Shown here: piece after piece, positions 1 through 54,237 of the stretch | How the letters are laid out: each line of letters starts with the position of its first letter | Position numbering within the stretch: position 1 is the first letter of the stretch | Assembly (NCBI RefSeq): GCF_945870625.1 | Contig: NZ_CAMBTS010000011.1 | Coordinates: 1-54,237, forward strand | Source of the DNA: Novosphingobium sp. Chol11 | GTDB taxonomy: Bacteria > Pseudomonadota > Alphaproteobacteria > Sphingomonadales > Sphingomonadaceae | Direction: 5' to 3' | DNA: 54,237 bases | Translations under genes and position numbers: made by a program | The notes under the pieces: model-generated | What the model was told of the DNA's origin: nothing | The model's database searches: none | What the model saw: the letters and a program-made list of their open reading frames with translations, nothing else

Positions 1-1064
1 CCTGCCTTAACCTCGATCGGCGCCTTGTTGCCCAGCACAGCTGAGTCGTTCACTTTCAGCGTGCCGCCGGCAACCGTGATCTGCCCGGTGAACAGGCTGC
101 TGTCCCCAGTCAGCGTGGCGGTGCCGGCCGAGTTCTTGTCAAAGCGCCCGGCCCCGGCCAGCGCATTAGCAAAGGTGTAGTCGCCCGGCCTGAACAGCGC
201 GAATGTGCCGCCGTTGATCGTAACCGTGCCGGTGCCGACCGATGCATTGGAGGTGCCGCCATCGCCGTAATGCAGGATGCCGGCGTTGACCGTTGTGCCG
301 CCGGTGTAGGTATTGCCGTTGCCGGAAAGGTAAGTGCTGCCGGTGCTGTCGTGCCTGAGCGCCACTGTGCCGAAGCCATCGGTGATCGCGCCAGAAAACA
401 CGCCGCCTCCGCCTTTGATGGCGAGTGTCTGCACTCCCGCAGAACCGCCGAGCACCGCGCCCCCGCCGCTCAGTGCGTTGACGTTGAACGCGCCGCCGGC
501 GAAGGCGTCCAGTACAAGCGTGCCGCCGGCACTGACCGTGAGCGCGCTACTGCTGGCGAGCGCATTGATGTCCTTGAGTAAGATCGTCCCGGCGCTAAGG
601 TTGGTCGCCCCGGTCCACGCCGAATTGTCTCTTGCCAGCGCCAGGGTGCCGGCCCCGGTCTTGTTCAGCGCCCCCACCCCGGTCATCGTGAAAAACGCCC
701 CGAGCGCCGCGTCGACGCCGATATCAAAATTGGTGTTGCTGGCCAGATTCAGCGTCAGAGAGACGAGCAGGCCGCTGCCGAAAGCGCCGGTTGTGGCGGC
801 GGCGACGGAGATACCGGCGCTGCCGCTGCTTGCCGCCAAAATCAACGTGCCATTCGTCAACCCGTAAGAGACCGTGCTTGTTGACACCATGTTGAGTTGC
901 TTGACGGTGAAAGCGCCGCCACCCAGATCAATGATCCGCCCGCCAGAACTGGCGCTGGTCACATTGGTGAAAGAAGCGACGGCGGTGTTGCCGTTGGGCA
1001 CCCCGCTGTCCCACTTCGTGCTATCTGCCCAGTTGCCGTCTATAGCGTTTAACCAGATAGACAT
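1..1064 (-). CDS. Autotransporter-type repeat protein, N-terminal part (runs off left edge)
   Basis: This is an open frame of about 354 codons with no stop before the window edge, so the C-terminus lies outside. It opens MSIWLNAIDGNWADSTKW and is rich in Gly, Ala, Ser, Thr and Asn. It has repeats typical of autotransporter-associated beta strands: KTGAGTLAL, NSYTGGTTV-like segments such as NTYTGGTTVNAG, and TLTGDSSLFTGQITVAGGTL. Such repeats build surface beta-helix passenger domains. The ATG at 1064 is the only usable start, since an in-frame TGA lies 19 codons upstream; a GGGGAA lies about 7 bases before the ATG. No signal peptide follows this start, which is odd for an exported protein. 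It may be a 5'-truncated copy, or export may be specified differently. No beta-barrel domain can be seen in this part. Confidence 0.7.
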   Translation of the reverse strand, partial: MSIWLNAIDGNWADSTKWDSGVPNGNTAVASFTNVTSASSGGRIIDLGGGAFTVKQLNMVSTSTVSYGLTNGTLILAASSGSAGISVAAATTGAFGSGLLVSLTLNLASNTNFDIGVDAALGAFFTMTGVGALNKTGAGTLALARDNSAWTGATNLSAGTILLKDINALASSSALTVSAGGTLVLDAFAGGAFNVNALSGGGAVLGGSAGVQTLAIKGGGGVFSGAITDGFGTVALRHDSTGSTYLSGNGNTYTGGTTVNAGILHYGDGGTSNASVGTGTVTINGGTFALFRPGDYTFANALAGAGRFDKNSAGTATLTGDSSLFTGQITVAGGTLKVNDSAVLGNKAPIEVKA

Positions 1065-1222
1065 TGCTTTGCTTCCCCGCTCGCGCCGGGACGGCAGGCT
1101 GGCCTGGCCACCGGTTGCTCAGTGCTGATCGAATTGCGTGTTAACGTCGCGCGTAACGCACCATTGCTTCAGGTTAAGGGCAAACACCTGCACCAGCAAC
1201 GGCTGTTTCGCGCTGCGGACGA

Positions 1223-2833
1223 TCACAAACCATGGCAAGTCCCGCGTCTAGGCACCTGATAGCGGCTTGCGCTCCAACCCGGGTGTTCCCGCTTCGTGTG
1301 GGCTAACACCGCCCATTGCCTCAGGAAGCGCCCAGCTTCCCCCATGCCAGTTCGGCGAACTCGCACAGCAACGCGCGGGTCGATGATGTCTTCCACCGCA
1401 TAACGTTCGGCGGTGCGGAAGGGGGAGCGAACCTTGTTCAGCCGGTCACGGATCATGGCGAGATGCGCGGCCGGGTCTGCGGCCTGTTCCAGTTCGGACT
1501 TGTAAGCCACTTCGATCCCGCCCTCGATCGGCAGGCTGCCCCAGTCGCCCGAGGGCCAGGCGAAGCGGTACTGAAATTCGTCGGCATTGCTCATCGCGCT
1601 GCCGGCGATGCCGTAGGCGCGCCGCACGATGATCGAGGCGAGCGGGACTGTCGCGCGGTAGATCGCATTCATGGCTTGAACGCCATAGCGGATCGTGCCG
1701 CTGGTCTCGGCGGCAAGGCCGATCATGAAGCCCGGATTGTCCACTAGGTGCACGATCGGCAGCCGGAACTGATCAGCGAGTTTGACGAAGCGCTCCACTT
1801 TTTCCGAAGTGCGCGCTTCCCACGATCCACCGAGGAAAGAGGGGTCGCTGGCGAGCAGGGCCACTGGCCAGCCGTCGAACCGGGCAAAGGCGGTGATAGC
1901 GGCGCGGCCCCACTGGCGGCCCATTTCGAATACGCTTCCCTTGTCGGCCACCGCTTCTGCGATCTTGCGCATCGAATAGACCTGTTTTGGGTCGCGGGGC
2001 ACGGCAGAGATCAGAAGATCTTCGCGCCGGTCGATCCGGTCCCCTGTTTCGGTCCGGGGGGCGCTCTGACCGACGCGGCTCGGCAGGTAGGACAAGAAGC
2101 GGCGGGCGCGCAGAAACGCCTCGGCTTCGCTGGCCACCTCCTCGTCGACCACGCCGTTGCGGGTGTGGATCGCGCTGCCGCCAAGGCTTTCCTTGTCGCT
2201 GGCTTCGCCCAGAGCCTCTACCACCGCAGGGCCAGCCGCGAAGAGTTGCGAGAGGCCCTTGACCATGATCGAATAGTGGCTCGCCACGTCTCGCGCTGCG
2301 CCCAGCCCCGCCGTCGGCCCGAGCGCCAGCGCGACCACGGGCACGCCGTCGAGGTTGCGAATCACGTCGGACCAACCCGGCACTGCGGGAACATAGGTCG
2401 CACCGATGTCCTCCAGCGTGCGCACCGAACCGCCACCGCCAGTTCCGTCAATCATGCGGATGATCGGAATGCCCAACGTATGCGCCATTTTCTCGCACTG
2501 GACGAACTTGCGGTAGATGGCAGCCTCAGCCGCCCCGCCCCGCACGGTAAAGTCATCTGCCGAGGCGACCACTGCACGGCCTTCGATATCAGCGCGGCCG
2601 AAGATGAGGTTCGAGGCGCTGAGGTCGGTGAGCTCGCCAGCGGCATCGTATTGCCCCTTGCCAGCGATCTTCCCGATCTCGCGGAACGATCCGGGATCGA
2701 CCAACCCGGCGATCCGCGCCCGCGCATCGAGCTTGCCGCGCCCATGCTGGCGCGCGACCTTGTCGGCGCCGCCCATCTTTTCGGCCAGGCCTTCGCGGCG
2801 TCGCAGCTCATCGATTTCGGCTTGCCAGGTCAT
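1223..2833 (-). CDS. Acyl-CoA carboxylase, carboxyltransferase (beta) subunit
   Basis: A 536-residue protein of the propionyl-/methylcrotonyl-CoA carboxylase beta family. These proteins transfer CO2 from carboxybiotin to an acyl-CoA, in complex with a biotin-carrying alpha subunit in the cytoplasm. The two crotonase-like halves are visible: IDGTGGGGSVRTLEDIGATY and GPTAGLGAARD in the first, LVDNPGFMIG and RRAYGIAGSAM in the second. These glycine-rich loops form the oxyanion holes of the family. Length is normal. No biotin carboxylase or biotin-carrier gene lies nearby, so the partner must be elsewhere. Its place next to a TonB receptor and a molybdenum hydroxylase suggests a catabolic acyl-CoA substrate rather than acetyl-CoA; this is inference. 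Substrate is not predictable from sequence alone. Confidence 0.88.
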   Translation of the reverse strand: MTWQAEIDELRRREGLAEKMGGADKVARQHGRGKLDARARIAGLVDPGSFREIGKIAGKGQYDAAGELTDLSASNLIFGRADIEGRAVVASADDFTVRGGAAEAAIYRKFVQCEKMAHTLGIPIIRMIDGTGGGGSVRTLEDIGATYVPAVPGWSDVIRNLDGVPVVALALGPTAGLGAARDVASHYSIMVKGLSQLFAAGPAVVEALGEASDKESLGGSAIHTRNGVVDEEVASEAEAFLRARRFLSYLPSRVGQSAPRTETGDRIDRREDLLISAVPRDPKQVYSMRKIAEAVADKGSVFEMGRQWGRAAITAFARFDGWPVALLASDPSFLGGSWEARTSEKVERFVKLADQFRLPIVHLVDNPGFMIGLAAETSGTIRYGVQAMNAIYRATVPLASIIVRRAYGIAGSAMSNADEFQYRFAWPSGDWGSLPIEGGIEVAYKSELEQAADPAAHLAMIRDRLNKVRSPFRTAERYAVEDIIDPRVAVRVRRTGMGEAGRFLRQWAVLAHTKREHPGWSASRYQVPRRGTCHGL

Positions 2834-3361
2834 CGATCACGCTCTCCCGCTCAGCGATGTGGCACGTCCAATTGCAGATGTCGCTGCAAACAATCTTGCT
2901 AGGGCAACTTGGCCGTTCTCGCCAGCGTTCCGGTCGTTGGCAGATCAGTGTGGCTTCATCAAACCTTGCAGTCCGTTCACCGTCTGAGGCGACGGCTTCT
3001 GGGCCGTTAGCAGACTCGCAGGTTCTGGTCGGCCGAGTGGAGATAGCTGCCATTCGCCGGCACGGCTTGTACAAGGCTGGTCCCGCCAACATTTCGGACA
3101 TTCGCTCATCTGGATCGCGCCGTCGAAATTTGCCCTCGGTTCATCGATTAAATGTAGCGCTATTCCTATCGCCGCAACCGTCATCTTCTGGCTCAATCAA
3201 TGAGTCCTGAGCCTAGAACGCCCTGCTTAGGGCACGATATTGTGGCGTGAGGCCTTTAACGAGCAAAGCGCGGCAAATCGGGTTGAGCATCACAGCCCCC
3301 TCGCCCTCGTATGATCGCCCCGTTAGGCAGGGCGAGATGTCCCAGAGCGAGGGGACCGCAA
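2834..3361. other. Intergenic region between carboxyltransferase and TonB receptor genes
   Basis: No convincing gene was found in these 528 bases; the open frames present have no family resemblance. An inverted repeat (CTCGCCCT at 3300-3307, AGGGCGAG at 3329-3336, 21-base loop) lies just past the receptor stop on the minus strand and could help end transcription, although no T-run follows. The promoter of the carboxyltransferase gene presumably lies here. An ATTTCGA heptamer (minus strand, 3123-3129) recurs in two other intergenic regions of the cluster. Confidence 0.4.
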
Positions 3362-5731
3362 TCAGAACTTCGCGCCGACCGAAACAGTGACTGTCGCAGG
3401 TGCGGCCCATCCCTGGAAGAACACGGTGGGCAGAGATTGGGTGCGGTAGTCCTTGTTGGTCAGGTTCTTGCCCGCCACGCGGAGGAAGTAGCCTTTGTAG
3501 TTCAGCGCGGCCGAGGCATCGAGTAGGCCGTAGCTGGGCTGGATATCGTTCAGCGTTCCGAACGTGCCGAGCGAGAAGCTGTCGATCCACGAGTAGCCGG
3601 CGGTGAGCGAGAGTTTGGCGTCGTCGGAGAGTTCGCGGATATAGCTGCCGCGCACGGTGAAGTTATTGCGGGGCACGCGCTGGAGCACGACGCCGGTGAA
3701 GTTTGCCGAGCTGCCGGGCGCGCCGGCCTGTGCGGCGGGGCCGATAGAGGCGGTCTGGCCGTTGGTCCTGCCGTCCTTCACGTTGGCGTCCTGGAGACCA
3801 TATGTTCCTGAGAGCTTGAAGCCCTCGAGCGACGGGGTCATCTTCCCGAAATCGAGATCGAGTTCGAACTCGAGCCCCTTGATCTGAACCTTGGGGAAGC
3901 TGTTGACGTACGTGTTGGTGCCGGGACCGTAACCAGGCGTGACGACGACCTGCGCCTGCTGGAAGTTCGTGATGTCGTTGATGAAGCCGGCCGCGTTGAA
4001 GGTGACCGCGCGGTTGAAGAAGCGGGTCTTAAAGCCGGCTTCATAGGTTGTATTGGTTTCGGGCAGGAACGAGAGGAAGTTGTTGTTCGGGCAGCCGCCG
4101 GTCACGCCGCAGTTGTTCTGGGTCGCGGATTGTTCGGAAAGCGTGCCGCGTATGGAGAAACCGCCCGAGCGGAAGCCCTCTGCGCGGCTCGCGTAAAGCA
4201 GCACGTCGGGGGTAGCCTGCCACTGGATATTGAAGCGGGTGATCAGCCTCTGCCAGCTGCGGCGATCGTTGATCCGCGGGACAAGTGGGATCGTGCCGAG
4301 CAGGATGTACTCGGTGTTGAAGCGCTTGGCCTCGAAGATGTTGCGCAAACCGCCCGAAAGCGTGATCGTGTCGGTGGGTTTCCAATCGAGGTTGCCGAAG
4401 AACGACCAGCTATAAGCCTTCTCGACCGAGAACTGGTCAATCGCACTGTTGGTGTTCTGGTGCAGGGTGATCTTGTGATCATAGTAGAAGGCGCCGACGA
4501 TGTAGTTGAGCTGATCACCGAGCGCTTTGCCCTGAAGGCGGACTTCCTGGGTGAACTGCTTGTAGGTCTGGTCGCGGTTGGTCAGGAGTTGGCTGCCGGT
4601 TGCCGCCAGCAGCGGGTTGCCGACACTGGTGCAGCCTGGCGCGCCTCTGCAGGTGCCGTCGAAGTCCTGATTCACCGTATCGCCCGAGGATATGTAAGAG
4701 GTCTGCGAGACAAGTTCGCCGATCGGGGTCTGCGCCTTGAGCAGCAGGCTGGCTGTGTTGGTGTTCAGCCGGTCCCTGTCGGCCCCGAGATTGTTGCCGA
4801 TCTCGCGCGGTTTCAGGCCGTCCGGGCTGCCGGTGACAGAGTTGTAGTTGGGCCAGACCGCCCCCGGATTGCCGCCGCTCAGGATTGAGGCGGTGAGCTT
4901 GTTGCCGAACTGCACCGGGGTGCCGCCGCCGGTCTGGTTGATGTGATCGAGGCTGAGATCGGCGTTCAGCCAGTCGGTCAGGTTGTAATTGACCTTGAGA
5001 TTGAACGCGCGGTATTCGCTGCCGCCGGCGCGGCGATTGGTGAACACGTTTCTGAGGAAGCCATCGATGCGGCGATACTGGCCCGAGAACGCGATCCCGC
5101 CGTCAGGGCCCAGCGGTGCATTGAGCACGCCGCGGCCATAGAATTCGTTGAACGAGCCGTAGCCTACCTCAAGCGAGGCCCCCAGCTTGCGCGTCGGCGC
5201 GCAGCGGGTGAGGTTGATGAGGCCTGCGGTGGTGTTCTTGCCATAGAAGATGCCCTGCGGCCCGCGATCGACCTCTACCGAGCAGATGTTGAACATGTCG
5301 AGCAGCTGACCGGTGTTGTTGCCGAAGAACACGCCGTCCTGGATCACGCCGACCGGCGGACTTTGGGTCTTTTCCACATCGGCATAGCCCTGGCCACGGA
5401 TGTAGATCGCGCTCTGCCCCGGCGCGGCGGTGCCGCTGCCGATGAACACGTTGGGTGCCGAGCCTTGAATATCGAGCAGCGAACGCGGGGCAAGCAATGC
5501 AAGATCTTCAGAGGTGAGCGCGGTCAGCGAGACGCCGACCTTCTGCTGGTCTGCCGCCTGCCGCGTGGCGGTGACGATGATGTCGTCCTTGCCTGCGGAT
5601 TCAGGAGCAGAAGCAGCCTCGGCACCAACCTCCGCCTCTGCCGCCTGCGCGGGAATGGCAAGAGCGATAGCAATCGCCGCGAGCGAGCATCGCACCAGAA
5701 CGCGCGAACCCAAAACGTTTACATACCGCAT
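3362..5731 (-). CDS. TonB-dependent outer membrane receptor
   Basis: A 789-residue outer-membrane transporter of the sphingomonad TonB-dependent receptor class. It takes up a substrate using energy from TonB-ExbBD. An N-terminal signal peptide (about residues 1-31, ending PAQAAEA) is followed by a TonB-box-like segment DDIIVTATRQ near residue 50. The plug domain contains YIRGQGYADV and VDRGPQGIFYGKNTTAGLIN. A 22-strand barrel follows and ends in the terminal Phe (SVGAKF) recognised by the BAM machinery. It is transcribed away from the molybdenum hydroxylase operon across a 594-bp gap. It is probably the uptake route for the compound that the neighbouring enzymes degrade (inference). Sphingomonads have many such receptors for aromatics, terpenoids and glycans; the ligand here is unknown. 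Confidence 0.93.
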   Translation of the reverse strand: MRYVNVLGSRVLVRCSLAAIAIALAIPAQAAEAEVGAEAASAPESAGKDDIIVTATRQAADQQKVGVSLTALTSEDLALLAPRSLLDIQGSAPNVFIGSGTAAPGQSAIYIRGQGYADVEKTQSPPVGVIQDGVFFGNNTGQLLDMFNICSVEVDRGPQGIFYGKNTTAGLINLTRCAPTRKLGASLEVGYGSFNEFYGRGVLNAPLGPDGGIAFSGQYRRIDGFLRNVFTNRRAGGSEYRAFNLKVNYNLTDWLNADLSLDHINQTGGGTPVQFGNKLTASILSGGNPGAVWPNYNSVTGSPDGLKPREIGNNLGADRDRLNTNTASLLLKAQTPIGELVSQTSYISSGDTVNQDFDGTCRGAPGCTSVGNPLLAATGSQLLTNRDQTYKQFTQEVRLQGKALGDQLNYIVGAFYYDHKITLHQNTNSAIDQFSVEKAYSWSFFGNLDWKPTDTITLSGGLRNIFEAKRFNTEYILLGTIPLVPRINDRRSWQRLITRFNIQWQATPDVLLYASRAEGFRSGGFSIRGTLSEQSATQNNCGVTGGCPNNNFLSFLPETNTTYEAGFKTRFFNRAVTFNAAGFINDITNFQQAQVVVTPGYGPGTNTYVNSFPKVQIKGLEFELDLDFGKMTPSLEGFKLSGTYGLQDANVKDGRTNGQTASIGPAAQAGAPGSSANFTGVVLQRVPRNNFTVRGSYIRELSDDAKLSLTAGYSWIDSFSLGTFGTLNDIQPSYGLLDASAALNYKGYFLRVAGKNLTNKDYRTQSLPTVFFQGWAAPATVTVSVGAKF

Positions 5732-6325
5732 GGCATTATCCCCTCATCCAATGGACGACCGGGCTCCGCAGCTTTTGCGCGGTAAATTACCCCCGGCCTG
5801 TCCGGCGAAGGATGTCGTCTGCGAAAGCTGGTACAACAGGCAAAAATGAGAGTGCGTCGGTGAATGTCTGAAGCATTGCACAAAACCGAGACGATTGACC
5901 GACGGCGTCCAGCGTCAGTTTTTCCCGATTGGAAGCCACTCAATGAGACCGCCGACTTCAAGGCCTTGAACCTGTCAGCCAAGGATCACGTCGGACAGCA
6001 GCGGCAGGTTTGCCAAGGCAGTAGGAAGGAGCGGTTCATCTTACGTTTGGCACTATCAACGCGCGCACGATCTTTGGCGTAGAGTTTGAGATCAAGTTCT
6101 GAGCGATGGGGGCTGCAAGTGAGCGCTTTTTCAATCTCTTGACGACGAAGCGCTCGCTCGCATACCTTGCGCAGCGCGGCGACGATCGATGCTGGAGACG
6201 CCTTCCTCTGGCATGCCGGAGGAAGGCGTGGCAATATACAGATAACGTGGTTGGGTCAGGTGCTTTGCTTGCCTCTGCCGCGGCGGCAGTGCCGGATACA
6301 AACACCGAAGCAGGCGGGGATGGGG
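5732..6325. other. Divergent intergenic region, receptor / molybdenum hydroxylase
   Basis: No gene was found in these 594 bases. The region must carry the two divergent promoters. It contains a 32-bp near-perfect palindrome at 6198-6229 (listed separately) and a small hairpin (CTGCCG-CGG-CGGCAG) at 6275-6289 in the probable leader of the hydroxylase operon. Frames reading through here into the ferredoxin gene lack family similarity upstream of codon 6326. Confidence 0.45.
6198..6229. promoter_or_regulatory. 32-bp near-perfect palindrome, candidate operator or leader hairpin
   Basis: The left arm ACGCCTTCCT and right arm AGGAAGGCGT are exact inverted repeats. The 12 bases between (CTGGCATGCCGG) continue the symmetry with a single T/G mismatch pair, so the whole element lacks a natural loop. 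Such loop-free symmetry suits a dimeric regulator site better than a terminator, and no T-run follows. It lies about 97 bases before the hydroxylase small-subunit start. The MarR protein at 10.6-11.2 kb is one possible partner, but nothing in the sequence proves it. Confidence 0.4.
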
Positions 6326-6795
<470 letters not shown>

Positions 6796-6799
<4 letters not shown>

Positions 6800-9162
6800 A
6801 CGAAACGGTTTCGAACGGGAAATTCGGCCAGTCGGTAAAGCGGGTCGAGGATGCACGCCTGATCACCGGGCGGGGCCGATTCGTCGATGATCTGGTGTTC
6901 CTAGGCCAGACATATGCCGCGTTTGTGCGTTCACCTTACGCCCATGCGGCGATTGCCGGGATCGACCTTGCGTCTGCGCAGGATATGCCCGGTGTGATCC
7001 GCATTTTCACCGGACGTGAACTGGCCGATGCCGGATTGCCGCCACTGCCATCGGGCTGGAACCTGAGCTCGACTGATGGCACGCCCGCCCGGGTCGGGCT
7101 GCATCATGCGCTGGCGGTGGATGCGATCCGGTTCGTGGGTGAACCCGTTGCACTGGTTATTGCCGAAACGCGCGATCAGGCGCGCGATGCGGCAGATGCG
7201 GTGCTGGTCGAGTATCAGGAATTGCCGACCGTCGTCGATCTCGCGGCGGCGATTGCCGATGGCGCGCCGCAATTGCATGACGGCATTGCGCAGAACCGCG
7301 CTTTTGAATGGGAGATCGGCAGCAGCGCCGAAGTTGAAGCCGCGTTTGCTGCCGCCACCCGGCGCGTCACGCTGAACCTGCGCAACAACCGGCTTATTCC
7401 CAATGCGATCGAGCCGCGCGCTATCAACGTGCAATGGTCTGCCTTTGATCAGGCGATGACCATTCATTTGACGCACCAGAACCCGATCGGCATGCGCGGG
7501 TTTTTCGCGTTCATGCTGGGGCTGCCTTCGGAAAACAATCTGCGCGTTGTCTCGCCCGATGTCGGCGGCGGTTTCGGATCGAAAGCGCCAGCATACGCCG
7601 AGGAATTTGCGGTGGCTTTTGCCGCCAAGATGCTCGACCGTCCGGTGAAGTGGACCGCCGAGCGCAGCGAATCTTTTCTTACCGATGCGCATGGCCGCGA
7701 TCACCTGACCACCGCGGAACTGGCAATGGACGACGATGGCCGTTTTCTTGGTCTGAGGGTTCACACGTTAGCCAACCTTGGCGCCTACATCTCCACCTCG
7801 AACGCGCTGGTGGTCTCTTACATGTATGCCACGATGCTCTCGGGTCAGTATGCCATTCCTGCGATCCATGCCCGGGTCGAGGGCGTCTATACCAACACCT
7901 GCCCCGTCGACGCCTATCGAGGCGCTGGGCGCCCCGAAGCCGCCTATCTAATCGAACGGCTCGCCAATCTTGCTGCGCGCGAGATCGGGGTCGATCAGGC
8001 GGAGATACGGCGTCGCAATTTCATCCGGCAGTTCCCGTACCAGACACCGCTCATCTATTGCTACGACAGTGGCGATTACGAGGGATGTCTCGATGCGGCG
8101 CTGGGGCTTGCGGATTATGCCGGATTCGGGGCGCGCAAGGCTGAATCACAGGCCCGAGGCAAGCTGCGCGGGATTGGCTTGTCCGCCTATGTCGAGGCAT
8201 GCGGGATCGGCCCATCAAAGCTGCTCGCCAGCCTTGGCGGGGGAGGAGCCATGTGGGAATCGTGCGAAATTCGGGTGCAACCGGGCGGTTCGATCGAGGT
8301 TCTCACCGGCGCGCACAACCACGGGCAGGGCCATCAGACAGTCTATGCCCAGATCGTTTCAGAGCGGTTCGGGGTTCCGATGAACAGCATCAACGTGGTC
8401 CAGGGCGATACTGACCGTATACAGGCGGGCACGGGGACATACGGGTCGCGCGCGTCCGTCGGGCTGTCGGCAGCGGTTCACTCCTGCGACAAGATCGTCG
8501 CCAAGGGCCGAGCCATCGTCGCGCACATGCTCGAAGTCGATCTCGCGGACGTGGTTTTCGCAGACGGCATATATTCGAGCGCTGCCAGCAACCGGACGGT
8601 GGCTTTTGTGGAGATGGCGCAGGCGGCGCACGGTGCCGCGAGCTTTCCCACCGACCAGATCGAGCCGGGTCTTGTCGCGACCAGCTTTTTCGATCCGCCC
8701 AACTTCACCTACCCGGCCGGGGTCCATGTCTGCGAGGTCGAGATCGATCCTGAAACCGGGGTTGTCGAAGTCGTCGCATTCAACGCGGCTGATGACTTCG
8801 GCAATGTCGCGAACCCGCTCATCGTCGAAGGCCAGGTCCATGGCGGCGTGACCCAGGGGATCGCGCAGGCTTTATGGGAAAACGCGCTCTATGATCCGGA
8901 CAACGCTCAGCTGATGACGGCGTCGTACATGGACTACGGCATGCCGCGAGCGGACAGTTTGCCGGAGTTCGGCCTGTGCTTCTGGCCATCGCCGACACCG
9001 GTCAACCCGCTTGGCATGAAAGGCTGCGGCGAAGCGGGCGCGATCGGCGCGCCGCCTGCGGTGATCAACGCAGTGTGTGATGCGCTGGGGATGGACCACA
9101 TCGACATGCCTGCATCGTCTGAGAAGATCTGGCAGCTGTGCCGCGCGCGGGAGAATTCCTGA
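6796..9162 (+). CDS. Molybdenum hydroxylase large subunit (CoxL-like, form II)
   Basis: A 788-residue molybdopterin-cytosine-dinucleotide-binding catalytic subunit of the xanthine dehydrogenase / CO dehydrogenase family. The N-terminus FGQSVKRVEDARLITGRGRF is the usual opening. The cofactor-binding GGGFGSK is near residue 258, and the active-site loop AYRGAGR is near residue 373. The Mo-proximal GCGEAGAIG is near residue 743 and includes the catalytic Glu. True CO dehydrogenase (form I) has AYXCSFR in the active loop, so this is a form II enzyme and probably hydroxylates an organic substrate such as an aldehyde, N-heterocycle or aromatic ring. It is translationally coupled at both ends: ATGA with the small subunit, TGATG with the FAD subunit. 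No MCD-synthesis or XdhC-type maturation gene is in the window. Confidence 0.93.
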
Positions 9163-9956
9163 TGTATGATCTTGGCTATAGCCGCCCGGCCTCGATCGCC
9201 GAGGCGCTTGAGCTGTTGCAGCAGGACGACATGGCGCAGCTGATCTCGGGCGGGCAGACCTTGATGCCGGTGCTTCGCGCCCGCCTTGCCGCACCTTCGC
9301 AGCTGGTCGACATTGCGCGGCTTGATGACTTGCGCCAGATTCGCCTGATTGATCTGGGCATCGAGATCGGTGCGGGCATGACCCACGCCGAAGTTGCCGC
9401 TAGTCCGATCGTGCGAGCCAAGGTTCCGGCGCTGGCTGCACTGGCGGGTGGGATTGGCGACGCCCAGATTCGTCATCGCGGCACCATCGGCGGATCGATC
9501 GCAAACAACGATCCGGCTGCCTGCTATCCCAGCGCGGTAATAGCGCTGGGTGCGCGGGTGAAAACTAACCTGCGCATGCTTGACGCCGAAGCTTTTTTCG
9601 CCGGCATGTTTACCACCGCGCTGGAGCCGGGCGAGATCGTTACCGCCGTGCAGTTCCCCGCTTGTGTCGAGGCATGTTATCTCAAGTTTCGCAATCCGGC
9701 CTCGCGGTTTGCCTTGGTTGGCGTCTTCGCGGCGCGGCTGGGGTCTGAGCACCGGATCGCGATCATCGGAGGCGGGAACGGAGTGTTCCGCTGGCACGAG
9801 GCTGAGCAGCATCTCGACCGCGGGGCTGATATTGACGGCTTGGACGCGGTCCCGCTCGACCTCTCGAACTTCACTGGGGATATCCATGGGTCCGCCGAGT
9901 ACCGCCGTCATATTGCCACGGTGATCACGCGCCGCGCCCTGGCGACGCTCTCCTGA
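9162..9956 (+). CDS. Molybdenum hydroxylase FAD-binding medium subunit (CoxM-like)
   Basis: A 264-residue FAD subunit that completes the three-subunit hydroxylase and hands electrons to the respiratory chain. The two FAD-contact motifs of the family are visible: ISGGQTLMPVLRARL near residue 27 and HRGTIGGSIANNDPAA near residue 104. The start at 9162 (MYDLGYSRPASIAEAL) overlaps the stop of the large subunit by one base (TGATG); a start 24 bases upstream is possible but the family begins here. The gene order small-large-medium differs from the classic medium-small-large order of cox operons. Confidence 0.92.
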   Translation: MYDLGYSRPASIAEALELLQQDDMAQLISGGQTLMPVLRARLAAPSQLVDIARLDDLRQIRLIDLGIEIGAGMTHAEVAASPIVRAKVPALAALAGGIGDAQIRHRGTIGGSIANNDPAACYPSAVIALGARVKTNLRMLDAEAFFAGMFTTALEPGEIVTAVQFPACVEACYLKFRNPASRFALVGVFAARLGSEHRIAIIGGGNGVFRWHEAEQHLDRGADIDGLDAVPLDLSNFTGDIHGSAEYRRHIATVITRRALATLS

Positions 9957-9975
9957 ATCAGGGAATTGTACCTTA

Positions 9976-10563
9976 ATGGAAATCACCGGACGTTACGACT
10001 TGCCGTGCTCGCCCGAGGCGGCATGGGCGGCGATCAACGACACCGCAGTGCTCAAAGCCTGCCTCAAGGGGTGCGAGGCGCTCGAGCGGACCAGCGAGAC
10101 CGAATTTTCCGGCAGAGTTGCCGCAAAAATTGGCCCCGTCAGTGCACGGTTCGCTGGGACCATGCGACAGACGGAGATCGACGAGCCGCGCTCGTGCAAG
10201 ATGGAGTTTGAAGGACAGGGCGGGGTAGCCGGGTTCGCCAAGGGCAGCGCTTTTGTGACGCTGGAACCCCGGGAAGGCGGCGGCACGGCGCTCAGTTATG
10301 TTGCGCAAACCCAGATCGGCGGCAAGCTGGCCCAGATGGGTGCGCGCTTGATCGAAGGCACGGCCAAGGCCATGGCCGATGACTTTTTTGGAAAGTTCGC
10401 GGCCGTTCTGGCCGATGTGGAAGAGAGCGCTACGCCGAATGCTGCGGCACCGGAGGCTGGCGCGATCGCAGAAGCAATCGTCCGTAGCGGTGCGCGTCAG
10501 TGGCTAATTCTGGCCGGCCTTGGCCTAGCCGCCGTGGCCGGTGCGGTCTTCATTCTGCGCTGA
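9976..10563 (+). CDS. CoxG-like SRPBCC protein, membrane anchor of the hydroxylase
   Basis: A 195-residue CoxG-family (carbon monoxide dehydrogenase subunit G) protein. The SRPBCC domain spans about residues 1-145 and opens MEITGRYDLPCSPEAAWAAI. The C-terminus is a single membrane helix (WLILAGLGLAAVAGAVFI, about residues 175-193). In Oligotropha CoxG recruits CO dehydrogenase to the cytoplasmic membrane, and this copy probably does the same for the hydroxylase encoded just upstream. It begins 19 bases after the FAD subunit in the same operon and ends 19 bases before the convergent MarR gene. Confidence 0.88.
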   Translation: MEITGRYDLPCSPEAAWAAINDTAVLKACLKGCEALERTSETEFSGRVAAKIGPVSARFAGTMRQTEIDEPRSCKMEFEGQGGVAGFAKGSAFVTLEPREGGGTALSYVAQTQIGGKLAQMGARLIEGTAKAMADDFFGKFAAVLADVEESATPNAAAPEAGAIAEAIVRSGARQWLILAGLGLAAVAGAVFILR

Positions 10564-10582
10564 AGGGTTGCCTCGTTAGCGA

Positions 10583-11164
10583 TCAGCGCGGCTTTTCGGT
10601 GGGCACCTTGCCAGCAGTGTTGCGCTTGCGCCGTGATCCAGGCGCACTTGCGGTGGTTGCATCAAACATGGCTTCGAGTGCGACATCTGCACGCTTGAGT
10701 GCTGCGCGGACCCGGTCCAGATCATCCTCCCCGATGGCTGAGACCAGTTGCCCCACAACAGACCGACTGAGCTGGTTTGATCGCTGCGCGATATCGAGGC
10801 CGCGCTCGGTCAGGCGGGCGAAGACGATGCGTGAATCCTGCGCGCCAACCGTCCGGGTCAGATAGCCGAGACCCTCGAGCCTCTTGAGCTGGTGCGAGAT
10901 CGTTGACTGCGGCAAGGCCATTATCTTGACAATTTCCCCCGCCGTCATCGTTTCGCGTTCGAGCAACGCCACCATCATGCGCGATGTGACCAGATCGAGG
11001 CCCCATTCCTGAAACCACGGATTGCAGATGCGCGCCATGTGCTCGCCGATGCGATGGATCATGAACGACACGCGATCGACCAGCATCGGCAAGGCTGCCT
11101 GCTGATTGTCCGGGCTATTCGGGAGTGGTGAGAGGTTCGGTTTGCGAGCTTTGGTCATCGTCAT
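10583..11164 (-). CDS. MarR-family transcriptional regulator
   Basis: A 193-residue winged-helix regulator. The DNA-binding region reads TAGEIVKIMALPQSTISHQLKRL, an HTH followed by the wing around GAQDSRIVFARLTERG. MarR dimers usually repress catabolic or efflux genes and release DNA on binding an aromatic ligand. The start could be 11164 or 11158 (MTMTK); longer versions are unlikely. It overlaps the 3' end of the MFS gene upstream by about 50 bases, so the two are co-transcribed. Its position between the hydroxylase operon and the epoxide-hydrolase arm makes it the likely local regulator of the catabolic cluster (inference). The tail (GSRRKRNTAGKVPTEKPR) is basic and probably disordered. 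Confidence 0.88.
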   Translation of the reverse strand: MTMTKARKPNLSPLPNSPDNQQAALPMLVDRVSFMIHRIGEHMARICNPWFQEWGLDLVTSRMMVALLERETMTAGEIVKIMALPQSTISHQLKRLEGLGYLTRTVGAQDSRIVFARLTERGLDIAQRSNQLSRSVVGQLVSAIGEDDLDRVRAALKRADVALEAMFDATTASAPGSRRKRNTAGKVPTEKPR

Positions 11165-12377
11165 GTCCGCTAGGATAGCGCCCCAGCAGGGGCAATAACA
11201 CGGCCGCAGCAACGAAGAGTAGCGCCGAGGTCTGGAAACTTGCCTGATAAGAGCCTGTGCGGTCACGGATCAACGAGAACAGGGCCGGAGCAAGGGCGCT
11301 ACCTGTCGCAAGTCCGGCGTAAAGCAAAGCGTAGATTCTGGCGAAGTGCGCGAGGCCGAAATAGCGCGCGGTCAGGAAGGCCAGCAGATCAAGCTCCGCG
11401 CCAGCAGCAAGGCCGAGTGTCATGCAGCACGCTGCGAGCACGGCGATGTGGGAAGTGGACACCAGCGTCAGGCAGGCCGCAGCAGGGAGAAGCAGGATTG
11501 CGCAAGCGACGCCGGGTGCCCAGATCCGGTCAATCACGAATCCGACCAGAATCCGCCCCGGCACCATTGCCAGGCCCACCGTTCCTGCGAGAGCGGCGGC
11601 GGTGGCAGGCGCAAATCCGCGATCGGTGAACGCGGGCACAAGACCCGCGAGGACGCCGGACACTGCAAGGTAGCTGCAAAGGACCGATGCCGCGAGGACC
11701 CAGAACCGGTATCCGCGAAGGGCTGCGCGCACGCTTATGCTTATGGCCTTGCTATCAGTTTGCGTCCCTTCAGTTGCGCGGACGGCAGGCTTTGGCTTCA
11801 GCCAGAGCATGGCAACCGGCAACGATATCAGAACCGGCAGCAAGCCAACCAGAGCCACCGCGCGCTGCCAGCCGAACTGTGCGATCAGCACCGTTACCAC
11901 CATCGGCAGCGCGATGGCTGAAAGCGCCGTGCCCACCAACGCGAGGCCCAGCGCGGCTCCCCGGGCCTTGTCGAAGCTCGCGGTCACAACTTTGGACCAC
12001 AGCACCGGATTGGTGCCAGCCCCAAGGATCGCGGCCAGCGCGAAGCCGGCATAGAAAGTCCAGATCGATTGCGCCGATCCGGCGATCGCCATGCCCAGCG
12101 CAACGCCGAAGAAGCCCGGCAATGCCACAGCGCGGACGCCGAACCGGTCGATCATCCATCCCGTCAGCGGCGCAGTCAGCGCGCCGATCCCCGAACTGAA
12201 GGCAATGGCAAACTGGATGTCGGCGCGCGCCCAGCCTGTCGCCAGCGCGACCGGTTTGGTGATCGCGCCGATCGTATAATAGGGTACGGCAATCGCGCTG
12301 CCGGCAATGCCGAGCGAGCACGCTACCAGCAGCCGCCATCCTGCCTTTAATTCGGCAAGGCTGCCCGTTGCGGTCAA
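11115..12377 (-). CDS. Major facilitator superfamily transporter
   Basis: A 420-residue inner-membrane protein with about twelve hydrophobic helices. The loop 2-3 motif characteristic of MFS proteins is present as GWMIDRFGVRAVALPG. The family resembles the oxalate/formate and monocarboxylate antiporter-like MFS members, but no substrate can be read off. The only usable start is a TTG at 12377: the frame is open back to a TGA at 12432-12434 without ATG or GTG, and the next Met is well inside the protein. It is followed by the overlapping MarR gene. In context it may import a pathway substrate or export an intermediate. Confidence 0.87.
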   Translation of the reverse strand: MTATGSLAELKAGWRLLVACSLGIAGSAIAVPYYTIGAITKPVALATGWARADIQFAIAFSSGIGALTAPLTGWMIDRFGVRAVALPGFFGVALGMAIAGSAQSIWTFYAGFALAAILGAGTNPVLWSKVVTASFDKARGAALGLALVGTALSAIALPMVVTVLIAQFGWQRAVALVGLLPVLISLPVAMLWLKPKPAVRATEGTQTDSKAISISVRAALRGYRFWVLAASVLCSYLAVSGVLAGLVPAFTDRGFAPATAAALAGTVGLAMVPGRILVGFVIDRIWAPGVACAILLLPAAACLTLVSTSHIAVLAACCMTLGLAAGAELDLLAFLTARYFGLAHFARIYALLYAGLATGSALAPALFSLIRDRTGSYQASFQTSALLFVAAAVLLPLLGRYPSGHDDDQSSQTEPLTTPE

Positions 12378-12688
12378 CCAGCTTGTCCAGCAGTCGTTAG
12401 CATCACCGTACCAAGTCCTTCTAAAGCAAGTTCATACCCGCAGCCCAGGCGCATCGGCAGCGGGCGGCAAATGGCTGATCTCGATCAGGAACCCGCCTTC
12501 AAGGGGCGGGGCGATCAGCCTTTCCAGCGCGATTTGTGACCTGGCTTCGCGGATGCAGTCGCTGGTACATGCATGGCGGGCTGTTTCTCTCGTGGCCCTA
12601 TTTATTGTATTGATTTCGAAACTTCACAAAGCGGGAGCGTCATGTCAAGTGTTCGGCAGGATTGCAAGTTAGGCAGGGGGGCAGGCCA
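12378..12688. other. Divergent intergenic region, MFS / epoxide-hydrolase-like genes
   Basis: No complete gene is present. The minus strand from about 12612 down to the stop at 12432-12434 is an open frame with no start codon. It encodes a protein-like peptide containing EARSQIALERLIAPPLEGGF and ending LPPAADAPGLRV. This may be the C-terminal scrap of a lost gene, although its family is not recognised. A palindrome TTTCGAAA (12614-12621) within ATTGATTTCGAAACTTCAC is a candidate regulatory site. The promoter of the + arm should lie here. Confidence 0.35.
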
Positions 12689-13069
12689 TTGTCGGAAGAT
12701 GAAAAATCTTCGCCCACGGCTAAGGTTTTGTCTTTTTGCGGCGCGTGGACAGGCCCAGACATGGACCGGGTGATCAGTCACTTTGGCGATGATATCGTTT
12801 ATCACAACATCCCGATGGAGGCATTGTCGGGCCTCGCTGCGGTCGAGAGCTATCTGCGTGCGGCAGGTCCTTTCGAGCACTGCGCTTGGGAGGTGCGCGC
12901 CGTTGCCGAGAACGGTGAGCATGTGCTCACCGAACGGATCGACCGGATGACAGTGCGAGGACGGATGGTGGCTTTACCGGTGATGGGCACGTTCCGGGTA
13001 CGCGGCGGGCTCATTCGCGAATGGCGCGATTACTTCGATCTGGCGAGCTACCAGGCGCAACTGGCTTGA
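12689..13069 (+). CDS. Limonene-1,2-epoxide hydrolase-like protein (SnoaL fold)
   Basis: A 126-residue protein resembling limonene-1,2-epoxide hydrolase. The catalytic set of that family can be placed: Tyr38 and Asn40 in YHNIP, Arg83 and Asp85 in TERIDRM, and Asp114 in WRDYFD. In the characterised enzyme an Asp-Arg-Asp triad activates water to open an epoxide. The conserved PVMGTF and RGGLIREWRDYFD stretches also match. The chosen start is TTG at 12689, preceded by AGGGGGG at about 9 bases; another TTG at 12662 is possible, and the next ATG lies too far inside. It is followed 9-27 bases later by the SDR gene. With two P450s nearby, an epoxide intermediate is plausible (inference). Confidence 0.78.
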   Translation: MSEDEKSSPTAKVLSFCGAWTGPDMDRVISHFGDDIVYHNIPMEALSGLAAVESYLRAAGPFEHCAWEVRAVAENGEHVLTERIDRMTVRGRMVALPVMGTFRVRGGLIREWRDYFDLASYQAQLA

Positions 13070-13096
13070 CGCAAACTGATGAAATGGGGGGCGGGC

Positions 13097-13858
13097 ATGA
13101 AACTGGGGCTTGAGGGAAAGATCGTTCTGGTCAGCGCTGGCAGCCAGGGCATTGGCCTCGCTGCGGCGCGGGGGTTCCATGCCGAAGGCGCGCAGGTCGC
13201 GATCTGCGGGCGGAACCAATCCCGCCTCGATGCGGCCAGCGCGCTCTTGCCGGGCGCTCTGGCCATCGCGGCCGACGTGACCAATGCCGATGATATCGCG
13301 CGGGTCTGCAGCGACGTGGCGGCCCGGCTCGGACCCGTCGACATTCTGGTGAACAATGCCGGAGGCCCGCCGCCCGGGCTGTTTCAGGATCTGGCGGATC
13401 AAGACTGGCAGGATGCGGTCAATCTGACCTTGATGTCGGTCGTACGGATGACCCGCGCGGTGCTGCCTGCGATGCGGGCGCAGCGCTGGGGGAGGATCGT
13501 CAATGTCTCGTCGTTCGGCGTCAAGCAGCCCGTCCCGCGCCTCACGCTCTCCAACAGCGTGCGCATGGCGGTGCTTGGCTGGGCCAAGACGCTTTCGGAG
13601 CAGGTCGCGGCCGACAATGTACTGGTCAATACGGTTTGCCCGGGATGGACCGAGACTGGCCGGATCGCCGGTCTGCTTGGCCCCCGCGATGAACCCAACC
13701 CGGCCCGCGATGCCATTCTGGCCGATATTCCGCTTGGCCGTTTTGCCAAAGCGGATGAAATCGCCAACATGATCGTGTTTCTGGGGTCCGCGGCAGCCAG
13801 CTATGTCACGGGGACCGCAATTGCCGTCGATGGCGGTGCAAGCAGAGGGTATGCCTGA
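13097..13858 (+). CDS. SDR-fold protein lacking the catalytic Tyr and Lys
   Basis: A 253-residue Rossmann-fold protein of the short-chain dehydrogenase superfamily, closest in look to the FabG-like subgroup with atypical active sites. The cofactor loop is SAGSQGIG rather than TGxxxGIG, and VNNAGG is normal. Ser138 is kept (NVSSF), but the expected YxxxK reads SNSVR, so Tyr is Ser152 and Lys is Arg156. The C-terminus YVTGTAIAVDGGASRG is typical. Such proteins occur near aromatic and steroid catabolic genes, and their reaction is not settled. An alternative start at 13079 adds six residues; 13097 has a strong purine-rich GGGGGGCGGG just upstream. The stop is separated by one base from the next start. 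Confidence 0.85.
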   Translation: MKLGLEGKIVLVSAGSQGIGLAAARGFHAEGAQVAICGRNQSRLDAASALLPGALAIAADVTNADDIARVCSDVAARLGPVDILVNNAGGPPPGLFQDLADQDWQDAVNLTLMSVVRMTRAVLPAMRAQRWGRIVNVSSFGVKQPVPRLTLSNSVRMAVLGWAKTLSEQVAADNVLVNTVCPGWTETGRIAGLLGPRDEPNPARDAILADIPLGRFAKADEIANMIVFLGSAAASYVTGTAIAVDGGASRGYA

Positions 13859-13859
13859 C

Positions 13860-14867
13860 ATGAGCGTGGCCAACAGTGGTCTTCAAGGCGCACGCGTCAT
13901 CGATATTCACGCCCATGCGGTGCTGGAGGAAACCTTCGGCGGGGCCGGGGCTTTCGGGCCGGAACTTTACGCGGAGGCCGACGGGGTGCCGGTGTTTCGC
14001 ATCGGGGACTACCGCCTGCGCGGGGTGCGATATCGCGGCAGTCCGTTCATGGAACCGGCGCTGCGCATCGCCGCAATGGACCGGATCGGCATCGACTGGC
14101 AGTTGCTCTCGCCCAACCCGCTCACCTATTTCCACTACATTCCCGCCGACGAGGCGATCCGTTTCTGCCGCGTCCACAACGATGCGCTGGCGGCTGTCGT
14201 GGCGCAGTTTCCGGACCGGCTCGGTGCCGCCGCTGCGCTGCCGATGCAGGATGTGGGAGCCGCCATCGCGGAACTGCGCCGCACGGTGCGCGAACTTGGG
14301 TTTCGCGCCGCCTATATCGGCGCGGACATGCCCCACGGGCTCTCCGATGCAGTGATGGACCCGTTTTACGACGCCGTGAGTGCGTTGGATGTGCCCTTGT
14401 TCATCCATCCGGCCTCGGCTGGGATCGACGGCCCGCCTGGCCCTGCCTCGCTCGGCCTGTTCGAGCTTGATATCACGGTCGGCTTCGCGATGCAGGAAAC
14501 GGTTGCGCTCGCCACGTTGCTGTTTGGCGGAGTGCTGCACCGCCATCCCGCGCTCGATATTTGCATCAGCCATGGCGGCGGCGCGATCAGCCTGCTGTGG
14601 GGACGGCTGCGCCATGCCGCGCACAAACGCACTTGGGTCCCGGAGCATCTGCGGCCCGAGGGCCGGTTCGAGGAGACCTTGCAGCGCATCTGGTACGACA
14701 TCCACATGCACGACAGTCAGTCGCTTGACTTGCTGATCGCGCGGGTCGGGCAGGAACGGCTGGTCTATGGCACCAACTTTGCCGGTTGGGATGCGCCGCA
14801 GAGCCTCGATACCCACGGCATGGAGCCTTTGCTGGCTGACAATGCGCGGCGGCTGCTGCGCGGCTAA
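13860..14867 (+). CDS. Amidohydrolase-2 family protein (ACMSD / resorcylate-decarboxylase-like)
   Basis: A 335-residue TIM-barrel metal-dependent hydrolase or decarboxylase of the family that includes aminocarboxymuconate semialdehyde decarboxylase. Metal ligands His17 and His19 (DIHAH), His183 (LFIHPAS) and His238 (ISHGGG) are present. The final family Asp, normally in GTD, is Asn306 here (VYGTNFAGWD), with Asp311 five residues later as a possible substitute. In characterised relatives this group decarboxylates or hydrolyses cyclic acids. The start at 13860 lies one base past the SDR stop, with AGAGGG about 11 bases upstream; an alternative ATG at 13851 sits directly on that motif. Its 3' end overlaps that of the convergent SDR gene by 4 bases. 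Confidence 0.85.
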   Translation: MSVANSGLQGARVIDIHAHAVLEETFGGAGAFGPELYAEADGVPVFRIGDYRLRGVRYRGSPFMEPALRIAAMDRIGIDWQLLSPNPLTYFHYIPADEAIRFCRVHNDALAAVVAQFPDRLGAAAALPMQDVGAAIAELRRTVRELGFRAAYIGADMPHGLSDAVMDPFYDAVSALDVPLFIHPASAGIDGPPGPASLGLFELDITVGFAMQETVALATLLFGGVLHRHPALDICISHGGGAISLLWGRLRHAAHKRTWVPEHLRPEGRFEETLQRIWYDIHMHDSQSLDLLIARVGQERLVYGTNFAGWDAPQSLDTHGMEPLLADNARRLLRG

Positions 14868-15619
14868 CTCCGCGTCAGGCCAAGGCCGAGGCCGCCGTCG
14901 ACATCCAGAATCGCGCCGGTAACCCAGGGCGCGGTGATGAGGTATTCGGCGGCTTGGGCTACATCGATGCCTTGGCCAATGTGATTGATCGCTTGCAATG
15001 GCAGCATGGCGGTCAGGCGTTCGCGTGCTTCGGCCTCGGTCAAGAGGCCCGCGCGCACGTTGATTTCGGTGAGGACGCCGCCGGGGACAATGCAGTTTAC
15101 GCGGATCGACCGATCGCCGAGTTCGGCGGCGAGCACTTGCGTCAAAGTCTGCGCCGCCGCCTTGGTGGCAGCATAGGGTGATGCGCCGGGAAAGGCCCGC
15201 CGCGTGTGGCTCGATCCGAAGAACAGGATCGATCCGCGGGTCTGCGCCAGATGCGGCACGGCAAGGCCAGACAGCATCATTGCACCGACGACATTCGAAT
15301 GGAAAATTCCAAGCAGCTGGGCTTCGTCCAGTTCGGTCAGCGGACCCCGATACATATTGCCGGCATTGTTAATCAGCACGTCGAGTTTGCCGCCGTTGGC
15401 CAGTGCGGCCGCGATCATGGCAGCGCGGTCAGCCGCCACGGTCACGTTGCCTGTCACGGCCGCGCACCCGATGTCAGCGGCCACCGCGCGGACCTTGTCG
15501 GTGCGCCTGCCGCTGATCGTGACACGGGCACCTTGCGCCACGAAATGCCGCGCCATCGCTTCGCCAAGTCCGGAACCACCGCCGGTGATGAGAATGCTTT
15601 TGCCTGCAATGTCAGTCAT
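14864..15619 (-). CDS. Short-chain dehydrogenase/reductase
   Basis: A 251-residue classical SDR. It has the NAD(P) loop TGGGSGLG at the N-terminus, NNAG in strand 4, Ser in FFGSSHTRR and the catalytic YAATK. It presumably oxidises or reduces an alcohol/ketone intermediate of the pathway. The start at 15619 (MTDIAGKS) has GGAGA upstream and overlaps the stop of the ThuA-like gene (ATGA). It is the last gene of the minus-strand P450 operon. The substrate is unknown, and three SDRs in one cluster suggest successive redox steps. Confidence 0.9.
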   Translation of the reverse strand: MTDIAGKSILITGGGSGLGEAMARHFVAQGARVTISGRRTDKVRAVAADIGCAAVTGNVTVAADRAAMIAAALANGGKLDVLINNAGNMYRGPLTELDEAQLLGIFHSNVVGAMMLSGLAVPHLAQTRGSILFFGSSHTRRAFPGASPYAATKAAAQTLTQVLAAELGDRSIRVNCIVPGGVLTEINVRAGLLTEAEARERLTAMLPLQAINHIGQGIDVAQAAEYLITAPWVTGAILDVDGGLGLGLTRS

Positions 15620-16305
15620 GTCGGATCTCCGCGCAGCCATTCGAGCAATCCTGCTAGGATCGCAGCATGCGCCGGATGCTGCAGCGAAGCCCCGTCATGC
15701 CCCAGCGTGTCGACCGCGACTTTTCCAGTGCCGCACATCCTGCGCCAGACCACCGGGACCGCGCCATGTCCGGCATCGGCAGCGGCCAGAACCTCGCAGT
15801 CGCTGGCAAGGTCAAGGTTGTGATAGACCTCGTCTGCCAGCGTGAAGCGGCGTTCGCCTGCGCTGATCGCGGCTCCGGCGAATGTCAGTTCGGCGCTCAC
15901 ATTGCCAAGAGGCGGATGGAAGGAGTGGTCCCAGTTCCAGCCACCGCCGAGCAGATCGATCCAGCCGGGCTGGTTGTCCCAGCAAATTACGGCGGTATGC
16001 ATCGCGAGCAAGCTGCCGCCGCCTGCAACATGGTTTGCGATCCGCGCCATGTCCGCATCATCCAGCAAGGCGCCCCATTCTGCGCGATCTGCGGCGTGGC
16101 GTTCGGCCTGGGTCATCGACCAGCGCAGTGCGTTGACGGCAAGGATACTGCGACGACCGGAGACTAGCGTCAGCGCTTCAGAAATGCTCGAGGTGAGCGT
16201 GGTCCGCAGCCCCATGCCTTGCGCAATGCTTGCCAGCGCTGCCGACGATTCGGCAAACGGATGCCGGTAACCATCGCTGTAGATGACCAGATGGGGTTCA
16301 TTCAT
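15616..16305 (-). CDS. ThuA-like domain protein
   Basis: A 229-residue protein of the ThuA (trehalose-utilisation) class-I glutamine amidotransferase-like fold. Visible family landmarks are LVIYSDGYRHPF at the N-terminus, GGGSLLAMHTAVICWDNQPG in the middle, DEVYHNLDL, and VPVVWRRMCGTGKVAVDTLG near the end. The biochemical role of ThuA proteins is poorly defined; some take part in sugar or steroid-like ketone metabolism. It lies between two SDR genes with overlaps on both sides (8 bases upstream, 4 downstream), so it belongs to the P450 operon. No classical nucleophile Cys of glutamine amidotransferases is seen at the expected elbow. Confidence 0.8.
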   Translation of the reverse strand: MNEPHLVIYSDGYRHPFAESSAALASIAQGMGLRTTLTSSISEALTLVSGRRSILAVNALRWSMTQAERHAADRAEWGALLDDADMARIANHVAGGGSLLAMHTAVICWDNQPGWIDLLGGGWNWDHSFHPPLGNVSAELTFAGAAISAGERRFTLADEVYHNLDLASDCEVLAAADAGHGAVPVVWRRMCGTGKVAVDTLGHDGASLQHPAHAAILAGLLEWLRGDPT

Positions 16306-17044
16306 TGCCGCGTGGCAGGTTCTTGAGCACGGCGTGAGTCACGCCGCCATCGACCACCAGATCATGCCCGGTGATATAGCTGCCCGCCGCGCTGTCGAGG
16401 AAGCAGATGGCATTGGCGATGTCCTCGGGCGTGCCGAGGCGGCCAAGCGGCACCCCGGCGGTGCGGCTGGCCCGCACTTTGGGGTCGGCATAGATCGGTG
16501 CGGACATGCCGCCATCGACGAAGCCGGGAGCCACACTATTGAAGCGCAGCCCGTGGCCACCATACTCCAGCGCGAATTGCTTCATCAATTGCAGCACGGC
16601 GCTTTTGGTTGCGGGATAGGCTCCGGCACCGGGTCCGGGGCTATAGGCATTGATCGAAGTGAGCGAGACGACATGGCCCGACCCGCGCGGGATCATGCGC
16701 CGCACCGCCTCACGCGTGACCGCAAACACCCCGATCAGATTGATATCTACAACCTGGCGGAACGCCTCGACTGACAGCTCGCCGAGTTGGCCGAAACGCA
16801 CGATCCCCGCATTGTTGACGACAAGGTCGGGCACGTCGCCGAAGGCATCGAACAAGTCGCTGACCGCAGCGGCATCGGACACGTCGGCGAGATGGCCAGT
16901 CAGGTGCTCATGGGAAGCAGCCAGCGCGGCAACGCTGTTGGCATTCACATCTGCAATGGCAACGCGGTATCCCGCAGCGAGCAGGGCTTTTGCAATTGCA
17001 GCGCCGATTCCTGCGCCGCCACCCGTCACAAGCGCAAGCTTCAT
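16298..17044 (-). CDS. Short-chain dehydrogenase/reductase
   Basis: A 248-residue classical SDR with TGGGAGIG near residue 7, VVNNAG, Ser in SLTSINAYS and the catalytic YPATK. The C-terminal YITGHDLVVDGGVTH is the standard tail. The start ATG overlaps the stop of the upstream P450 (17041-17044), and its 3' end overlaps the ThuA-like gene by 8 bases. In this operon it probably acts on a product of the P450s, such as an alcohol (inference). Confidence 0.9.
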   Translation of the reverse strand: MKLALVTGGGAGIGAAIAKALLAAGYRVAIADVNANSVAALAASHEHLTGHLADVSDAAAVSDLFDAFGDVPDLVVNNAGIVRFGQLGELSVEAFRQVVDINLIGVFAVTREAVRRMIPRGSGHVVSLTSINAYSPGPGAGAYPATKSAVLQLMKQFALEYGGHGLRFNSVAPGFVDGGMSAPIYADPKVRASRTAGVPLGRLGTPEDIANAICFLDSAAGSYITGHDLVVDGGVTHAVLKNLPRGNE

Positions 17045-18252
17045 GAATGGCGATCCTTTGTGAACTGTAACGGGAAGGAGCCCCAGTTGGGGCGTTTTGT
17101 GCTTGCATCGGCCACCGGCGGATCGCTGGCGATCGTTCGCGCACCGCAGCGCAGAAGCTCACCCACCACCAGCGCGACAATGCCGAGTTGGGCCTCGTTG
17201 GGGTCGGAGCCGGGCTTGGCCACGATCCCGCCGTCCAGCTCGCGGCCCAGGCAGGTGTGCAGCCCGATGCCGAAGGCGAGGCCCGAACGCAACACATTGC
17301 CAGGGATGACGCGGTCGGGATTGAACTGGTCCGCATCCGAGCCAAAGACCGCCACATCGCGGTTCGCCCGGAACAAGTCGAGCTCGATCCGGTCGCCTGC
17401 CTCCAGTTCACCCGCGCCCGCCACATGCATTGGGCAAGTCGTGCTGCGCCAGGCCTCGTGGCTGGCGGGATGCAGCCGCAGCGATTCATGCGCACAATGC
17501 TGCACGAAGATCGCGTTATCGAGGCGGGCCCAGCGCGCCGCATCATAGCCTGCCCAGTGCAGGATCTCGTGGAGCGCATGGACAATCGCATTGGCGGTCG
17601 AATGCGCGCCTGCCTGCATGTAGAACGCGATCTCGCGCAAGATCTGGTGTTCTTCCAGTTCCAGCGCATCATTGCCCATGAGCAGCGTCGTTAGCACATC
17701 GCGCGGCAACTCTGCTTCGGAGAGTTCACCTGCCGCGCAGGCCGCGATCAGCGCGCGGCGCCGGGCCAGCGAGGGTTGGAAAAAGTCCCTGTCGAAATCC
17801 GCCATCACCGCTGAAACCTCGCGGTTGATGTCGGCATGGTTGCGGGTCGAATGGACCATTGTGGCCCCTTCGCTGAGCTTCTTCGTGATGGCGATGAGGC
17901 GCTCGGTTTCCTCAGCTGTTCGCAGCCGCCGGTCGATCCCGGCAAAATCCGAGGTCAGGTTTACCGTCAGTCGGTAGCCGAGCTGGATCAGATCACCGCC
18001 CCCAGCGGCGCGGTAAGGCGCCATGGTTTCCCCCAGCGTTTTGGGGAAAACCTCTTTCTCATAGTAGTGGAAGAAGTTGCGACGAAACACCCTGACCTCG
18101 ACCGTGCGCCGCCGCCCATGCTCCTCGCCATGAAGTGTCAGAAGCACCCCGTCCATGACGACTTTGCCCGCATCATAAAGCGCTTGCTTGAGATCGCGGT
18201 TGCGGAGGGCCGTTTCGCAATCGCTGAACGAGGTGATGCGGTGAATGCTCAT
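17041..18252 (-). CDS. Cytochrome P450 (second of a tandem pair)
   Basis: A 403-residue soluble bacterial P450 monooxygenase. The heme loop FGIGLHTCLGRE carries Cys334 as iron ligand, and the K-helix ExxR is Glu256-Arg259 (ESLR). The I-helix motif reads AGAHST (214-219): the acidic residue that normally precedes Thr and helps deliver protons to bound oxygen is His217. It is a clear paralogue of the next gene, sharing LYDA, EEHGRRR/AEHRARR, VFR(R/K)N, NLT.DF.GIDR and other blocks, so the pair arose by tandem duplication. Start overlaps the previous stop by one base (TGATG). No ferredoxin or ferredoxin reductase gene is adjacent, so electrons must come from elsewhere. Confidence 0.92.
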   Translation of the reverse strand: MSIHRITSFSDCETALRNRDLKQALYDAGKVVMDGVLLTLHGEEHGRRRTVEVRVFRRNFFHYYEKEVFPKTLGETMAPYRAAGGGDLIQLGYRLTVNLTSDFAGIDRRLRTAEETERLIAITKKLSEGATMVHSTRNHADINREVSAVMADFDRDFFQPSLARRRALIAACAAGELSEAELPRDVLTTLLMGNDALELEEHQILREIAFYMQAGAHSTANAIVHALHEILHWAGYDAARWARLDNAIFVQHCAHESLRLHPASHEAWRSTTCPMHVAGAGELEAGDRIELDLFRANRDVAVFGSDADQFNPDRVIPGNVLRSGLAFGIGLHTCLGRELDGGIVAKPGSDPNEAQLGIVALVVGELLRCGARTIASDPPVADASTKRPNWGSFPLQFTKDRHS

Positions 18253-19472
18253 CAGATGATCGCTCGCTCCCGGTCGAAGCGGACGGGATACCGTGCCCAG
18301 GAAACGCGGGTGATGCCTTGGTCGAGCGCGGCCTTGTCATCGGGATCGGCGTGGATTCCGGCCTCCAGCAGGGCCTTTACGATCAGCGGCACCGTGCCGA
18401 ACTGGTGATCGGCAGGCACGGTATCCGCACGGGGTTCGACCCCGATCGCCAGATTGCGCCCGAGGCAGGCATGCGCGCCAAGCCCCATCGAGATGCCGTG
18501 GGCAAAGGCCTGCCCGGCAAAGGTCCGATGGGGGTCGAAGTGCTCTGGATCGGGTCCGAACACGGCTTCCTCTCGATTGGCCTGGCGCAGATCGATAACG
18601 ACGGTGTCGCCTTCGTTGGCTGCGCTGCCATCGCCAAGTGTGATCGGGCAAAGCGCCCGCCGTTTAGCGACAGGGCTGGAAGGGTGCAGACGCACACTTT
18701 CGAAAACGCAGTGCTGGATAAAGAACGGGTCCGAAGCGAGGCGCGCGATGTCTTCGGGATGGGCGTTTACCCATTCCAGGATTTCATGGATTGCGTGGGT
18801 CAGCGAATGGATGGTGGTGTGCGCACCTGCCATCGTGAAGAAGATGCCCTCCTGCAGGAACTCCTGCTCGGTCATGCCGAGCTTGTCCTCGTCTATGACC
18901 AGCGCCATGAGCACATCTCGCGGCAAGGCATCGGCAGACATTTTCCCTGCATCACACGCAGCATTTAGTGCCCGGCGGCGCTTCAGCGAGGGGGTGAGGA
19001 AACGCTCCCGGAACTGTTCCATGGCGCGCTCGATCCGGGCGCGCTTTTCGGGCACATCTTCTGGACGCGACTGGCCGAGCGCGGGGGCAAGGCTGAACTC
19101 CTTGAGCAGCCGCAGCAGTTCGGCGGTCTCCTCGGCCGAACGCTCGGTCCTGTCGATCCCGGTGAAATCGACGGTGAGGTTCATCATCATACGGTAGCCG
19201 ATGTCGACCAGATCGCCTTTGCCAGCGGCCAGAAAAGGACCCAGCGTTTCGGCCAGCGTCTGCGGCATGATGTTCTTTTCGTAATCGACGAAGACGTTTT
19301 TGCGGAACACCGTTGCTTCGACATTGCGTCGTGCACGGTGTTCTGCCCCATGCAGATTGACGAGGCAGCGCTCCATCATCAGCGATGCGGCGTCATAAAG
19401 CGATTGGCGCAGCTCGCTCTGTCGCAGGGTTTTGGCGCAGCCTTCGAAGCTGGTGATCGTATGCTCGGTCAT
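18252..19472 (-). CDS. Cytochrome P450 (first of a tandem pair)
   Basis: A 406-residue P450. The heme loop is MGLGAHACLGRN with Cys336; Met329 replaces the usual Phe at the start of this motif. ExxR is Glu258-Arg261 (ESVR). The I-helix is AGAHTT (215-220), again with His218 instead of Asp/Glu. The chosen start is ATG 19472 (MTEHTITSFEGC), which aligns with the start of its paralogue and overlaps the amidohydrolase stop by 4 bases; an upstream extension of 61 codons is only the antisense of the preceding gene. Both P450s may act in sequence on one substrate or as isoforms with different specificity. The substrate is unknown. Confidence 0.92.
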   Translation of the reverse strand: MTEHTITSFEGCAKTLRQSELRQSLYDAASLMMERCLVNLHGAEHRARRNVEATVFRKNVFVDYEKNIMPQTLAETLGPFLAAGKGDLVDIGYRMMMNLTVDFTGIDRTERSAEETAELLRLLKEFSLAPALGQSRPEDVPEKRARIERAMEQFRERFLTPSLKRRRALNAACDAGKMSADALPRDVLMALVIDEDKLGMTEQEFLQEGIFFTMAGAHTTIHSLTHAIHEILEWVNAHPEDIARLASDPFFIQHCVFESVRLHPSSPVAKRRALCPITLGDGSAANEGDTVVIDLRQANREEAVFGPDPEHFDPHRTFAGQAFAHGISMGLGAHACLGRNLAIGVEPRADTVPADHQFGTVPLIVKALLEAGIHADPDDKAALDQGITRVSWARYPVRFDRERAII

Positions 19473-20815
19473 TCGCCAGCCTTCCAATGACCGGTGGCAA
19501 GCCGCGTAGCAGCGACCCTCGAATAGTTCGAAACGCGCCACGATGGGGGATCGCGCCGTTCGGGCAGCGGCGTCGCAAGATCGGTCGCCTTGCCCGCCTG
19601 AAACACGTGGGCAATGCCGCCCTTCTCGCCCAGCAGTGTCACGTCTTGCGTGCAATCGCCCGCTACCACGATGATATCCGCGTCCTTGCCGACCTCAAGC
19701 GTGCCGATGCGATCGGCAAGGCCAAGCGCACGCGCGCCCTCGAACGTGGCGCAGCGCAGCGCCTGCAGCGGCGTGAGCCCGAGGTTCTCGACCAGGATCT
19801 GCAGTTCGCGCCAGTGCCATTCGCCATAGGGCGTGATCGAAAATCCACTTTCGGTCCCGCATGCCAGCGGCACTCCGGCGTCATAGGCGATGCGCAGCTG
19901 GCGGCTGCTTTGTTCAATTTCCTTCGCAAACAGATCCTGCAAATAGGCGCTGGCCCCAATCATCTTTCCATGATCGGCCAGGACCGCCTGGAAAGTAAGC
20001 GTCGGAACAATCGGCACTTTTGCGGCGATCACCGCCTCCAGCGCCGCGTCGTCCATATAGGTTGCGTGGAGGATCATGTCGAACCCGGCGCGCGCGGCGT
20101 CGCGCGTGCTGGTGGCGTTGCGGCAATGCCCGACTATAGGCAGCCCGAGATCGTGAGCGGTTGCGGCGGCTAGAACGAGTTCCTCGAACGACCAGACCTG
20201 GATCTCGCCCTCGCTTCGCTGGCGCGGGATCAGGCCCGTGACATGGATCTTGATCCAGTCCGCCCCGCGTTTGGCCTGGCGGCGGATTTCGGCAACGATA
20301 TCATCTTTGCTCGGCGTTACCTTGAGATAACCGATGCCGCCTTCATCGGGCACCAGCAGTCCGGCCGTCCCGCCGACCGAGGTGAACAGCGCGTTGCCGC
20401 CACATCGCATGCGCGGTCCCGGCGTGACGCCACATTCGATCGCGTCGCGCAGGTCCAGCGAAACATCGAAGATGGTGTCGGCATCGAACATCGTGGTCAC
20501 GCCCGCGCGCAGCACCTTGCGGACGTTGTAGGCGGCGATGATTGCGGCAAGCCCCTCCCGCCGGTGGAAAAACAGCTCGTCGTTGCTGAACGGTTCGTCA
20601 AAGCTGATGTGGCAGTGCGCATCGACCAGCCCAGGCATGACCGTCATGCCCCGCGCGTCAATTCGCGTTACCTTGCGGTCGGCGCAGTAGGCCAAGGCCT
20701 CTTCTCCGCGCGCTAGAATCCTGTCCGAAAAAGCAATGGCTTCGAGCTGTGGCGGGCTGCCACTGCCGTCATACAGAATGCCGCTTTCGATCAGGGTGAT
20801 GATTGCCGCGTCCAA
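19469..20815 (-). CDS. Imidazolonepropionase-like amidohydrolase
   Basis: A 448-residue cytoplasmic metal-dependent amidohydrolase of the imidazolonepropionase / Xaa-Pro dipeptidase-like type. Visible ligands are His67 and His69 (VDAHCH), Lys189 (WIKIHVTG, probably carboxylated), His230 (VGHCRN) and His250 (LHATYM). The last metal Asp, usually in GTD, is Glu322 (CGTESG). The C-terminal LGLADRIGTLEVGKDADIIV is standard. The start is a TTG at 20815 with a good GGAGAGG six bases upstream, and no ATG exists before the conserved core. It is the first gene of the six-gene minus-strand operon. It may hydrolyse a ring amide, lactone or similar bond of the substrate or product (inference). Confidence 0.87.
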   Translation of the reverse strand: MDAAIITLIESGILYDGSGSPPQLEAIAFSDRILARGEEALAYCADRKVTRIDARGMTVMPGLVDAHCHISFDEPFSNDELFFHRREGLAAIIAAYNVRKVLRAGVTTMFDADTIFDVSLDLRDAIECGVTPGPRMRCGGNALFTSVGGTAGLLVPDEGGIGYLKVTPSKDDIVAEIRRQAKRGADWIKIHVTGLIPRQRSEGEIQVWSFEELVLAAATAHDLGLPIVGHCRNATSTRDAARAGFDMILHATYMDDAALEAVIAAKVPIVPTLTFQAVLADHGKMIGASAYLQDLFAKEIEQSSRQLRIAYDAGVPLACGTESGFSITPYGEWHWRELQILVENLGLTPLQALRCATFEGARALGLADRIGTLEVGKDADIIVVAGDCTQDVTLLGEKGGIAHVFQAGKATDLATPLPERRDPPSWRVSNYSRVAATRLATGHWKAGE

Positions 20816-20842
20816 AGTGCCTCTCCGTTCTCTGCCAGAATT

Positions 20843-20869
20843 TTTATATTTATTTCGATAGAATCACAA
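20843..20869 (-). promoter_or_regulatory. Candidate promoter of the amidohydrolase-P450 operon
   Basis: On the minus strand TTGTGA (20869-20864) and TATAAA (20848-20843) are separated by 15 bases, or 16-17 if the -10 box is shifted within the A/T run. The stretch is unusually AT-rich for this genome and lies 28-54 bases before the TTG start. An ATTTCGA heptamer (20852-20858) sits between the boxes and also occurs in the two other intergenic regions of the cluster. The spacing is short, so the assignment is tentative. Confidence 0.35.
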
Positions 20870-21063
20870 GCGAGCAACTTGTCTCAGGAGTTTAAACGCG
20901 ATCATCGTTTTGAAACAATGAGGATGCGCTGATTCAAAAGGGCTGCCATGTCGGTTGGGCGCCCCTGCAATGTCGCGTTCATTGTTCCGGCTGAGCGTCT
21001 ATTCTTACCGAAACCTCACATTCGAGGGGCAGGCCGGGAACGACGGCCAAGTCCCAGGATCTG

Positions 21064-21927
21064 TCATTCCCGCATTACGTCTAAAGGCGATATAATCGCC
21101 CCCAATCTCAAGGCAGCAGGTTGACCGCCGCCCCCCCCCGACGCCGTCTCAGCCGCCTCCCGCGCAGCGCGTTCCTTGGCGTCCGCGCGCTCGACGAAGC
21201 GCATCAGGATCAGCGTGCCTTCGAACAGGATCACAAGCGGGATGGCGAGGCTTAGCTGCGAGATCACATCAGGGGGCGTGATCACTGCGGCCAGCGCGGT
21301 GATGGCGACGATCACATAGCGCCGCGCCGCCACGAGCTGCGTGCGGGTGACGATGCCGGCGCGGTTGAGCAGCATCAGCAGCACCGGCAGCAGGAAGCTG
21401 ATCCCGAAGGCGAGGATGAACTGCATGACGAGATCGAGGTAGTCGCCGGTGCCCGGCAACGCTTCGAGATGCAGCCCGCCCTTGTCGCCCTGAAAACCAA
21501 GGAACCATTTGAACGCGGTGGGCATCACGATGAAATAGGCAAGGCTTGCCCCCATCGTGAACAGCACTGGGGTAGCGATCAGGAAGGGCAGGAACGCCTT
21601 TTTCTCGCGCGCATAGAGCCCCGGCGCGACGAACGCCCAAAGCTGGTTGGCGATGACCGGGAAGCTGACCATGAACGCGCCGAACATCGCCACTTTGACT
21701 TCGACGAAAAACGCTTCGTAGAGCTTGGTGTAGATCAGGCGGCCCTGCCCCGGCGGAAACGCCTCCATCAGCGGGCGCACCAGAATCGCGAAGATCGTGT
21801 CGGCAAAGTAAAAACACAGCACAAACGCCGCGGCGAGCGCATAGACACAGCGCAATAGCCGCGTGCGCAATTCGATCAGATGATCGAGCAGCGGGGCCTG
21901 CGTTTCGTCCAGATCATTCACGATCAT
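21064..21927 (-). CDS. tatC: Sec-independent protein translocase TatC
   Basis: A 287-residue inner-membrane protein that recognises twin-arginine signal peptides and forms the Tat translocon with TatA and TatB. Six membrane helices are visible. The N-terminal LLDHLIELRTRLLRC and the FVAPGLYAREKKAFLPF loop carry family landmarks. Its start overlaps the tatB stop by 4 bases. The tail is odd: after ETAS it enters a Gly run encoded by nine consecutive G (21129-21137 as C on the + strand) and continues QPAALRLGAIIS to a distal stop. With one G fewer the frame ends after SGGAAVNLLP. The core is unaffected. Confidence 0.95.
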   Translation of the reverse strand: MIVNDLDETQAPLLDHLIELRTRLLRCVYALAAAFVLCFYFADTIFAILVRPLMEAFPPGQGRLIYTKLYEAFFVEVKVAMFGAFMVSFPVIANQLWAFVAPGLYAREKKAFLPFLIATPVLFTMGASLAYFIVMPTAFKWFLGFQGDKGGLHLEALPGTGDYLDLVMQFILAFGISFLLPVLLMLLNRAGIVTRTQLVAARRYVIVAITALAAVITPPDVISQLSLAIPLVILFEGTLILMRFVERADAKERAAREAAETASGGGGGQPAALRLGAIISPLDVMRE

Positions 21928-22310
21928 GGCGCGGCGGTATCTTTGACCGAAACGTCTGTGGCCGAAGCTTCGGCCAGCGGCCCGGTCATCAGCGGCGCGC
22001 TAGGTTCGGTCGGCGCGACCGCCACAATGGCCGGATCAATGTCCTGCGCGGCATCGATAGTCTGGCCCTCGGCCACCGGATGCGCGGCCATGATCGCGGC
22101 GTTCTGCTCGCGCCATTTGCGCTCCATCTCCTCCATTTCCGCCTCGCGGATCATGGTCTCGATACCGGAACGGAAATGATTGGAAACGCGCCGCACTTTG
22201 CCCATCCACCGCCCGGCGGTGCGCAGCGCCAGCGGCAGATCCTTGGGGCCGATGACGACAATCGCCACAATCGCGACGAGCAGCATTTCGGACGGGGCAA
22301 TATCAAACAT
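21924..22310 (-). CDS. tatB: Sec-independent protein translocase TatB
   Basis: A 128-residue protein with one N-terminal membrane helix (MFDIAPSEMLLVAIVAIVVI) followed by the GPKDLP hinge and an amphipathic helix (LRTAGRWMGKVRRVSNHFRS). A charged region and an Ala/Pro-rich acidic tail follow. TatB with TatC forms the receptor for folded twin-arginine substrates. It lies between tatA and tatC and overlaps tatC. Confidence 0.95.
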   Translation of the reverse strand: MFDIAPSEMLLVAIVAIVVIGPKDLPLALRTAGRWMGKVRRVSNHFRSGIETMIREAEMEEMERKWREQNAAIMAAHPVAEGQTIDAAQDIDPAIVAVAPTEPSAPLMTGPLAEASATDVSVKDTAAP

Positions 22311-22349
22311 GGCCGGTCCCGGTCAGTGCAAGTGCAAGCGCCGATGTGA

Positions 22350-22598
22350 TCAGGCGTTCCCGCCCGGCTTGGTCTGATCGCTCGTCGCGCTTTGCGGCGC
22401 GGCGGGCGGCGGCGCGGCCTGCTGCAATTGCGCGGGCGGCGCGGACACCGGGCGATCGGTCTCCTCGCTCATGCCAGCCTTGAAGCTTTTGATGCCCTTG
22501 CCAAAATCGCCCATCATCTCGGAAATGCGGCCACGGCCAAACAGGACGAGGACCACCAGCGCGAGGATGATCAGGTGCGGAAGCGATAAGCCACCCAT
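22350..22598 (-). CDS. tatA: Sec-independent protein translocase TatA
   Basis: An 82-residue pore-forming Tat component. It has a membrane helix (LPHLIILALVVLVLF), a GRGRISEMMGDFGKGIK amphipathic helix with the FGKG signature, and a Pro/Gln-rich tail. AAAGGAGA precedes the start at a suitable distance. It is the first of tatA-tatB-tatC and lies 58 bases after scpB, in the usual alphaproteobacterial order. Confidence 0.95.
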   Translation of the reverse strand: MGGLSLPHLIILALVVLVLFGRGRISEMMGDFGKGIKSFKAGMSEETDRPVSAPPAQLQQAAPPPAAPQSATSDQTKPGGNA

Positions 22599-22656
22599 GA
22601 CATATTCTCCTTTGTCGGCCTGAGATAGGGCATCTTATGGCAAACTGCCAGCAAGC

Positions 22657-23271
22657 TCACAAAATTTCGTCGCGTTCCTCTCCCCCGCTGCCCGCAAGAG
22701 CATCTCCGGCCTCGGCCTCGGCCTCGTCCTCCATCAGGCTGGCAAACACATCCTCCACCGGATCGAGCAGACCGGCCGCGCGCAGTTCGTCGATGCCCGG
22801 CAGATCGCGCCGCGATTCGAGCCCGAAGTGGGCCAGAAACGCCGGCGTGGTCGCGTAGATCGTTGGCCGCCCCGGCACTTCGCGCCGCCCGGCGACGCGC
22901 ACCCAGCCTGCTTCCATCAGCACATCGAGCGTGCCCCGCGCGGTCTGCACGCCCCGGATCGCTTCGATCTCGGCGCGGCTGACCGGTTCGTGATAGGCGA
23001 TGATCGCCAGCGCTTCGGTCGCCGCGCGCGAAAGGCGGCGAACATCTTCCTTCTCGCGGCGGAGCAGATGCGCCAGATCGGGCGCGGTTTGAAAATGCCA
23101 GCGCCCGCCGCGCATGACCAGCTCGATCCCGCGCCCGGCATAGTGCGCGGTGAGCTGGGCCAGTGCCTCATCCACCGCCGCGCCGTTCAGGTGCCGCGAA
23201 AGCTCCTCCGGCGACAGCGGCGCATCGGCGGCAAACAGCGCGGCCTCGACCGCCCGGGTAAGATCGTCCAT
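22657..23271 (-). CDS. scpB: Segregation and condensation protein ScpB
   Basis: A 204-residue kite subunit of the SMC-ScpAB condensin that organises and helps segregate the chromosome. Two winged-helix domains are expected; visible blocks are AVEAALFAADAPLSPEEL, ATEALAIIAYHEPVSRAEIE, and GRREVPGRPTIYATTPAFL. The start at 23271 overlaps the scpA stop by one base (TGATG). The C-terminus is a long acidic tail (MEDEAEAEAGDALAG). Confidence 0.94.
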   Translation of the reverse strand: MDDLTRAVEAALFAADAPLSPEELSRHLNGAAVDEALAQLTAHYAGRGIELVMRGGRWHFQTAPDLAHLLRREKEDVRRLSRAATEALAIIAYHEPVSRAEIEAIRGVQTARGTLDVLMEAGWVRVAGRREVPGRPTIYATTPAFLAHFGLESRRDLPGIDELRAAGLLDPVEDVFASLMEDEAEAEAGDALAGSGGEERDEIL

Positions 23272-24086
23272 CAGCCGCGCGCCTTGCGCAGCAGCAGCGG
23301 GCCAAAGCACGCCTCTTGCGCGATCTCGGCGCGCCCCTGTTTGGCCAGTTCGAGCGCGGCGACAAAGCTGGATGCCAGCGCCGAGCGCGCGAGGCGCGGG
23401 TCTTGCGCCAGGCTGGTGCCGCGCGGAGGCAGAAAGCTGGCAAGATCAGTCCATTCGACCGCAGCGCCGAGCATGACCGCAATCCGCGCAATGGCCGCTT
23501 CCAGCGTCATCACCGGCCGCTCGCGCACCATGTGCACCACCGGCGCGGTGCGCACCTTGATCTGGCCATACGCCTCGATCAACCCGAACAGATCACACTG
23601 CCATGTCACATGCCGGTCTGTGCGGAGCCCCTCGGGGCTCAGCCGGGCAAAGACATCGCGCCCCAGCCGGTCCCGCGCCATCAGCCGCGCCCCTGCCTCG
23701 CGCATTGCGCCAAGCCGTTGCAGCCGCAATTGCAGCTTCAGCGCGAGTTCCTCGGGGCTGGGCTGCTGCTCCGGGTCGCGCGGCAGCAGCAGCAGCGACT
23801 TGAGATAGGCCAGCCACGCCGCCATCACCAGATAATCGGCGGCCAGTTCCAGCCTCAGGGTCTGCGCTTGTTCGATAAAGCCGAGATACTGATCGACCAG
23901 ATCGAGGATCGAGATGGTGCGCAGATCGACTTTTTGCCGCCGCGCCAGATCGAGCAGCAGATCGAGCGGCCCTTCCCAGCCCTCCAGCTCAAGATGCAGC
24001 GCCTCGTCCTTGCGCTGCGTCGCAGGCGGCGCTTCCCACGCCGGATCAGCCTCGGGCAGGATCAGCGCTGCGCTTACAGGCGGCAT
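23271..24086 (-). CDS. scpA: Segregation and condensation protein ScpA
   Basis: A 271-residue kleisin subunit bridging the SMC heads. The conserved start of the domain is LELEGWEGPLDLLLDLARRQ, followed by VDLRTISILDLVDQYLGFIE and YLVMAAWLAYLKSLLLLP. The C-terminal winged helix includes RPVMTLEAAIARIAV. It lies two bases after nagZ and overlaps scpB, so the three are one transcription unit. Confidence 0.94.
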   Translation of the reverse strand: MPPVSAALILPEADPAWEAPPATQRKDEALHLELEGWEGPLDLLLDLARRQKVDLRTISILDLVDQYLGFIEQAQTLRLELAADYLVMAAWLAYLKSLLLLPRDPEQQPSPEELALKLQLRLQRLGAMREAGARLMARDRLGRDVFARLSPEGLRTDRHVTWQCDLFGLIEAYGQIKVRTAPVVHMVRERPVMTLEAAIARIAVMLGAAVEWTDLASFLPPRGTSLAQDPRLARSALASSFVAALELAKQGRAEIAQEACFGPLLLRKARG

Positions 24087-24088
24087 CG

Positions 24089-25105
24089 TCAGGCCAGCGC
24101 AAGCAGGCGGTCGCGCGTTTCGACAAGCGCCACCTGCCGCGCCATGTCCGTGGCCGCATCGGGAATGGCGGTCACAGCCAGCGCGCGGTCCAGCCGCGCG
24201 GCGGTCTCGGCGCTCATCGGCGCAAGGCCTTGCGCAATGCCCACCATGTCATCCATCCGGCCCCAGCAATTGAGCGCCAGATCGCACCCAGCGGCCTGCG
24301 CCCGCACCGCGCGCTCGGGCACCGAACCGGCGAGCGCCGCCATGTCGAGGTCGTCTGTCAGAAGCAGGCCGTCAAACCCGATGGCCTCGCGGATGATCTT
24401 CTGGATGATGAACGGCGACTGCGTTGCCGGATTATCCGCGTCCCACGCGGTAAACCGGATATGCCCGGTCATTCCGATGCGCGATCCCGCCAGCGCGCGA
24501 AACGGCGCAAGATCATGCGCTAGTTCCTCTGCGCTTGCGGTCACTTCGGGCAATTCCTTGTGGCTATCGGCATATGCCCGGCCATGGCCGGGCATATGCT
24601 TGATCACCCCCGCGATCCCGGCCCGCGCCAACCCATCGAGCACCGCCCGGCCCAGCGCCGCCACGCGCATCGGTTCTGCGCCCAAAGCGCGGTCGCCGAT
24701 CACATCGTGCGCCCCGGTCTGGCGCACATCGAGCAGTGGCAGGCAATCGACGGTGATCCCCGCTTCCGCCAGATCGAGCCCGAGCGCCTCGGCATTGGCG
24801 CGCGCAGCCTCGATCGCGCTGATCGGCGCGCGGTCATAAAGCCGGTCAAAATGCTCGCCCGCTGGGTACGCCGCCCAGACCGGGGGTTTCATCCGCGCCA
24901 CCCGGCCGCCTTCCTGATCGATGCAGATGAACGTCCGCTCCCGCCCGTGCAGCGCGCGCAAGTCATCGGTCAGCGCGCGCAACTGCGCCCGGTCGGCTAC
25001 ATTGCGGCCAAACAGGATGTAGCCCGCCGGGTCCGCATCGCGAAAGAACGCGCGCTCGTCATCGCTGAGTGTGGGGCCGGAAAGGCCGAAAATTGCCGCA
25101 AGCAT
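24089..25105 (-). CDS. nagZ: Beta-N-acetylhexosaminidase NagZ
   Basis: A 338-residue family-3 glycoside hydrolase that removes N-acetylglucosamine from anhydromuropeptides during cell-wall recycling in the cytoplasm. Visible motifs are FICIDQEGGRVARM, the KHMPGHG catalytic loop followed by ADSHKELP (the His of the loop acts as acid/base), and LLTDDLDMAALAG containing the nucleophile Asp. The start at 25105 (MLAAIFGLSG) gives the usual family length; upstream codons show no similarity. It heads the scpA-scpB-tat operon. Confidence 0.93.
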   Translation of the reverse strand: MLAAIFGLSGPTLSDDERAFFRDADPAGYILFGRNVADRAQLRALTDDLRALHGRERTFICIDQEGGRVARMKPPVWAAYPAGEHFDRLYDRAPISAIEAARANAEALGLDLAEAGITVDCLPLLDVRQTGAHDVIGDRALGAEPMRVAALGRAVLDGLARAGIAGVIKHMPGHGRAYADSHKELPEVTASAEELAHDLAPFRALAGSRIGMTGHIRFTAWDADNPATQSPFIIQKIIREAIGFDGLLLTDDLDMAALAGSVPERAVRAQAAGCDLALNCWGRMDDMVGIAQGLAPMSAETAARLDRALAVTAIPDAATDMARQVALVETRDRLLALA

Positions 25106-25288
25106 GCGCCCGGATCGCTCAAATGCGGCGGACTGGCAAGGCGTTGTTGTGCGCTTGGCAGGGGAAAAGCCGCGCCTGCATCGCGCCGCTTGCCATTGAA
25201 CCTGCCGCTGCTTGCCCATTCCGGCAAACAATGCTCAAAATCGGGGTATCACCGAGTTCCGCCGGTTCCAAAGATGGAGTTTTGGCAG

Positions 25289-26515
25289 ATGCTGCGCAAG
25301 CTTCTCACAGTTCTGCTTCCCTTGGGTGCCATCGTTGGCATTGCACTCTGGGTGCTCTCGCCGCCGCGCTACACCGATCCCCGCACGATCCGCTTCGCTG
25401 GCCAAACACCGGGATCGGTGATCGCCGTCGAACGGCTCGGCGGGTACAACAAACTAGCCCTGAGCGGGCTGCTCTGGTTCGCAGACCTGCCGGTCAAAAC
25501 ATCCGTGTCCGACGGGATCGAGATGTTCCGCATTCGCTACTGGTCCTTGAACCAGGGCAAGCCGGTCGAAGCATCAGGCCTGATGGCGGTTCCCTATCAA
25601 ACGCTGGGCGGGCAGCCTTCTCGCGGAACGGCGATGTACCTGCACGGCACCAGCCCGGACCGGATAAACTCGCCCTCGGCCCCTGGCCCGCAGGAGGGCC
25701 TGTTGCCCAGCGCCGTTTTTGCGGGCGGCGGCTACACCTTGCTTGCGCCAGATTATTTCGGCCTTGGCCAGTCGCATGCCGCGCCAGCCTATATCTATGC
25801 GCCGGCGACCGCCGCTGCGGCGCGCGACATGGTGATCGCTGCGAGGCACGTCGCAGACGCGATGAAGCTCAGATTTTCGCCGGACCTCTATATTGTTGGC
25901 TTTTCGCAAGGCGGCCATGCCACTGCCGTGGTGCAGCGCGCGCTGGAAGACGCACCTATTCCCGGTATCGAGATCAAAGCGGCCGCTGCAGTTGCCGGTG
26001 CCTTCGATCTGGCCGGCGTGAGCGTGCCCTATGCCTTTGCGCAGAAGCATTCGCTCTATCTCAGCTTTCTCGCTGTGTCTTATGCCGCGCAATATCATCA
26101 ACCGCTCGGTACTCTGCTGACCGACCACTACGCAAAGGTTCTGCCGGTCGTGTTCGACGGCAACCACACGATCGAGGCGATCGAGGCCGCCCTTCCCCCT
26201 GATCCGCGCGCCCTGTTCCGTCCAGAGGCGCTTGCTGCAATAACAGAGAGCAAACCCAACTGGTTCAGCGCCGGACTTGCGGCCAACGAGGCATGGAACT
26301 GGACGCCCAAAGCTCCGCTCAAGCTGTATTACGGAGACCGCGACGCGGACGTTTCACCTCAGGACTCGAAAGGCTTCTATGCATCCGCCGCAAAACGAGG
26401 CGCAAATATCCATCTCATGCCGCTCGGGCCCTATGACCACGTCGGATCTGCCTTGCAGGCAGTGCCGCGCGCAAGGATCTGGTTCGATGAATTGAGCAGG
26501 CCCGTGAGAAGCTGA
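25289..26515 (+). CDS. Secretory-lipase-like alpha/beta hydrolase
   Basis: A 408-residue alpha/beta hydrolase with an N-terminal hydrophobic segment (LLTVLLPLGAIVGIALWVL) that acts as signal peptide or membrane anchor. The nucleophile elbow is GFSQGGH, the acid is probably Asp in YGDRDADVSP, and the His is in YDHVGSAL. MYLHGTS provides the oxyanion-hole region. The pattern resembles secreted triacylglycerol lipases (LIP family). The start at 25289 has GGAG 9 bases upstream; ATG 25274 lacks one. The gene lies alone on the + strand between the SPOR gene and nagZ, which are usually neighbours. It ends one base before the convergent SPOR gene. Confidence 0.82.
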   Translation: MLRKLLTVLLPLGAIVGIALWVLSPPRYTDPRTIRFAGQTPGSVIAVERLGGYNKLALSGLLWFADLPVKTSVSDGIEMFRIRYWSLNQGKPVEASGLMAVPYQTLGGQPSRGTAMYLHGTSPDRINSPSAPGPQEGLLPSAVFAGGGYTLLAPDYFGLGQSHAAPAYIYAPATAAAARDMVIAARHVADAMKLRFSPDLYIVGFSQGGHATAVVQRALEDAPIPGIEIKAAAAVAGAFDLAGVSVPYAFAQKHSLYLSFLAVSYAAQYHQPLGTLLTDHYAKVLPVVFDGNHTIEAIEAALPPDPRALFRPEALAAITESKPNWFSAGLAANEAWNWTPKAPLKLYYGDRDADVSPQDSKGFYASAAKRGANIHLMPLGPYDHVGSALQAVPRARIWFDELSRPVRS

Positions 26516-26516
26516 T

Positions 26517-27311
26517 TCAGCGCTTTACCTGGCACTTCAGCCCTTCGGCCTGCAACTTGTTGCACAGCGCAGTGGCTGCGCCCAGATCGGCTGCGATCGC
26601 TTGCAGCCGGAACACGGTGCCGATATCGGCTTTGCCCTCGACCGCGCGGTGCGCCATGCCCTTGAGGAGGGCGTGCTGGCCGACGAGTTTGTTCCACGCG
26701 GCTTCGGCGCTGGCGCTGCTGCCAAAGGCCCCCACCTGCACACCGACGCCGCCATTAGCGGCAGGCGCAGAGGCAGGCGCAGCCGCTGCCGCTGCCGCAG
26801 GCGGCGATGCCGCAGCGCCCGGCTTGGGCGCAACAGCCGCCGCGCCGCCCGCCAGATTGGCGGCGGGCTTTTCGCCCTCGCTCACCTTGAAGCTGGAATC
26901 GCCGGTGCCTTGAAAGGTTTTGCCGCCGGGATCTTGCGGGGCGATCTTGTAAGGCTCTTTGCTCGCCTCGATCACGCTGCCGTCTGCTGCGGTTTGCGTC
27001 GCGCCGCCACGCGACAGCCAGTAAATCGCGCCAACAAGGGCGGCAAGCAGCAAGACCGCCAGCGCGATGAAGGCGATCGTGCGGCCGGTGTTCGAAGCCG
27101 GTTGATCATAATCGACATCGTCCGCGCTTTCGAGCCAGGGCAGGCGCTCTTCGTCGCCGAGCGCCAGCCGCGCAGATTGCGCCGCTTCGTCAAACTCGGA
27201 CACGCCGATCGGCTTTGCGCCGAACTGCGACACATTGCGAGCGGCGGCGGCTGCGTCTGACCAATCGTCCTCATGCTCGTCACCGATGCCCGGTCCGCCC
27301 ATGTTTATCAT
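26517..27311 (-). CDS. SPOR-domain protein, membrane-anchored
   Basis: A 264-residue bitopic protein. Its acidic cytoplasmic N-terminus of about 77 residues is followed by one membrane helix (about 78-98, FIALAVLLLAALVGAIYWL). Next comes a periplasmic linker very rich in Ala and Pro, then a C-terminal SPOR domain (about 185-264, starting VQVGAFGSSASAEAAW). SPOR domains bind denuded septal peptidoglycan, so the protein probably works at the division site. The start is 27311 (MINMGG) with GAGGAG upstream; 27302 is possible. It follows argS by four bases. Confidence 0.88.
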   Translation of the reverse strand: MINMGGPGIGDEHEDDWSDAAAAARNVSQFGAKPIGVSEFDEAAQSARLALGDEERLPWLESADDVDYDQPASNTGRTIAFIALAVLLLAALVGAIYWLSRGGATQTAADGSVIEASKEPYKIAPQDPGGKTFQGTGDSSFKVSEGEKPAANLAGGAAAVAPKPGAAASPPAAAAAAAPASAPAANGGVGVQVGAFGSSASAEAAWNKLVGQHALLKGMAHRAVEGKADIGTVFRLQAIAADLGAATALCNKLQAEGLKCQVKR

Positions 27312-27315
27312 CGCG

Positions 27316-29067
27316 TCATAACTCCTCAGCCGCCTCAACCCCAAGCAGGGCAAGCCCATTGCGCAGCACTTGCCCGATTTGCTCGGCAAGGAAAAGCCGC
27401 GCTGCCGTCAGCGCCGCGTCTTGTGCCACAATGAACCGCTTTTCCGGCCGGTCATTCCCGACATTCCAATAGGCGTGGAGCGCTGCGGCCAGATCGTAGA
27501 GGAAAAACGCCATCCGGTGCGGCTCGCGCGCCGCTGCCGCGCCTTCGACCACGCGCGGAAACTGCGCGGCAAGCTTGATCAGCGCCAGTTCCTCTTCGCC
27601 CAGCCGCGCCAGATCGGCGTCCGCCGGAATGATCCCCTCCGCCGCGCCCTTGCGCAGGGTCGAGCGGATGCGGGCATGCGCATACTGCACATAAAACACC
27701 GGGTTATCCTTCGATGCCTCGACCACTTTGGCAAAGTCGAAATCCATCTGTGCATCGGGCTTGCGGCTCAGCATGGTGAAGCGCACCACATCCTTGTCCA
27801 CTTCCTCAACCACATCGGCCAACGTCACGAAATTGCCCGAGCGCTTGGACATCTTTACCGGCTCGCCGTCGCGCAGCAGTTGCACCATCTGCACCAGCTT
27901 GATTTCAAACGGCTTCGCAGATTGCCCATCCGCGCTGGTGAGCGCGGCGACCGCGGCCTTGATCCGCTTGACTGTGCCCGAATGGTCCGCGCCCCAGATA
28001 TCGACGAGCGCGTCGGCGGTCTCCGCCTTCTGGAAGTGATAGGCGAGATCCGCTCCGAAATAGGTCCAGCTGCCGTCCGACTTGCGGATCGGCCGGTCCT
28101 GATCATCGCCAAACCGGGTGGAGCGGAACAGTGGCAGCACCACCGGCTCCCAATCATCCAGCGTCTTGCCCTTGGGCGCTTCCAGCTGCCCATCATAGAC
28201 CAGATCATGCGCGCGCAGCCATGCCTCGGCCACTTGCGGCTTGCCGGCCGCCTGCAATTCCGCCTCCGACGAAAAAAGATCGTGGCGGATGCCGAGCAAG
28301 GCGAGGTCGGCCTTGATCATCTCCAGCATGGCCGCCACCGCGCGCAGGCGAAACGGGATCAGCCATTCGCTCTCGGGCGCTTGGGCATAGGAATCGCCAA
28401 ATTCCTGCGCCAGCGCCTGCCCCACCGGCATCAGATAATCGCCGGGATAGAGCCCCTCGGGGATAGCGCCGACGTCCTCGCCTAGCGCCTCGCGGTAGCG
28501 CACGTGCGCCGAGCGGGCGAGCACATCGACCTGCCCGCCGGCATCGTTGACGTAATACTCTTTGATCACCTTATGCCCGGCAAAGGCGAGCAGCGCCGCC
28601 AGCGCATCGCCAACCACCGCGCCCCGGCAATGGCCCATGTGCATCGGCCCGGTCGGATTGGCCGAGACATATTCGACGTTGACGGTTCGGCCGCCGCCCA
28701 TGTCCGAACGGCCATAATCGCCGCCAGCCTCGGCAATCAGCCGCAGCTCCGCCAGCCACGAGGCATCATCCAGCCGCAGATTGATGAACCCGGGGCCCGC
28801 CATCTCTGCCGAAACAATGCGCGGCTCGCTGGCCAATTGCGCTACCAGCAGCGCCGCCAGCGCGCGCGGATTGGTTCCCGAAGGCTTGGCCAGCACCATC
28901 GCGGCGTTGGTGGAAAGATCGCCGTGGCTCGCCTCGCGCGGCGGCTCGCAAGTGATCGCTCCGCGCGCCAGGCCCGGCGGCAGTGTTCCTGCCGCTTCGA
29001 GCGCATCGAGCGCGGAATCGATCACGGCGGCAAACGCGGCGAATATCGGCTGAGTTGGTTCGGTCAT
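27316..29067 (-). CDS. argS: Arginyl-tRNA synthetase
   Basis: A 583-residue class I aminoacyl-tRNA synthetase that charges tRNA-Arg. The N-terminal recognition domain has HGDLSTNAAM. The HIGH-equivalent motif is ANPTGPMHMGHCRGAVVGD, and KMSKRSGNFVTL is the KMSKS region (this family often has a diverged version). The C-terminal DALR anticodon-binding domain ends LALLGVEAAEEL. It is the first gene of argS-SPOR. Confidence 0.96.
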   Translation of the reverse strand: MTEPTQPIFAAFAAVIDSALDALEAAGTLPPGLARGAITCEPPREASHGDLSTNAAMVLAKPSGTNPRALAALLVAQLASEPRIVSAEMAGPGFINLRLDDASWLAELRLIAEAGGDYGRSDMGGGRTVNVEYVSANPTGPMHMGHCRGAVVGDALAALLAFAGHKVIKEYYVNDAGGQVDVLARSAHVRYREALGEDVGAIPEGLYPGDYLMPVGQALAQEFGDSYAQAPESEWLIPFRLRAVAAMLEMIKADLALLGIRHDLFSSEAELQAAGKPQVAEAWLRAHDLVYDGQLEAPKGKTLDDWEPVVLPLFRSTRFGDDQDRPIRKSDGSWTYFGADLAYHFQKAETADALVDIWGADHSGTVKRIKAAVAALTSADGQSAKPFEIKLVQMVQLLRDGEPVKMSKRSGNFVTLADVVEEVDKDVVRFTMLSRKPDAQMDFDFAKVVEASKDNPVFYVQYAHARIRSTLRKGAAEGIIPADADLARLGEEELALIKLAAQFPRVVEGAAAAREPHRMAFFLYDLAAALHAYWNVGNDRPEKRFIVAQDAALTAARLFLAEQIGQVLRNGLALLGVEAAEEL

Positions 29068-29123
29068 CCGCGCGCCACTAGCGGATCACGCCGTGCAATG
29101 AAATGCCTGCGCGCCTTGAGCGC

Positions 29124-29795
29124 TCACCGCGTAACGTTATACGCCAGCTGGCGGTCGGTGAGCTGGAAGCCGATCAGCTGCTCGAAGCTGGCCTTGGCGA
29201 GCGCGGCGCGCACTTCGGGCTGCGCCAGCGGATCGACCGCCGCATCGACCTGACCCGGTTTGCGCTTTTTGGTCAGGCGTTTGCGGATGTCGGCCGGCAG
29301 CACGGCCTCGGCGCGATCAACCTGCGATGCCGCAGCCGCGCTGCTGGTGGCACGTTCCTGGCCATCGGCAAATTCGAGCCGAACCGCGCCGATCCGCTTG
29401 GCGATAACCACATTGCCGCCGCGGATCACGGTCGTGAAATAAGGCAGATCGACCGTGCGTGCGCCACGCGTGTCAATTCGCCGCGCAAACACATCAAAGG
29501 TCACATTTGTGGAAAGCTTGCCCGGTGCCGCCCTCTCATTGCAGTTGCTGCGCAGATTGGTGATCGAGGCGACAAGGTCGAGCGCCCCCGAATCGGTCCG
29601 CCCGGGCGCGGTAAACAAGGTGATGCTGCCAGTCATTTCGGGAATCGCCACAGTGGGGCAAGGGCTGCGCAGCGCGGTGACGCCGACGCTATCATCCACG
29701 ACCAGTTCGCCGGAACCGCGCGAGCAGCCGCTCACCAGCAGGGCCGCTGCCAAGGAAACGCCGAAAACAACGCTGCGGCTGAAAGAGGCAGTCAT
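29124..29795 (-). CDS. Putative lipoprotein, function unknown
   Basis: A 223-residue protein with a lipoprotein signal peptide (SVVFGVSLAAALLVSGC, lipobox LVSGC), so it is predicted to be lipidated and membrane-anchored in the periplasm. The mature part contains SPCPTVAIPEM and a folded domain of about 120 residues, then a basic segment (LTKKRKPG). No known enzymatic motif was recognised. The start is ATG 29795 with AGGAA upstream. It lies 56 bases upstream of argS in the same direction, in a place where sphingomonads often have other genes. Confidence 0.75.
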   Translation of the reverse strand: MTASFSRSVVFGVSLAAALLVSGCSRGSGELVVDDSVGVTALRSPCPTVAIPEMTGSITLFTAPGRTDSGALDLVASITNLRSNCNERAAPGKLSTNVTFDVFARRIDTRGARTVDLPYFTTVIRGGNVVIAKRIGAVRLEFADGQERATSSAAAASQVDRAEAVLPADIRKRLTKKRKPGQVDAAVDPLAQPEVRAALAKASFEQLIGFQLTDRQLAYNVTR

Positions 29796-30010
29796 GGGCG
29801 CGGGGTTCCTCGCAGTAGGTGTCAACTAGGACGCAAGCGGCACGGCAAGGGCAGCGCGCGTCGCCAAACCTGCCCTTTAGTCTCGCGGGACCGGTTCGGC
29901 AATGCCCACCGGGCTGGCCATCCAGAACGCGCGCGGCGCCTGCCATGGCGCAAAGGGCACAAGCAGGTGAGGTGGCTTTCCGTTGGGCGCTCGCGCTGCT
30001 ACAATAAGGC

Positions 30011-31012
30011 ATGACGACGAGTTATTCCGAAATCGCACCCTCTCCGATCGCTCCCAAGCCGCCACGCGGCGGGGATTATCCCCCGCTCAAGCTGCTGATC
30101 GCCGCGCCGCGCGGTTTCTGCGCCGGGGTCGATCGGGCCATCGAGATCGTCGAGCGGGCGATCACGCGGTATAACGCGCCGGTCTATGTGCGCCATGAAA
30201 TCGTGCACAACCAGTTTGTGGTGGACGAGCTCAAGGCCAAAGGCGCGGTCTTTGTCGAAGAGCTTGAGGAAGTGCCAGACGGCGTTCCGGTTGTGTTTTC
30301 GGCGCACGGCGTGCCCAAGCAGGTGCCGCAGGCCGCCACTGCACGCGGGCTTGATTGGCTCGATGCGACCTGCCCGCTTGTCAGCAAGGTGCACCGTCAG
30401 GCTGAGCGCCATGTCGATGCCGGGCGGCATATCCTGTTTGTCGGCCACACCGGCCACCCCGAAGTGATCGGCACGATCGGCCAGGTGCCGGAGGGCGCGA
30501 TCACGCTGGTTGAAACCGTGGCCGATGTCGAGGCGCTGCAATTTGCGGAAGGCACCTCGCTCGCGTTCCTGACGCAGACCACCCTTTCGGTGGATGATAC
30601 CGCCGAGATCGTGGCCGCGCTGCGCCGCCGTTTTCCGGGAATTGCGGGGCCGCGCGCCGAAGACATCTGCTATGCCACGTCAAACCGGCAGGCAGCGGTG
30701 AAGGCGATTGCCGAGCGATGCGACCTCCTGCTGGTGATCGGCGCGCCCAACAGCTCGAACTCGCTGCGGCTGGTCGAAGTGGCGGAGCGCGCGGGCACCG
30801 TGTCGCGGCTGATCCAGCGCGCGGCCGATATCGACCGGGTGTGGCTTGAAGGCGTGACCACGCTGGGGCTTACGGCCGGTGCTTCCGCCCCCGAAGTGCT
30901 GGTCCGCGAAGTCGTTAATCAACTGTGCCAATGGCGCACGGTCGAGGAAGAGACCGTGACCACCACGGTCGAAGATATCGTATTCAAATTGCCACGCCAG
31001 CTCGCGGATTGA
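30011..31012 (+). CDS. ispH: 4-hydroxy-3-methylbut-2-enyl diphosphate reductase IspH
   Basis: A 333-residue [4Fe-4S] enzyme of the last step of the MEP isoprenoid pathway, making IPP and DMAPP. The three cluster ligands are Cys37 (GFCAGV), Cys121 (DATCPLV) and Cys220 ([11 protein letters not shown]). Substrate-binding blocks HEIVHN, VFSAHGV and [10 protein letters not shown] are in place. An N-terminal Pro-rich extension of about 20 residues precedes the domain. It is followed by thrB and rnhA, a common alphaproteobacterial order. Confidence 0.96.
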
Positions 31013-31021
31013 TTGCGAAAC

Positions 31022-31996
31022 ATGGCTGTCTACACACACCTCGGGGCCGAGGAAATGGCGGCTCTGCTCGCCGAATTCGATGTCGGCACGCTGATCTCAG
31101 CCAAAGGCATTGCCGAAGGCGTGTCCAACAGTAACTGGCTGCTCGAAACGACCGGGCCGGAAGGCGCAGGACCGACACGCTATATCCTCACGATGTATGA
31201 GTTTCGCATCGAGCTAGCGGATTTGCCGTTCTTCCTCTCGTTGCTCGATCATCTGGCGGAAAAGGGCTGCCCGGTGCCGCGCACGATCCACGACCGCGAC
31301 GGCCGATTGTTTCGCATGCGCGGCGACAAGGCTCTCGCGCTGATCGAATTCCTCCCCGGCGTTTCGGTGAGCACGCCCAGCCCGGCGCAGGCCCATGCCG
31401 TCGGCGCGGAACTTGCGCGGATGCATCTTGCCTCGTCCGATTTTGGCACGGTGCGCGCCAATGGCATGGCGCTGGCCGAATGGCAGCGGCTGGCGGCCGC
31501 TTGCGGCGAAGCGGGCCTTTCCAGCATCGATCCGGCGCTGGCCGAGATGGTGGCGCGCGAACTGCCCCGCCTTGCCGCCCAGTGGCCCACCGGATTGCCC
31601 AGCGCAGTGATCCACGCCGATCTTTTTCCCGATAACGCGCTGGTGCTGGGCGAGCGCATCTCCGGGCTGATCGACTTCTACTTCGCCTGCAACGATCTAT
31701 GCGCTTATGATCTGGCGATTACCCATCTGGCCTGGTGCTTTGACGAGGCCAGCGGCGCGTTCCGCCCCGAATTGTCGCGCGCAATGATCGATGGCTACGA
31801 AACGCTGCGCCCTCTCGCGCCCGATGAGCGCGCAGCGATGCCGCTTTTGGCGCAAGGCGCGGCGATGCGCTTTATCATGAGCCGCGCTTACGACTGGCTC
31901 AATACGCCGGCCGATGCGCTGGTAACGCGCCGCGATCCGATGCAGATTGCCCGCCGCATGACGTTTTATCAGGATAACCCCGGAATTTTTGCATGA
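31022..31996 (+). CDS. thrB: Homoserine kinase (choline-kinase-like type)
   Basis: A 324-residue homoserine kinase of the aminoglycoside-phosphotransferase-like class used by many alphaproteobacteria for threonine synthesis. Visible blocks are [15 protein letters not shown], the kinase loop [12 protein letters not shown] with catalytic Asp, and [18 protein letters not shown] with the metal Asp. The start ATG 31022 (MAVYTHLG) is 9 bases after the ispH stop; a TTG at 31013 is also open. It overlaps rnhA by 4 bases. Confidence 0.93.
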
Positions 31997-32424
31997 AGCA
32001 TGTCGTGATTTTCACCGATGGCGCGTGCAAGGGCAATCCCGGCAAGGGCGGCTGGGGCGCGCTGCTGCGGATGGGCGAGCATGAAAAGGAACTGTCCGGG
32101 TCCGAACGGCTCACCACGAACAACCGCATGGAATTGATGGGCGCGATCCGCGCGCTCGAAGCCTTGAGCCAGCCATGCCGCGTGACCTTGCACTCAGACA
32201 GCAAGTATGTTCTCGACGGGATCACCAAGTGGATCTTTGGCTGGCAGAAAAAAGGCTGGAAAACCGCCGATAACAAGCCGGTCAAGAACGAGGATCTGTG
32301 GCGCGAACTGCTCACCGCCGCGCGCGGCCACGAGATCGAATGGGTCTGGGTGAAAGGCCATGACGGCCACCCCGAGAACGAACGGGTAGACCGCCTGGCC
32401 AGCAACGCGGCAATGGCGGCCTGA
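31993..32424 (+). CDS. rnhA: Ribonuclease HI
   Basis: A 143-residue endonuclease that removes RNA from RNA-DNA hybrids. The active-site acids are Asp9 ([11 protein letters not shown]), Glu47 (NRMEL), Asp69 (HSDSKYV) and Asp133 (ERVDRLA), with His123 in GHDGHPENE. The basic handle around [18 protein letters not shown] is present. It starts inside the end of thrB (ATGA overlap). Confidence 0.96.
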
Positions 32425-32429
32425 AGCCA

Positions 32430-32456
32430 CCGCCCCGCGCATCACCGCGCAGGCGG
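32430..32456 (+). terminator. Hairpin just after rnhA, possible terminator
   Basis: Arms CCGCC (32430-32434) and GGCGG (32452-32456) enclose a second GCGC/GCGC pairing with a six-base loop. It starts six bases past the rnhA stop, but no T-run follows. It may be a weak end signal for the ispH-thrB-rnhA transcript. Confidence 0.35.
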
Positions 32457-32514
32457 GGACCTCAAGCCGTCCCAGCGCTAAGTTCGTCCCGGCGTTGCAG
32501 CACAACCACCTGAG

Positions 32515-32543
32515 GCCCCGGCCTGCGCCGAGGCGCAAGGGGC
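32515..32543 (-). terminator. Hairpin between convergent rnhA and DUF1508 genes
   Basis: Arms GCCCC (32515-32519) and GGGGC (32539-32543) enclose TGCGCC/GGCGCA (32524-32537). It lies directly after the stop of the minus-strand gene. There is no poly-T run. Together with the hairpin at 32430 it could end transcription from both sides. Confidence 0.35.
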
Positions 32544-32544
32544 A

Positions 32545-32745
32545 TCAATCGGCGGTAGTGGTGTCGACAACTTCCGCAGCGGGACCGTTCTTCAGGATCG
32601 AGTCAATCGCATTCTGCGCGCTGGCCTTCGACTTGTAACCTTCGGTCCAAAAAATGCTTTCGGCATTGTAGCAAAAATAAGCAACGAACTCGCCAGCCTT
32701 GTTTTTACGGATCTCAAAACGATGCGCCACAGTCGTGTCTCCCAT
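32545..32745 (-). CDS. YegP-like DUF1508 protein
   Basis: A 66-residue protein with one DUF1508 unit: HRFEIRKNKAGEFVAYFCYN, then EGYKSKASAQNAIDSILKN. The family fold is a small alpha/beta unit, often in two tandem copies as in E. coli YegP; this has a single copy plus a short acidic tail. The function of the family is not established. Two adjacent ATG codons (32748, 32745) are possible starts. A single gene on the minus strand between convergent neighbours. Confidence 0.85.
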   Translation of the reverse strand: MGDTTVAHRFEIRKNKAGEFVAYFCYNAESIFWTEGYKSKASAQNAIDSILKNGPAAEVVDTTTAD

Positions 32746-32805
32746 CATGCAAGTGTGTCGTGCGGATTCTATAGCATCTGCGCCAGACGGTGCGAGGGCC
32801 AATTT

Positions 32806-33915
32806 TCAGCCAAACCGGCAGGGCGCATAGCGGCGCGGATCGAGGCTCTCGGTCATCGCATCGGCGGGCAAGCCGAGCAGTAGCTGCGCGCCCAGCCGCG
32901 CCGCAGCCGGCGCGGTCTGAATGCCAAAGCCGCCTTGGCCCGCAAACCAGAACAATCCCGCCCGCTCCGCATCGAAGCCATAGACCGGCAGGCGATCGGG
33001 CGCGAAGCTGCGCAGCCCTGCCCAGCGCCGCTCGACTGCGGCAACGGTCCAGTCGGTCACGCGCGCCAGCCGGTCGATCGCCAGCGCCACCGCCAGCTCT
33101 TCGGGCGCAACATCGCGCGCGACATCGGGGGTTTCATCGTGCGGTGAAAGCCACAGGCGGCCCGCCTGCGGTTTGAAGTAGAAATCCTGATCGATCCCGA
33201 AGGTGAGCGGCAGATGATCCGGCGGCGCAGGATCAACCCGCAATTGCGCCACTGTGCGGCGCAGCGGCACGATGCCAAGCGGCATGGCCCCCGCCGTCAC
33301 CGCCACCGAATCGGCCCAGGCCCCCGCCGCATTGACCAGCAGCGCCGCGCGCGCGCCGCCGCGATCCTGCGGCCCGCCTTGCCACCATAGCCGCCACTGC
33401 GCGCCCTCGCGCTCGATCCGCTCGACCCGCGCCCGCACCCTGACGACGGTGCCGGCCTGCCTACTTTGCGCCAGATAATGCGCATGGAGCGCGGCGACGT
33501 CGATATCCGCGCAGCCCGGCGCCTGCGCGCCGACCGTCCAATCGCTGCGCAAGCCCGGCACCAGCGCCCCGAGCATCGCGCGCTCTACCAGCCTCACCTC
33601 GACCCCGATGCTGGCGAAGGTTTCGACAAAGCGCTCGATCCGCGGGCGATCTTCGGCGCGGCCGATCGTCAGCGCGCCGCGCGGCGAGAGAAATCCGCCA
33701 TCCCGCAAGAATGCGCCCGAAGCGACCGTGAGCGGCACCACGCCGGGGCCGCCATAGGTCTCCTCCCAGAACGCCGCCGACCGGCCCGTGGTGTGATAAC
33801 CCGGCGTATCCTCGCCCTCGACCAGCAACACCCGGGCATGAGGCGCACACTCCGCCGCGAGGCTGGCACCCGCCATCCCCGCGCCAATGATCGCAATATC
33901 GAACGATTCAGTCAT
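32806..33915 (-). CDS. FAD-dependent oxidoreductase, DAO/DadA-like
   Basis: A 369-residue flavoprotein of the D-amino-acid / glycine oxidase fold. The N-terminal dinucleotide motif is DIAIIGAGMAGASLA, followed by EGEDTPGYHTTGRSAA. NAAGAWADSVA marks the second FAD region, and GLFWFAGQGGFGIQTAPAA near the C-terminus closes the FAD site. Substrate is not predictable; relatives oxidise amino acids, hydroxyacids or sarcosine-like compounds. The start is 33915 or 33918 (adjacent ATGs). It follows the lysophospholipase-like gene by 7 bases and is probably co-transcribed with it. Confidence 0.87.
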   Translation of the reverse strand: MTESFDIAIIGAGMAGASLAAECAPHARVLLVEGEDTPGYHTTGRSAAFWEETYGGPGVVPLTVASGAFLRDGGFLSPRGALTIGRAEDRPRIERFVETFASIGVEVRLVERAMLGALVPGLRSDWTVGAQAPGCADIDVAALHAHYLAQSRQAGTVVRVRARVERIEREGAQWRLWWQGGPQDRGGARAALLVNAAGAWADSVAVTAGAMPLGIVPLRRTVAQLRVDPAPPDHLPLTFGIDQDFYFKPQAGRLWLSPHDETPDVARDVAPEELAVALAIDRLARVTDWTVAAVERRWAGLRSFAPDRLPVYGFDAERAGLFWFAGQGGFGIQTAPAAARLGAQLLLGLPADAMTESLDPRRYAPCRFG

Positions 33916-33922
33916 CATTTCA

Positions 33923-34882
33923 TCAATCGGTGCGCGCCAATTCCGCCCGGGCCAGAAACACCTCGATCGCGCGCAGCACCGCATCGCGCACGCTGTCGGC
34001 CTCGCGCAGCAGTTCGTGGCGCGCTTCGGCGCCCCAGCTTACCAACTCGCCGCGCGGCAGGCGCTGCGCGGCGCGCTCAATCGCGCGCCATGTCACGAGC
34101 TGGTCGCGGCGCGCGGCCAGCAGCAGGACCGGGGTGTTCACCGCTTCGAGCACCCCGGGCGCATTGAGCGCGGCGACCGAGGCCGCAGCGCGCTCGACCC
34201 AGCGCCAGCTGGCAGGACCGATCAAGAGCTCGGGCCGGGCACCGCGCCACCACATTTCGTCCTCATAGCGACCGGGATCAAACGTCAGCAATTCCGCTCG
34301 GCCCGAGACAGACGAACCGGGCTTTTCGCTCGATTTCCAAGCGGCCCGCGCGGGATTTCCGATCCGGCACATCAGGCGCGATGCCAAGTGTTGAATCACG
34401 GCTGGAATCGCGCTGACAAAGCCGAGCATCGGCGCGCTGAGCACCATGGCCGCCGGATTGACCCGCCGCTCGGCCAGCGCGCGCAGGATCAGATGGCCGC
34501 CCATCGAATGGCCGATGAGCACATGCGGCGCGGGCGTTTGCGCCTGCCATTCCTGCCAAAGCGCGGCCAGATCATCGATCCACGCCGCAAAATCGGCGAT
34601 ATCGCCAATCAGCGGATCGGCGCTCATCCGCCCGGAACCCGCCTGACCGCGCCAATCCGATGCCGTCACCCGCCAGCCATGCATGCTCCAGCCATCCAGC
34701 GTTTCCAGATACTTCTCATAAAAATCGCCCCGCCCGGGCAGAAACAGGATCGAACCGCGCGGGCGCGCGCCGGGGGCCGCATCCCAATCGATCCGGCGCA
34801 CCGCATGCCCATCGGGCGCGCTCCACCGCGCCTCGCGCGCGGCGGCGGGGATCGAACGCCTGTCAAACAGTGGTGGGGTCAT
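33923..34882 (-). CDS. Lysophospholipase / monoacylglycerol-lipase-like alpha/beta hydrolase
   Basis: A 319-residue alpha/beta hydrolase of the PldB class. The nucleophile Ser is in IGHSMGGHL, the acid Asp in AARRDQLV, and the His in EARHELLRE. LFLPGRGDFYEKY near residue 47 resembles the oxyanion region. Likely a cytoplasmic or membrane-associated esterase acting on lipids. It is divergent from the pilus locus across a gap of 96 bases. Confidence 0.87.
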   Translation of the reverse strand: MTPPLFDRRSIPAAAREARWSAPDGHAVRRIDWDAAPGARPRGSILFLPGRGDFYEKYLETLDGWSMHGWRVTASDWRGQAGSGRMSADPLIGDIADFAAWIDDLAALWQEWQAQTPAPHVLIGHSMGGHLILRALAERRVNPAAMVLSAPMLGFVSAIPAVIQHLASRLMCRIGNPARAAWKSSEKPGSSVSGRAELLTFDPGRYEDEMWWRGARPELLIGPASWRWVERAAASVAALNAPGVLEAVNTPVLLLAARRDQLVTWRAIERAAQRLPRGELVSWGAEARHELLREADSVRDAVLRAIEVFLARAELARTD

Positions 34883-34978
34883 TGCGTGTAGGTCCCTTGA
34901 AAATTCGCGCCGGGCATCGAACCCATGCGTCCCTTTTTGGTTACGATTTGGTAAGTGGTTGTCCCGTATGAGGACCCC

Positions 34979-35467
34979 ATGCAGGGAACTTACATCGTTT
35001 ACGGGTTGGTCGGAGCCTTGGCAATCGCGCTGCTGATTGCCGCTTTCACCGATATCCGCCGCCGCCAGATCGACAACTGGCTGAATGCGACCGTGGCCGC
35101 AGGCGCGCCGCTGTTCTGGTGGGCCAGTGGCCTAAGCCTATGGCCCGACATCGCGCTTCAGCTTGGCGTGGCGATCATCGCGTTCTTCGCGCTGACCGGG
35201 TTGTTCGCGCTCAAAGTGATGGGCGGCGGAGATGTCAAGCTGCTGACCGCGCTCGCGCTGTGGCTGCCGTGGCTGCAGTTCATCCAATTGTTGCTGATCA
35301 TGTCGATCGCTGGCGGTGTGCTTACCGTGGTGATGGGCATGTGGCACATCATGCAGCGCCGCAAGGACCGGCTGAAAATCCCTTATGGCATTGCGATCTC
35401 GGGAGCCGGGCTCTGGATCATCGGCTCAACATATGGGGCGGGCATGGCCGCCGCCATGGTCGGCTAG
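34979..35467 (+). CDS. cpaA: Prepilin peptidase CpaA (TadV)
   Basis: A 162-residue membrane aspartic peptidase that trims Flp prepilins. The two catalytic Asp residues are Asp25 (AAFTDIRRRQIDNW) and Asp85 (GGGDVKLL, the GxGD motif). Four to five membrane helices are visible, and the protein is short because it lacks the methylase domain, as usual for TadV. The start at 34979 has AGGA 5 bases upstream; a GTG at 34955 would add 8 residues. It opens the Tad locus, with no pilin gene before it. Confidence 0.92.
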   Translation: MQGTYIVYGLVGALAIALLIAAFTDIRRRQIDNWLNATVAAGAPLFWWASGLSLWPDIALQLGVAIIAFFALTGLFALKVMGGGDVKLLTALALWLPWLQFIQLLLIMSIAGGVLTVVMGMWHIMQRRKDRLKIPYGIAISGAGLWIIGSTYGAGMAAAMVG

Positions 35468-35538
35468 GTTAATTTTAATCAATTTGCTCCAGATATGCGG
35501 GCGCACACCACATTTGGCAACACGTCAGGATTGAAGCG

Positions 35539-36558
35539 ATGGACAGGAAAAAGCTGCTGCTGCTGCTAGGCGCACTGATCGTGGCGATCGGCACAGCCTT
35601 CGCCGCCAGGAGCATGCTCATGGGCACAGGCACGCCGCAGGCGATAGCGGCCGCAAAGGTCCCGCTCGGCGACAAGGTGCTTGTTGCGAACCGCGCGCTT
35701 CCTGTCGGCACAATCATCACCGCCGATGCGCTGGGCTTTCAGCCCTGGCCTAAAGATCTGGTTCAGGACGCGTATTTCGTCGAAGGCACGGCCGATATGG
35801 CCAAGTTGCTGGGCACGGTCGTGCGCCACCCGATCACTGCGGGTGAGCCGGTAACGCAAGGCTCGCTGGTCTCGCCGGGCGACCGCGGCTTCCTCGCGGC
35901 GGCGCTCGGGCCGGGCCTTCGCGCGGTGACGATTGCAGTCAGCGCTCGCACCGGTGTCGCCGGTTTCGTTTTTCCGGGCGATCACATCGATCTGGTGCTC
36001 ACGCAGGCGATCAAGGCCGAGGGCAGCCAGCTCAAGACGTCTGAAACCATCCTCCAGAACTTGCGCGTGCTCGCCACCGACCAGACCACCGATCAGGAGA
36101 CGATCGAAGGCAAGACCCGCGTTCGCGCGTTCAGCACCGTCACGGTCGAGGTGACGCCCAAGATCGCCGAAAAGATCGCCGTTGCCCAGACGATCGGAAC
36201 GATCAGCCTTTCGCTGCGCGCCCTGGCCGACAACTCGAGCGAGCTTGAACAGGCCATCGCATCGGGCGCGATCAAGGTGCCGGCCGGAGCCAGCAAGGCG
36301 GAAGAAGAGAAGATCCTGAAGCAGGCGATGAGCAAGCCGATCGAAAGCAGCGTGTCCTTCACCACCGGCGGCGATGTCTCGCGCTTTCAGCGCAAGAAAA
36401 TGTCAGGCCCGGTCGATGGCCCGTCCGCTGCCGCCCGGATCGCCGCTGCTTTGCCTGCCGCTTTGCCGCGAGCCCTTGGGCCCTACATCCAGATGGGACC
36501 GGTCGTCCGCGTGACCCGCGGCAAAGAGACCGAGACCGTACACGTGGGGAGCAAATAA
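35539..36558 (+). CDS. cpaB: Flp pilus assembly protein CpaB (RcpC)
   Basis: A 339-residue protein with an N-terminal membrane anchor (KKLLLLLGALIVAIGTAFAA). It continues with an SAF-like domain (VLVANRALPVGTIITADALG) and the RcpC domain (PGLRAVTIAVSARTGVAGFV, FPGDHIDLVLT). It is a periplasmic part of the Tad secretion apparatus that is thought to stabilise the secretin. The C-terminal stretch after residue 270 is Ala/Pro-rich. One base separates it from cpaC. Confidence 0.93.
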   Translation: MDRKKLLLLLGALIVAIGTAFAARSMLMGTGTPQAIAAAKVPLGDKVLVANRALPVGTIITADALGFQPWPKDLVQDAYFVEGTADMAKLLGTVVRHPITAGEPVTQGSLVSPGDRGFLAAALGPGLRAVTIAVSARTGVAGFVFPGDHIDLVLTQAIKAEGSQLKTSETILQNLRVLATDQTTDQETIEGKTRVRAFSTVTVEVTPKIAEKIAVAQTIGTISLSLRALADNSSELEQAIASGAIKVPAGASKAEEEKILKQAMSKPIESSVSFTTGGDVSRFQRKKMSGPVDGPSAAARIAAALPAALPRALGPYIQMGPVVRVTRGKETETVHVGSK

Positions 36559-36559
36559 C

Positions 36560-38251
36560 ATGGCTGCAAACGCCCCGCACACGCCCTTGAAAGGCAAGAC
36601 CATGAAGGCCCGTATCGCTTCCCGGTTAATCACGGCGGCTGCGCTCGCGCTGCCGCTCGCCATGCTCCCCGGCATCGAGGGTGCCTTGGCGCAGAGCGTC
36701 ACCAGCCCGGCGCGCAGCATCGCCTTGTCGATCGGGCGCGGACAGTTGGTTACACTGCCCAGCAGGATGGCCGATGTGTTCGTCGCCAACGAGCTGATTG
36801 CCGATGTGCAGGTAAAATCGACCAACCAGCTGTTCGTGTTCGGCAAGTCCGGCGGCGAAACCACCGTTTATGCCAGCAACAGCGCCGGAGACGTCATCTG
36901 GTCGGCCAATGTGCGCGTTGGCACGAATATCGATAGCGTCGAGCAAATGCTGCATCTGGCCATGCCCGATGCCAAGATCGCCACTTCGACGATGAACAGC
37001 ACCGTGCTGCTGACCGGCACTGTGGCCGCGCCTGAAGATGCCGCCGAAGCCGAGCGTCTGGTCAAAGCTTTTGTCGGCGAGAAGATCAATGTCGTCAGCC
37101 GCCTGAAAATGTCGACCCCGCTGCAGATCAACCTGCAGGTCAAGTTTGCCGAAGTCAGCCGCACTCTGGTGCGCCAGATCGGCAGCAACCTGACCACGAT
37201 TGATGGTTCCGGCGGCTTCAAATTCGGCATCGGCCAGGGCCGCCAGACTTCCACGATATTCACCACCGATCCCAACCTGCCGCTCGGCATCGGCACCAAT
37301 GTGCAGGGCTTCACCATCGACCCCACAGGTGCCGCCATCACACCGACAAACCCTCGAGGCATAATTGCTGCGCCGGGCACCAACGTCACCCAGTTGGCAG
37401 AGGCCACCACGCTGGCCGGGATGGGCCGCCTGTTCGGGCTCGACATTCTCGGCGCGCTCGATCTGGGCGAAACGATCGGCCTCGTTACTTCGCTGGCAGA
37501 GCCCAACCTCACCGCGCTCTCCGGCGAAACCGCAGAGTTCCTTGCGGGCGGTGAATATCCGATCCCGATTTCCCAGGGGCTTGGCGTCACTACGATCGAA
37601 TACAAGCGTTACGGCGTGAGCCTGTCCTACACGCCCACGGTGCTCGCCAATGGGCGCATTTCGCTCCGCGTGCGGCCGGAAGTCTCCGAGCTTACGTCAG
37701 AAGGCTCGATCACCACTGGCGGCGTCACCGTGCCGGCCCTGACCGTGCGCCGCGCCGAAACATCGATCGAGCTAGGCTCGGGCCAGAGCTTCATGATCGC
37801 GGGCTTGCTGCGCAACAATTCGCAAGACCAGATCAAGAAAGTCCCGGGTGCAGGCGACTTGCCGATCCTGGGCTCGCTGTTCCGCTCGACCGCCTACCGC
37901 AAGGGCGAGACCGAACTGGTCATCGTGGTAACGCCGTATCTCGTCAACCCGGTCGATGCGAGCGAGATCAAGCTGCCGACCGACGGTTTCCGGGCGCCAA
38001 CCGCGCTGCAACAGTTGCTCAACAATCAGGACAACGACGGCATCAGTGGCGGTGAGCGCGCCAAACCCAGCGAGAAGCCGGGCACGATCAAGGCAAGCCC
38101 GAAAGTCGGCTTGCTCGACGATCCGCGCAGCGGCGCACCCGCAACCGTCCCCGTCCAAGCCTCAGCATCGCGCGAAGTTCGTCGTTCTCCCGAACCTCGC
38201 TCGAAGAACCGTCAAACAATCGCCGCAACGCCCGGCTTCAGCCTCAAATGA
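36560..38251 (+). CDS. cpaC: Tad pilus outer-membrane secretin CpaC (RcpA)
   Basis: A 563-residue secretin forming the outer-membrane pore for the pilus. A signal peptide (RLITAAALALPLAMLPGIEGALA) precedes the N-terminal domain with LSIGRGQLVTLPS and FGKSGGETTVYAS. A BON-like region around LLTGTVAAPEDAAEAERLV follows, then the secretin domain (AEPNLTALSGETAEFLAGGE, FMIAGLLRNN, LPILGSLFRSTAYRKGETEL). The tail of about 90 residues is Pro/Lys-rich. The start at 36560 has GGGGAG upstream; ATG 36602 (MKARIAS) would give a neater signal peptide. Its stop overlaps the cpaD start (ATGA). Confidence 0.94.
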   Translation: MAANAPHTPLKGKTMKARIASRLITAAALALPLAMLPGIEGALAQSVTSPARSIALSIGRGQLVTLPSRMADVFVANELIADVQVKSTNQLFVFGKSGGETTVYASNSAGDVIWSANVRVGTNIDSVEQMLHLAMPDAKIATSTMNSTVLLTGTVAAPEDAAEAERLVKAFVGEKINVVSRLKMSTPLQINLQVKFAEVSRTLVRQIGSNLTTIDGSGGFKFGIGQGRQTSTIFTTDPNLPLGIGTNVQGFTIDPTGAAITPTNPRGIIAAPGTNVTQLAEATTLAGMGRLFGLDILGALDLGETIGLVTSLAEPNLTALSGETAEFLAGGEYPIPISQGLGVTTIEYKRYGVSLSYTPTVLANGRISLRVRPEVSELTSEGSITTGGVTVPALTVRRAETSIELGSGQSFMIAGLLRNNSQDQIKKVPGAGDLPILGSLFRSTAYRKGETELVIVVTPYLVNPVDASEIKLPTDGFRAPTALQQLLNNQDNDGISGGERAKPSEKPGTIKASPKVGLLDDPRSGAPATVPVQASASREVRRSPEPRSKNRQTIAATPGFSLK

Positions 38252-38922
38252 GAATGGAAACCGTCATGAACCGCCAGCTTCCTTTCCGCTATCGCCGCAT
38301 GGCTGCAACTGCGCTGGCTCTGGTCGTAGCGCTGCCGCTTGGCGCATGCGCCAGCAACACCAAGGCCAATCGCTCGGTGGAGAGCATCCATCAGCCCGTC
38401 GTCGAACGTAACGCCTACGTTTTCGAAGTTTCCACCATGCCCGGCGGAGGCCTTGCCGTCTCCGAACAGCGCCGCTTGCTAAGCTGGTTCGATGCGCTCG
38501 ATCTGCGCTATGGGGATCGCATCTCGATCGATGATCCGGCAGACTCGTCCGCCACGCGCGGTGCAATCGAAGCGGTCGCCGCTCGCTTTGCCATTGCTGT
38601 CGCCGATCCCGCGCCCGTGCTCGATGGCCAAGTCAGCCCGGGGACCGCGCGTATCATCGTGAATCGCTCGGTCGCATCTGTCCCCGGTTGCCCGGATTGG
38701 TCCGATAAAAAGGACACCAACTTCAAGAACGCCACGTCGCCCGGTTATGGCTGCGCGGTGAACAGCAATCTCGCGGCGATGGTCGCGGACAAGGATGATC
38801 TGGTGCGCGGCGTTCGCGGCACCGGCTCCACGGTGATCATGACCGCCAACAAGGCGATCGAAACCTACCGCGCCAAACCGCCGACCGGCGCTGCTGTCGT
38901 CAAAGAAGTTTCCAGTAAGTAA
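38248..38922 (+). CDS. cpaD: Tad pilus lipoprotein CpaD
   Basis: A 224-residue lipoprotein. The signal peptide ends at LPLGAC (lipobox LGAC), so it is predicted to be tethered to a membrane in the periplasm. The family block SVPGCPDWSDKKDTNFKNAT followed by SPGYGCAVNSNLAAMVADKD is clear. CpaD is thought to help the secretin CpaC assemble. It overlaps cpaC by 4 bases and precedes cpaE by 15. Confidence 0.93.
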   Translation: MRMETVMNRQLPFRYRRMAATALALVVALPLGACASNTKANRSVESIHQPVVERNAYVFEVSTMPGGGLAVSEQRRLLSWFDALDLRYGDRISIDDPADSSATRGAIEAVAARFAIAVADPAPVLDGQVSPGTARIIVNRSVASVPGCPDWSDKKDTNFKNATSPGYGCAVNSNLAAMVADKDDLVRGVRGTGSTVIMTANKAIETYRAKPPTGAAVVKEVSSK

Positions 38923-38937
38923 GGGAGTAATTGAGCG

Positions 38938-40230
38938 ATGAGTGCGAACTGGAAAGGCGGCAATCGCGATATGTTCGCGGCTTTCGTATGCGACGACGCG
39001 GCGCTCGATGTGCTGCGTCCGCTGGCAGTGGATATGGGATGGCAGCCTGAGAAGGTGGCCAAAGGCGGCCTGCGCAATGCGATCCAGTCGCTTTCGGTTG
39101 CGGCCAGCCCCGCAATCCTGATCGTCGATCTGTCGGAAAGCGGCGATCCGCTCAACGATATCAATGCGCTGGCCGAAGTATGCGAGCCGGGCACGGTCGT
39201 GATCGCGATTGGCCAGGTCAACGATGTGCGGCTTTACCGCGATCTCGTCGCCTCGGGCATTCAGGATTATCTGCTCAAGCCGCTCTCGTCCGGCCAGGTG
39301 CGCGATGCCGTCATTCAGGCGCAAACAATTTTCGCAGCGCCCAAGGGCAGCGACAGCGGGTCGCTTAAGCGCCACATTTCGACCGCCGTGGTCGGAACGC
39401 GCGGTGGCGCGGGCGCATCGACCCTGGCGACATCGCTGGCATGGCTGTTCAGCACCGATCACCGGTTGCCAACGGCGCTGCTGGATCTCGACGTTCACTT
39501 CGGCACCGGCGCGTTGACGCTCGATCTCGAGCCGGGCCGCGGCCTGACCGATGCGATCGACAACCCCAGCCGGATCGACGGTCTGTTTATCGAACGCGCC
39601 ATGATCCGGGCGAACGACAATCTCGCCATTCTTTCCGCCGAAGCGCCGATCAGCGCTCCCCTGATGACCGATGGCAGCGCCTTTGTGCAGCTGGAGGAGG
39701 AATTTCGCCACGCGTTCGAAATGACCGTGATCGATCTGCCGCGCAACATGCTGATCAATTTTCCGCACTTGCTGACGGCGGTCAACGTGGTCGTCGTCAC
39801 GACCGAGCTGACGCTGGCCGGCGCACGCGATGCCATCCGCCTGCTGTCGTGGCTCAAAAGCAATGCGTCGCACGCCTTACCGCTCCTCGTCGCGAGCAAA
39901 GTGCAAGCCGGCGTGGGCGAAATCAGCAAGGGCGACTTCGAAGCCTCAATCGAACGCAAGATCGACTACACCATCCCGTTCGATGCCAAGTCCGCTTCGA
40001 ATGCCGCCAAGCTTGGGCAAACTTTCGTCGGGGCCAATCGCGGCACCAAGGCAGGCCTGGCACTGCGCGATCTGGCCGAGGCCATCGTCGCAACTGGCAG
40101 CGAACCGGAAGCCGATGGGGGCAAGGGCGCCAAAGTCGCGAAGAACGCCGGCGCCAAGACCTCGCTGCTCGGCAAGTTCGATCTGAAGAAGATGCTCCCC
40201 TCCAAGGCAAAGGCAGGCGCACCGGCGTGA
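38938..40230 (+). CDS. cpaE: Tad pilus localisation protein CpaE (TadZ)
   Basis: A 430-residue protein with an N-terminal receiver-like domain (about 10-125, with ILIVDLSESGD) and a C-terminal ParA/MinD-type ATPase domain (about 145-400). The P-loop reads VGTRGGAGASTLA: both signature lysines are absent (Arg and Ala), as in other CpaE proteins, so ATP handling may be atypical. LLDLDVHFGTGALTLDLEPG resembles the Walker A'-B region. CpaE places the pilus machine at the pole in Caulobacter. A basic, Lys-rich tail ends the protein. GGGAG precedes the start. In related loci cpaF follows directly; here only 78 bases separate it from tadB. Confidence 0.93.
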   Translation: MSANWKGGNRDMFAAFVCDDAALDVLRPLAVDMGWQPEKVAKGGLRNAIQSLSVAASPAILIVDLSESGDPLNDINALAEVCEPGTVVIAIGQVNDVRLYRDLVASGIQDYLLKPLSSGQVRDAVIQAQTIFAAPKGSDSGSLKRHISTAVVGTRGGAGASTLATSLAWLFSTDHRLPTALLDLDVHFGTGALTLDLEPGRGLTDAIDNPSRIDGLFIERAMIRANDNLAILSAEAPISAPLMTDGSAFVQLEEEFRHAFEMTVIDLPRNMLINFPHLLTAVNVVVVTTELTLAGARDAIRLLSWLKSNASHALPLLVASKVQAGVGEISKGDFEASIERKIDYTIPFDAKSASNAAKLGQTFVGANRGTKAGLALRDLAEAIVATGSEPEADGGKGAKVAKNAGAKTSLLGKFDLKKMLPSKAKAGAPA

Positions 40231-40308
40231 TCCGAGCTGACGCAGCCCTGACCCCACGCGACGCTGCGCACCTCTTCAACAACCGCGCAGAGCAGGCAGG
40301 ATAGGCCG

Positions 40309-41280
40309 ATGGACATGATGCAATTGATGATCATAGGCGGCGGGGTTAGCCTTGTGCTGCTGATGGGCATCATCGCCTTCTCCGGTCCTTCGCCCGCGAC
40401 GCATAGCGCGCGCCGGCTGCAGGCGGTGCGTTTCCGCCATTCCGACAGCACGACCGACCGCGTCGAGGCGCAATATCGCAAGGCGGTTGCGTCACGCAAA
40501 CCGCGCACGCGCGCGGTTGCTGGCTCGCGTTCGCGGCTCGATGCGCTGGAGTTGCGGCTTACTCAAACCGGCAAGAAATGGACCGTCAGCCAATATCTTT
40601 ACATTTCCGGCGGCCTCGCGCTGGCCACGGCGCTGTTCGTGTTTCTCAAGACCGGCTCGCCGATCATCGCGCTTCCGGTCGGCGTCATCGCCGGCGGCGG
40701 GCTGCCCCACATGTGGGTCGGGAGCACTATTGCCAAGCGCCGCAAGGGTTTTGTGACGCGCTTTCCCGATGCGCTGGAATTGCTCGTGCGCGGTTTGCGC
40801 TCGGGCCTGCCGATCACCGAAACGATGGGCGTGGTCGCGGCTGAATTGCCAGGTCCGGTGGGCGAGGAATTCAAGCTGGTGAACGACCGCGTCAAAGTCG
40901 GGCGGACCATGGACGAAGCGCTGCAGGTTACCGCCGACCGCCTCGATATGCCCGAATTCAGCTTCTTCTGCATCACGCTGGCGATCCAGCGCGAAACCGG
41001 CGGCAACTTGGCGGAAACGCTGGCCAACCTTGCCGATGTGCTGCGCAAGCGCGCACAGATGAAGCTCAAGATTTCGGCGATGAGCTCGGAATCGAAGGCT
41101 TCGGCCTATATCATCGGCGCGCTGCCCTTCATCGTGTTTGCGCTGATCTACTCGATCAACCCGCCCTACATGGGGCAGTTCTTTGTCGACGAACGTCTGA
41201 TTATTGCCGGCATTGGCGGTCTTGTCTGGCTGGGCCTGGGCGCGTTCATCATGGCCCAGATGATCAACTTCGAGATCTGA
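40309..41280 (+). CDS. tadB: Tad pilus inner-membrane protein TadB
   Basis: A 323-residue platform protein of the type II secretion F family. An N-terminal membrane helix (LMIIGGGVSLVLLMGIIAFS) is followed by a second helix pair and the cytoplasmic T2SSF domain (RFPDALELLVRGLRSGLPI, LAIQRETGGNLAETLANLAD). C-terminal helices end MAQMINFEI. TadB with TadC and the ATPase CpaF drives pilus polymerisation. It lies directly after cpaE, where cpaF is expected. Confidence 0.93.
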   Translation: MDMMQLMIIGGGVSLVLLMGIIAFSGPSPATHSARRLQAVRFRHSDSTTDRVEAQYRKAVASRKPRTRAVAGSRSRLDALELRLTQTGKKWTVSQYLYISGGLALATALFVFLKTGSPIIALPVGVIAGGGLPHMWVGSTIAKRRKGFVTRFPDALELLVRGLRSGLPITETMGVVAAELPGPVGEEFKLVNDRVKVGRTMDEALQVTADRLDMPEFSFFCITLAIQRETGGNLAETLANLADVLRKRAQMKLKISAMSSESKASAYIIGALPFIVFALIYSINPPYMGQFFVDERLIIAGIGGLVWLGLGAFIMAQMINFEI

Positions 41281-41301
41281 GCGAGGAACGCGAGAACCAT
41301 C

Positions 41302-42304
41302 ATGCAACCAATTGCTCCGCACCCCACGCTGCTCGGCGTCGATGTTATCTTCGCAGGCTCGATCCTCGCCGGGCTTGCGGCGGTCGCAGTCATGCTCGCG
41401 ATTTATGCCGCGCTGACCATCCGCGATCCGATGGCCAAGCGCGTCAAATCGCTGAACGCCCGGCGTGAGGAGCCCAAGGCCGGCATCATCGTCGTCAATG
41501 CAAAAAAGCGCCAGAGCATCCTGCGCCGCAACGATACCACCGATTCCATTCGCGGCTTCCTGCAAAAGCTCAAAGTGCTGCAGGACAGCCAGGTGGGGGG
41601 TCGTGCAGCAAAAGCTTGCTCAGGCCGGCATCCGCAAGAAGGAATGGGCGGTCGCGATCATTCTGTGCCGCATGATCGGTCCGATCGTGATGGGCGCGGT
41701 GTTCGGTGCGCTGATCTATTGGGTAGACTATTTCCCCACGTGGTCGAGCTTCAAGAAATTCGGTTTGTTCGCGTCGATGGTCATTCTTGGTTACAAGGGC
41801 GCCGATATCTGGATTGCCAATCTGGTGACCAAGCGCACCAAAGAGATCCGAAAAGGGCTCCCCGATGCGCTCGATCTGCTGGTTATCTGCGCCGAGGCAG
41901 GCCTGACCGTCGACGCCGCGTTTAACCGCGTCGCGCGCGAACTGGGCCGGGCCTATCCCGAATTGGGTGACGAATTCGCGCTGACCGCGATCGAACTGTC
42001 ATTCCTCACCGATCGCCGCCATGCGTTTGAAAATCTTGCCTACCGCGTCAACCTCGAAGCGGTGAAGGGCGTGGTCACCACCATGATCCAGACCGAGCGC
42101 TATGGTACGCCGCTCGCCTCGGCGCTGCGTGTGCTTTCGGCCGAATTTCGCAACGAACGCATGATGCGGGCCGAAGAAAAGGCCGCGCGCCTGCCCGCGA
42201 TCATGACCATCCCGCTGATTTTGTTCATCTTGCCGACGCTGTTCGTCGTGATCCTTGGCCCTGCGGCCTGCTCGATCAGCGACAACTTCCTCAGCAAGCA
42301 CTAA
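41302..42304 (+). pseudogene. tadC: Tad pilus inner-membrane protein TadC, frameshifted
   Basis: Two open frames together give one TadC. The first begins at 41302 (MQPIAPHPTLLGVDVIFAGS) and is correct up to LKVLQDSQV. The second supplies QQKLAQAGIRKKEWAVAI to the end (SDNFLSKH), including RKGLPDALDLLVICAEAGLT of the T2SSF domain. The switch falls at a run of six G (41595-41600); removing one G gives DSQVGVVQQKLAQAG and a continuous 333-residue protein (1002 bases). As written the first frame ends at 41925 with unrelated residues. This could be a sequencing error, a real null mutation or a slippage switch. The T2SSF membrane helices are otherwise intact. Confidence 0.85.
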
Positions 42305-42310
42305 CGCCAG

Positions 42311-42353
42311 CGGCCCCCGCCTTTCGCGCACCCCGCGCGGAAGGCGGGGGCCG
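42311..42353. terminator. Strong bidirectional hairpin terminator
   Basis: The arms 42311-42329 and 42335-42353 form a 19-bp stem with a single T/G wobble and the loop ACCCC. It starts 7 bases after the tadC stop and ends 7 bases before the stop of the convergent hydrolase gene, so it can end both transcripts. There is no long T-run on either side. Confidence 0.75.
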
Positions 42354-42359
42354 GGTCAA

Positions 42360-43367
42360 TCAGCAATGCGCCACCTCGTGCTCGATCGCGCCGAACAACG
42401 AGTGGCCCTTGGGATCTCGCATCTCGATGCGCACCGTGTCGCCATAGCGCAGGAACGGCGTAACCGGTGCGCCTTCGGTAATCGTTTCGACCATTCGCTG
42501 TTCGGTGATGCAGGAAAATCCGCGACCGCCTTGCGCCACTGGGCGGCCCGCCGATCCATCCGGATCGCGGTTCGACACGGTCCCCGATCCGATGATCGAG
42601 CCGGCCATCAGCCGCCGCGTCTTGGCCAGATGCGCGATCAGTACGCCAAAGTCGAAGGTGCAATCCTCCCCGGCATCGGCGCGGCCAAAATGCTGCCCGT
42701 TGAGATCCACCAGCAGCGGCAGATGAAGCTTGCCGCCGCGCCAGTGTGCGCCAAGTTCAGCCGGCGTGACAAACACCGGCGAGAAATGGCTGGCCGGCTT
42801 GGATTGGACAAAGCCATAGTCCTTGGCCAGCTCATTGCGCACCAGATTGCGCAGCGACACATCGTTGACCAACCCGATCAGGCGGATGTAGTCCAGTGCG
42901 TCGGCTGGGCTTACGCCTTGCGGCACATCATCCGTCACCACCACGATCTCCGCCTCGAAATCGCAGTCCCAAGCCTCATCCGCCAGCAGGATCGGATCGC
43001 GCGCGCCGCGCAGATCATCGCTGCCGCCCTGATACATCAGCGGGTCGGTCGCGAAGCCGGGCGGAAGCTCCGCGCCGCGCGCCTGCCGCACCAAAGCCGT
43101 GTGATTGAGGTAAGCGCTGCCATCTGCCCATTGATAGGCGCGTGGCAACGGGGCCGCCGCCTCGCGCTCGTGAAAGCGCTTGCGCGGGATGGCGCCGTGT
43201 TCAAGCTCGATCGCCAATGCTTCCAGCACCGGTGCAAACTGGTTCCATTGATCGAGCAGAGCCTGCATCGTGGGGACAATGTGATCGGCATCTGCATACC
43301 ACGCCAGATCGTTTGAAACGACGATCAGACGGCCATCGCGCAGCCGCGGCAAACTGGCTAGTTTCAT
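42360..43367 (-). CDS. Fumarylacetoacetate hydrolase family protein
   Basis: A 335-residue protein of the FAH family, which hydrolyses C-C bonds of diketo acids or related compounds with a Mg/Ca ion. It opens MKLASLPRLRDGRLIVVSND, a form often found for the fumarylacetoacetase-like protein of tyrosine/homogentisate catabolism. Metal-site blocks include DCDFEAEIVVVTDDVPQG (acidic ligands) and GSIIGSGTVSNRDPDGSAGR near residue 255. No homogentisate dioxygenase or maleylacetoacetate isomerase is nearby. It overlaps the upstream MarR gene by 4 bases and so is co-transcribed. Confidence 0.88.
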   Translation of the reverse strand: MKLASLPRLRDGRLIVVSNDLAWYADADHIVPTMQALLDQWNQFAPVLEALAIELEHGAIPRKRFHEREAAAPLPRAYQWADGSAYLNHTALVRQARGAELPPGFATDPLMYQGGSDDLRGARDPILLADEAWDCDFEAEIVVVTDDVPQGVSPADALDYIRLIGLVNDVSLRNLVRNELAKDYGFVQSKPASHFSPVFVTPAELGAHWRGGKLHLPLLVDLNGQHFGRADAGEDCTFDFGVLIAHLAKTRRLMAGSIIGSGTVSNRDPDGSAGRPVAQGGRGFSCITEQRMVETITEGAPVTPFLRYGDTVRIEMRDPKGHSLFGAIEHEVAHC

Positions 43368-43928
43368 CGGCTTGAACTTTCTATCATGCGCACGGCGGAC
43401 GACAATTTGTCGAGCAGCGCGCTCAGCTTCTGCGTTTCACTTGGCGTAAAGGCGGCAAAAATCCTTTGATACGCGGCAATCGCCTGCGGCCAGATCTGGC
43501 CATACATCGCAGCCCCGGCTGCGGTCAGCGCTAGAAAGTGCGAGCGCCCATCGGCCGCGTTAGGATCGCGTCGCACCAGCGCCCGATCCTCCAGCACTTT
43601 GCTCGCCCGGTTCACCGCAACTTTGTCCATCAAAGTCACGCGGACCAGATCGCGCTGGGTCAGCGGCCCGGCATCGCCAAGCACCGCCATGATCCGCCAT
43701 GATCCGCCATTCCGGAATCTTGAGTCCGAACTGGCTGTGATATTCGCCCGCAATCAACGCACTGACCGCATTCGAGGTGATCGCCATGCGATAAGGGATA
43801 AAATCAGACAGCCGGGTTTGGTTTGCAGCCATCTGCGCAATGTCTACTGAAACCAGATCACGGCGCAAGCGAAACGGTGCATGTTGCGCAACATAACTTA
43901 GCCCGAGCCGCACAAGGCTCTTGGACAT
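43364..43928 (-). pseudogene. MarR-family regulator disrupted by a 10-bp tandem duplication
   Basis: The upstream frame from 43928 runs through LSDFIPYRMAITSNAVSALI and HSQFGLKIPEWRIMA, then goes out of frame. The downstream frame supplies VLGDAGPLTQRDLVRVTLMD, the winged-helix region VNRASKVLEDRALVRRD and the C-terminus. At 43684-43710 the unit GATCCGCCAT is repeated; removing one 10-base copy joins IPEWRIMAVLGDAGPL without a break and leaves 555 bases (184 residues). The lesion is therefore a simple duplication. The start may be 43928, touching the stop of the previous gene, or 43832. The intact protein would be a typical MarR regulator, perhaps of the hydrolase gene it overlaps. Confidence 0.85.
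43684..43710. repeat. 10-bp tandem repeat (2.7 copies) inside the MarR gene
   Basis: The sequence is CCGCCAT-GAT-CCGCCAT-GAT-CCGCCAT, period 10. One extra period shifts the reading frame by +1. Tandem repeats of this kind can gain or lose a unit by slippage, so reversion to the intact gene is mechanistically simple. Confidence 0.9.
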
Positions 43929-44816
43929 TCACCGCAGCGCGCGCCCTGCGACCGCACCCAGCATCGCCGCCAGCTTCTCGTCGCGCTGCCCCGGCGCGGT
44001 CATGATCGCGCCGTCCAGCGCGTGGTCGATCGGGCTGGCGCTGCGCACTGGCGGCAAACCTTGCGCAAGGTTCGCAATCGCCGCGCGCGCAGCGGCGGCA
44101 TTGGCGCGCATCACTGCCAGCACCTGCTCCACCTCGACATGCTCGCCTGCGCGCCAGCTATCGTAGTCGGTGACCATGCCGATCAGCGCATAGGGCAGTT
44201 CCGCCTCGCGCGCGAGCCGCGCTTCGGGCATCGCGGTCATTCCGATCACATCCGCGCCCCATTGGCGATAGAGCCTGCTTTCCGCGCGGGTTGAAAACTG
44301 CGGACCCTGCATCGCCAGATAGCAACCGCCGCGATGCACGACAGCCCCGGCGCGCTCCGCCGCATCGGCAAGGTGGCCGGAAAGCCGCGGGCAAACCGGG
44401 TCCGCCAGCGAGACATGCGCGACCAGCCCCTCGCCAAAAAAGCTTTGCGGGCGGCCATGCGTGCGATCGATGAATTGATCGACCGCAACAAAGCTGCCCG
44501 GCGCATAGTCCTCGCGCAGCGAGCCGATCGCGGAAACAGCAATCACATCAGTCACGCCGCAGCGCTTGAGCACATCGATATTGGCGCGCGCGTTGATCGC
44601 TTCGGGCGCCAATCGGTGCCCCGCGCCGTGGCGTGCCAGAAAGACATACCGCACAGCGCCGATCCGCCCGATCGTGACCGGCCCGGAAGGCGCGCCAAAT
44701 GGCGATGACACGGCGATCTCCTGCGCGTCCTCCAGCCCATCGAGCGCATAGAGCCCCGAACCGCCGATCACGCCGATCGTCCACCCGTGCTCAGCGCTCC
44801 CAGCCTCAGCGCGCAA
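43929..44816 (-). CDS. mtnP: S-methyl-5'-thioadenosine phosphorylase
   Basis: A 295-residue purine-nucleoside-phosphorylase-family enzyme that cleaves methylthioadenosine for methionine salvage. The phosphate loop is GVIGGSGLY. MQGPQFSTRAESRLYRQWGA and VIGMTAMPEARLAREAELPY are strong family blocks. TDYDSW carries the Asp that contacts N6/N7 of adenine, which favours adenine over inosine substrates. The start is a TTG at 44816 overlapping the TetR gene end by 11 bases; no ATG exists before the conserved core. A GCGGG lies upstream. Confidence 0.9.
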   Translation of the reverse strand: MRAEAGSAEHGWTIGVIGGSGLYALDGLEDAQEIAVSSPFGAPSGPVTIGRIGAVRYVFLARHGAGHRLAPEAINARANIDVLKRCGVTDVIAVSAIGSLREDYAPGSFVAVDQFIDRTHGRPQSFFGEGLVAHVSLADPVCPRLSGHLADAAERAGAVVHRGGCYLAMQGPQFSTRAESRLYRQWGADVIGMTAMPEARLAREAELPYALIGMVTDYDSWRAGEHVEVEQVLAVMRANAAAARAAIANLAQGLPPVRSASPIDHALDGAIMTAPGQRDEKLAAMLGAVAGRALR

Positions 44817-45471
44817 GGATGCCCGCCATGACGAAATCGACGGTGTGTTCGCGGTATCGGTCGCGCAGATTTTCGCTCAGCGTATCCTGGCCAAAGCAAT
44901 GGCGCAGAACCAGCCTTGCCGAGAAAAATCGATCTGCCGCGCCGGTCACGGTGAAGTAAAACAACTGCGGATCGATATTGCGGAACACACCGGTCTTGAT
45001 GCCAGCACTGATCAAACGGTCATAAGCCTTGTTCAGCGGCAGAAGGTACTTCTCCGCGATCCGCCGCGCCTCGCCCTCATCGCTGTCGCGCACCAGCCGC
45101 ATCAGCAGGCGGTTGAGATAGGGATAAGCGTAATAGGTATCGATGCAGCGCGCGATATGGAGGCGCAGCTTGTCCTCGGGCGCCATCCGGTCCTTGGCCA
45201 GCAGCGCATCGACCGACGTGATGATCGCCACCATGTCGCGGTCGAGCAAGGCGCTCAGCATGCCCGCCTTGTTGCCGAAGTAATACTTGACCAGCGCCGA
45301 ATTGAGGCCCGAACGCAGCGAGAGTTCGGATAGCGAGATATCGACCTGATCGCCCTCGCGCATGATCTGCGATGCGGTTTCGAGCAGAAGCTCACGCGCG
45401 CCTACCTGATCCGGTGCCTGCTCCGCCGTGCCTACGCCCTCGCTGATCGGTGGTTGCGCGATCTCGTTCAT
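44806..45471 (-). CDS. TetR-family transcriptional regulator
   Basis: A 221-residue repressor-type protein. The N-terminal helix-turn-helix covers about residues 24-70 (ELLLETASQIMREGDQ, ISLSELSLRSGLNSALVKYY, FGNKAGMLSALLDRDM). The ligand-binding domain follows, with YAYPYLNRLLMRLVRDSDEG and the C-terminal TVDFVMAGILAR. The start is 45471, overlapping the enoyl-CoA hydratase stop (ATGA). TetR regulators linked to beta-oxidation genes usually sense acyl-CoA, and this one probably controls the surrounding module (inference). A candidate site is at 48434-48451. Confidence 0.9.
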   Translation of the reverse strand: MNEIAQPPISEGVGTAEQAPDQVGARELLLETASQIMREGDQVDISLSELSLRSGLNSALVKYYFGNKAGMLSALLDRDMVAIITSVDALLAKDRMAPEDKLRLHIARCIDTYYAYPYLNRLLMRLVRDSDEGEARRIAEKYLLPLNKAYDRLISAGIKTGVFRNIDPQLFYFTVTGAADRFFSARLVLRHCFGQDTLSENLRDRYREHTVDFVMAGILAR

Positions 45472-46340
45472 TCCCAAACCGGTTCATCCCACCACGGGTA
45501 AAACGACGGCATATCCGAAGAAACGCGCCCCGGGTAGCTCGGCGCGCGCTTTTCCAGAAAGCTGGCCACACCTTCTTTCACATCATCTGTGCGCGCCATC
45601 GTATAGATCGCGCGGCTATCGACCCGGTGCGCCTTCATCGGGTGATCGAGCGCGGCATTGCGCCACAGCATCGCACGGGTCATCGACACCGAGATCGCGC
45701 TCGTATTGTCGGCAATCTCGCGCGCCAAGGCATGGGCGGCGGGCAGCAGATCGGCGGGTGCGTAGAGCGAGCGCACCAGCCCGCCGCGCAAGGCTTCCTC
45801 GGCACCGAAAATCCGCCCGGTCATGCACCATTCCAGCGCCAGTGGCATGCCGACAATCCGCGGCAAAAACCAGCTCGACGCAGCTTCCGGCACCAGCCCG
45901 CGCCGCGCAAAGACAAAGCCATAGCGCGCAGTGGTCGAAGCAAGGCGGATATCCATTGGCAATTGCATCGTCGCGCCCACGCCCACCGAAGCACCGTTGA
46001 TCGCCCCGATCAGCGGCTTTTTCGACTGGAACATGCGCAAGGTGATCATGCCGCCGCCATCGCGCACGCGCGTGTCAGACAAATCCTCCACCGCCTCTGC
46101 GCTGGCAAATGGCACCCCGCCGTCATCAGGGGTCAGATCTGCACCGGCGCAAAAGGCCTTTTCGCCAGCGCCCGTGACGATCACCGCGCGCACGCTGTCA
46201 TCGGCGTCGGTGCGATCGAACGCATCAATCATCTCGGCCATCATCGTGTGCGTATAGGCGTTCATCTTGGCGGGGCGATTGAGCGTCAGCACCGCCACGC
46301 CGTCAGCAATATCGAGCAGGATCTTCGAATACTCGGCCAT
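45468..46340 (-). CDS. Enoyl-CoA hydratase/isomerase family protein
   Basis: A 290-residue crotonase-fold protein. AFCAGADLTPDDGG supplies one oxyanion-hole residue, INGASVGVGATMQLPMDIRL the other, and RRGLVPEAASSWFLPRIVG the family Glu position. It probably hydrates or isomerises an enoyl-CoA. It is longer than a standard hydratase, with a C-terminal segment ending SFYPWWDEPVWE. The start at 46340 (MAEYSKIL) has AGGAG about 9 bases upstream; a start 21 bases earlier is less likely. It overlaps the TetR gene. Confidence 0.91.
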   Translation of the reverse strand: MAEYSKILLDIADGVAVLTLNRPAKMNAYTHTMMAEMIDAFDRTDADDSVRAVIVTGAGEKAFCAGADLTPDDGGVPFASAEAVEDLSDTRVRDGGGMITLRMFQSKKPLIGAINGASVGVGATMQLPMDIRLASTTARYGFVFARRGLVPEAASSWFLPRIVGMPLALEWCMTGRIFGAEEALRGGLVRSLYAPADLLPAAHALAREIADNTSAISVSMTRAMLWRNAALDHPMKAHRVDSRAIYTMARTDDVKEGVASFLEKRAPSYPGRVSSDMPSFYPWWDEPVWE

Positions 46341-46365
46341 GCTATGCGCTCCTGATATCATGATT

Positions 46366-46420
46366 GGGGATAGCCCCTATTTATTGCCCCGCCTATCAAA
46401 TGGGGACTGTCCCTATTTCT
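46366..46420. repeat. Two GGGGA...CCCTATTT short repeats forming hairpins
   Basis: The units GGGGATAGCCCCTATTT (46366-46382) and GGGGACTGTCCCTATTTCT (46402-46420) are direct repeats, each a small hairpin followed by a T-containing stretch. They lie between the SDR and the enoyl-CoA hydratase genes. Similar GGGGACTGTCCC sequences are common intergenic repeats in proteobacteria. They may attenuate or stabilise the transcript. Confidence 0.6.
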
Positions 46421-46433
46421 CTAGCGCGGCGAT

Positions 46434-47219
46434 TTACCTCGGCGCCATGCGGATCGCGCCGTCGAGCCGCACATCCTCGCCATTGAAATAGCCGCACTCG
46501 ATCATCGTCAGCGCCAGCTGCGCATATTCCGCCGGAACGCCGAGGCGCTTGGGGAACGGCACCGACGCGGCGAGCGCGTCCTTCACATTCTGCGGCGCGG
46601 CCTGGAGCAGCGGGGTATCGAAGATGCCCGGCAGGATCGTGTTGACGCGGATGCCTTCGCTCATCAGGTCGCGCGCGATGGGGAGCGTCATGCCGACAAC
46701 GCCGCCTTTGGACGCCGAATAGGCCGCCTGCCCGATCTGGCCGTCCTCAGCCGCGACCGACGCTGTGTTCACAATCGCGCCGCGCTCGCCGAACTCGTCG
46801 CAAGGCTCCAGCGTCATCATCCCCGCCGCCGACTTGGCGATGCAGCGGAACGTGCCGACAAGGTTGATCTGGATCAGCCAGTTGAATGCTTCCAGCGGGA
46901 AGTGCTTGATCGAGCCGTCTTCCTTGCTGCGGCTCGCAGTCTTCACCGCGTTGCCGGTGCCGGCGCAGTTCACCAGCACGCGTTCCTGCCCGTGCGCCGC
47001 GCGCGCCTTGGCAAAGCCAGCGTCCACGCTCTCGTCGCTGGTCACGTTGACTTCGCAGAAAATGCCCCCGATCTCAGCCGCGACCGCTTCGCCCTTTTCC
47101 TTCTGCATGTCGAAAATGGCGACCTTCACGCCCTTGGCCGCCAGCGCGCGTGCCGTCGCCGCACCCAGACCAGACGAACCACCCGTGACCACTGCGGCAA
47201 CCGAATTATCAAGCTTCAT
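46434..47219 (-). CDS. 3-hydroxyacyl-CoA dehydrogenase, HSD10-type SDR
   Basis: A 261-residue SDR of the 17-beta-hydroxysteroid dehydrogenase 10 / type II 3-hydroxyacyl-CoA dehydrogenase kind. It has VTGGSSGLG, an NCAGTGNA variant of NNAG, Ser in VNTASVAAEDGQIG, and the catalytic YSASK. PFPKRLGVPAEYAQLALTMI and YFNGEDVRLDGAIRM are typical of this subgroup. It would carry out the third step of beta-oxidation in the module. It lies 22 bases after the thiolase gene. Confidence 0.91.
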   Translation of the reverse strand: MKLDNSVAAVVTGGSSGLGAATARALAAKGVKVAIFDMQKEKGEAVAAEIGGIFCEVNVTSDESVDAGFAKARAAHGQERVLVNCAGTGNAVKTASRSKEDGSIKHFPLEAFNWLIQINLVGTFRCIAKSAAGMMTLEPCDEFGERGAIVNTASVAAEDGQIGQAAYSASKGGVVGMTLPIARDLMSEGIRVNTILPGIFDTPLLQAAPQNVKDALAASVPFPKRLGVPAEYAQLALTMIECGYFNGEDVRLDGAIRMAPR

Positions 47220-47241
47220 GGCATTTCTCTCCTGAAATCAA

Positions 47242-48414
47242 TCACATCATCTCAACGATGGTCACGTTGGCCACGCCGCCGCCTTCGCACATCGTCTGCA
47301 AACCATACTTCAGCCCCCGCGCCTTCAGCGCATGGAGCAGGGTCGCCATCAGCTTGGTGCCCGAAGCGCCCAGCGGATGGCCCAGCGCAATCGCGCCGCC
47401 ATTCACATTGAGCTTCGCCGGGTCCGCGCCGGTGTGCTTCAGCCAGGCCATCGGCACCGAGGCGAAAGCCTCGTTCACTTCAAAGAGATCGATATCGCCG
47501 ATCTTCATGCCCGCCCGCTGCAGCGCGCGGTCGGTGGCGAAGAGCGGTTCTTCCAGCATGATCACCGGATCGCCCGCTGTGACCGTCAGGTTGTGAATGC
47601 GCGCCAGCGGGGTCAGCCCGTGCGCCTTCAAAGCGGCCTCCGAAACGATCAGCGCCGCGCTCGCGCCGTCGCAAATCTGGCTGGAACTGGCGGCGGTGAG
47701 GAAACCATCGGGCGACAGCAGCTTCACGCCCGCGATGGATTCCAGAGTCGCGTCAAAGCGGATGCCCTCATCGGTGATGTGCATCGCCGAGCCGTCCGGC
47801 GTCTCGATGGCAATCGGCACGATTTCGCCATCAAACGCGCCAACCTGAGTCGCCGCAATCGCCTTCTGGTGGCTCGAAAGCGCAAACGCATCGAGCTGAT
47901 CCTTGGTGAAGCCATGCTTCTTCACGATCATTTCCGCGCCCATGAACTGCGAGAACATGATGCCCGGATACTTCTCTTCCAGCAGCGGCGACTTGTAGTT
48001 GCCCAGCCCCTCTTTCATGTGAAAGATCGCGGTGGACCCCATTGGCACGCGGGTCATGCTCTCCACGCCCGCCGCGATCACCATGTCCTGCGTGCCAGAC
48101 ATCACCGCCTGCGCAGCAAACTGGATCGACTGCTGCGATGATCCGCACTGGCGGTCAATCGTCACGGCCGGCACCGAATCCGGCAGCAGCCGCGCCGCAA
48201 GCACCGCATTGCGCCCCACCTGCCCCGCCTGCTGCCCGCCCTGCGAGACGCAGCCCATGATCACATCCTCGATCGCCGAAGGATCAACCCCCGTCCGCGC
48301 GATGATGGCATCAAGCGTGGCAGCCGAAAGATCGACCGGGTGAACCCCCGCCAGCCGCCCATTCCGCCGCCCGCCAGCGGTCCGCACTGCATCAACGATA
48401 TAGGCTACAGCCAT
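47242..48414 (-). CDS. Acetyl-CoA acetyltransferase / 3-ketoacyl-CoA thiolase
   Basis: A 390-residue thiolase. The nucleophile is Cys90 (TIDRQCGSSQQSIQFA). NEAFAS, GGAIALGHPLGASG and the C-terminal CEGGGVANVTI complete the active site. It cleaves a 3-ketoacyl-CoA with CoA and would finish the beta-oxidation round. A promoter with an overlapping palindrome lies just upstream (48434-48478), so it is probably the first gene of a thiolase-dehydrogenase transcript. Confidence 0.93.
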   Translation of the reverse strand: MAVAYIVDAVRTAGGRRNGRLAGVHPVDLSAATLDAIIARTGVDPSAIEDVIMGCVSQGGQQAGQVGRNAVLAARLLPDSVPAVTIDRQCGSSQQSIQFAAQAVMSGTQDMVIAAGVESMTRVPMGSTAIFHMKEGLGNYKSPLLEEKYPGIMFSQFMGAEMIVKKHGFTKDQLDAFALSSHQKAIAATQVGAFDGEIVPIAIETPDGSAMHITDEGIRFDATLESIAGVKLLSPDGFLTAASSSQICDGASAALIVSEAALKAHGLTPLARIHNLTVTAGDPVIMLEEPLFATDRALQRAGMKIGDIDLFEVNEAFASVPMAWLKHTGADPAKLNVNGGAIALGHPLGASGTKLMATLLHALKARGLKYGLQTMCEGGGVANVTIVEMM

Positions 48415-48433
48415 GACACTCGACTCCCGTAAG

Positions 48434-48451
48434 CGTTCGTTTAACTGAACG
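48434..48451. promoter_or_regulatory. 18-bp palindrome, candidate TetR operator
   Basis: CGTTCGTTTAACTGAACG is symmetrical at 14 of 18 positions, with outer arms CGTTC/GAACG. It touches the -10 box of the candidate thiolase promoter and lies 20 bases before the start codon, a position fit for repression. Its size suits a TetR dimer. No second copy was seen elsewhere in the module. Confidence 0.45.
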
Positions 48452-48478
48452 ATTAAGGGGTGCGGGGGGCGGGGTCAA
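48450..48478 (-). promoter_or_regulatory. Candidate sigma-70 promoter of the thiolase gene
   Basis: On the minus strand TTGACC (48478-48473) is followed after 16-17 bases by TTAATC or TAATCG (48456-48450). The spacing is right and the -35 box matches five of six consensus bases. The GC-rich spacer is uniform. A GGGAG ribosome-binding sequence lies before the start at 48414. Confidence 0.45.
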
Positions 48479-48514
48479 GGGATGCCAGCGCGCCGCTGCC
48501 ATTCCCCCCTCCCC

Positions 48515-48717
48515 GTCAGCCGGGACTTGATCCAGGACTTCGCGAGCAGCCAGCACACCGCCGCCACCCCCCTCCTCGTCACCCCGGGCTTGACCCGGGG
48601 TCCCGCTAGCAGCCAGCCCAGCGCTCGCAATCACCCGCCACAAACGAATCCAAATTCTTTCAAATTGAGGCGCTTGCGCGAGCTCCAAGCGGGACCCCGG
48701 ATCAAGTCCGGGGTGAC
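48515..48717. repeat. REP-like repeats: two direct copies and one inverted copy
   Basis: A unit beginning GTCACCCCGGGCTTGACCCG occupies 48578-48607. Its inverted counterpart, ending GGATCAAGTCCGGGGTGAC, is at 48688-48717. The two can pair into a stem of about 30 bases with few mismatches. A degenerate direct copy is at 48515-48550, and both direct copies are followed by AGCAGCCAGC. Each unit is itself a stem-loop. Such elements are dispersed repeats of alphaproteobacterial genomes; here they may shield or end the upstream acyl-CoA dehydrogenase transcript. Confidence 0.75.
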
Positions 48718-48840
48718 GGAAAATGGGCAGCAATCAGCCAAATGCGATCCACCGCCCCAGCCACCTCTTTCCCCTCACCCGTTCGGGGGAGGGCTGGGTG
48801 GGGGTGCGTGGCGCTTGTCAGAGAGGCCGCAGAGGGTTGT

Positions 48841-49797
48841 TCACCCCACCAACCGGTCCGTCCGCGCCGCCATCTCGCGCCACAGGCCATGCCCGCCCAG
48901 TCCAGCCACGCGCCGCCCCAGCCGTTCGGCCCAGAACGCGTCGCCGCCGAATTCGCTGCGCCAGCCCATGAGGCGGCGGGTCAGGTGGTTGAGGGCGTAT
49001 TCGATGGTGAAGCCGATGGCGCCGTGCATGCGGTGCGCGATGGGTACCGCGCGGTCCACGGCTAGCCCCATGCGCAGTTTGGCCGCCGCGATCTCGAACG
49101 AGGCGTCTCCATAGTCGAGCGCCGCTGCGCAGGCTGCGGCTGAGGCATCGACTGCCGCTGCTTCCTCGGAAAACTCGGCCATCGCCTGCTGCACCGCCTG
49201 AAACTTCGCCAGCGCCCGGCCAAACTGCACGCGCGTGTTCACGTGATCAATGGCCAGCGTAAATGCCGCCTCCAGCGCACCGCTCGCCTGCGCCACGCGG
49301 GCAAACGCGCCCAGCGCCAGCAGATCGACGTCGCATGCCGCCGTTGCCGCCGCTGCGGCAGTGAAGCTGACGGCATCCCAAGGCTCACCCGCAGGCGAAA
49401 GCCCTTCGTCAAAGGTGCAGGCATCCGCATGGTAGAGCGAGAGCGTGCCACTCTCCACATGCACCACCGCTGCAGCATGGCGGCCATAAGGCACCAGCTG
49501 CCCCGGCGCGGCGATGGAAATCAGCCCCTCCGGAGCCGCAATCCCCGCCCCGGCCAGCAGCCAATGCGCAATCACAGGCTCGGCCAGCGGCGCGGCCAAG
49601 GCATTGAGCCCCGCCAGCCGCAGCACGGCCAGCACATCGCCCCAGTCCCCGCCAAAGCCGCCCGCATCCTCGGGCACCAGCAGCGTGGAAAACCCCGCCT
49701 CGGCCACTTGCGGCCAGGCTTCGGCAAAGGGCTTGCTGGAAAGATCGGCGAACAGGCCAGCGGCCATGTCGGTGAGCAGTGTACGATTATCGCTCAT
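48841..49797 (-). CDS. Acyl-CoA dehydrogenase, short (beta-type) subunit
   Basis: A 318-residue acyl-CoA dehydrogenase-fold protein, about 60 residues shorter than a normal subunit. The N-terminal helical part includes FSTLLVPEDAGGFGGDWGD. The C-terminal helical domain has HVNTRVQFGRALAKFQAVQQ and IAHRMHGAIGFTIEYALNH. The middle beta domain is reduced and lacks the usual FAD-binding YCLTEP-like block. This matches the partner subunits of heteromeric acyl-CoA dehydrogenases known from actinobacterial steroid side-chain oxidation. It overlaps the larger subunit gene by one base (TGATG). Confidence 0.87.
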   Translation of the reverse strand: MSDNRTLLTDMAAGLFADLSSKPFAEAWPQVAEAGFSTLLVPEDAGGFGGDWGDVLAVLRLAGLNALAAPLAEPVIAHWLLAGAGIAAPEGLISIAAPGQLVPYGRHAAAVVHVESGTLSLYHADACTFDEGLSPAGEPWDAVSFTAAAAATAACDVDLLALGAFARVAQASGALEAAFTLAIDHVNTRVQFGRALAKFQAVQQAMAEFSEEAAAVDASAAACAAALDYGDASFEIAAAKLRMGLAVDRAVPIAHRMHGAIGFTIEYALNHLTRRLMGWRSEFGGDAFWAERLGRRVAGLGGHGLWREMAARTDRLVG

Positions 49798-50936
49798 CAG
49801 CGCAGCCCCAGTCCTTTAGCGATGATCCCGCGCAGCACTTCGGGTGTGCCGCCGCGCAGCGAGAAGCTTGGGCTGGCGACCAGAATCCACGTCAGCAGCC
49901 GCGAAAGGTCGCTCTTGCCCGAAAGATCGGCATCGACTGCCGCCTGCACCATGCGCGGCAGCGCTTGTTCATAGGCGTTGCCCAAGTCCTTGACGATCGC
50001 CGCCTCGACCACTGGGTCTTCGCCCGCCGCCAGCTTGGCAATGGTCGACATCGACATTTGCCGCAGCGTCCACATTTCGGCCGTCAGCCGCCCGATCAGC
50101 TGCGCGGTCGGCGCGTCAGGCTCCGGCCCCACGGCATCGATCAGCGCGACGAGCAGCATGTGGCTGGAAAGATAGCGTTCCGGCCCCGAACGTTCGAGCG
50201 CGAGTTCGGCGACGACCTGCTTCCAGCCATTGCCTTCCTCGCCCACCAGCGCATCGTGCGGCAGCAGCACATCTTCGAACCAGATCTCGTTGAAATGGTG
50301 CGAGCCGGTCATGTCGATGATCGGGCGGATCGTGATCCCCGGCGTGTCGAGGTCGATCATCATTTGCGAAAGGCCCGCCTGCCGCTCGCTGCCCTCTTCG
50401 GTGCGCAACAGGGTCAGCGCAGCGTGGCTCTTGTGCGCGCCGCTGGTCCATACCTTCTGGCCGTTGATCCGCCAGCCCTCGTTGGTCTTCTTGGCAGAGG
50501 TGCGCACGCTGGCAAGGTCGCTGCCCGAGCCGGGTTCGGAAAGGCCGATGCAGGCATAGACTTCGCCGCGCGCCATGCCGGGCAGATACTTCTCGCGCTG
50601 GCTTTCCGTGCCATAGCGCAGCAGCAGCGGCCCTGTCTGGCGGTCGGCAATCCAGTGCAGACCCGCCGGTGCGCCAATCGCGAGCAGCTCTTCCAGCACG
50701 ACATAGCGTTCGAGCAAAGTGCGCTCGTGCCCGCCATATTGTTTGGGCCAGGTCATGCCGAGCAGCCCGGCGCGGCCCATGGCTTTGGAGAATTCCTCGT
50801 CGAAGCTGAACCAGCAATTGGCGCGCAGCTCGACCGGCCAATTGGCCTCGTGGCTAGCGACCAGATCGCGGACCTGCTGGCGAAGAGCGGGAATATCGCC
50901 CTCAGGGCGAAACGGATGGAGCGGGAATATTTGCAT
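49797..50936 (-). CDS. Acyl-CoA dehydrogenase, large (alpha-type) subunit
   Basis: A 379-residue acyl-CoA dehydrogenase. The FAD/substrate blocks YACIGLSEPGSGSDLASVRT and INGQKVWTSGAHKSHAALTL are standard. The C-terminal PSFSLRGGTPEVLRGIIAKG is the form seen in the heteromeric FadE class. It presumably forms an alpha2-beta2 enzyme with the next gene product and performs the first beta-oxidation step. The start is ATG 50936, or GTG 50939, with AGGGA upstream. It is divergent from an enoyl-CoA hydratase gene across a 92-bp gap. Confidence 0.91.
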   Translation of the reverse strand: MQIFPLHPFRPEGDIPALRQQVRDLVASHEANWPVELRANCWFSFDEEFSKAMGRAGLLGMTWPKQYGGHERTLLERYVVLEELLAIGAPAGLHWIADRQTGPLLLRYGTESQREKYLPGMARGEVYACIGLSEPGSGSDLASVRTSAKKTNEGWRINGQKVWTSGAHKSHAALTLLRTEEGSERQAGLSQMMIDLDTPGITIRPIIDMTGSHHFNEIWFEDVLLPHDALVGEEGNGWKQVVAELALERSGPERYLSSHMLLVALIDAVGPEPDAPTAQLIGRLTAEMWTLRQMSMSTIAKLAAGEDPVVEAAIVKDLGNAYEQALPRMVQAAVDADLSGKSDLSRLLTWILVASPSFSLRGGTPEVLRGIIAKGLGLR

Positions 50937-51028
50937 CACCGCTGTCCCTATGGCAGCGGCGAAGGCATCGCAATCTCAAGATGAATAGTGCACCAGCCCA
51001 GAGGGGCAAAAAAGGGAGACCCGTTGTC

Positions 51029-51832
51029 ATGACCCCATTCCTCAGCGTCGAGCGCCGTGGGCGCATCGCCGTGCTCACCATGGACCGCGCCGAATCGATG
51101 AATGCCATCGGCACCATCGAAGACTGCGACAACATCGTCGAAACCTTCTTCGCGCTGGGCAACGACCGTTCGGTCAGCGCCATCGTGCTGACGGGCGCGG
51201 GCCGCGCCTTCTGCACCGGCGGCAATATCAAGGGCATCCGCAACCGCCAGGGCATCGGCCCGCTCGATCAGCCCGATTCGACCGCGACCAACTATCGCCG
51301 CGGCGTCCAGCGCGCGACCCGCGCGATGCTCGATTGCGACGTGCCGATGATCGCTGCGATCAATGGCCATGCCATCGGCCTCGGCCTCGATCTGGCCTGC
51401 GTATGCGACATGCGCGTGGCGGCTGACACGGCGAAGATGGCCGCCAGCTTCATCAAGGTCGGCATCATCCCCGGCGATGGCGGCGCGTGGACGCTGCAGA
51501 AGCTGATCGGCTATCCATTGGCCGCCGAGCTGTTCCTTACGGGCCGCACGTTCGATGCCGCCTATGCCAAGTCCATCGGCCTGGTTGGCGATGTCGTCCC
51601 GGCTGCTGAACTGATGGACAAGGCGCTGGCGCTGGCCGAGGAAATCGCCGCCAACAGCCCGCGCGCGCTGCGCCTTACCAAGCGCCTGCTGCGCGAGGCC
51701 CAGCATGGCCGCGCGGGCGATGTGCTCGAACTTTCCGCTGCGTTCCAAGCGATCATCCACGAAACCGCCGACCACAAGGAAGCCGTCAACGCGCTGCTGG
51801 AGAAGCGTGCGCCAATGTTCACGGGGGACTGA
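51029..51832 (+). CDS. Enoyl-CoA hydratase/isomerase family protein
   Basis: A 267-residue crotonase-fold protein. AFCTGGNIKGI and INGHAIGLGLDLACVCDMRV form the oxyanion hole, and FIKVGIIPGDGGAWTLQKLI the catalytic loop. In that loop Asp stands where the second Glu of hydratases may be, so isomerase or other crotonase activity is possible. The start at 51029 (MTPFLSVERRG) has AAGGGAG 11 bases upstream; ATG 50981 lacks such a site. It is divergent from the acyl-CoA dehydrogenase pair and may share its control region. Confidence 0.9.
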   Translation: MTPFLSVERRGRIAVLTMDRAESMNAIGTIEDCDNIVETFFALGNDRSVSAIVLTGAGRAFCTGGNIKGIRNRQGIGPLDQPDSTATNYRRGVQRATRAMLDCDVPMIAAINGHAIGLGLDLACVCDMRVAADTAKMAASFIKVGIIPGDGGAWTLQKLIGYPLAAELFLTGRTFDAAYAKSIGLVGDVVPAAELMDKALALAEEIAANSPRALRLTKRLLREAQHGRAGDVLELSAAFQAIIHETADHKEAVNALLEKRAPMFTGD

Positions 51833-51862
51833 GGCGTCAGGATTGACAAACACCCCTGCCCC

Positions 51863-51965
51863 ACACCCACCACCCTGCTCATGCTGAGCTTGTCGAAGCA
51901 TGCCAGCGTGGCGGTTGCGCCGCACACCCTTCGACACGCTCAGGGTGAGCGGGTGTTGGGATGCG
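51863..51965. repeat. Imperfect inverted repeat of the CTTCGACA(A/C)GCTCAGG type
   Basis: The left arm around 51875-51901 (GCTGAGCTTGTCGAAGCAT) and the right arm around 51926-51953 (ACCCTTCGACACGCTCAGGG) are inverted copies of a widespread intergenic palindrome. Flanking ACACCCA and GGGTGTT extend the pairing. It lies between the enoyl-CoA hydratase stop and thiL and may act as a transcript end. Confidence 0.7.
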
Positions 51966-51987
51966 GGGAGCCGGATCGCCGCCTCGG

Positions 51988-52866
51988 ATGAGCGCTGAAT
52001 CCGCCTTCATCGCGGCCTTGCAAGCGCTGGCGACGCACCCTGCGGCGCGCGGCCTCGCCGATGATTGCGCGGTGCTGGAGGTGGGGGGGGAAACGCTCAT
52101 CCTCACGCATGACATGATGGTTGAAGGGGTCCACTGGCTCGCCGGACAAGACCCCGCAGACGTCGCGTGGAAGCTCGTCGCGGTGAACCTGTCGGACCTT
52201 GCCGCCAAGGGGGCGGAGCCGCGGGGCGTACTCCTCGGCTACACCCTAGCCGCCAACAACGCTCGCTTCGCCGAAGGCATCGGCCAAGCCCTCGCCCATT
52301 TCGATGTGCCCCTGCTCGGCGGCGATACTGTCGGCGGGGGCGGCGGCGCGCAGGCCATCGGGCTCACCGCGCTGGGCCGCGCCACGCACCGCCCCGTGCC
52401 CTCGCGCAGCGGTGCGCAAGTCGGCGACGGCGTGTGGCTCACCGGCCCGCTCGGCGGGGCGATGCTGGGGTTCGAAGCGCTGCGGGACGGAGCCGGCGCA
52501 GATACCGCCGCCTTCCGCCGCCCCGTCCCTCGCCTCGCCGAAGGCCGCGCGCTTGCGCCCCTCGTCACCGCGATAATGGACGTGTCCGATGGGCTGCTGC
52601 TCGATGCCAGCCGCATGGCGCTGGCCAGCGGCGTGACGATCGCGCTCGATGCCGATGCCATCCCCCTCGCCCCCGCGCTCCCGCCTGAACGCTGCCGCGA
52701 TGCCTTTAGATGGGGCGATGATTACGAGCTGCTGTTCACGCTGCCCCTCGCCATCGCGCCCCCCGCCCCAGCCTTCCGCATCGGCACGGTGATCGCGCGC
52801 GGAGCCGACCCCGTGCTGCTCGATGGCTGTGCGCCGCTGGGACAGCTGGGCTACGAACACACCTGA
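51988..52866 (+). CDS. thiL: Thiamine-monophosphate kinase
   Basis: A 292-residue ThiL that phosphorylates thiamine monophosphate to thiamine diphosphate with ATP. Visible blocks are LADDCAVLEV (metal-binding Asp pair), THDMMVEGVHW, VNLSDLAAKGAEPRG, PLLGGDTVGGG, MDVSDGLLLDASRMA and WGDDYELLFTLP. The start at 51988 (MSAESAFIAAL) matches the family; an ATG at 51961 would lie in the repeat. It is followed by hppA, as in related genomes, but the usual nusB is not seen upstream. Confidence 0.92.
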   Translation: MSAESAFIAALQALATHPAARGLADDCAVLEVGGETLILTHDMMVEGVHWLAGQDPADVAWKLVAVNLSDLAAKGAEPRGVLLGYTLAANNARFAEGIGQALAHFDVPLLGGDTVGGGGGAQAIGLTALGRATHRPVPSRSGAQVGDGVWLTGPLGGAMLGFEALRDGAGADTAAFRRPVPRLAEGRALAPLVTAIMDVSDGLLLDASRMALASGVTIALDADAIPLAPALPPERCRDAFRWGDDYELLFTLPLAIAPPAPAFRIGTVIARGADPVLLDGCAPLGQLGYEHT

Positions 52867-52868
52867 AA

Positions 52869-52978
52869 AGGCTTGCACCAAGGGGCAAGCTGGCAGAAGA
52901 TCATCCTCCAACGCGAAAAATTGACCCGCAAACAGCGGGCTGCGGATCATGGCATCCGCAAAAACAGGGGATGTCCGG
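52869..52978 (+). promoter_or_regulatory. Leader of hppA with three small hairpins and a possible promoter
   Basis: GCTTGC/GCAAGC (near 52870-52889) may end the thiL transcript. CCCGC/GCGGG (52925-52939) and GCGGAT/ATCCGC (52942-52959) are two adjacent hairpins before hppA. A -35-like TTGACC is at 52921-52926, with a GATCAT at 18 bases spacing. AGGGG lies about 8 bases before the hppA start. Assignment as promoter is tentative because the boxes overlap the hairpins. Confidence 0.35.
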
Positions 52979-54237
52979 ATGAGTTTAACTGTCACCGCAA
53001 TTGTTCTTGGGCTGCTCGCTATTGTCTATGGCTTCGTCACCAGCAGACAAGTCCTCGGCGAGTCCGCCGGTAACGCCAAGATGCAGGAAATCGCCGCCGC
53101 CATTCAGGAAGGCGCGCAGGCCTACTTGAAGCGCCAGTATACCGCCATCGCGGTCGTCGGCGTCATTGTCGCGGTCATCGTCGCCTGGGCGCTCGGGCCG
53201 ATCTCGGCGGCGGGCTTCGTCATCGGAGCGGTGCTTTCGGGCGTCGCCGGGTTTGTCGGCATGAACATCTCTGTCCGCGCCAACGTGCGCACCGCCGCCG
53301 CCGCGATGAAAGGCCTGCAAAACGGCCTGACGCTGGCGTTCAACGCCGGCGCGATCACCGGCATGCTCGTGGCGGGCCTCGCCCTCCTCGCCATCGCCGG
53401 GCTGTTCTGGTACCTCACCGGCCCGGGCGGCTACACCGTCGGCGGCGAAGACCGCACCGTGGTGCAGGCGCTTACCGCGCTTGCTTTTGGCGCTTCGCTC
53501 ATCTCGATCTTCGCGCGTCTCGGCGGCGGCATCTTCACCAAAGCGGCCGACGTCGGCGCCGATCTTGTCGGCAAGGTCGAGGCCGGCATCCCTGAGGACG
53601 ACCCACGCAACCCCGCCGTGATCGCCGACAACGTGGGCGACAACGTCGGCGATTGCGCCGGCATGGCCGCAGACTTGTTCGAGACTTACGTCGTCACTGT
53701 CGGTGCCACCATGGTGCTCACCGCGCTCCTCCTCAAATCCGCGCCAAATCTGATGGATCTGATGGCTATGCCGCTGCTCATCGGCGGCGTGTGCATCGTC
53801 ACCTCGATCATCGGCACCTATTTCGTCCGTCTTGGAGGCGGCAAGAACATCATGGGCGCGATGTACAAGGGCTTCCTCGTCACCGCCGTCCTTTCCGTCC
53901 CCGCGATCTGGTGGGCGATCAGCCATTCGCTGGGCGGCGACATGGAAGCCGCCATCGGCGGGCAAGCCTACAACGGCCGCAGCCTGTTCTATTGCGGCCT
54001 CGTCGGCCTCATCATCACCGGCCTGATCATCTGGATCACCGAATACTACACTGGCACAAACTACCGCCCGGTCCGCTCCATCGCCAAAGCCTCCGAAACC
54101 GGCCACGGCACCAACGTGATCCAGGGCCTCGCCATCAGCCTTGAATCGACCGCCCTTCCTACGCTGGTCATCTGCGCCGGCATCATCATCGCCTTCAAGC
54201 TCGCCGGCCTCATGGGCATCGCCTATGCCGCCACCGC
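52979..54237 (+). CDS. hppA: Proton-translocating membrane pyrophosphatase, N-terminal part (runs off right edge)
   Basis: The first 419 codons of a membrane-bound pyrophosphatase that pumps protons on hydrolysis of PPi. It opens [20 protein letters not shown], and several membrane helices follow. The catalytic region is visible: [20 protein letters not shown] followed by [20 protein letters not shown], holding the Asp cluster that binds Mg-PPi. [20 protein letters not shown] near residue 32 is a family block. Whether the enzyme is K+-independent depends on residues beyond the edge. The frame stays open to the last base. AGGGG precedes the ATG. Confidence 0.95.

What the first reader, a model, noticed from the sequence alone, without database searches (positions are those of the whole stretch)
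1223..20869. Candidate undescribed catabolic cluster: acyl-CoA carboxyltransferase, TonB receptor, Mo hydroxylase, two P450s, epoxide hydrolase, amidohydrolases, SDRs
Sixteen genes over about 19.6 kb form a coherent uptake, hydroxylation, ring-opening and CoA-linked set. The minus arm of six genes overlaps at every junction. I do not recognise a known pathway with this combination (form II CoxSLM-CoxG, tandem P450s, ThuA-like, LEH-like protein, two amidohydrolase classes). The substrate is probably hydrophobic or cyclic. Function is inferred from families and context only.
Basis: partly seen in the sequence, partly recalled or inferred. Interest (0 to 1): 0.6.

Follow-up and report, generated by a model that had tools for sequence, protein, structure and literature searches.

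The report
Widespread undescribed catabolic gene cluster
A block of about fifteen enzyme genes, including two unusual P450s and a molybdenum hydroxylase, recurs as a unit in scattered bacteria and in nearly every sequenced member of one small-genome family, so it probably breaks down some common natural compound that has not yet been identified.

Summary
The genes are there: Pfam confirms every family named, and all five junctions of the six-gene minus arm overlap. In 30 loci compared, AH1, P450b, P450a and SDR3 are present in 30 of 30, and ThuA and SDR2 in the 27 long enough to show them. Carriers: 10 of 298 genomes of the window's family, own included, in 8 of 96 genera; a plasmid typed conjugative; two MAGs titled Gammaproteobacteria; and 15 of 18 genomes (6 of 6 at least 90% complete) of an unnamed streamlined alphaproteobacterial family, f49. 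The carboxyltransferase does not belong; the TonB receptor is not conserved as one orthologue. The Mo enzyme is form II, without the CO-dehydrogenase motif. P450a shares at most 20% identity with the 50 solved chains listed and has His for the I-helix acid (30 of 30). AH1 and AH2 have conserved changes at the expected catalytic Asp. Best reading: a mobile oxidative catabolic module for a hydrophobic cyclic natural product. Substrate unproven. No listed paper in ten searches described it.

The parts
1223..2833 (-). Acyl-CoA carboxyltransferase: claimed as first gene, but NOT part of the conserved unit
   Evidence: Pfam; in the stretch read of 1 of 30 loci, the window itself; orthologues in same-genus genomes without P450a, and on another contig in sibling MAG G1038
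3169..3216 (.). 48-bp stretch 94% identical to the end of an IS5-family transposase gene and its flank: possible insertion scar
3362..5731 (-). TonB-dependent receptor; neighbour, membership doubtful
   Evidence: Pfam; only distant receptors at other loci
6167..6799 (+). CoxS-like [2Fe-2S] subunit (true start perhaps near 6320)
6796..9162 (+). CoxL-like Mo subunit, form II (AYRGAGR; KGCGEAG)
9138..9956 (+). CoxM-like FAD subunit
9976..10563 (+). CoxG-like protein
10583..11266 (-). MarR-type regulator (true start probably downstream of 11266)
11115..12377 (-). MFS transporter
12662..13069 (+). Limonene-1,2-epoxide-hydrolase-like protein
13079..13858 (+). SDR1
13803..14867 (+). AH2, ACMSD-like amidohydrolase-2; expected catalytic Asp is Asn
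14864..15640 (-). SDR2 (core)
15616..16305 (-). ThuA-like protein (core)
16298..17044 (-). SDR3 (core)
17041..18252 (-). P450a (core), I-helix AG[AS]HST
18252..19472 (-). P450b (core), paralogue of P450a (42%); ATG at 19472
19469..20815 (-). AH1 (core), Amidohydro_1; expected catalytic Asp is Glu

Best explanation
The segment about 6.2-20.8 kb (not from 1.2 kb) is a horizontally moving catabolic module. Core: amidohydrolase AH1, the P450 pair P450b-P450a, SDR3, a ThuA-like protein, SDR2, usually with SDR1 and a form II molybdenum hydroxylase (CoxSLM, with CoxG and in some loci XdhC). Loci in the window's family usually add AH2, an LEH-type epoxide hydrolase, MFS and MarR, and in part of them a VOC protein, an MhpD-like hydratase, a PQQ-cytochrome c dehydrogenase or an OYE. 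Likely working order (all enzymatic steps inferred): import of a scarce hydrophobic cyclic natural product; C-H oxidation by the Mo hydroxylase and the two P450s, with epoxide opening by LEH where present; oxidation of the alcohols by the SDRs; hydrolytic ring or amide/lactone opening by AH1 (and AH2); further breakdown in central metabolism. Shown: presence, order, conservation, parallel divergence of five core genes, absence of the CO-dehydrogenase motif, unusual conserved active-site residues. Inferred: catabolic direction, substrate class (an alicyclic, terpenoid- or polyketide-like compound of aquatic phototrophs is my first guess), and reaction order.
For: Conserved unit: AH1, P450b, P450a, SDR3 in 30 of 30 loci; ThuA and SDR2 in 27, the other 3 being contigs that end within SDR3; CoxL in 22 and SDR1 in 22 of 30. 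Pairwise distances of AH1, P450a, P450b, SDR3 and ThuA correlate at 0.92-0.97 over 27 loci (not corrected for relatedness). Patchy in the window's family: 10 of 298 genomes with own, 8 of 96 genera, none of the 5 other same-genus genomes listed; on plasmid pTHN, typed conjugative; other neighbours in a 90%-identical sibling. Family-wide in f49: 15 of 18, 6 of 6 at least 90% complete. In the 4 f49 genomes searched there is one CoxS hit each, beside CoxG, CoxM and XdhC pieces but away from CoxL. Catabolic type: TonB receptors, MFS, MarR, hydrolases, hydratase and dehydrogenases around it. Named carriers include microcystin degraders MD-1, ERN07 and THN1 and Sphingosinicella microcystinivorans (its microcystin use is recalled).
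Against: No substrate or phenotype is known. None of the genes I identified in the window block is a ferredoxin or reductase for the P450s. AH1, AH2 and P450a depart from textbook active sites, so predicted reactions may be wrong. In the f49 stretches no AH2, LEH or MFS orthologue is next to the core. SDR2 distances correlate only 0.60-0.70 with the others. CoxSLM was not found in the stretches of three sphingomonad loci (G174, L052, L055). One P450 relative (40%) sits between NRPS genes of Streptantibioticus cattleyicolor, so the P450 lineage is not purely catabolic.
Confidence: 0.5

Rival explanations
1. Catabolism of an N-heterocyclic or amide natural product: the Mo enzyme hydroxylates carbon next to nitrogen and AH1 opens the resulting lactam or amide.
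For: CoxL is related to quinoline 2-oxidoreductase and 6-hydroxypseudooxynicotine dehydrogenase; AH1's solved relatives include amide hydrolases (dipeptidase, ochratoxinase, LlADH); AH2 is ACMSD-like.
Against: The best CoxL match in the PDB is a CO dehydrogenase, and the top NCBIfam hit is a glyceraldehyde dehydrogenase, below its cut-off; the LEH protein (17 of 30 loci) points to an epoxide.
Confidence: 0.25
2. Part of microcystin use: breakdown of the Adda side chain after MlrA-C.
For: MD-1, ERN07 and THN1 are microcystin degraders (passages of PMC8705652, and PMC6167471); S. microcystinivorans too (recalled).
Against: The MlrC_C family (PF07171) is found in 3 of 11 carriers searched, not in the window's own genome nor on plasmid pTHN (the family is broader than MlrC, and THN1's chromosome was not searched). 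f49 carries the core family-wide.
Confidence: 0.05
3. A biosynthetic or tailoring cluster rather than a catabolic one.
For: Tandem P450s, SDRs and SnoaL-like folds also occur in secondary metabolism (general knowledge); the nearest outside P450 on plasmids (40%) lies between NRPS genes.
Against: No scaffold-forming enzyme among the conserved genes identified; retained in 1.4-Mb genomes next to housekeeping genes.
Confidence: 0.1
4. Two unrelated neighbouring sets (an aldehyde-type Mo oxidoreductase and a P450 operon) that merely adjoin.
For: CoxSLMG changes side and orientation between loci, and was not found in the stretches of G174, L052 and L055.
Against: CoxL lies by the core in 22 of 30 loci, including the five f49 loci read and L062; in f49 the only CoxS found is 60-67% identical to this one.
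Confidence: 0.1

Closest known systems
Form II 'CoxL' oxidoreductases (xanthine-oxidase family)
   Same: CoxSLM subunits, CoxG, XdhC nearby in some loci; AYRGAGR; GEAG with the catalytic-type Glu
   Different: Linked to a P450/SDR/amidohydrolase unit in 22 of 30 loci
Limonene pathway (monooxygenase, limonene-1,2-epoxide hydrolase, diol dehydrogenase; recalled)
   Same: LEH with the expected catalytic residues next to an SDR and P450s
   Different: Two divergent P450s, Mo hydroxylase, ThuA and two amidohydrolases; no Baeyer-Villiger gene among the genes identified
Estradiol (edc) cluster of Novosphingobium tardaugens (listing with start of abstract seen, PMC7793797; rest recalled)
   Same: Sphingomonad catabolic cluster in divergent operons
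   Different: No ring-cleavage dioxygenase among the conserved genes identified here; sequences were not compared
ACMSD and Xaa-Pro dipeptidase/ochratoxinase amidohydrolases
   Same: Families and most metal-ligand motifs
   Different: Expected Asp replaced by Asn (AH2, 17 of 17) and Glu (AH1, 30 of 30)

Membership tests
Aerobic CO dehydrogenase (form I) | AYXCSFR active-site motif (recalled) | tested here: not met
   AYRGAGR in 21 of 21 CoxL orthologues aligned
Xanthine-oxidase-family Mo hydroxylase | Fe-S, FAD and MoCo subunits with the catalytic Glu (recalled) | tested here: met
   KGCGEAG 21 of 21
Cytochrome P450 | Cys heme ligand and ExxR (recalled) | tested here: met
   Cys and ExxR in 30 of 30 for P450a and for P450b
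Typical monooxygenase P450 | I-helix acid-alcohol pair (D/E-T; recalled) | tested here: not met
   P450a: His in 30 of 30; P450b: His 24, Gln 5, Phe 1 of 30
Limonene-1,2-epoxide hydrolase family | Y-x-N, R-x-D and the WRDYFD Asp (recalled) | tested here: met
   Y, N, R, D and WRDYFD conserved in the 15 orthologues aligned (N at the 85% level or better); aligns to solved LEHs
Limonene-1,2-epoxide hydrolase family | Epoxide hydrolase activity | not testable with these tools
   needs purified protein
ACMSD-type decarboxylase | Metal-ligand His set and catalytic Asp (recalled) | tested here: not met
   Asp is Asn (GTNF) in 17 of 17; HxH and SHGGG kept
Ochratoxinase/prolidase-like amidohydrolase | HxH, carboxylated Lys, two His, catalytic Asp (recalled) | tested here: not met
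   Asp is Glu in 30 of 30 rows; other motifs kept where the row is complete
Microcystin (mlr) pathway | mlr genes in the carriers | tested here: not met
   PF07171 in 3 of 11 carriers; a proxy family only

The most novel reading that the evidence does not exclude
An undescribed pathway for a widespread natural product: a six-gene core with a new pair of P450s, of which at least P450a uses His instead of the usual acid in oxygen activation, teamed with two amidohydrolases with altered catalytic acids. It is fixed in a streamlined bacterial family and has spread by transfer into sphingomonads, several of them from cyanobacterial blooms; its CoxL subunit is open to being mistaken for CO dehydrogenase.
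Probability: 0.4. Interest if true: 0.75.

Novelty: new variant of a known kind. Interest (0 to 1): 0.6.

Why it matters
A gene set that 1.4-Mb genomes keep almost family-wide should handle something they meet constantly; naming that compound would expose an unrecognised carbon flow. It gives a functional context to one clade of form II CoxL, which surveys may count as CO oxidisers. The P450 pair and both hydrolases are ready test cases for unusual active sites, and named cultured carriers (S. microcystinivorans DSM 19791, Novosphingobium MD-1) make the question testable.

Tried and rejected
Carboxyltransferase as a member: rejected. One specific TonB receptor as a member: rejected for now. 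CO dehydrogenase: rejected by motif. Microcystin/Adda: disfavoured. One scan of viral contigs with six peptide patterns found no relative of P450a. Rfam at gathering thresholds and ARAGORN on the window: nothing. No sharp GC break across the cluster. The S. cattleyicolor P450 gave no substrate hint. The fold search placed P450a among ordinary P450s (14-20% identity in the 50 rows listed, TM-score of about 0.6-0.75; P450b was not folded), and ThuA beside ThuA-like proteins, GH42 enzymes and amidotransferases: no substrate hint. Naming f49: not possible; one partial 16S was found with nothing to compare it to. AEGEAN-169/HIMB59 was considered from passages of PMC10308909, which give GC of 27-32.5%, against 32-35% in my f49 stretches: undecided. 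Paper searches: no title or abstract start listed described the cluster (lists capped); two searches returned no paper. In some searches the P450b rows of L061 and L062 were wrongly taken from P450a; one search picks by position and replaces them. In one search two rows and one row were read on the wrong strand; (A3) replaced them, and A1 and A2 were not used further.

Full report
What is there. The window is a whole contig (C11, 54237 bases) of an assembly in 179 contigs, 93.8% complete. Pfam and NCBIfam agree with the gene families claimed. The minus arm AH1-P450b-P450a-SDR3-ThuA-SDR2 overlaps at all five junctions. To its right lie TatC, TatB, ScpB, ScpA and a GH3 hydrolase.

Is it a unit? 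P450a was searched in 298 genomes of the same family: 10, the own genome included, carry it (8 of 96 genera), each with the paralogue P450b next to it; the 5 other same-genus genomes listed have no match. A pattern scan of the one-genome-per-species collection gave 19 loci with titles: Novosphingobium MD-1, ERN07, AAP83, PC22D and two Novosphingobium MAGs, Sphingosinicella microcystinivorans, Rhizorhabdus histidinilytica, Sphingomonas sp. Y57, an uncultured Erythrobacter, a Parerythrobacter MAG, Sphingomonadaceae or Sphingomonadales MAGs, two MAGs titled Gammaproteobacteria and one titled Klebsiella pneumoniae. Novosphingobium sp. THN1 carries the block on a plasmid typed conjugative. Sampling the class gave 8 of 385 and the phylum 1 of 398, own genome included in both. 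Of the 7 other class hits, 4 lie in one family, f49, with genomes of 1.3-1.4 Mb and about 32-35% GC in the stretches read; G423 and G522 are in two other families, and G352 is a weak single hit. Of 18 f49 genomes 15 carry P450a, including 6 of the 6 at least 90% complete.

Anatomy across loci. I compared 30 loci from different genomes. Seven genome-contig loci (L050, L051, L053, L056-L059) duplicate G genomes and were dropped; L063 (Streptantibioticus) and G352 were left out; of the 15 f49 carriers five were read. Some of the 30 are close relatives (for example THN1, L048, L049), so they are not independent. With identity floors that I set, counts of 30 are: AH1 30, P450b 30, P450a 30, SDR3 30, ThuA 27, SDR2 27, SDR1 22, CoxL 22, MFS 20, AH2 19, LEH 17, MarR 17, CoxM 16, CoxS 15, CoxG 14, VOC 11, MhpD 10, PQQ 9, OYE 7, XdhC 3; the carboxyltransferase and the window's TonB receptor 1 each, the window itself. 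Some stretches are short, so the lower counts are minima; the three without ThuA and SDR2 (G256, G423, G522) end within SDR3. The extra conserved genes were found by comparing ORFs between loci and named by Pfam/NCBIfam; the window itself lacks VOC, MhpD, OYE, XdhC and PQQ near the cluster, though a 49%-identical PQQ enzyme lies elsewhere in its genome. Pairwise distances of AH1, P450a, P450b, SDR3 and ThuA correlate at 0.92-0.97 over 27 loci; SDR2 correlates at only 0.60-0.70.

What does not belong. The carboxyltransferase has orthologues at 76-84% in G111, G255 and G218, same-genus genomes without a P450a match. In sibling MAG G1038 a 92% orthologue lies on contig C4, while the whole 51.7-kb contig with the cluster, read in three stretches, has none. 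Carriers G292, G284, G113 and G564 have orthologues at 55-73%, but on other contigs or (G292) more than 60 kb away; the best matches of the other carriers searched are 31-37%. Between it and the receptor in the window is a 48-bp stretch matching the end of an IS5-family transposase gene. Other loci have some TonB receptor nearby, but not an orthologue of this one.

f49 in detail. In the five f49 genomes read (G564, G469, G640, G345, G1030) the order is AH1-P450b-P450a-SDR3-ThuA-SDR2, SDR1 opposite, then CoxL. In the four searched, one CoxS hit per genome (60-67% identical, E up to 1e-15) lies elsewhere, beside CoxG, CoxM and XdhC pieces. Six f49 genomes hold 16-24 TonB receptor matches and at least one LEH-family match each, but the LEH relatives are distant (32-39%) and on other contigs. 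Flanking genes include heme synthesis, a tRNA-modifying enzyme, an ExbB-like protein and a PQQ dehydrogenase of another architecture.

Active sites. CoxL: AYRGAGR and KGCGEAG in 21 of 21, so not the CO-dehydrogenase motif. P450a: Cys and ExxR kept, I-helix AG[AS]HST in 30 of 30; P450b: Cys and ExxR kept, His 24, Gln 5, Phe 1. The P450a model is confident (pLDDT 92), yet the 50 PDB chains listed share only 14-20% identity; by sequence profile the best solved match is CYP134-type CypX, E 1.5e-14. LEH keeps the expected catalytic residues in the 15 aligned. AH2 keeps HxH and SHGGG but has GTN where ACMSD has GTD. AH1 keeps the HxH, Lys and His motifs, except where one row is truncated, but has Glu for Asp in 30 of 30 rows. 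ThuA is modelled well (pLDDT 94) and resembles ThuA-like and amidotransferase-like folds, without a clue to function. The residues expected of each family are recalled, not from a call.

Mechanism. Shown: a conserved, patchily distributed, co-diverging oxidative module. Inferred: Mo-hydroxylase and P450 oxidation of a hydrophobic cyclic compound, epoxide opening by LEH where present, SDR oxidation, hydrolytic opening by AH1/AH2, import by MFS and TonB receptors, MarR control. The habitat hint is soft: MD-1, ERN07 and THN1 come from bloom lakes and some MAG titles name ponds or (recalled) lakes, but such places are favoured in the collections and I ran no control; the habitat of f49 is unknown to me. 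Microcystin itself is not the likely substrate.

Novelty. In ten searches of an open-licence library no listed title or abstract start described the cluster; that library lacks most subscription journals. Of PMC8705652, PMC6167471, PMC10308909, PMC6691742 and PMC8197338 I saw only passages. I rate it a new variant of a known kind: a catabolic cluster of known families in a combination I could not find described, conserved over an unusually wide range.

Noticed in passing
f49 genomes G564, G469, G640, G345, G1030, G1024: 1.3-1.4 Mb genomes with 16-24 TonB receptor matches each, which seems many for such small genomes.
   Followed up: partly
L043 20001-21193 and 12778-13580: P450a and CoxM on the THN1 plasmid each match in two pieces, suggesting frameshifts or assembly errors.
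   Followed up: no
L013 (G289:C1:1262489-1263679): P450a of this genome has one internal TGA.
   Followed up: no
L062 713-1882: A third P450 (38-39% to P450a) beside AH2, lacking the His motif and just under Pfam's p450 cut-off.
   Followed up: partly
L062, record CAMAXE010000021.1: The record title names Klebsiella pneumoniae, but pieces match a MAG titled Gammaproteobacteria (L061) at 93-94%; possibly a mislabelled MAG.
   Followed up: no
window 1-1064: The left contig end holds an open frame rich in short repeats, autotransporter-like by eye.
   Followed up: no
L063 14806-16182: A 40% relative of P450a lies between NRPS genes, beside a B12-radical-SAM gene, in Streptantibioticus cattleyicolor, and also has His in the I-helix motif.
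   Followed up: partly
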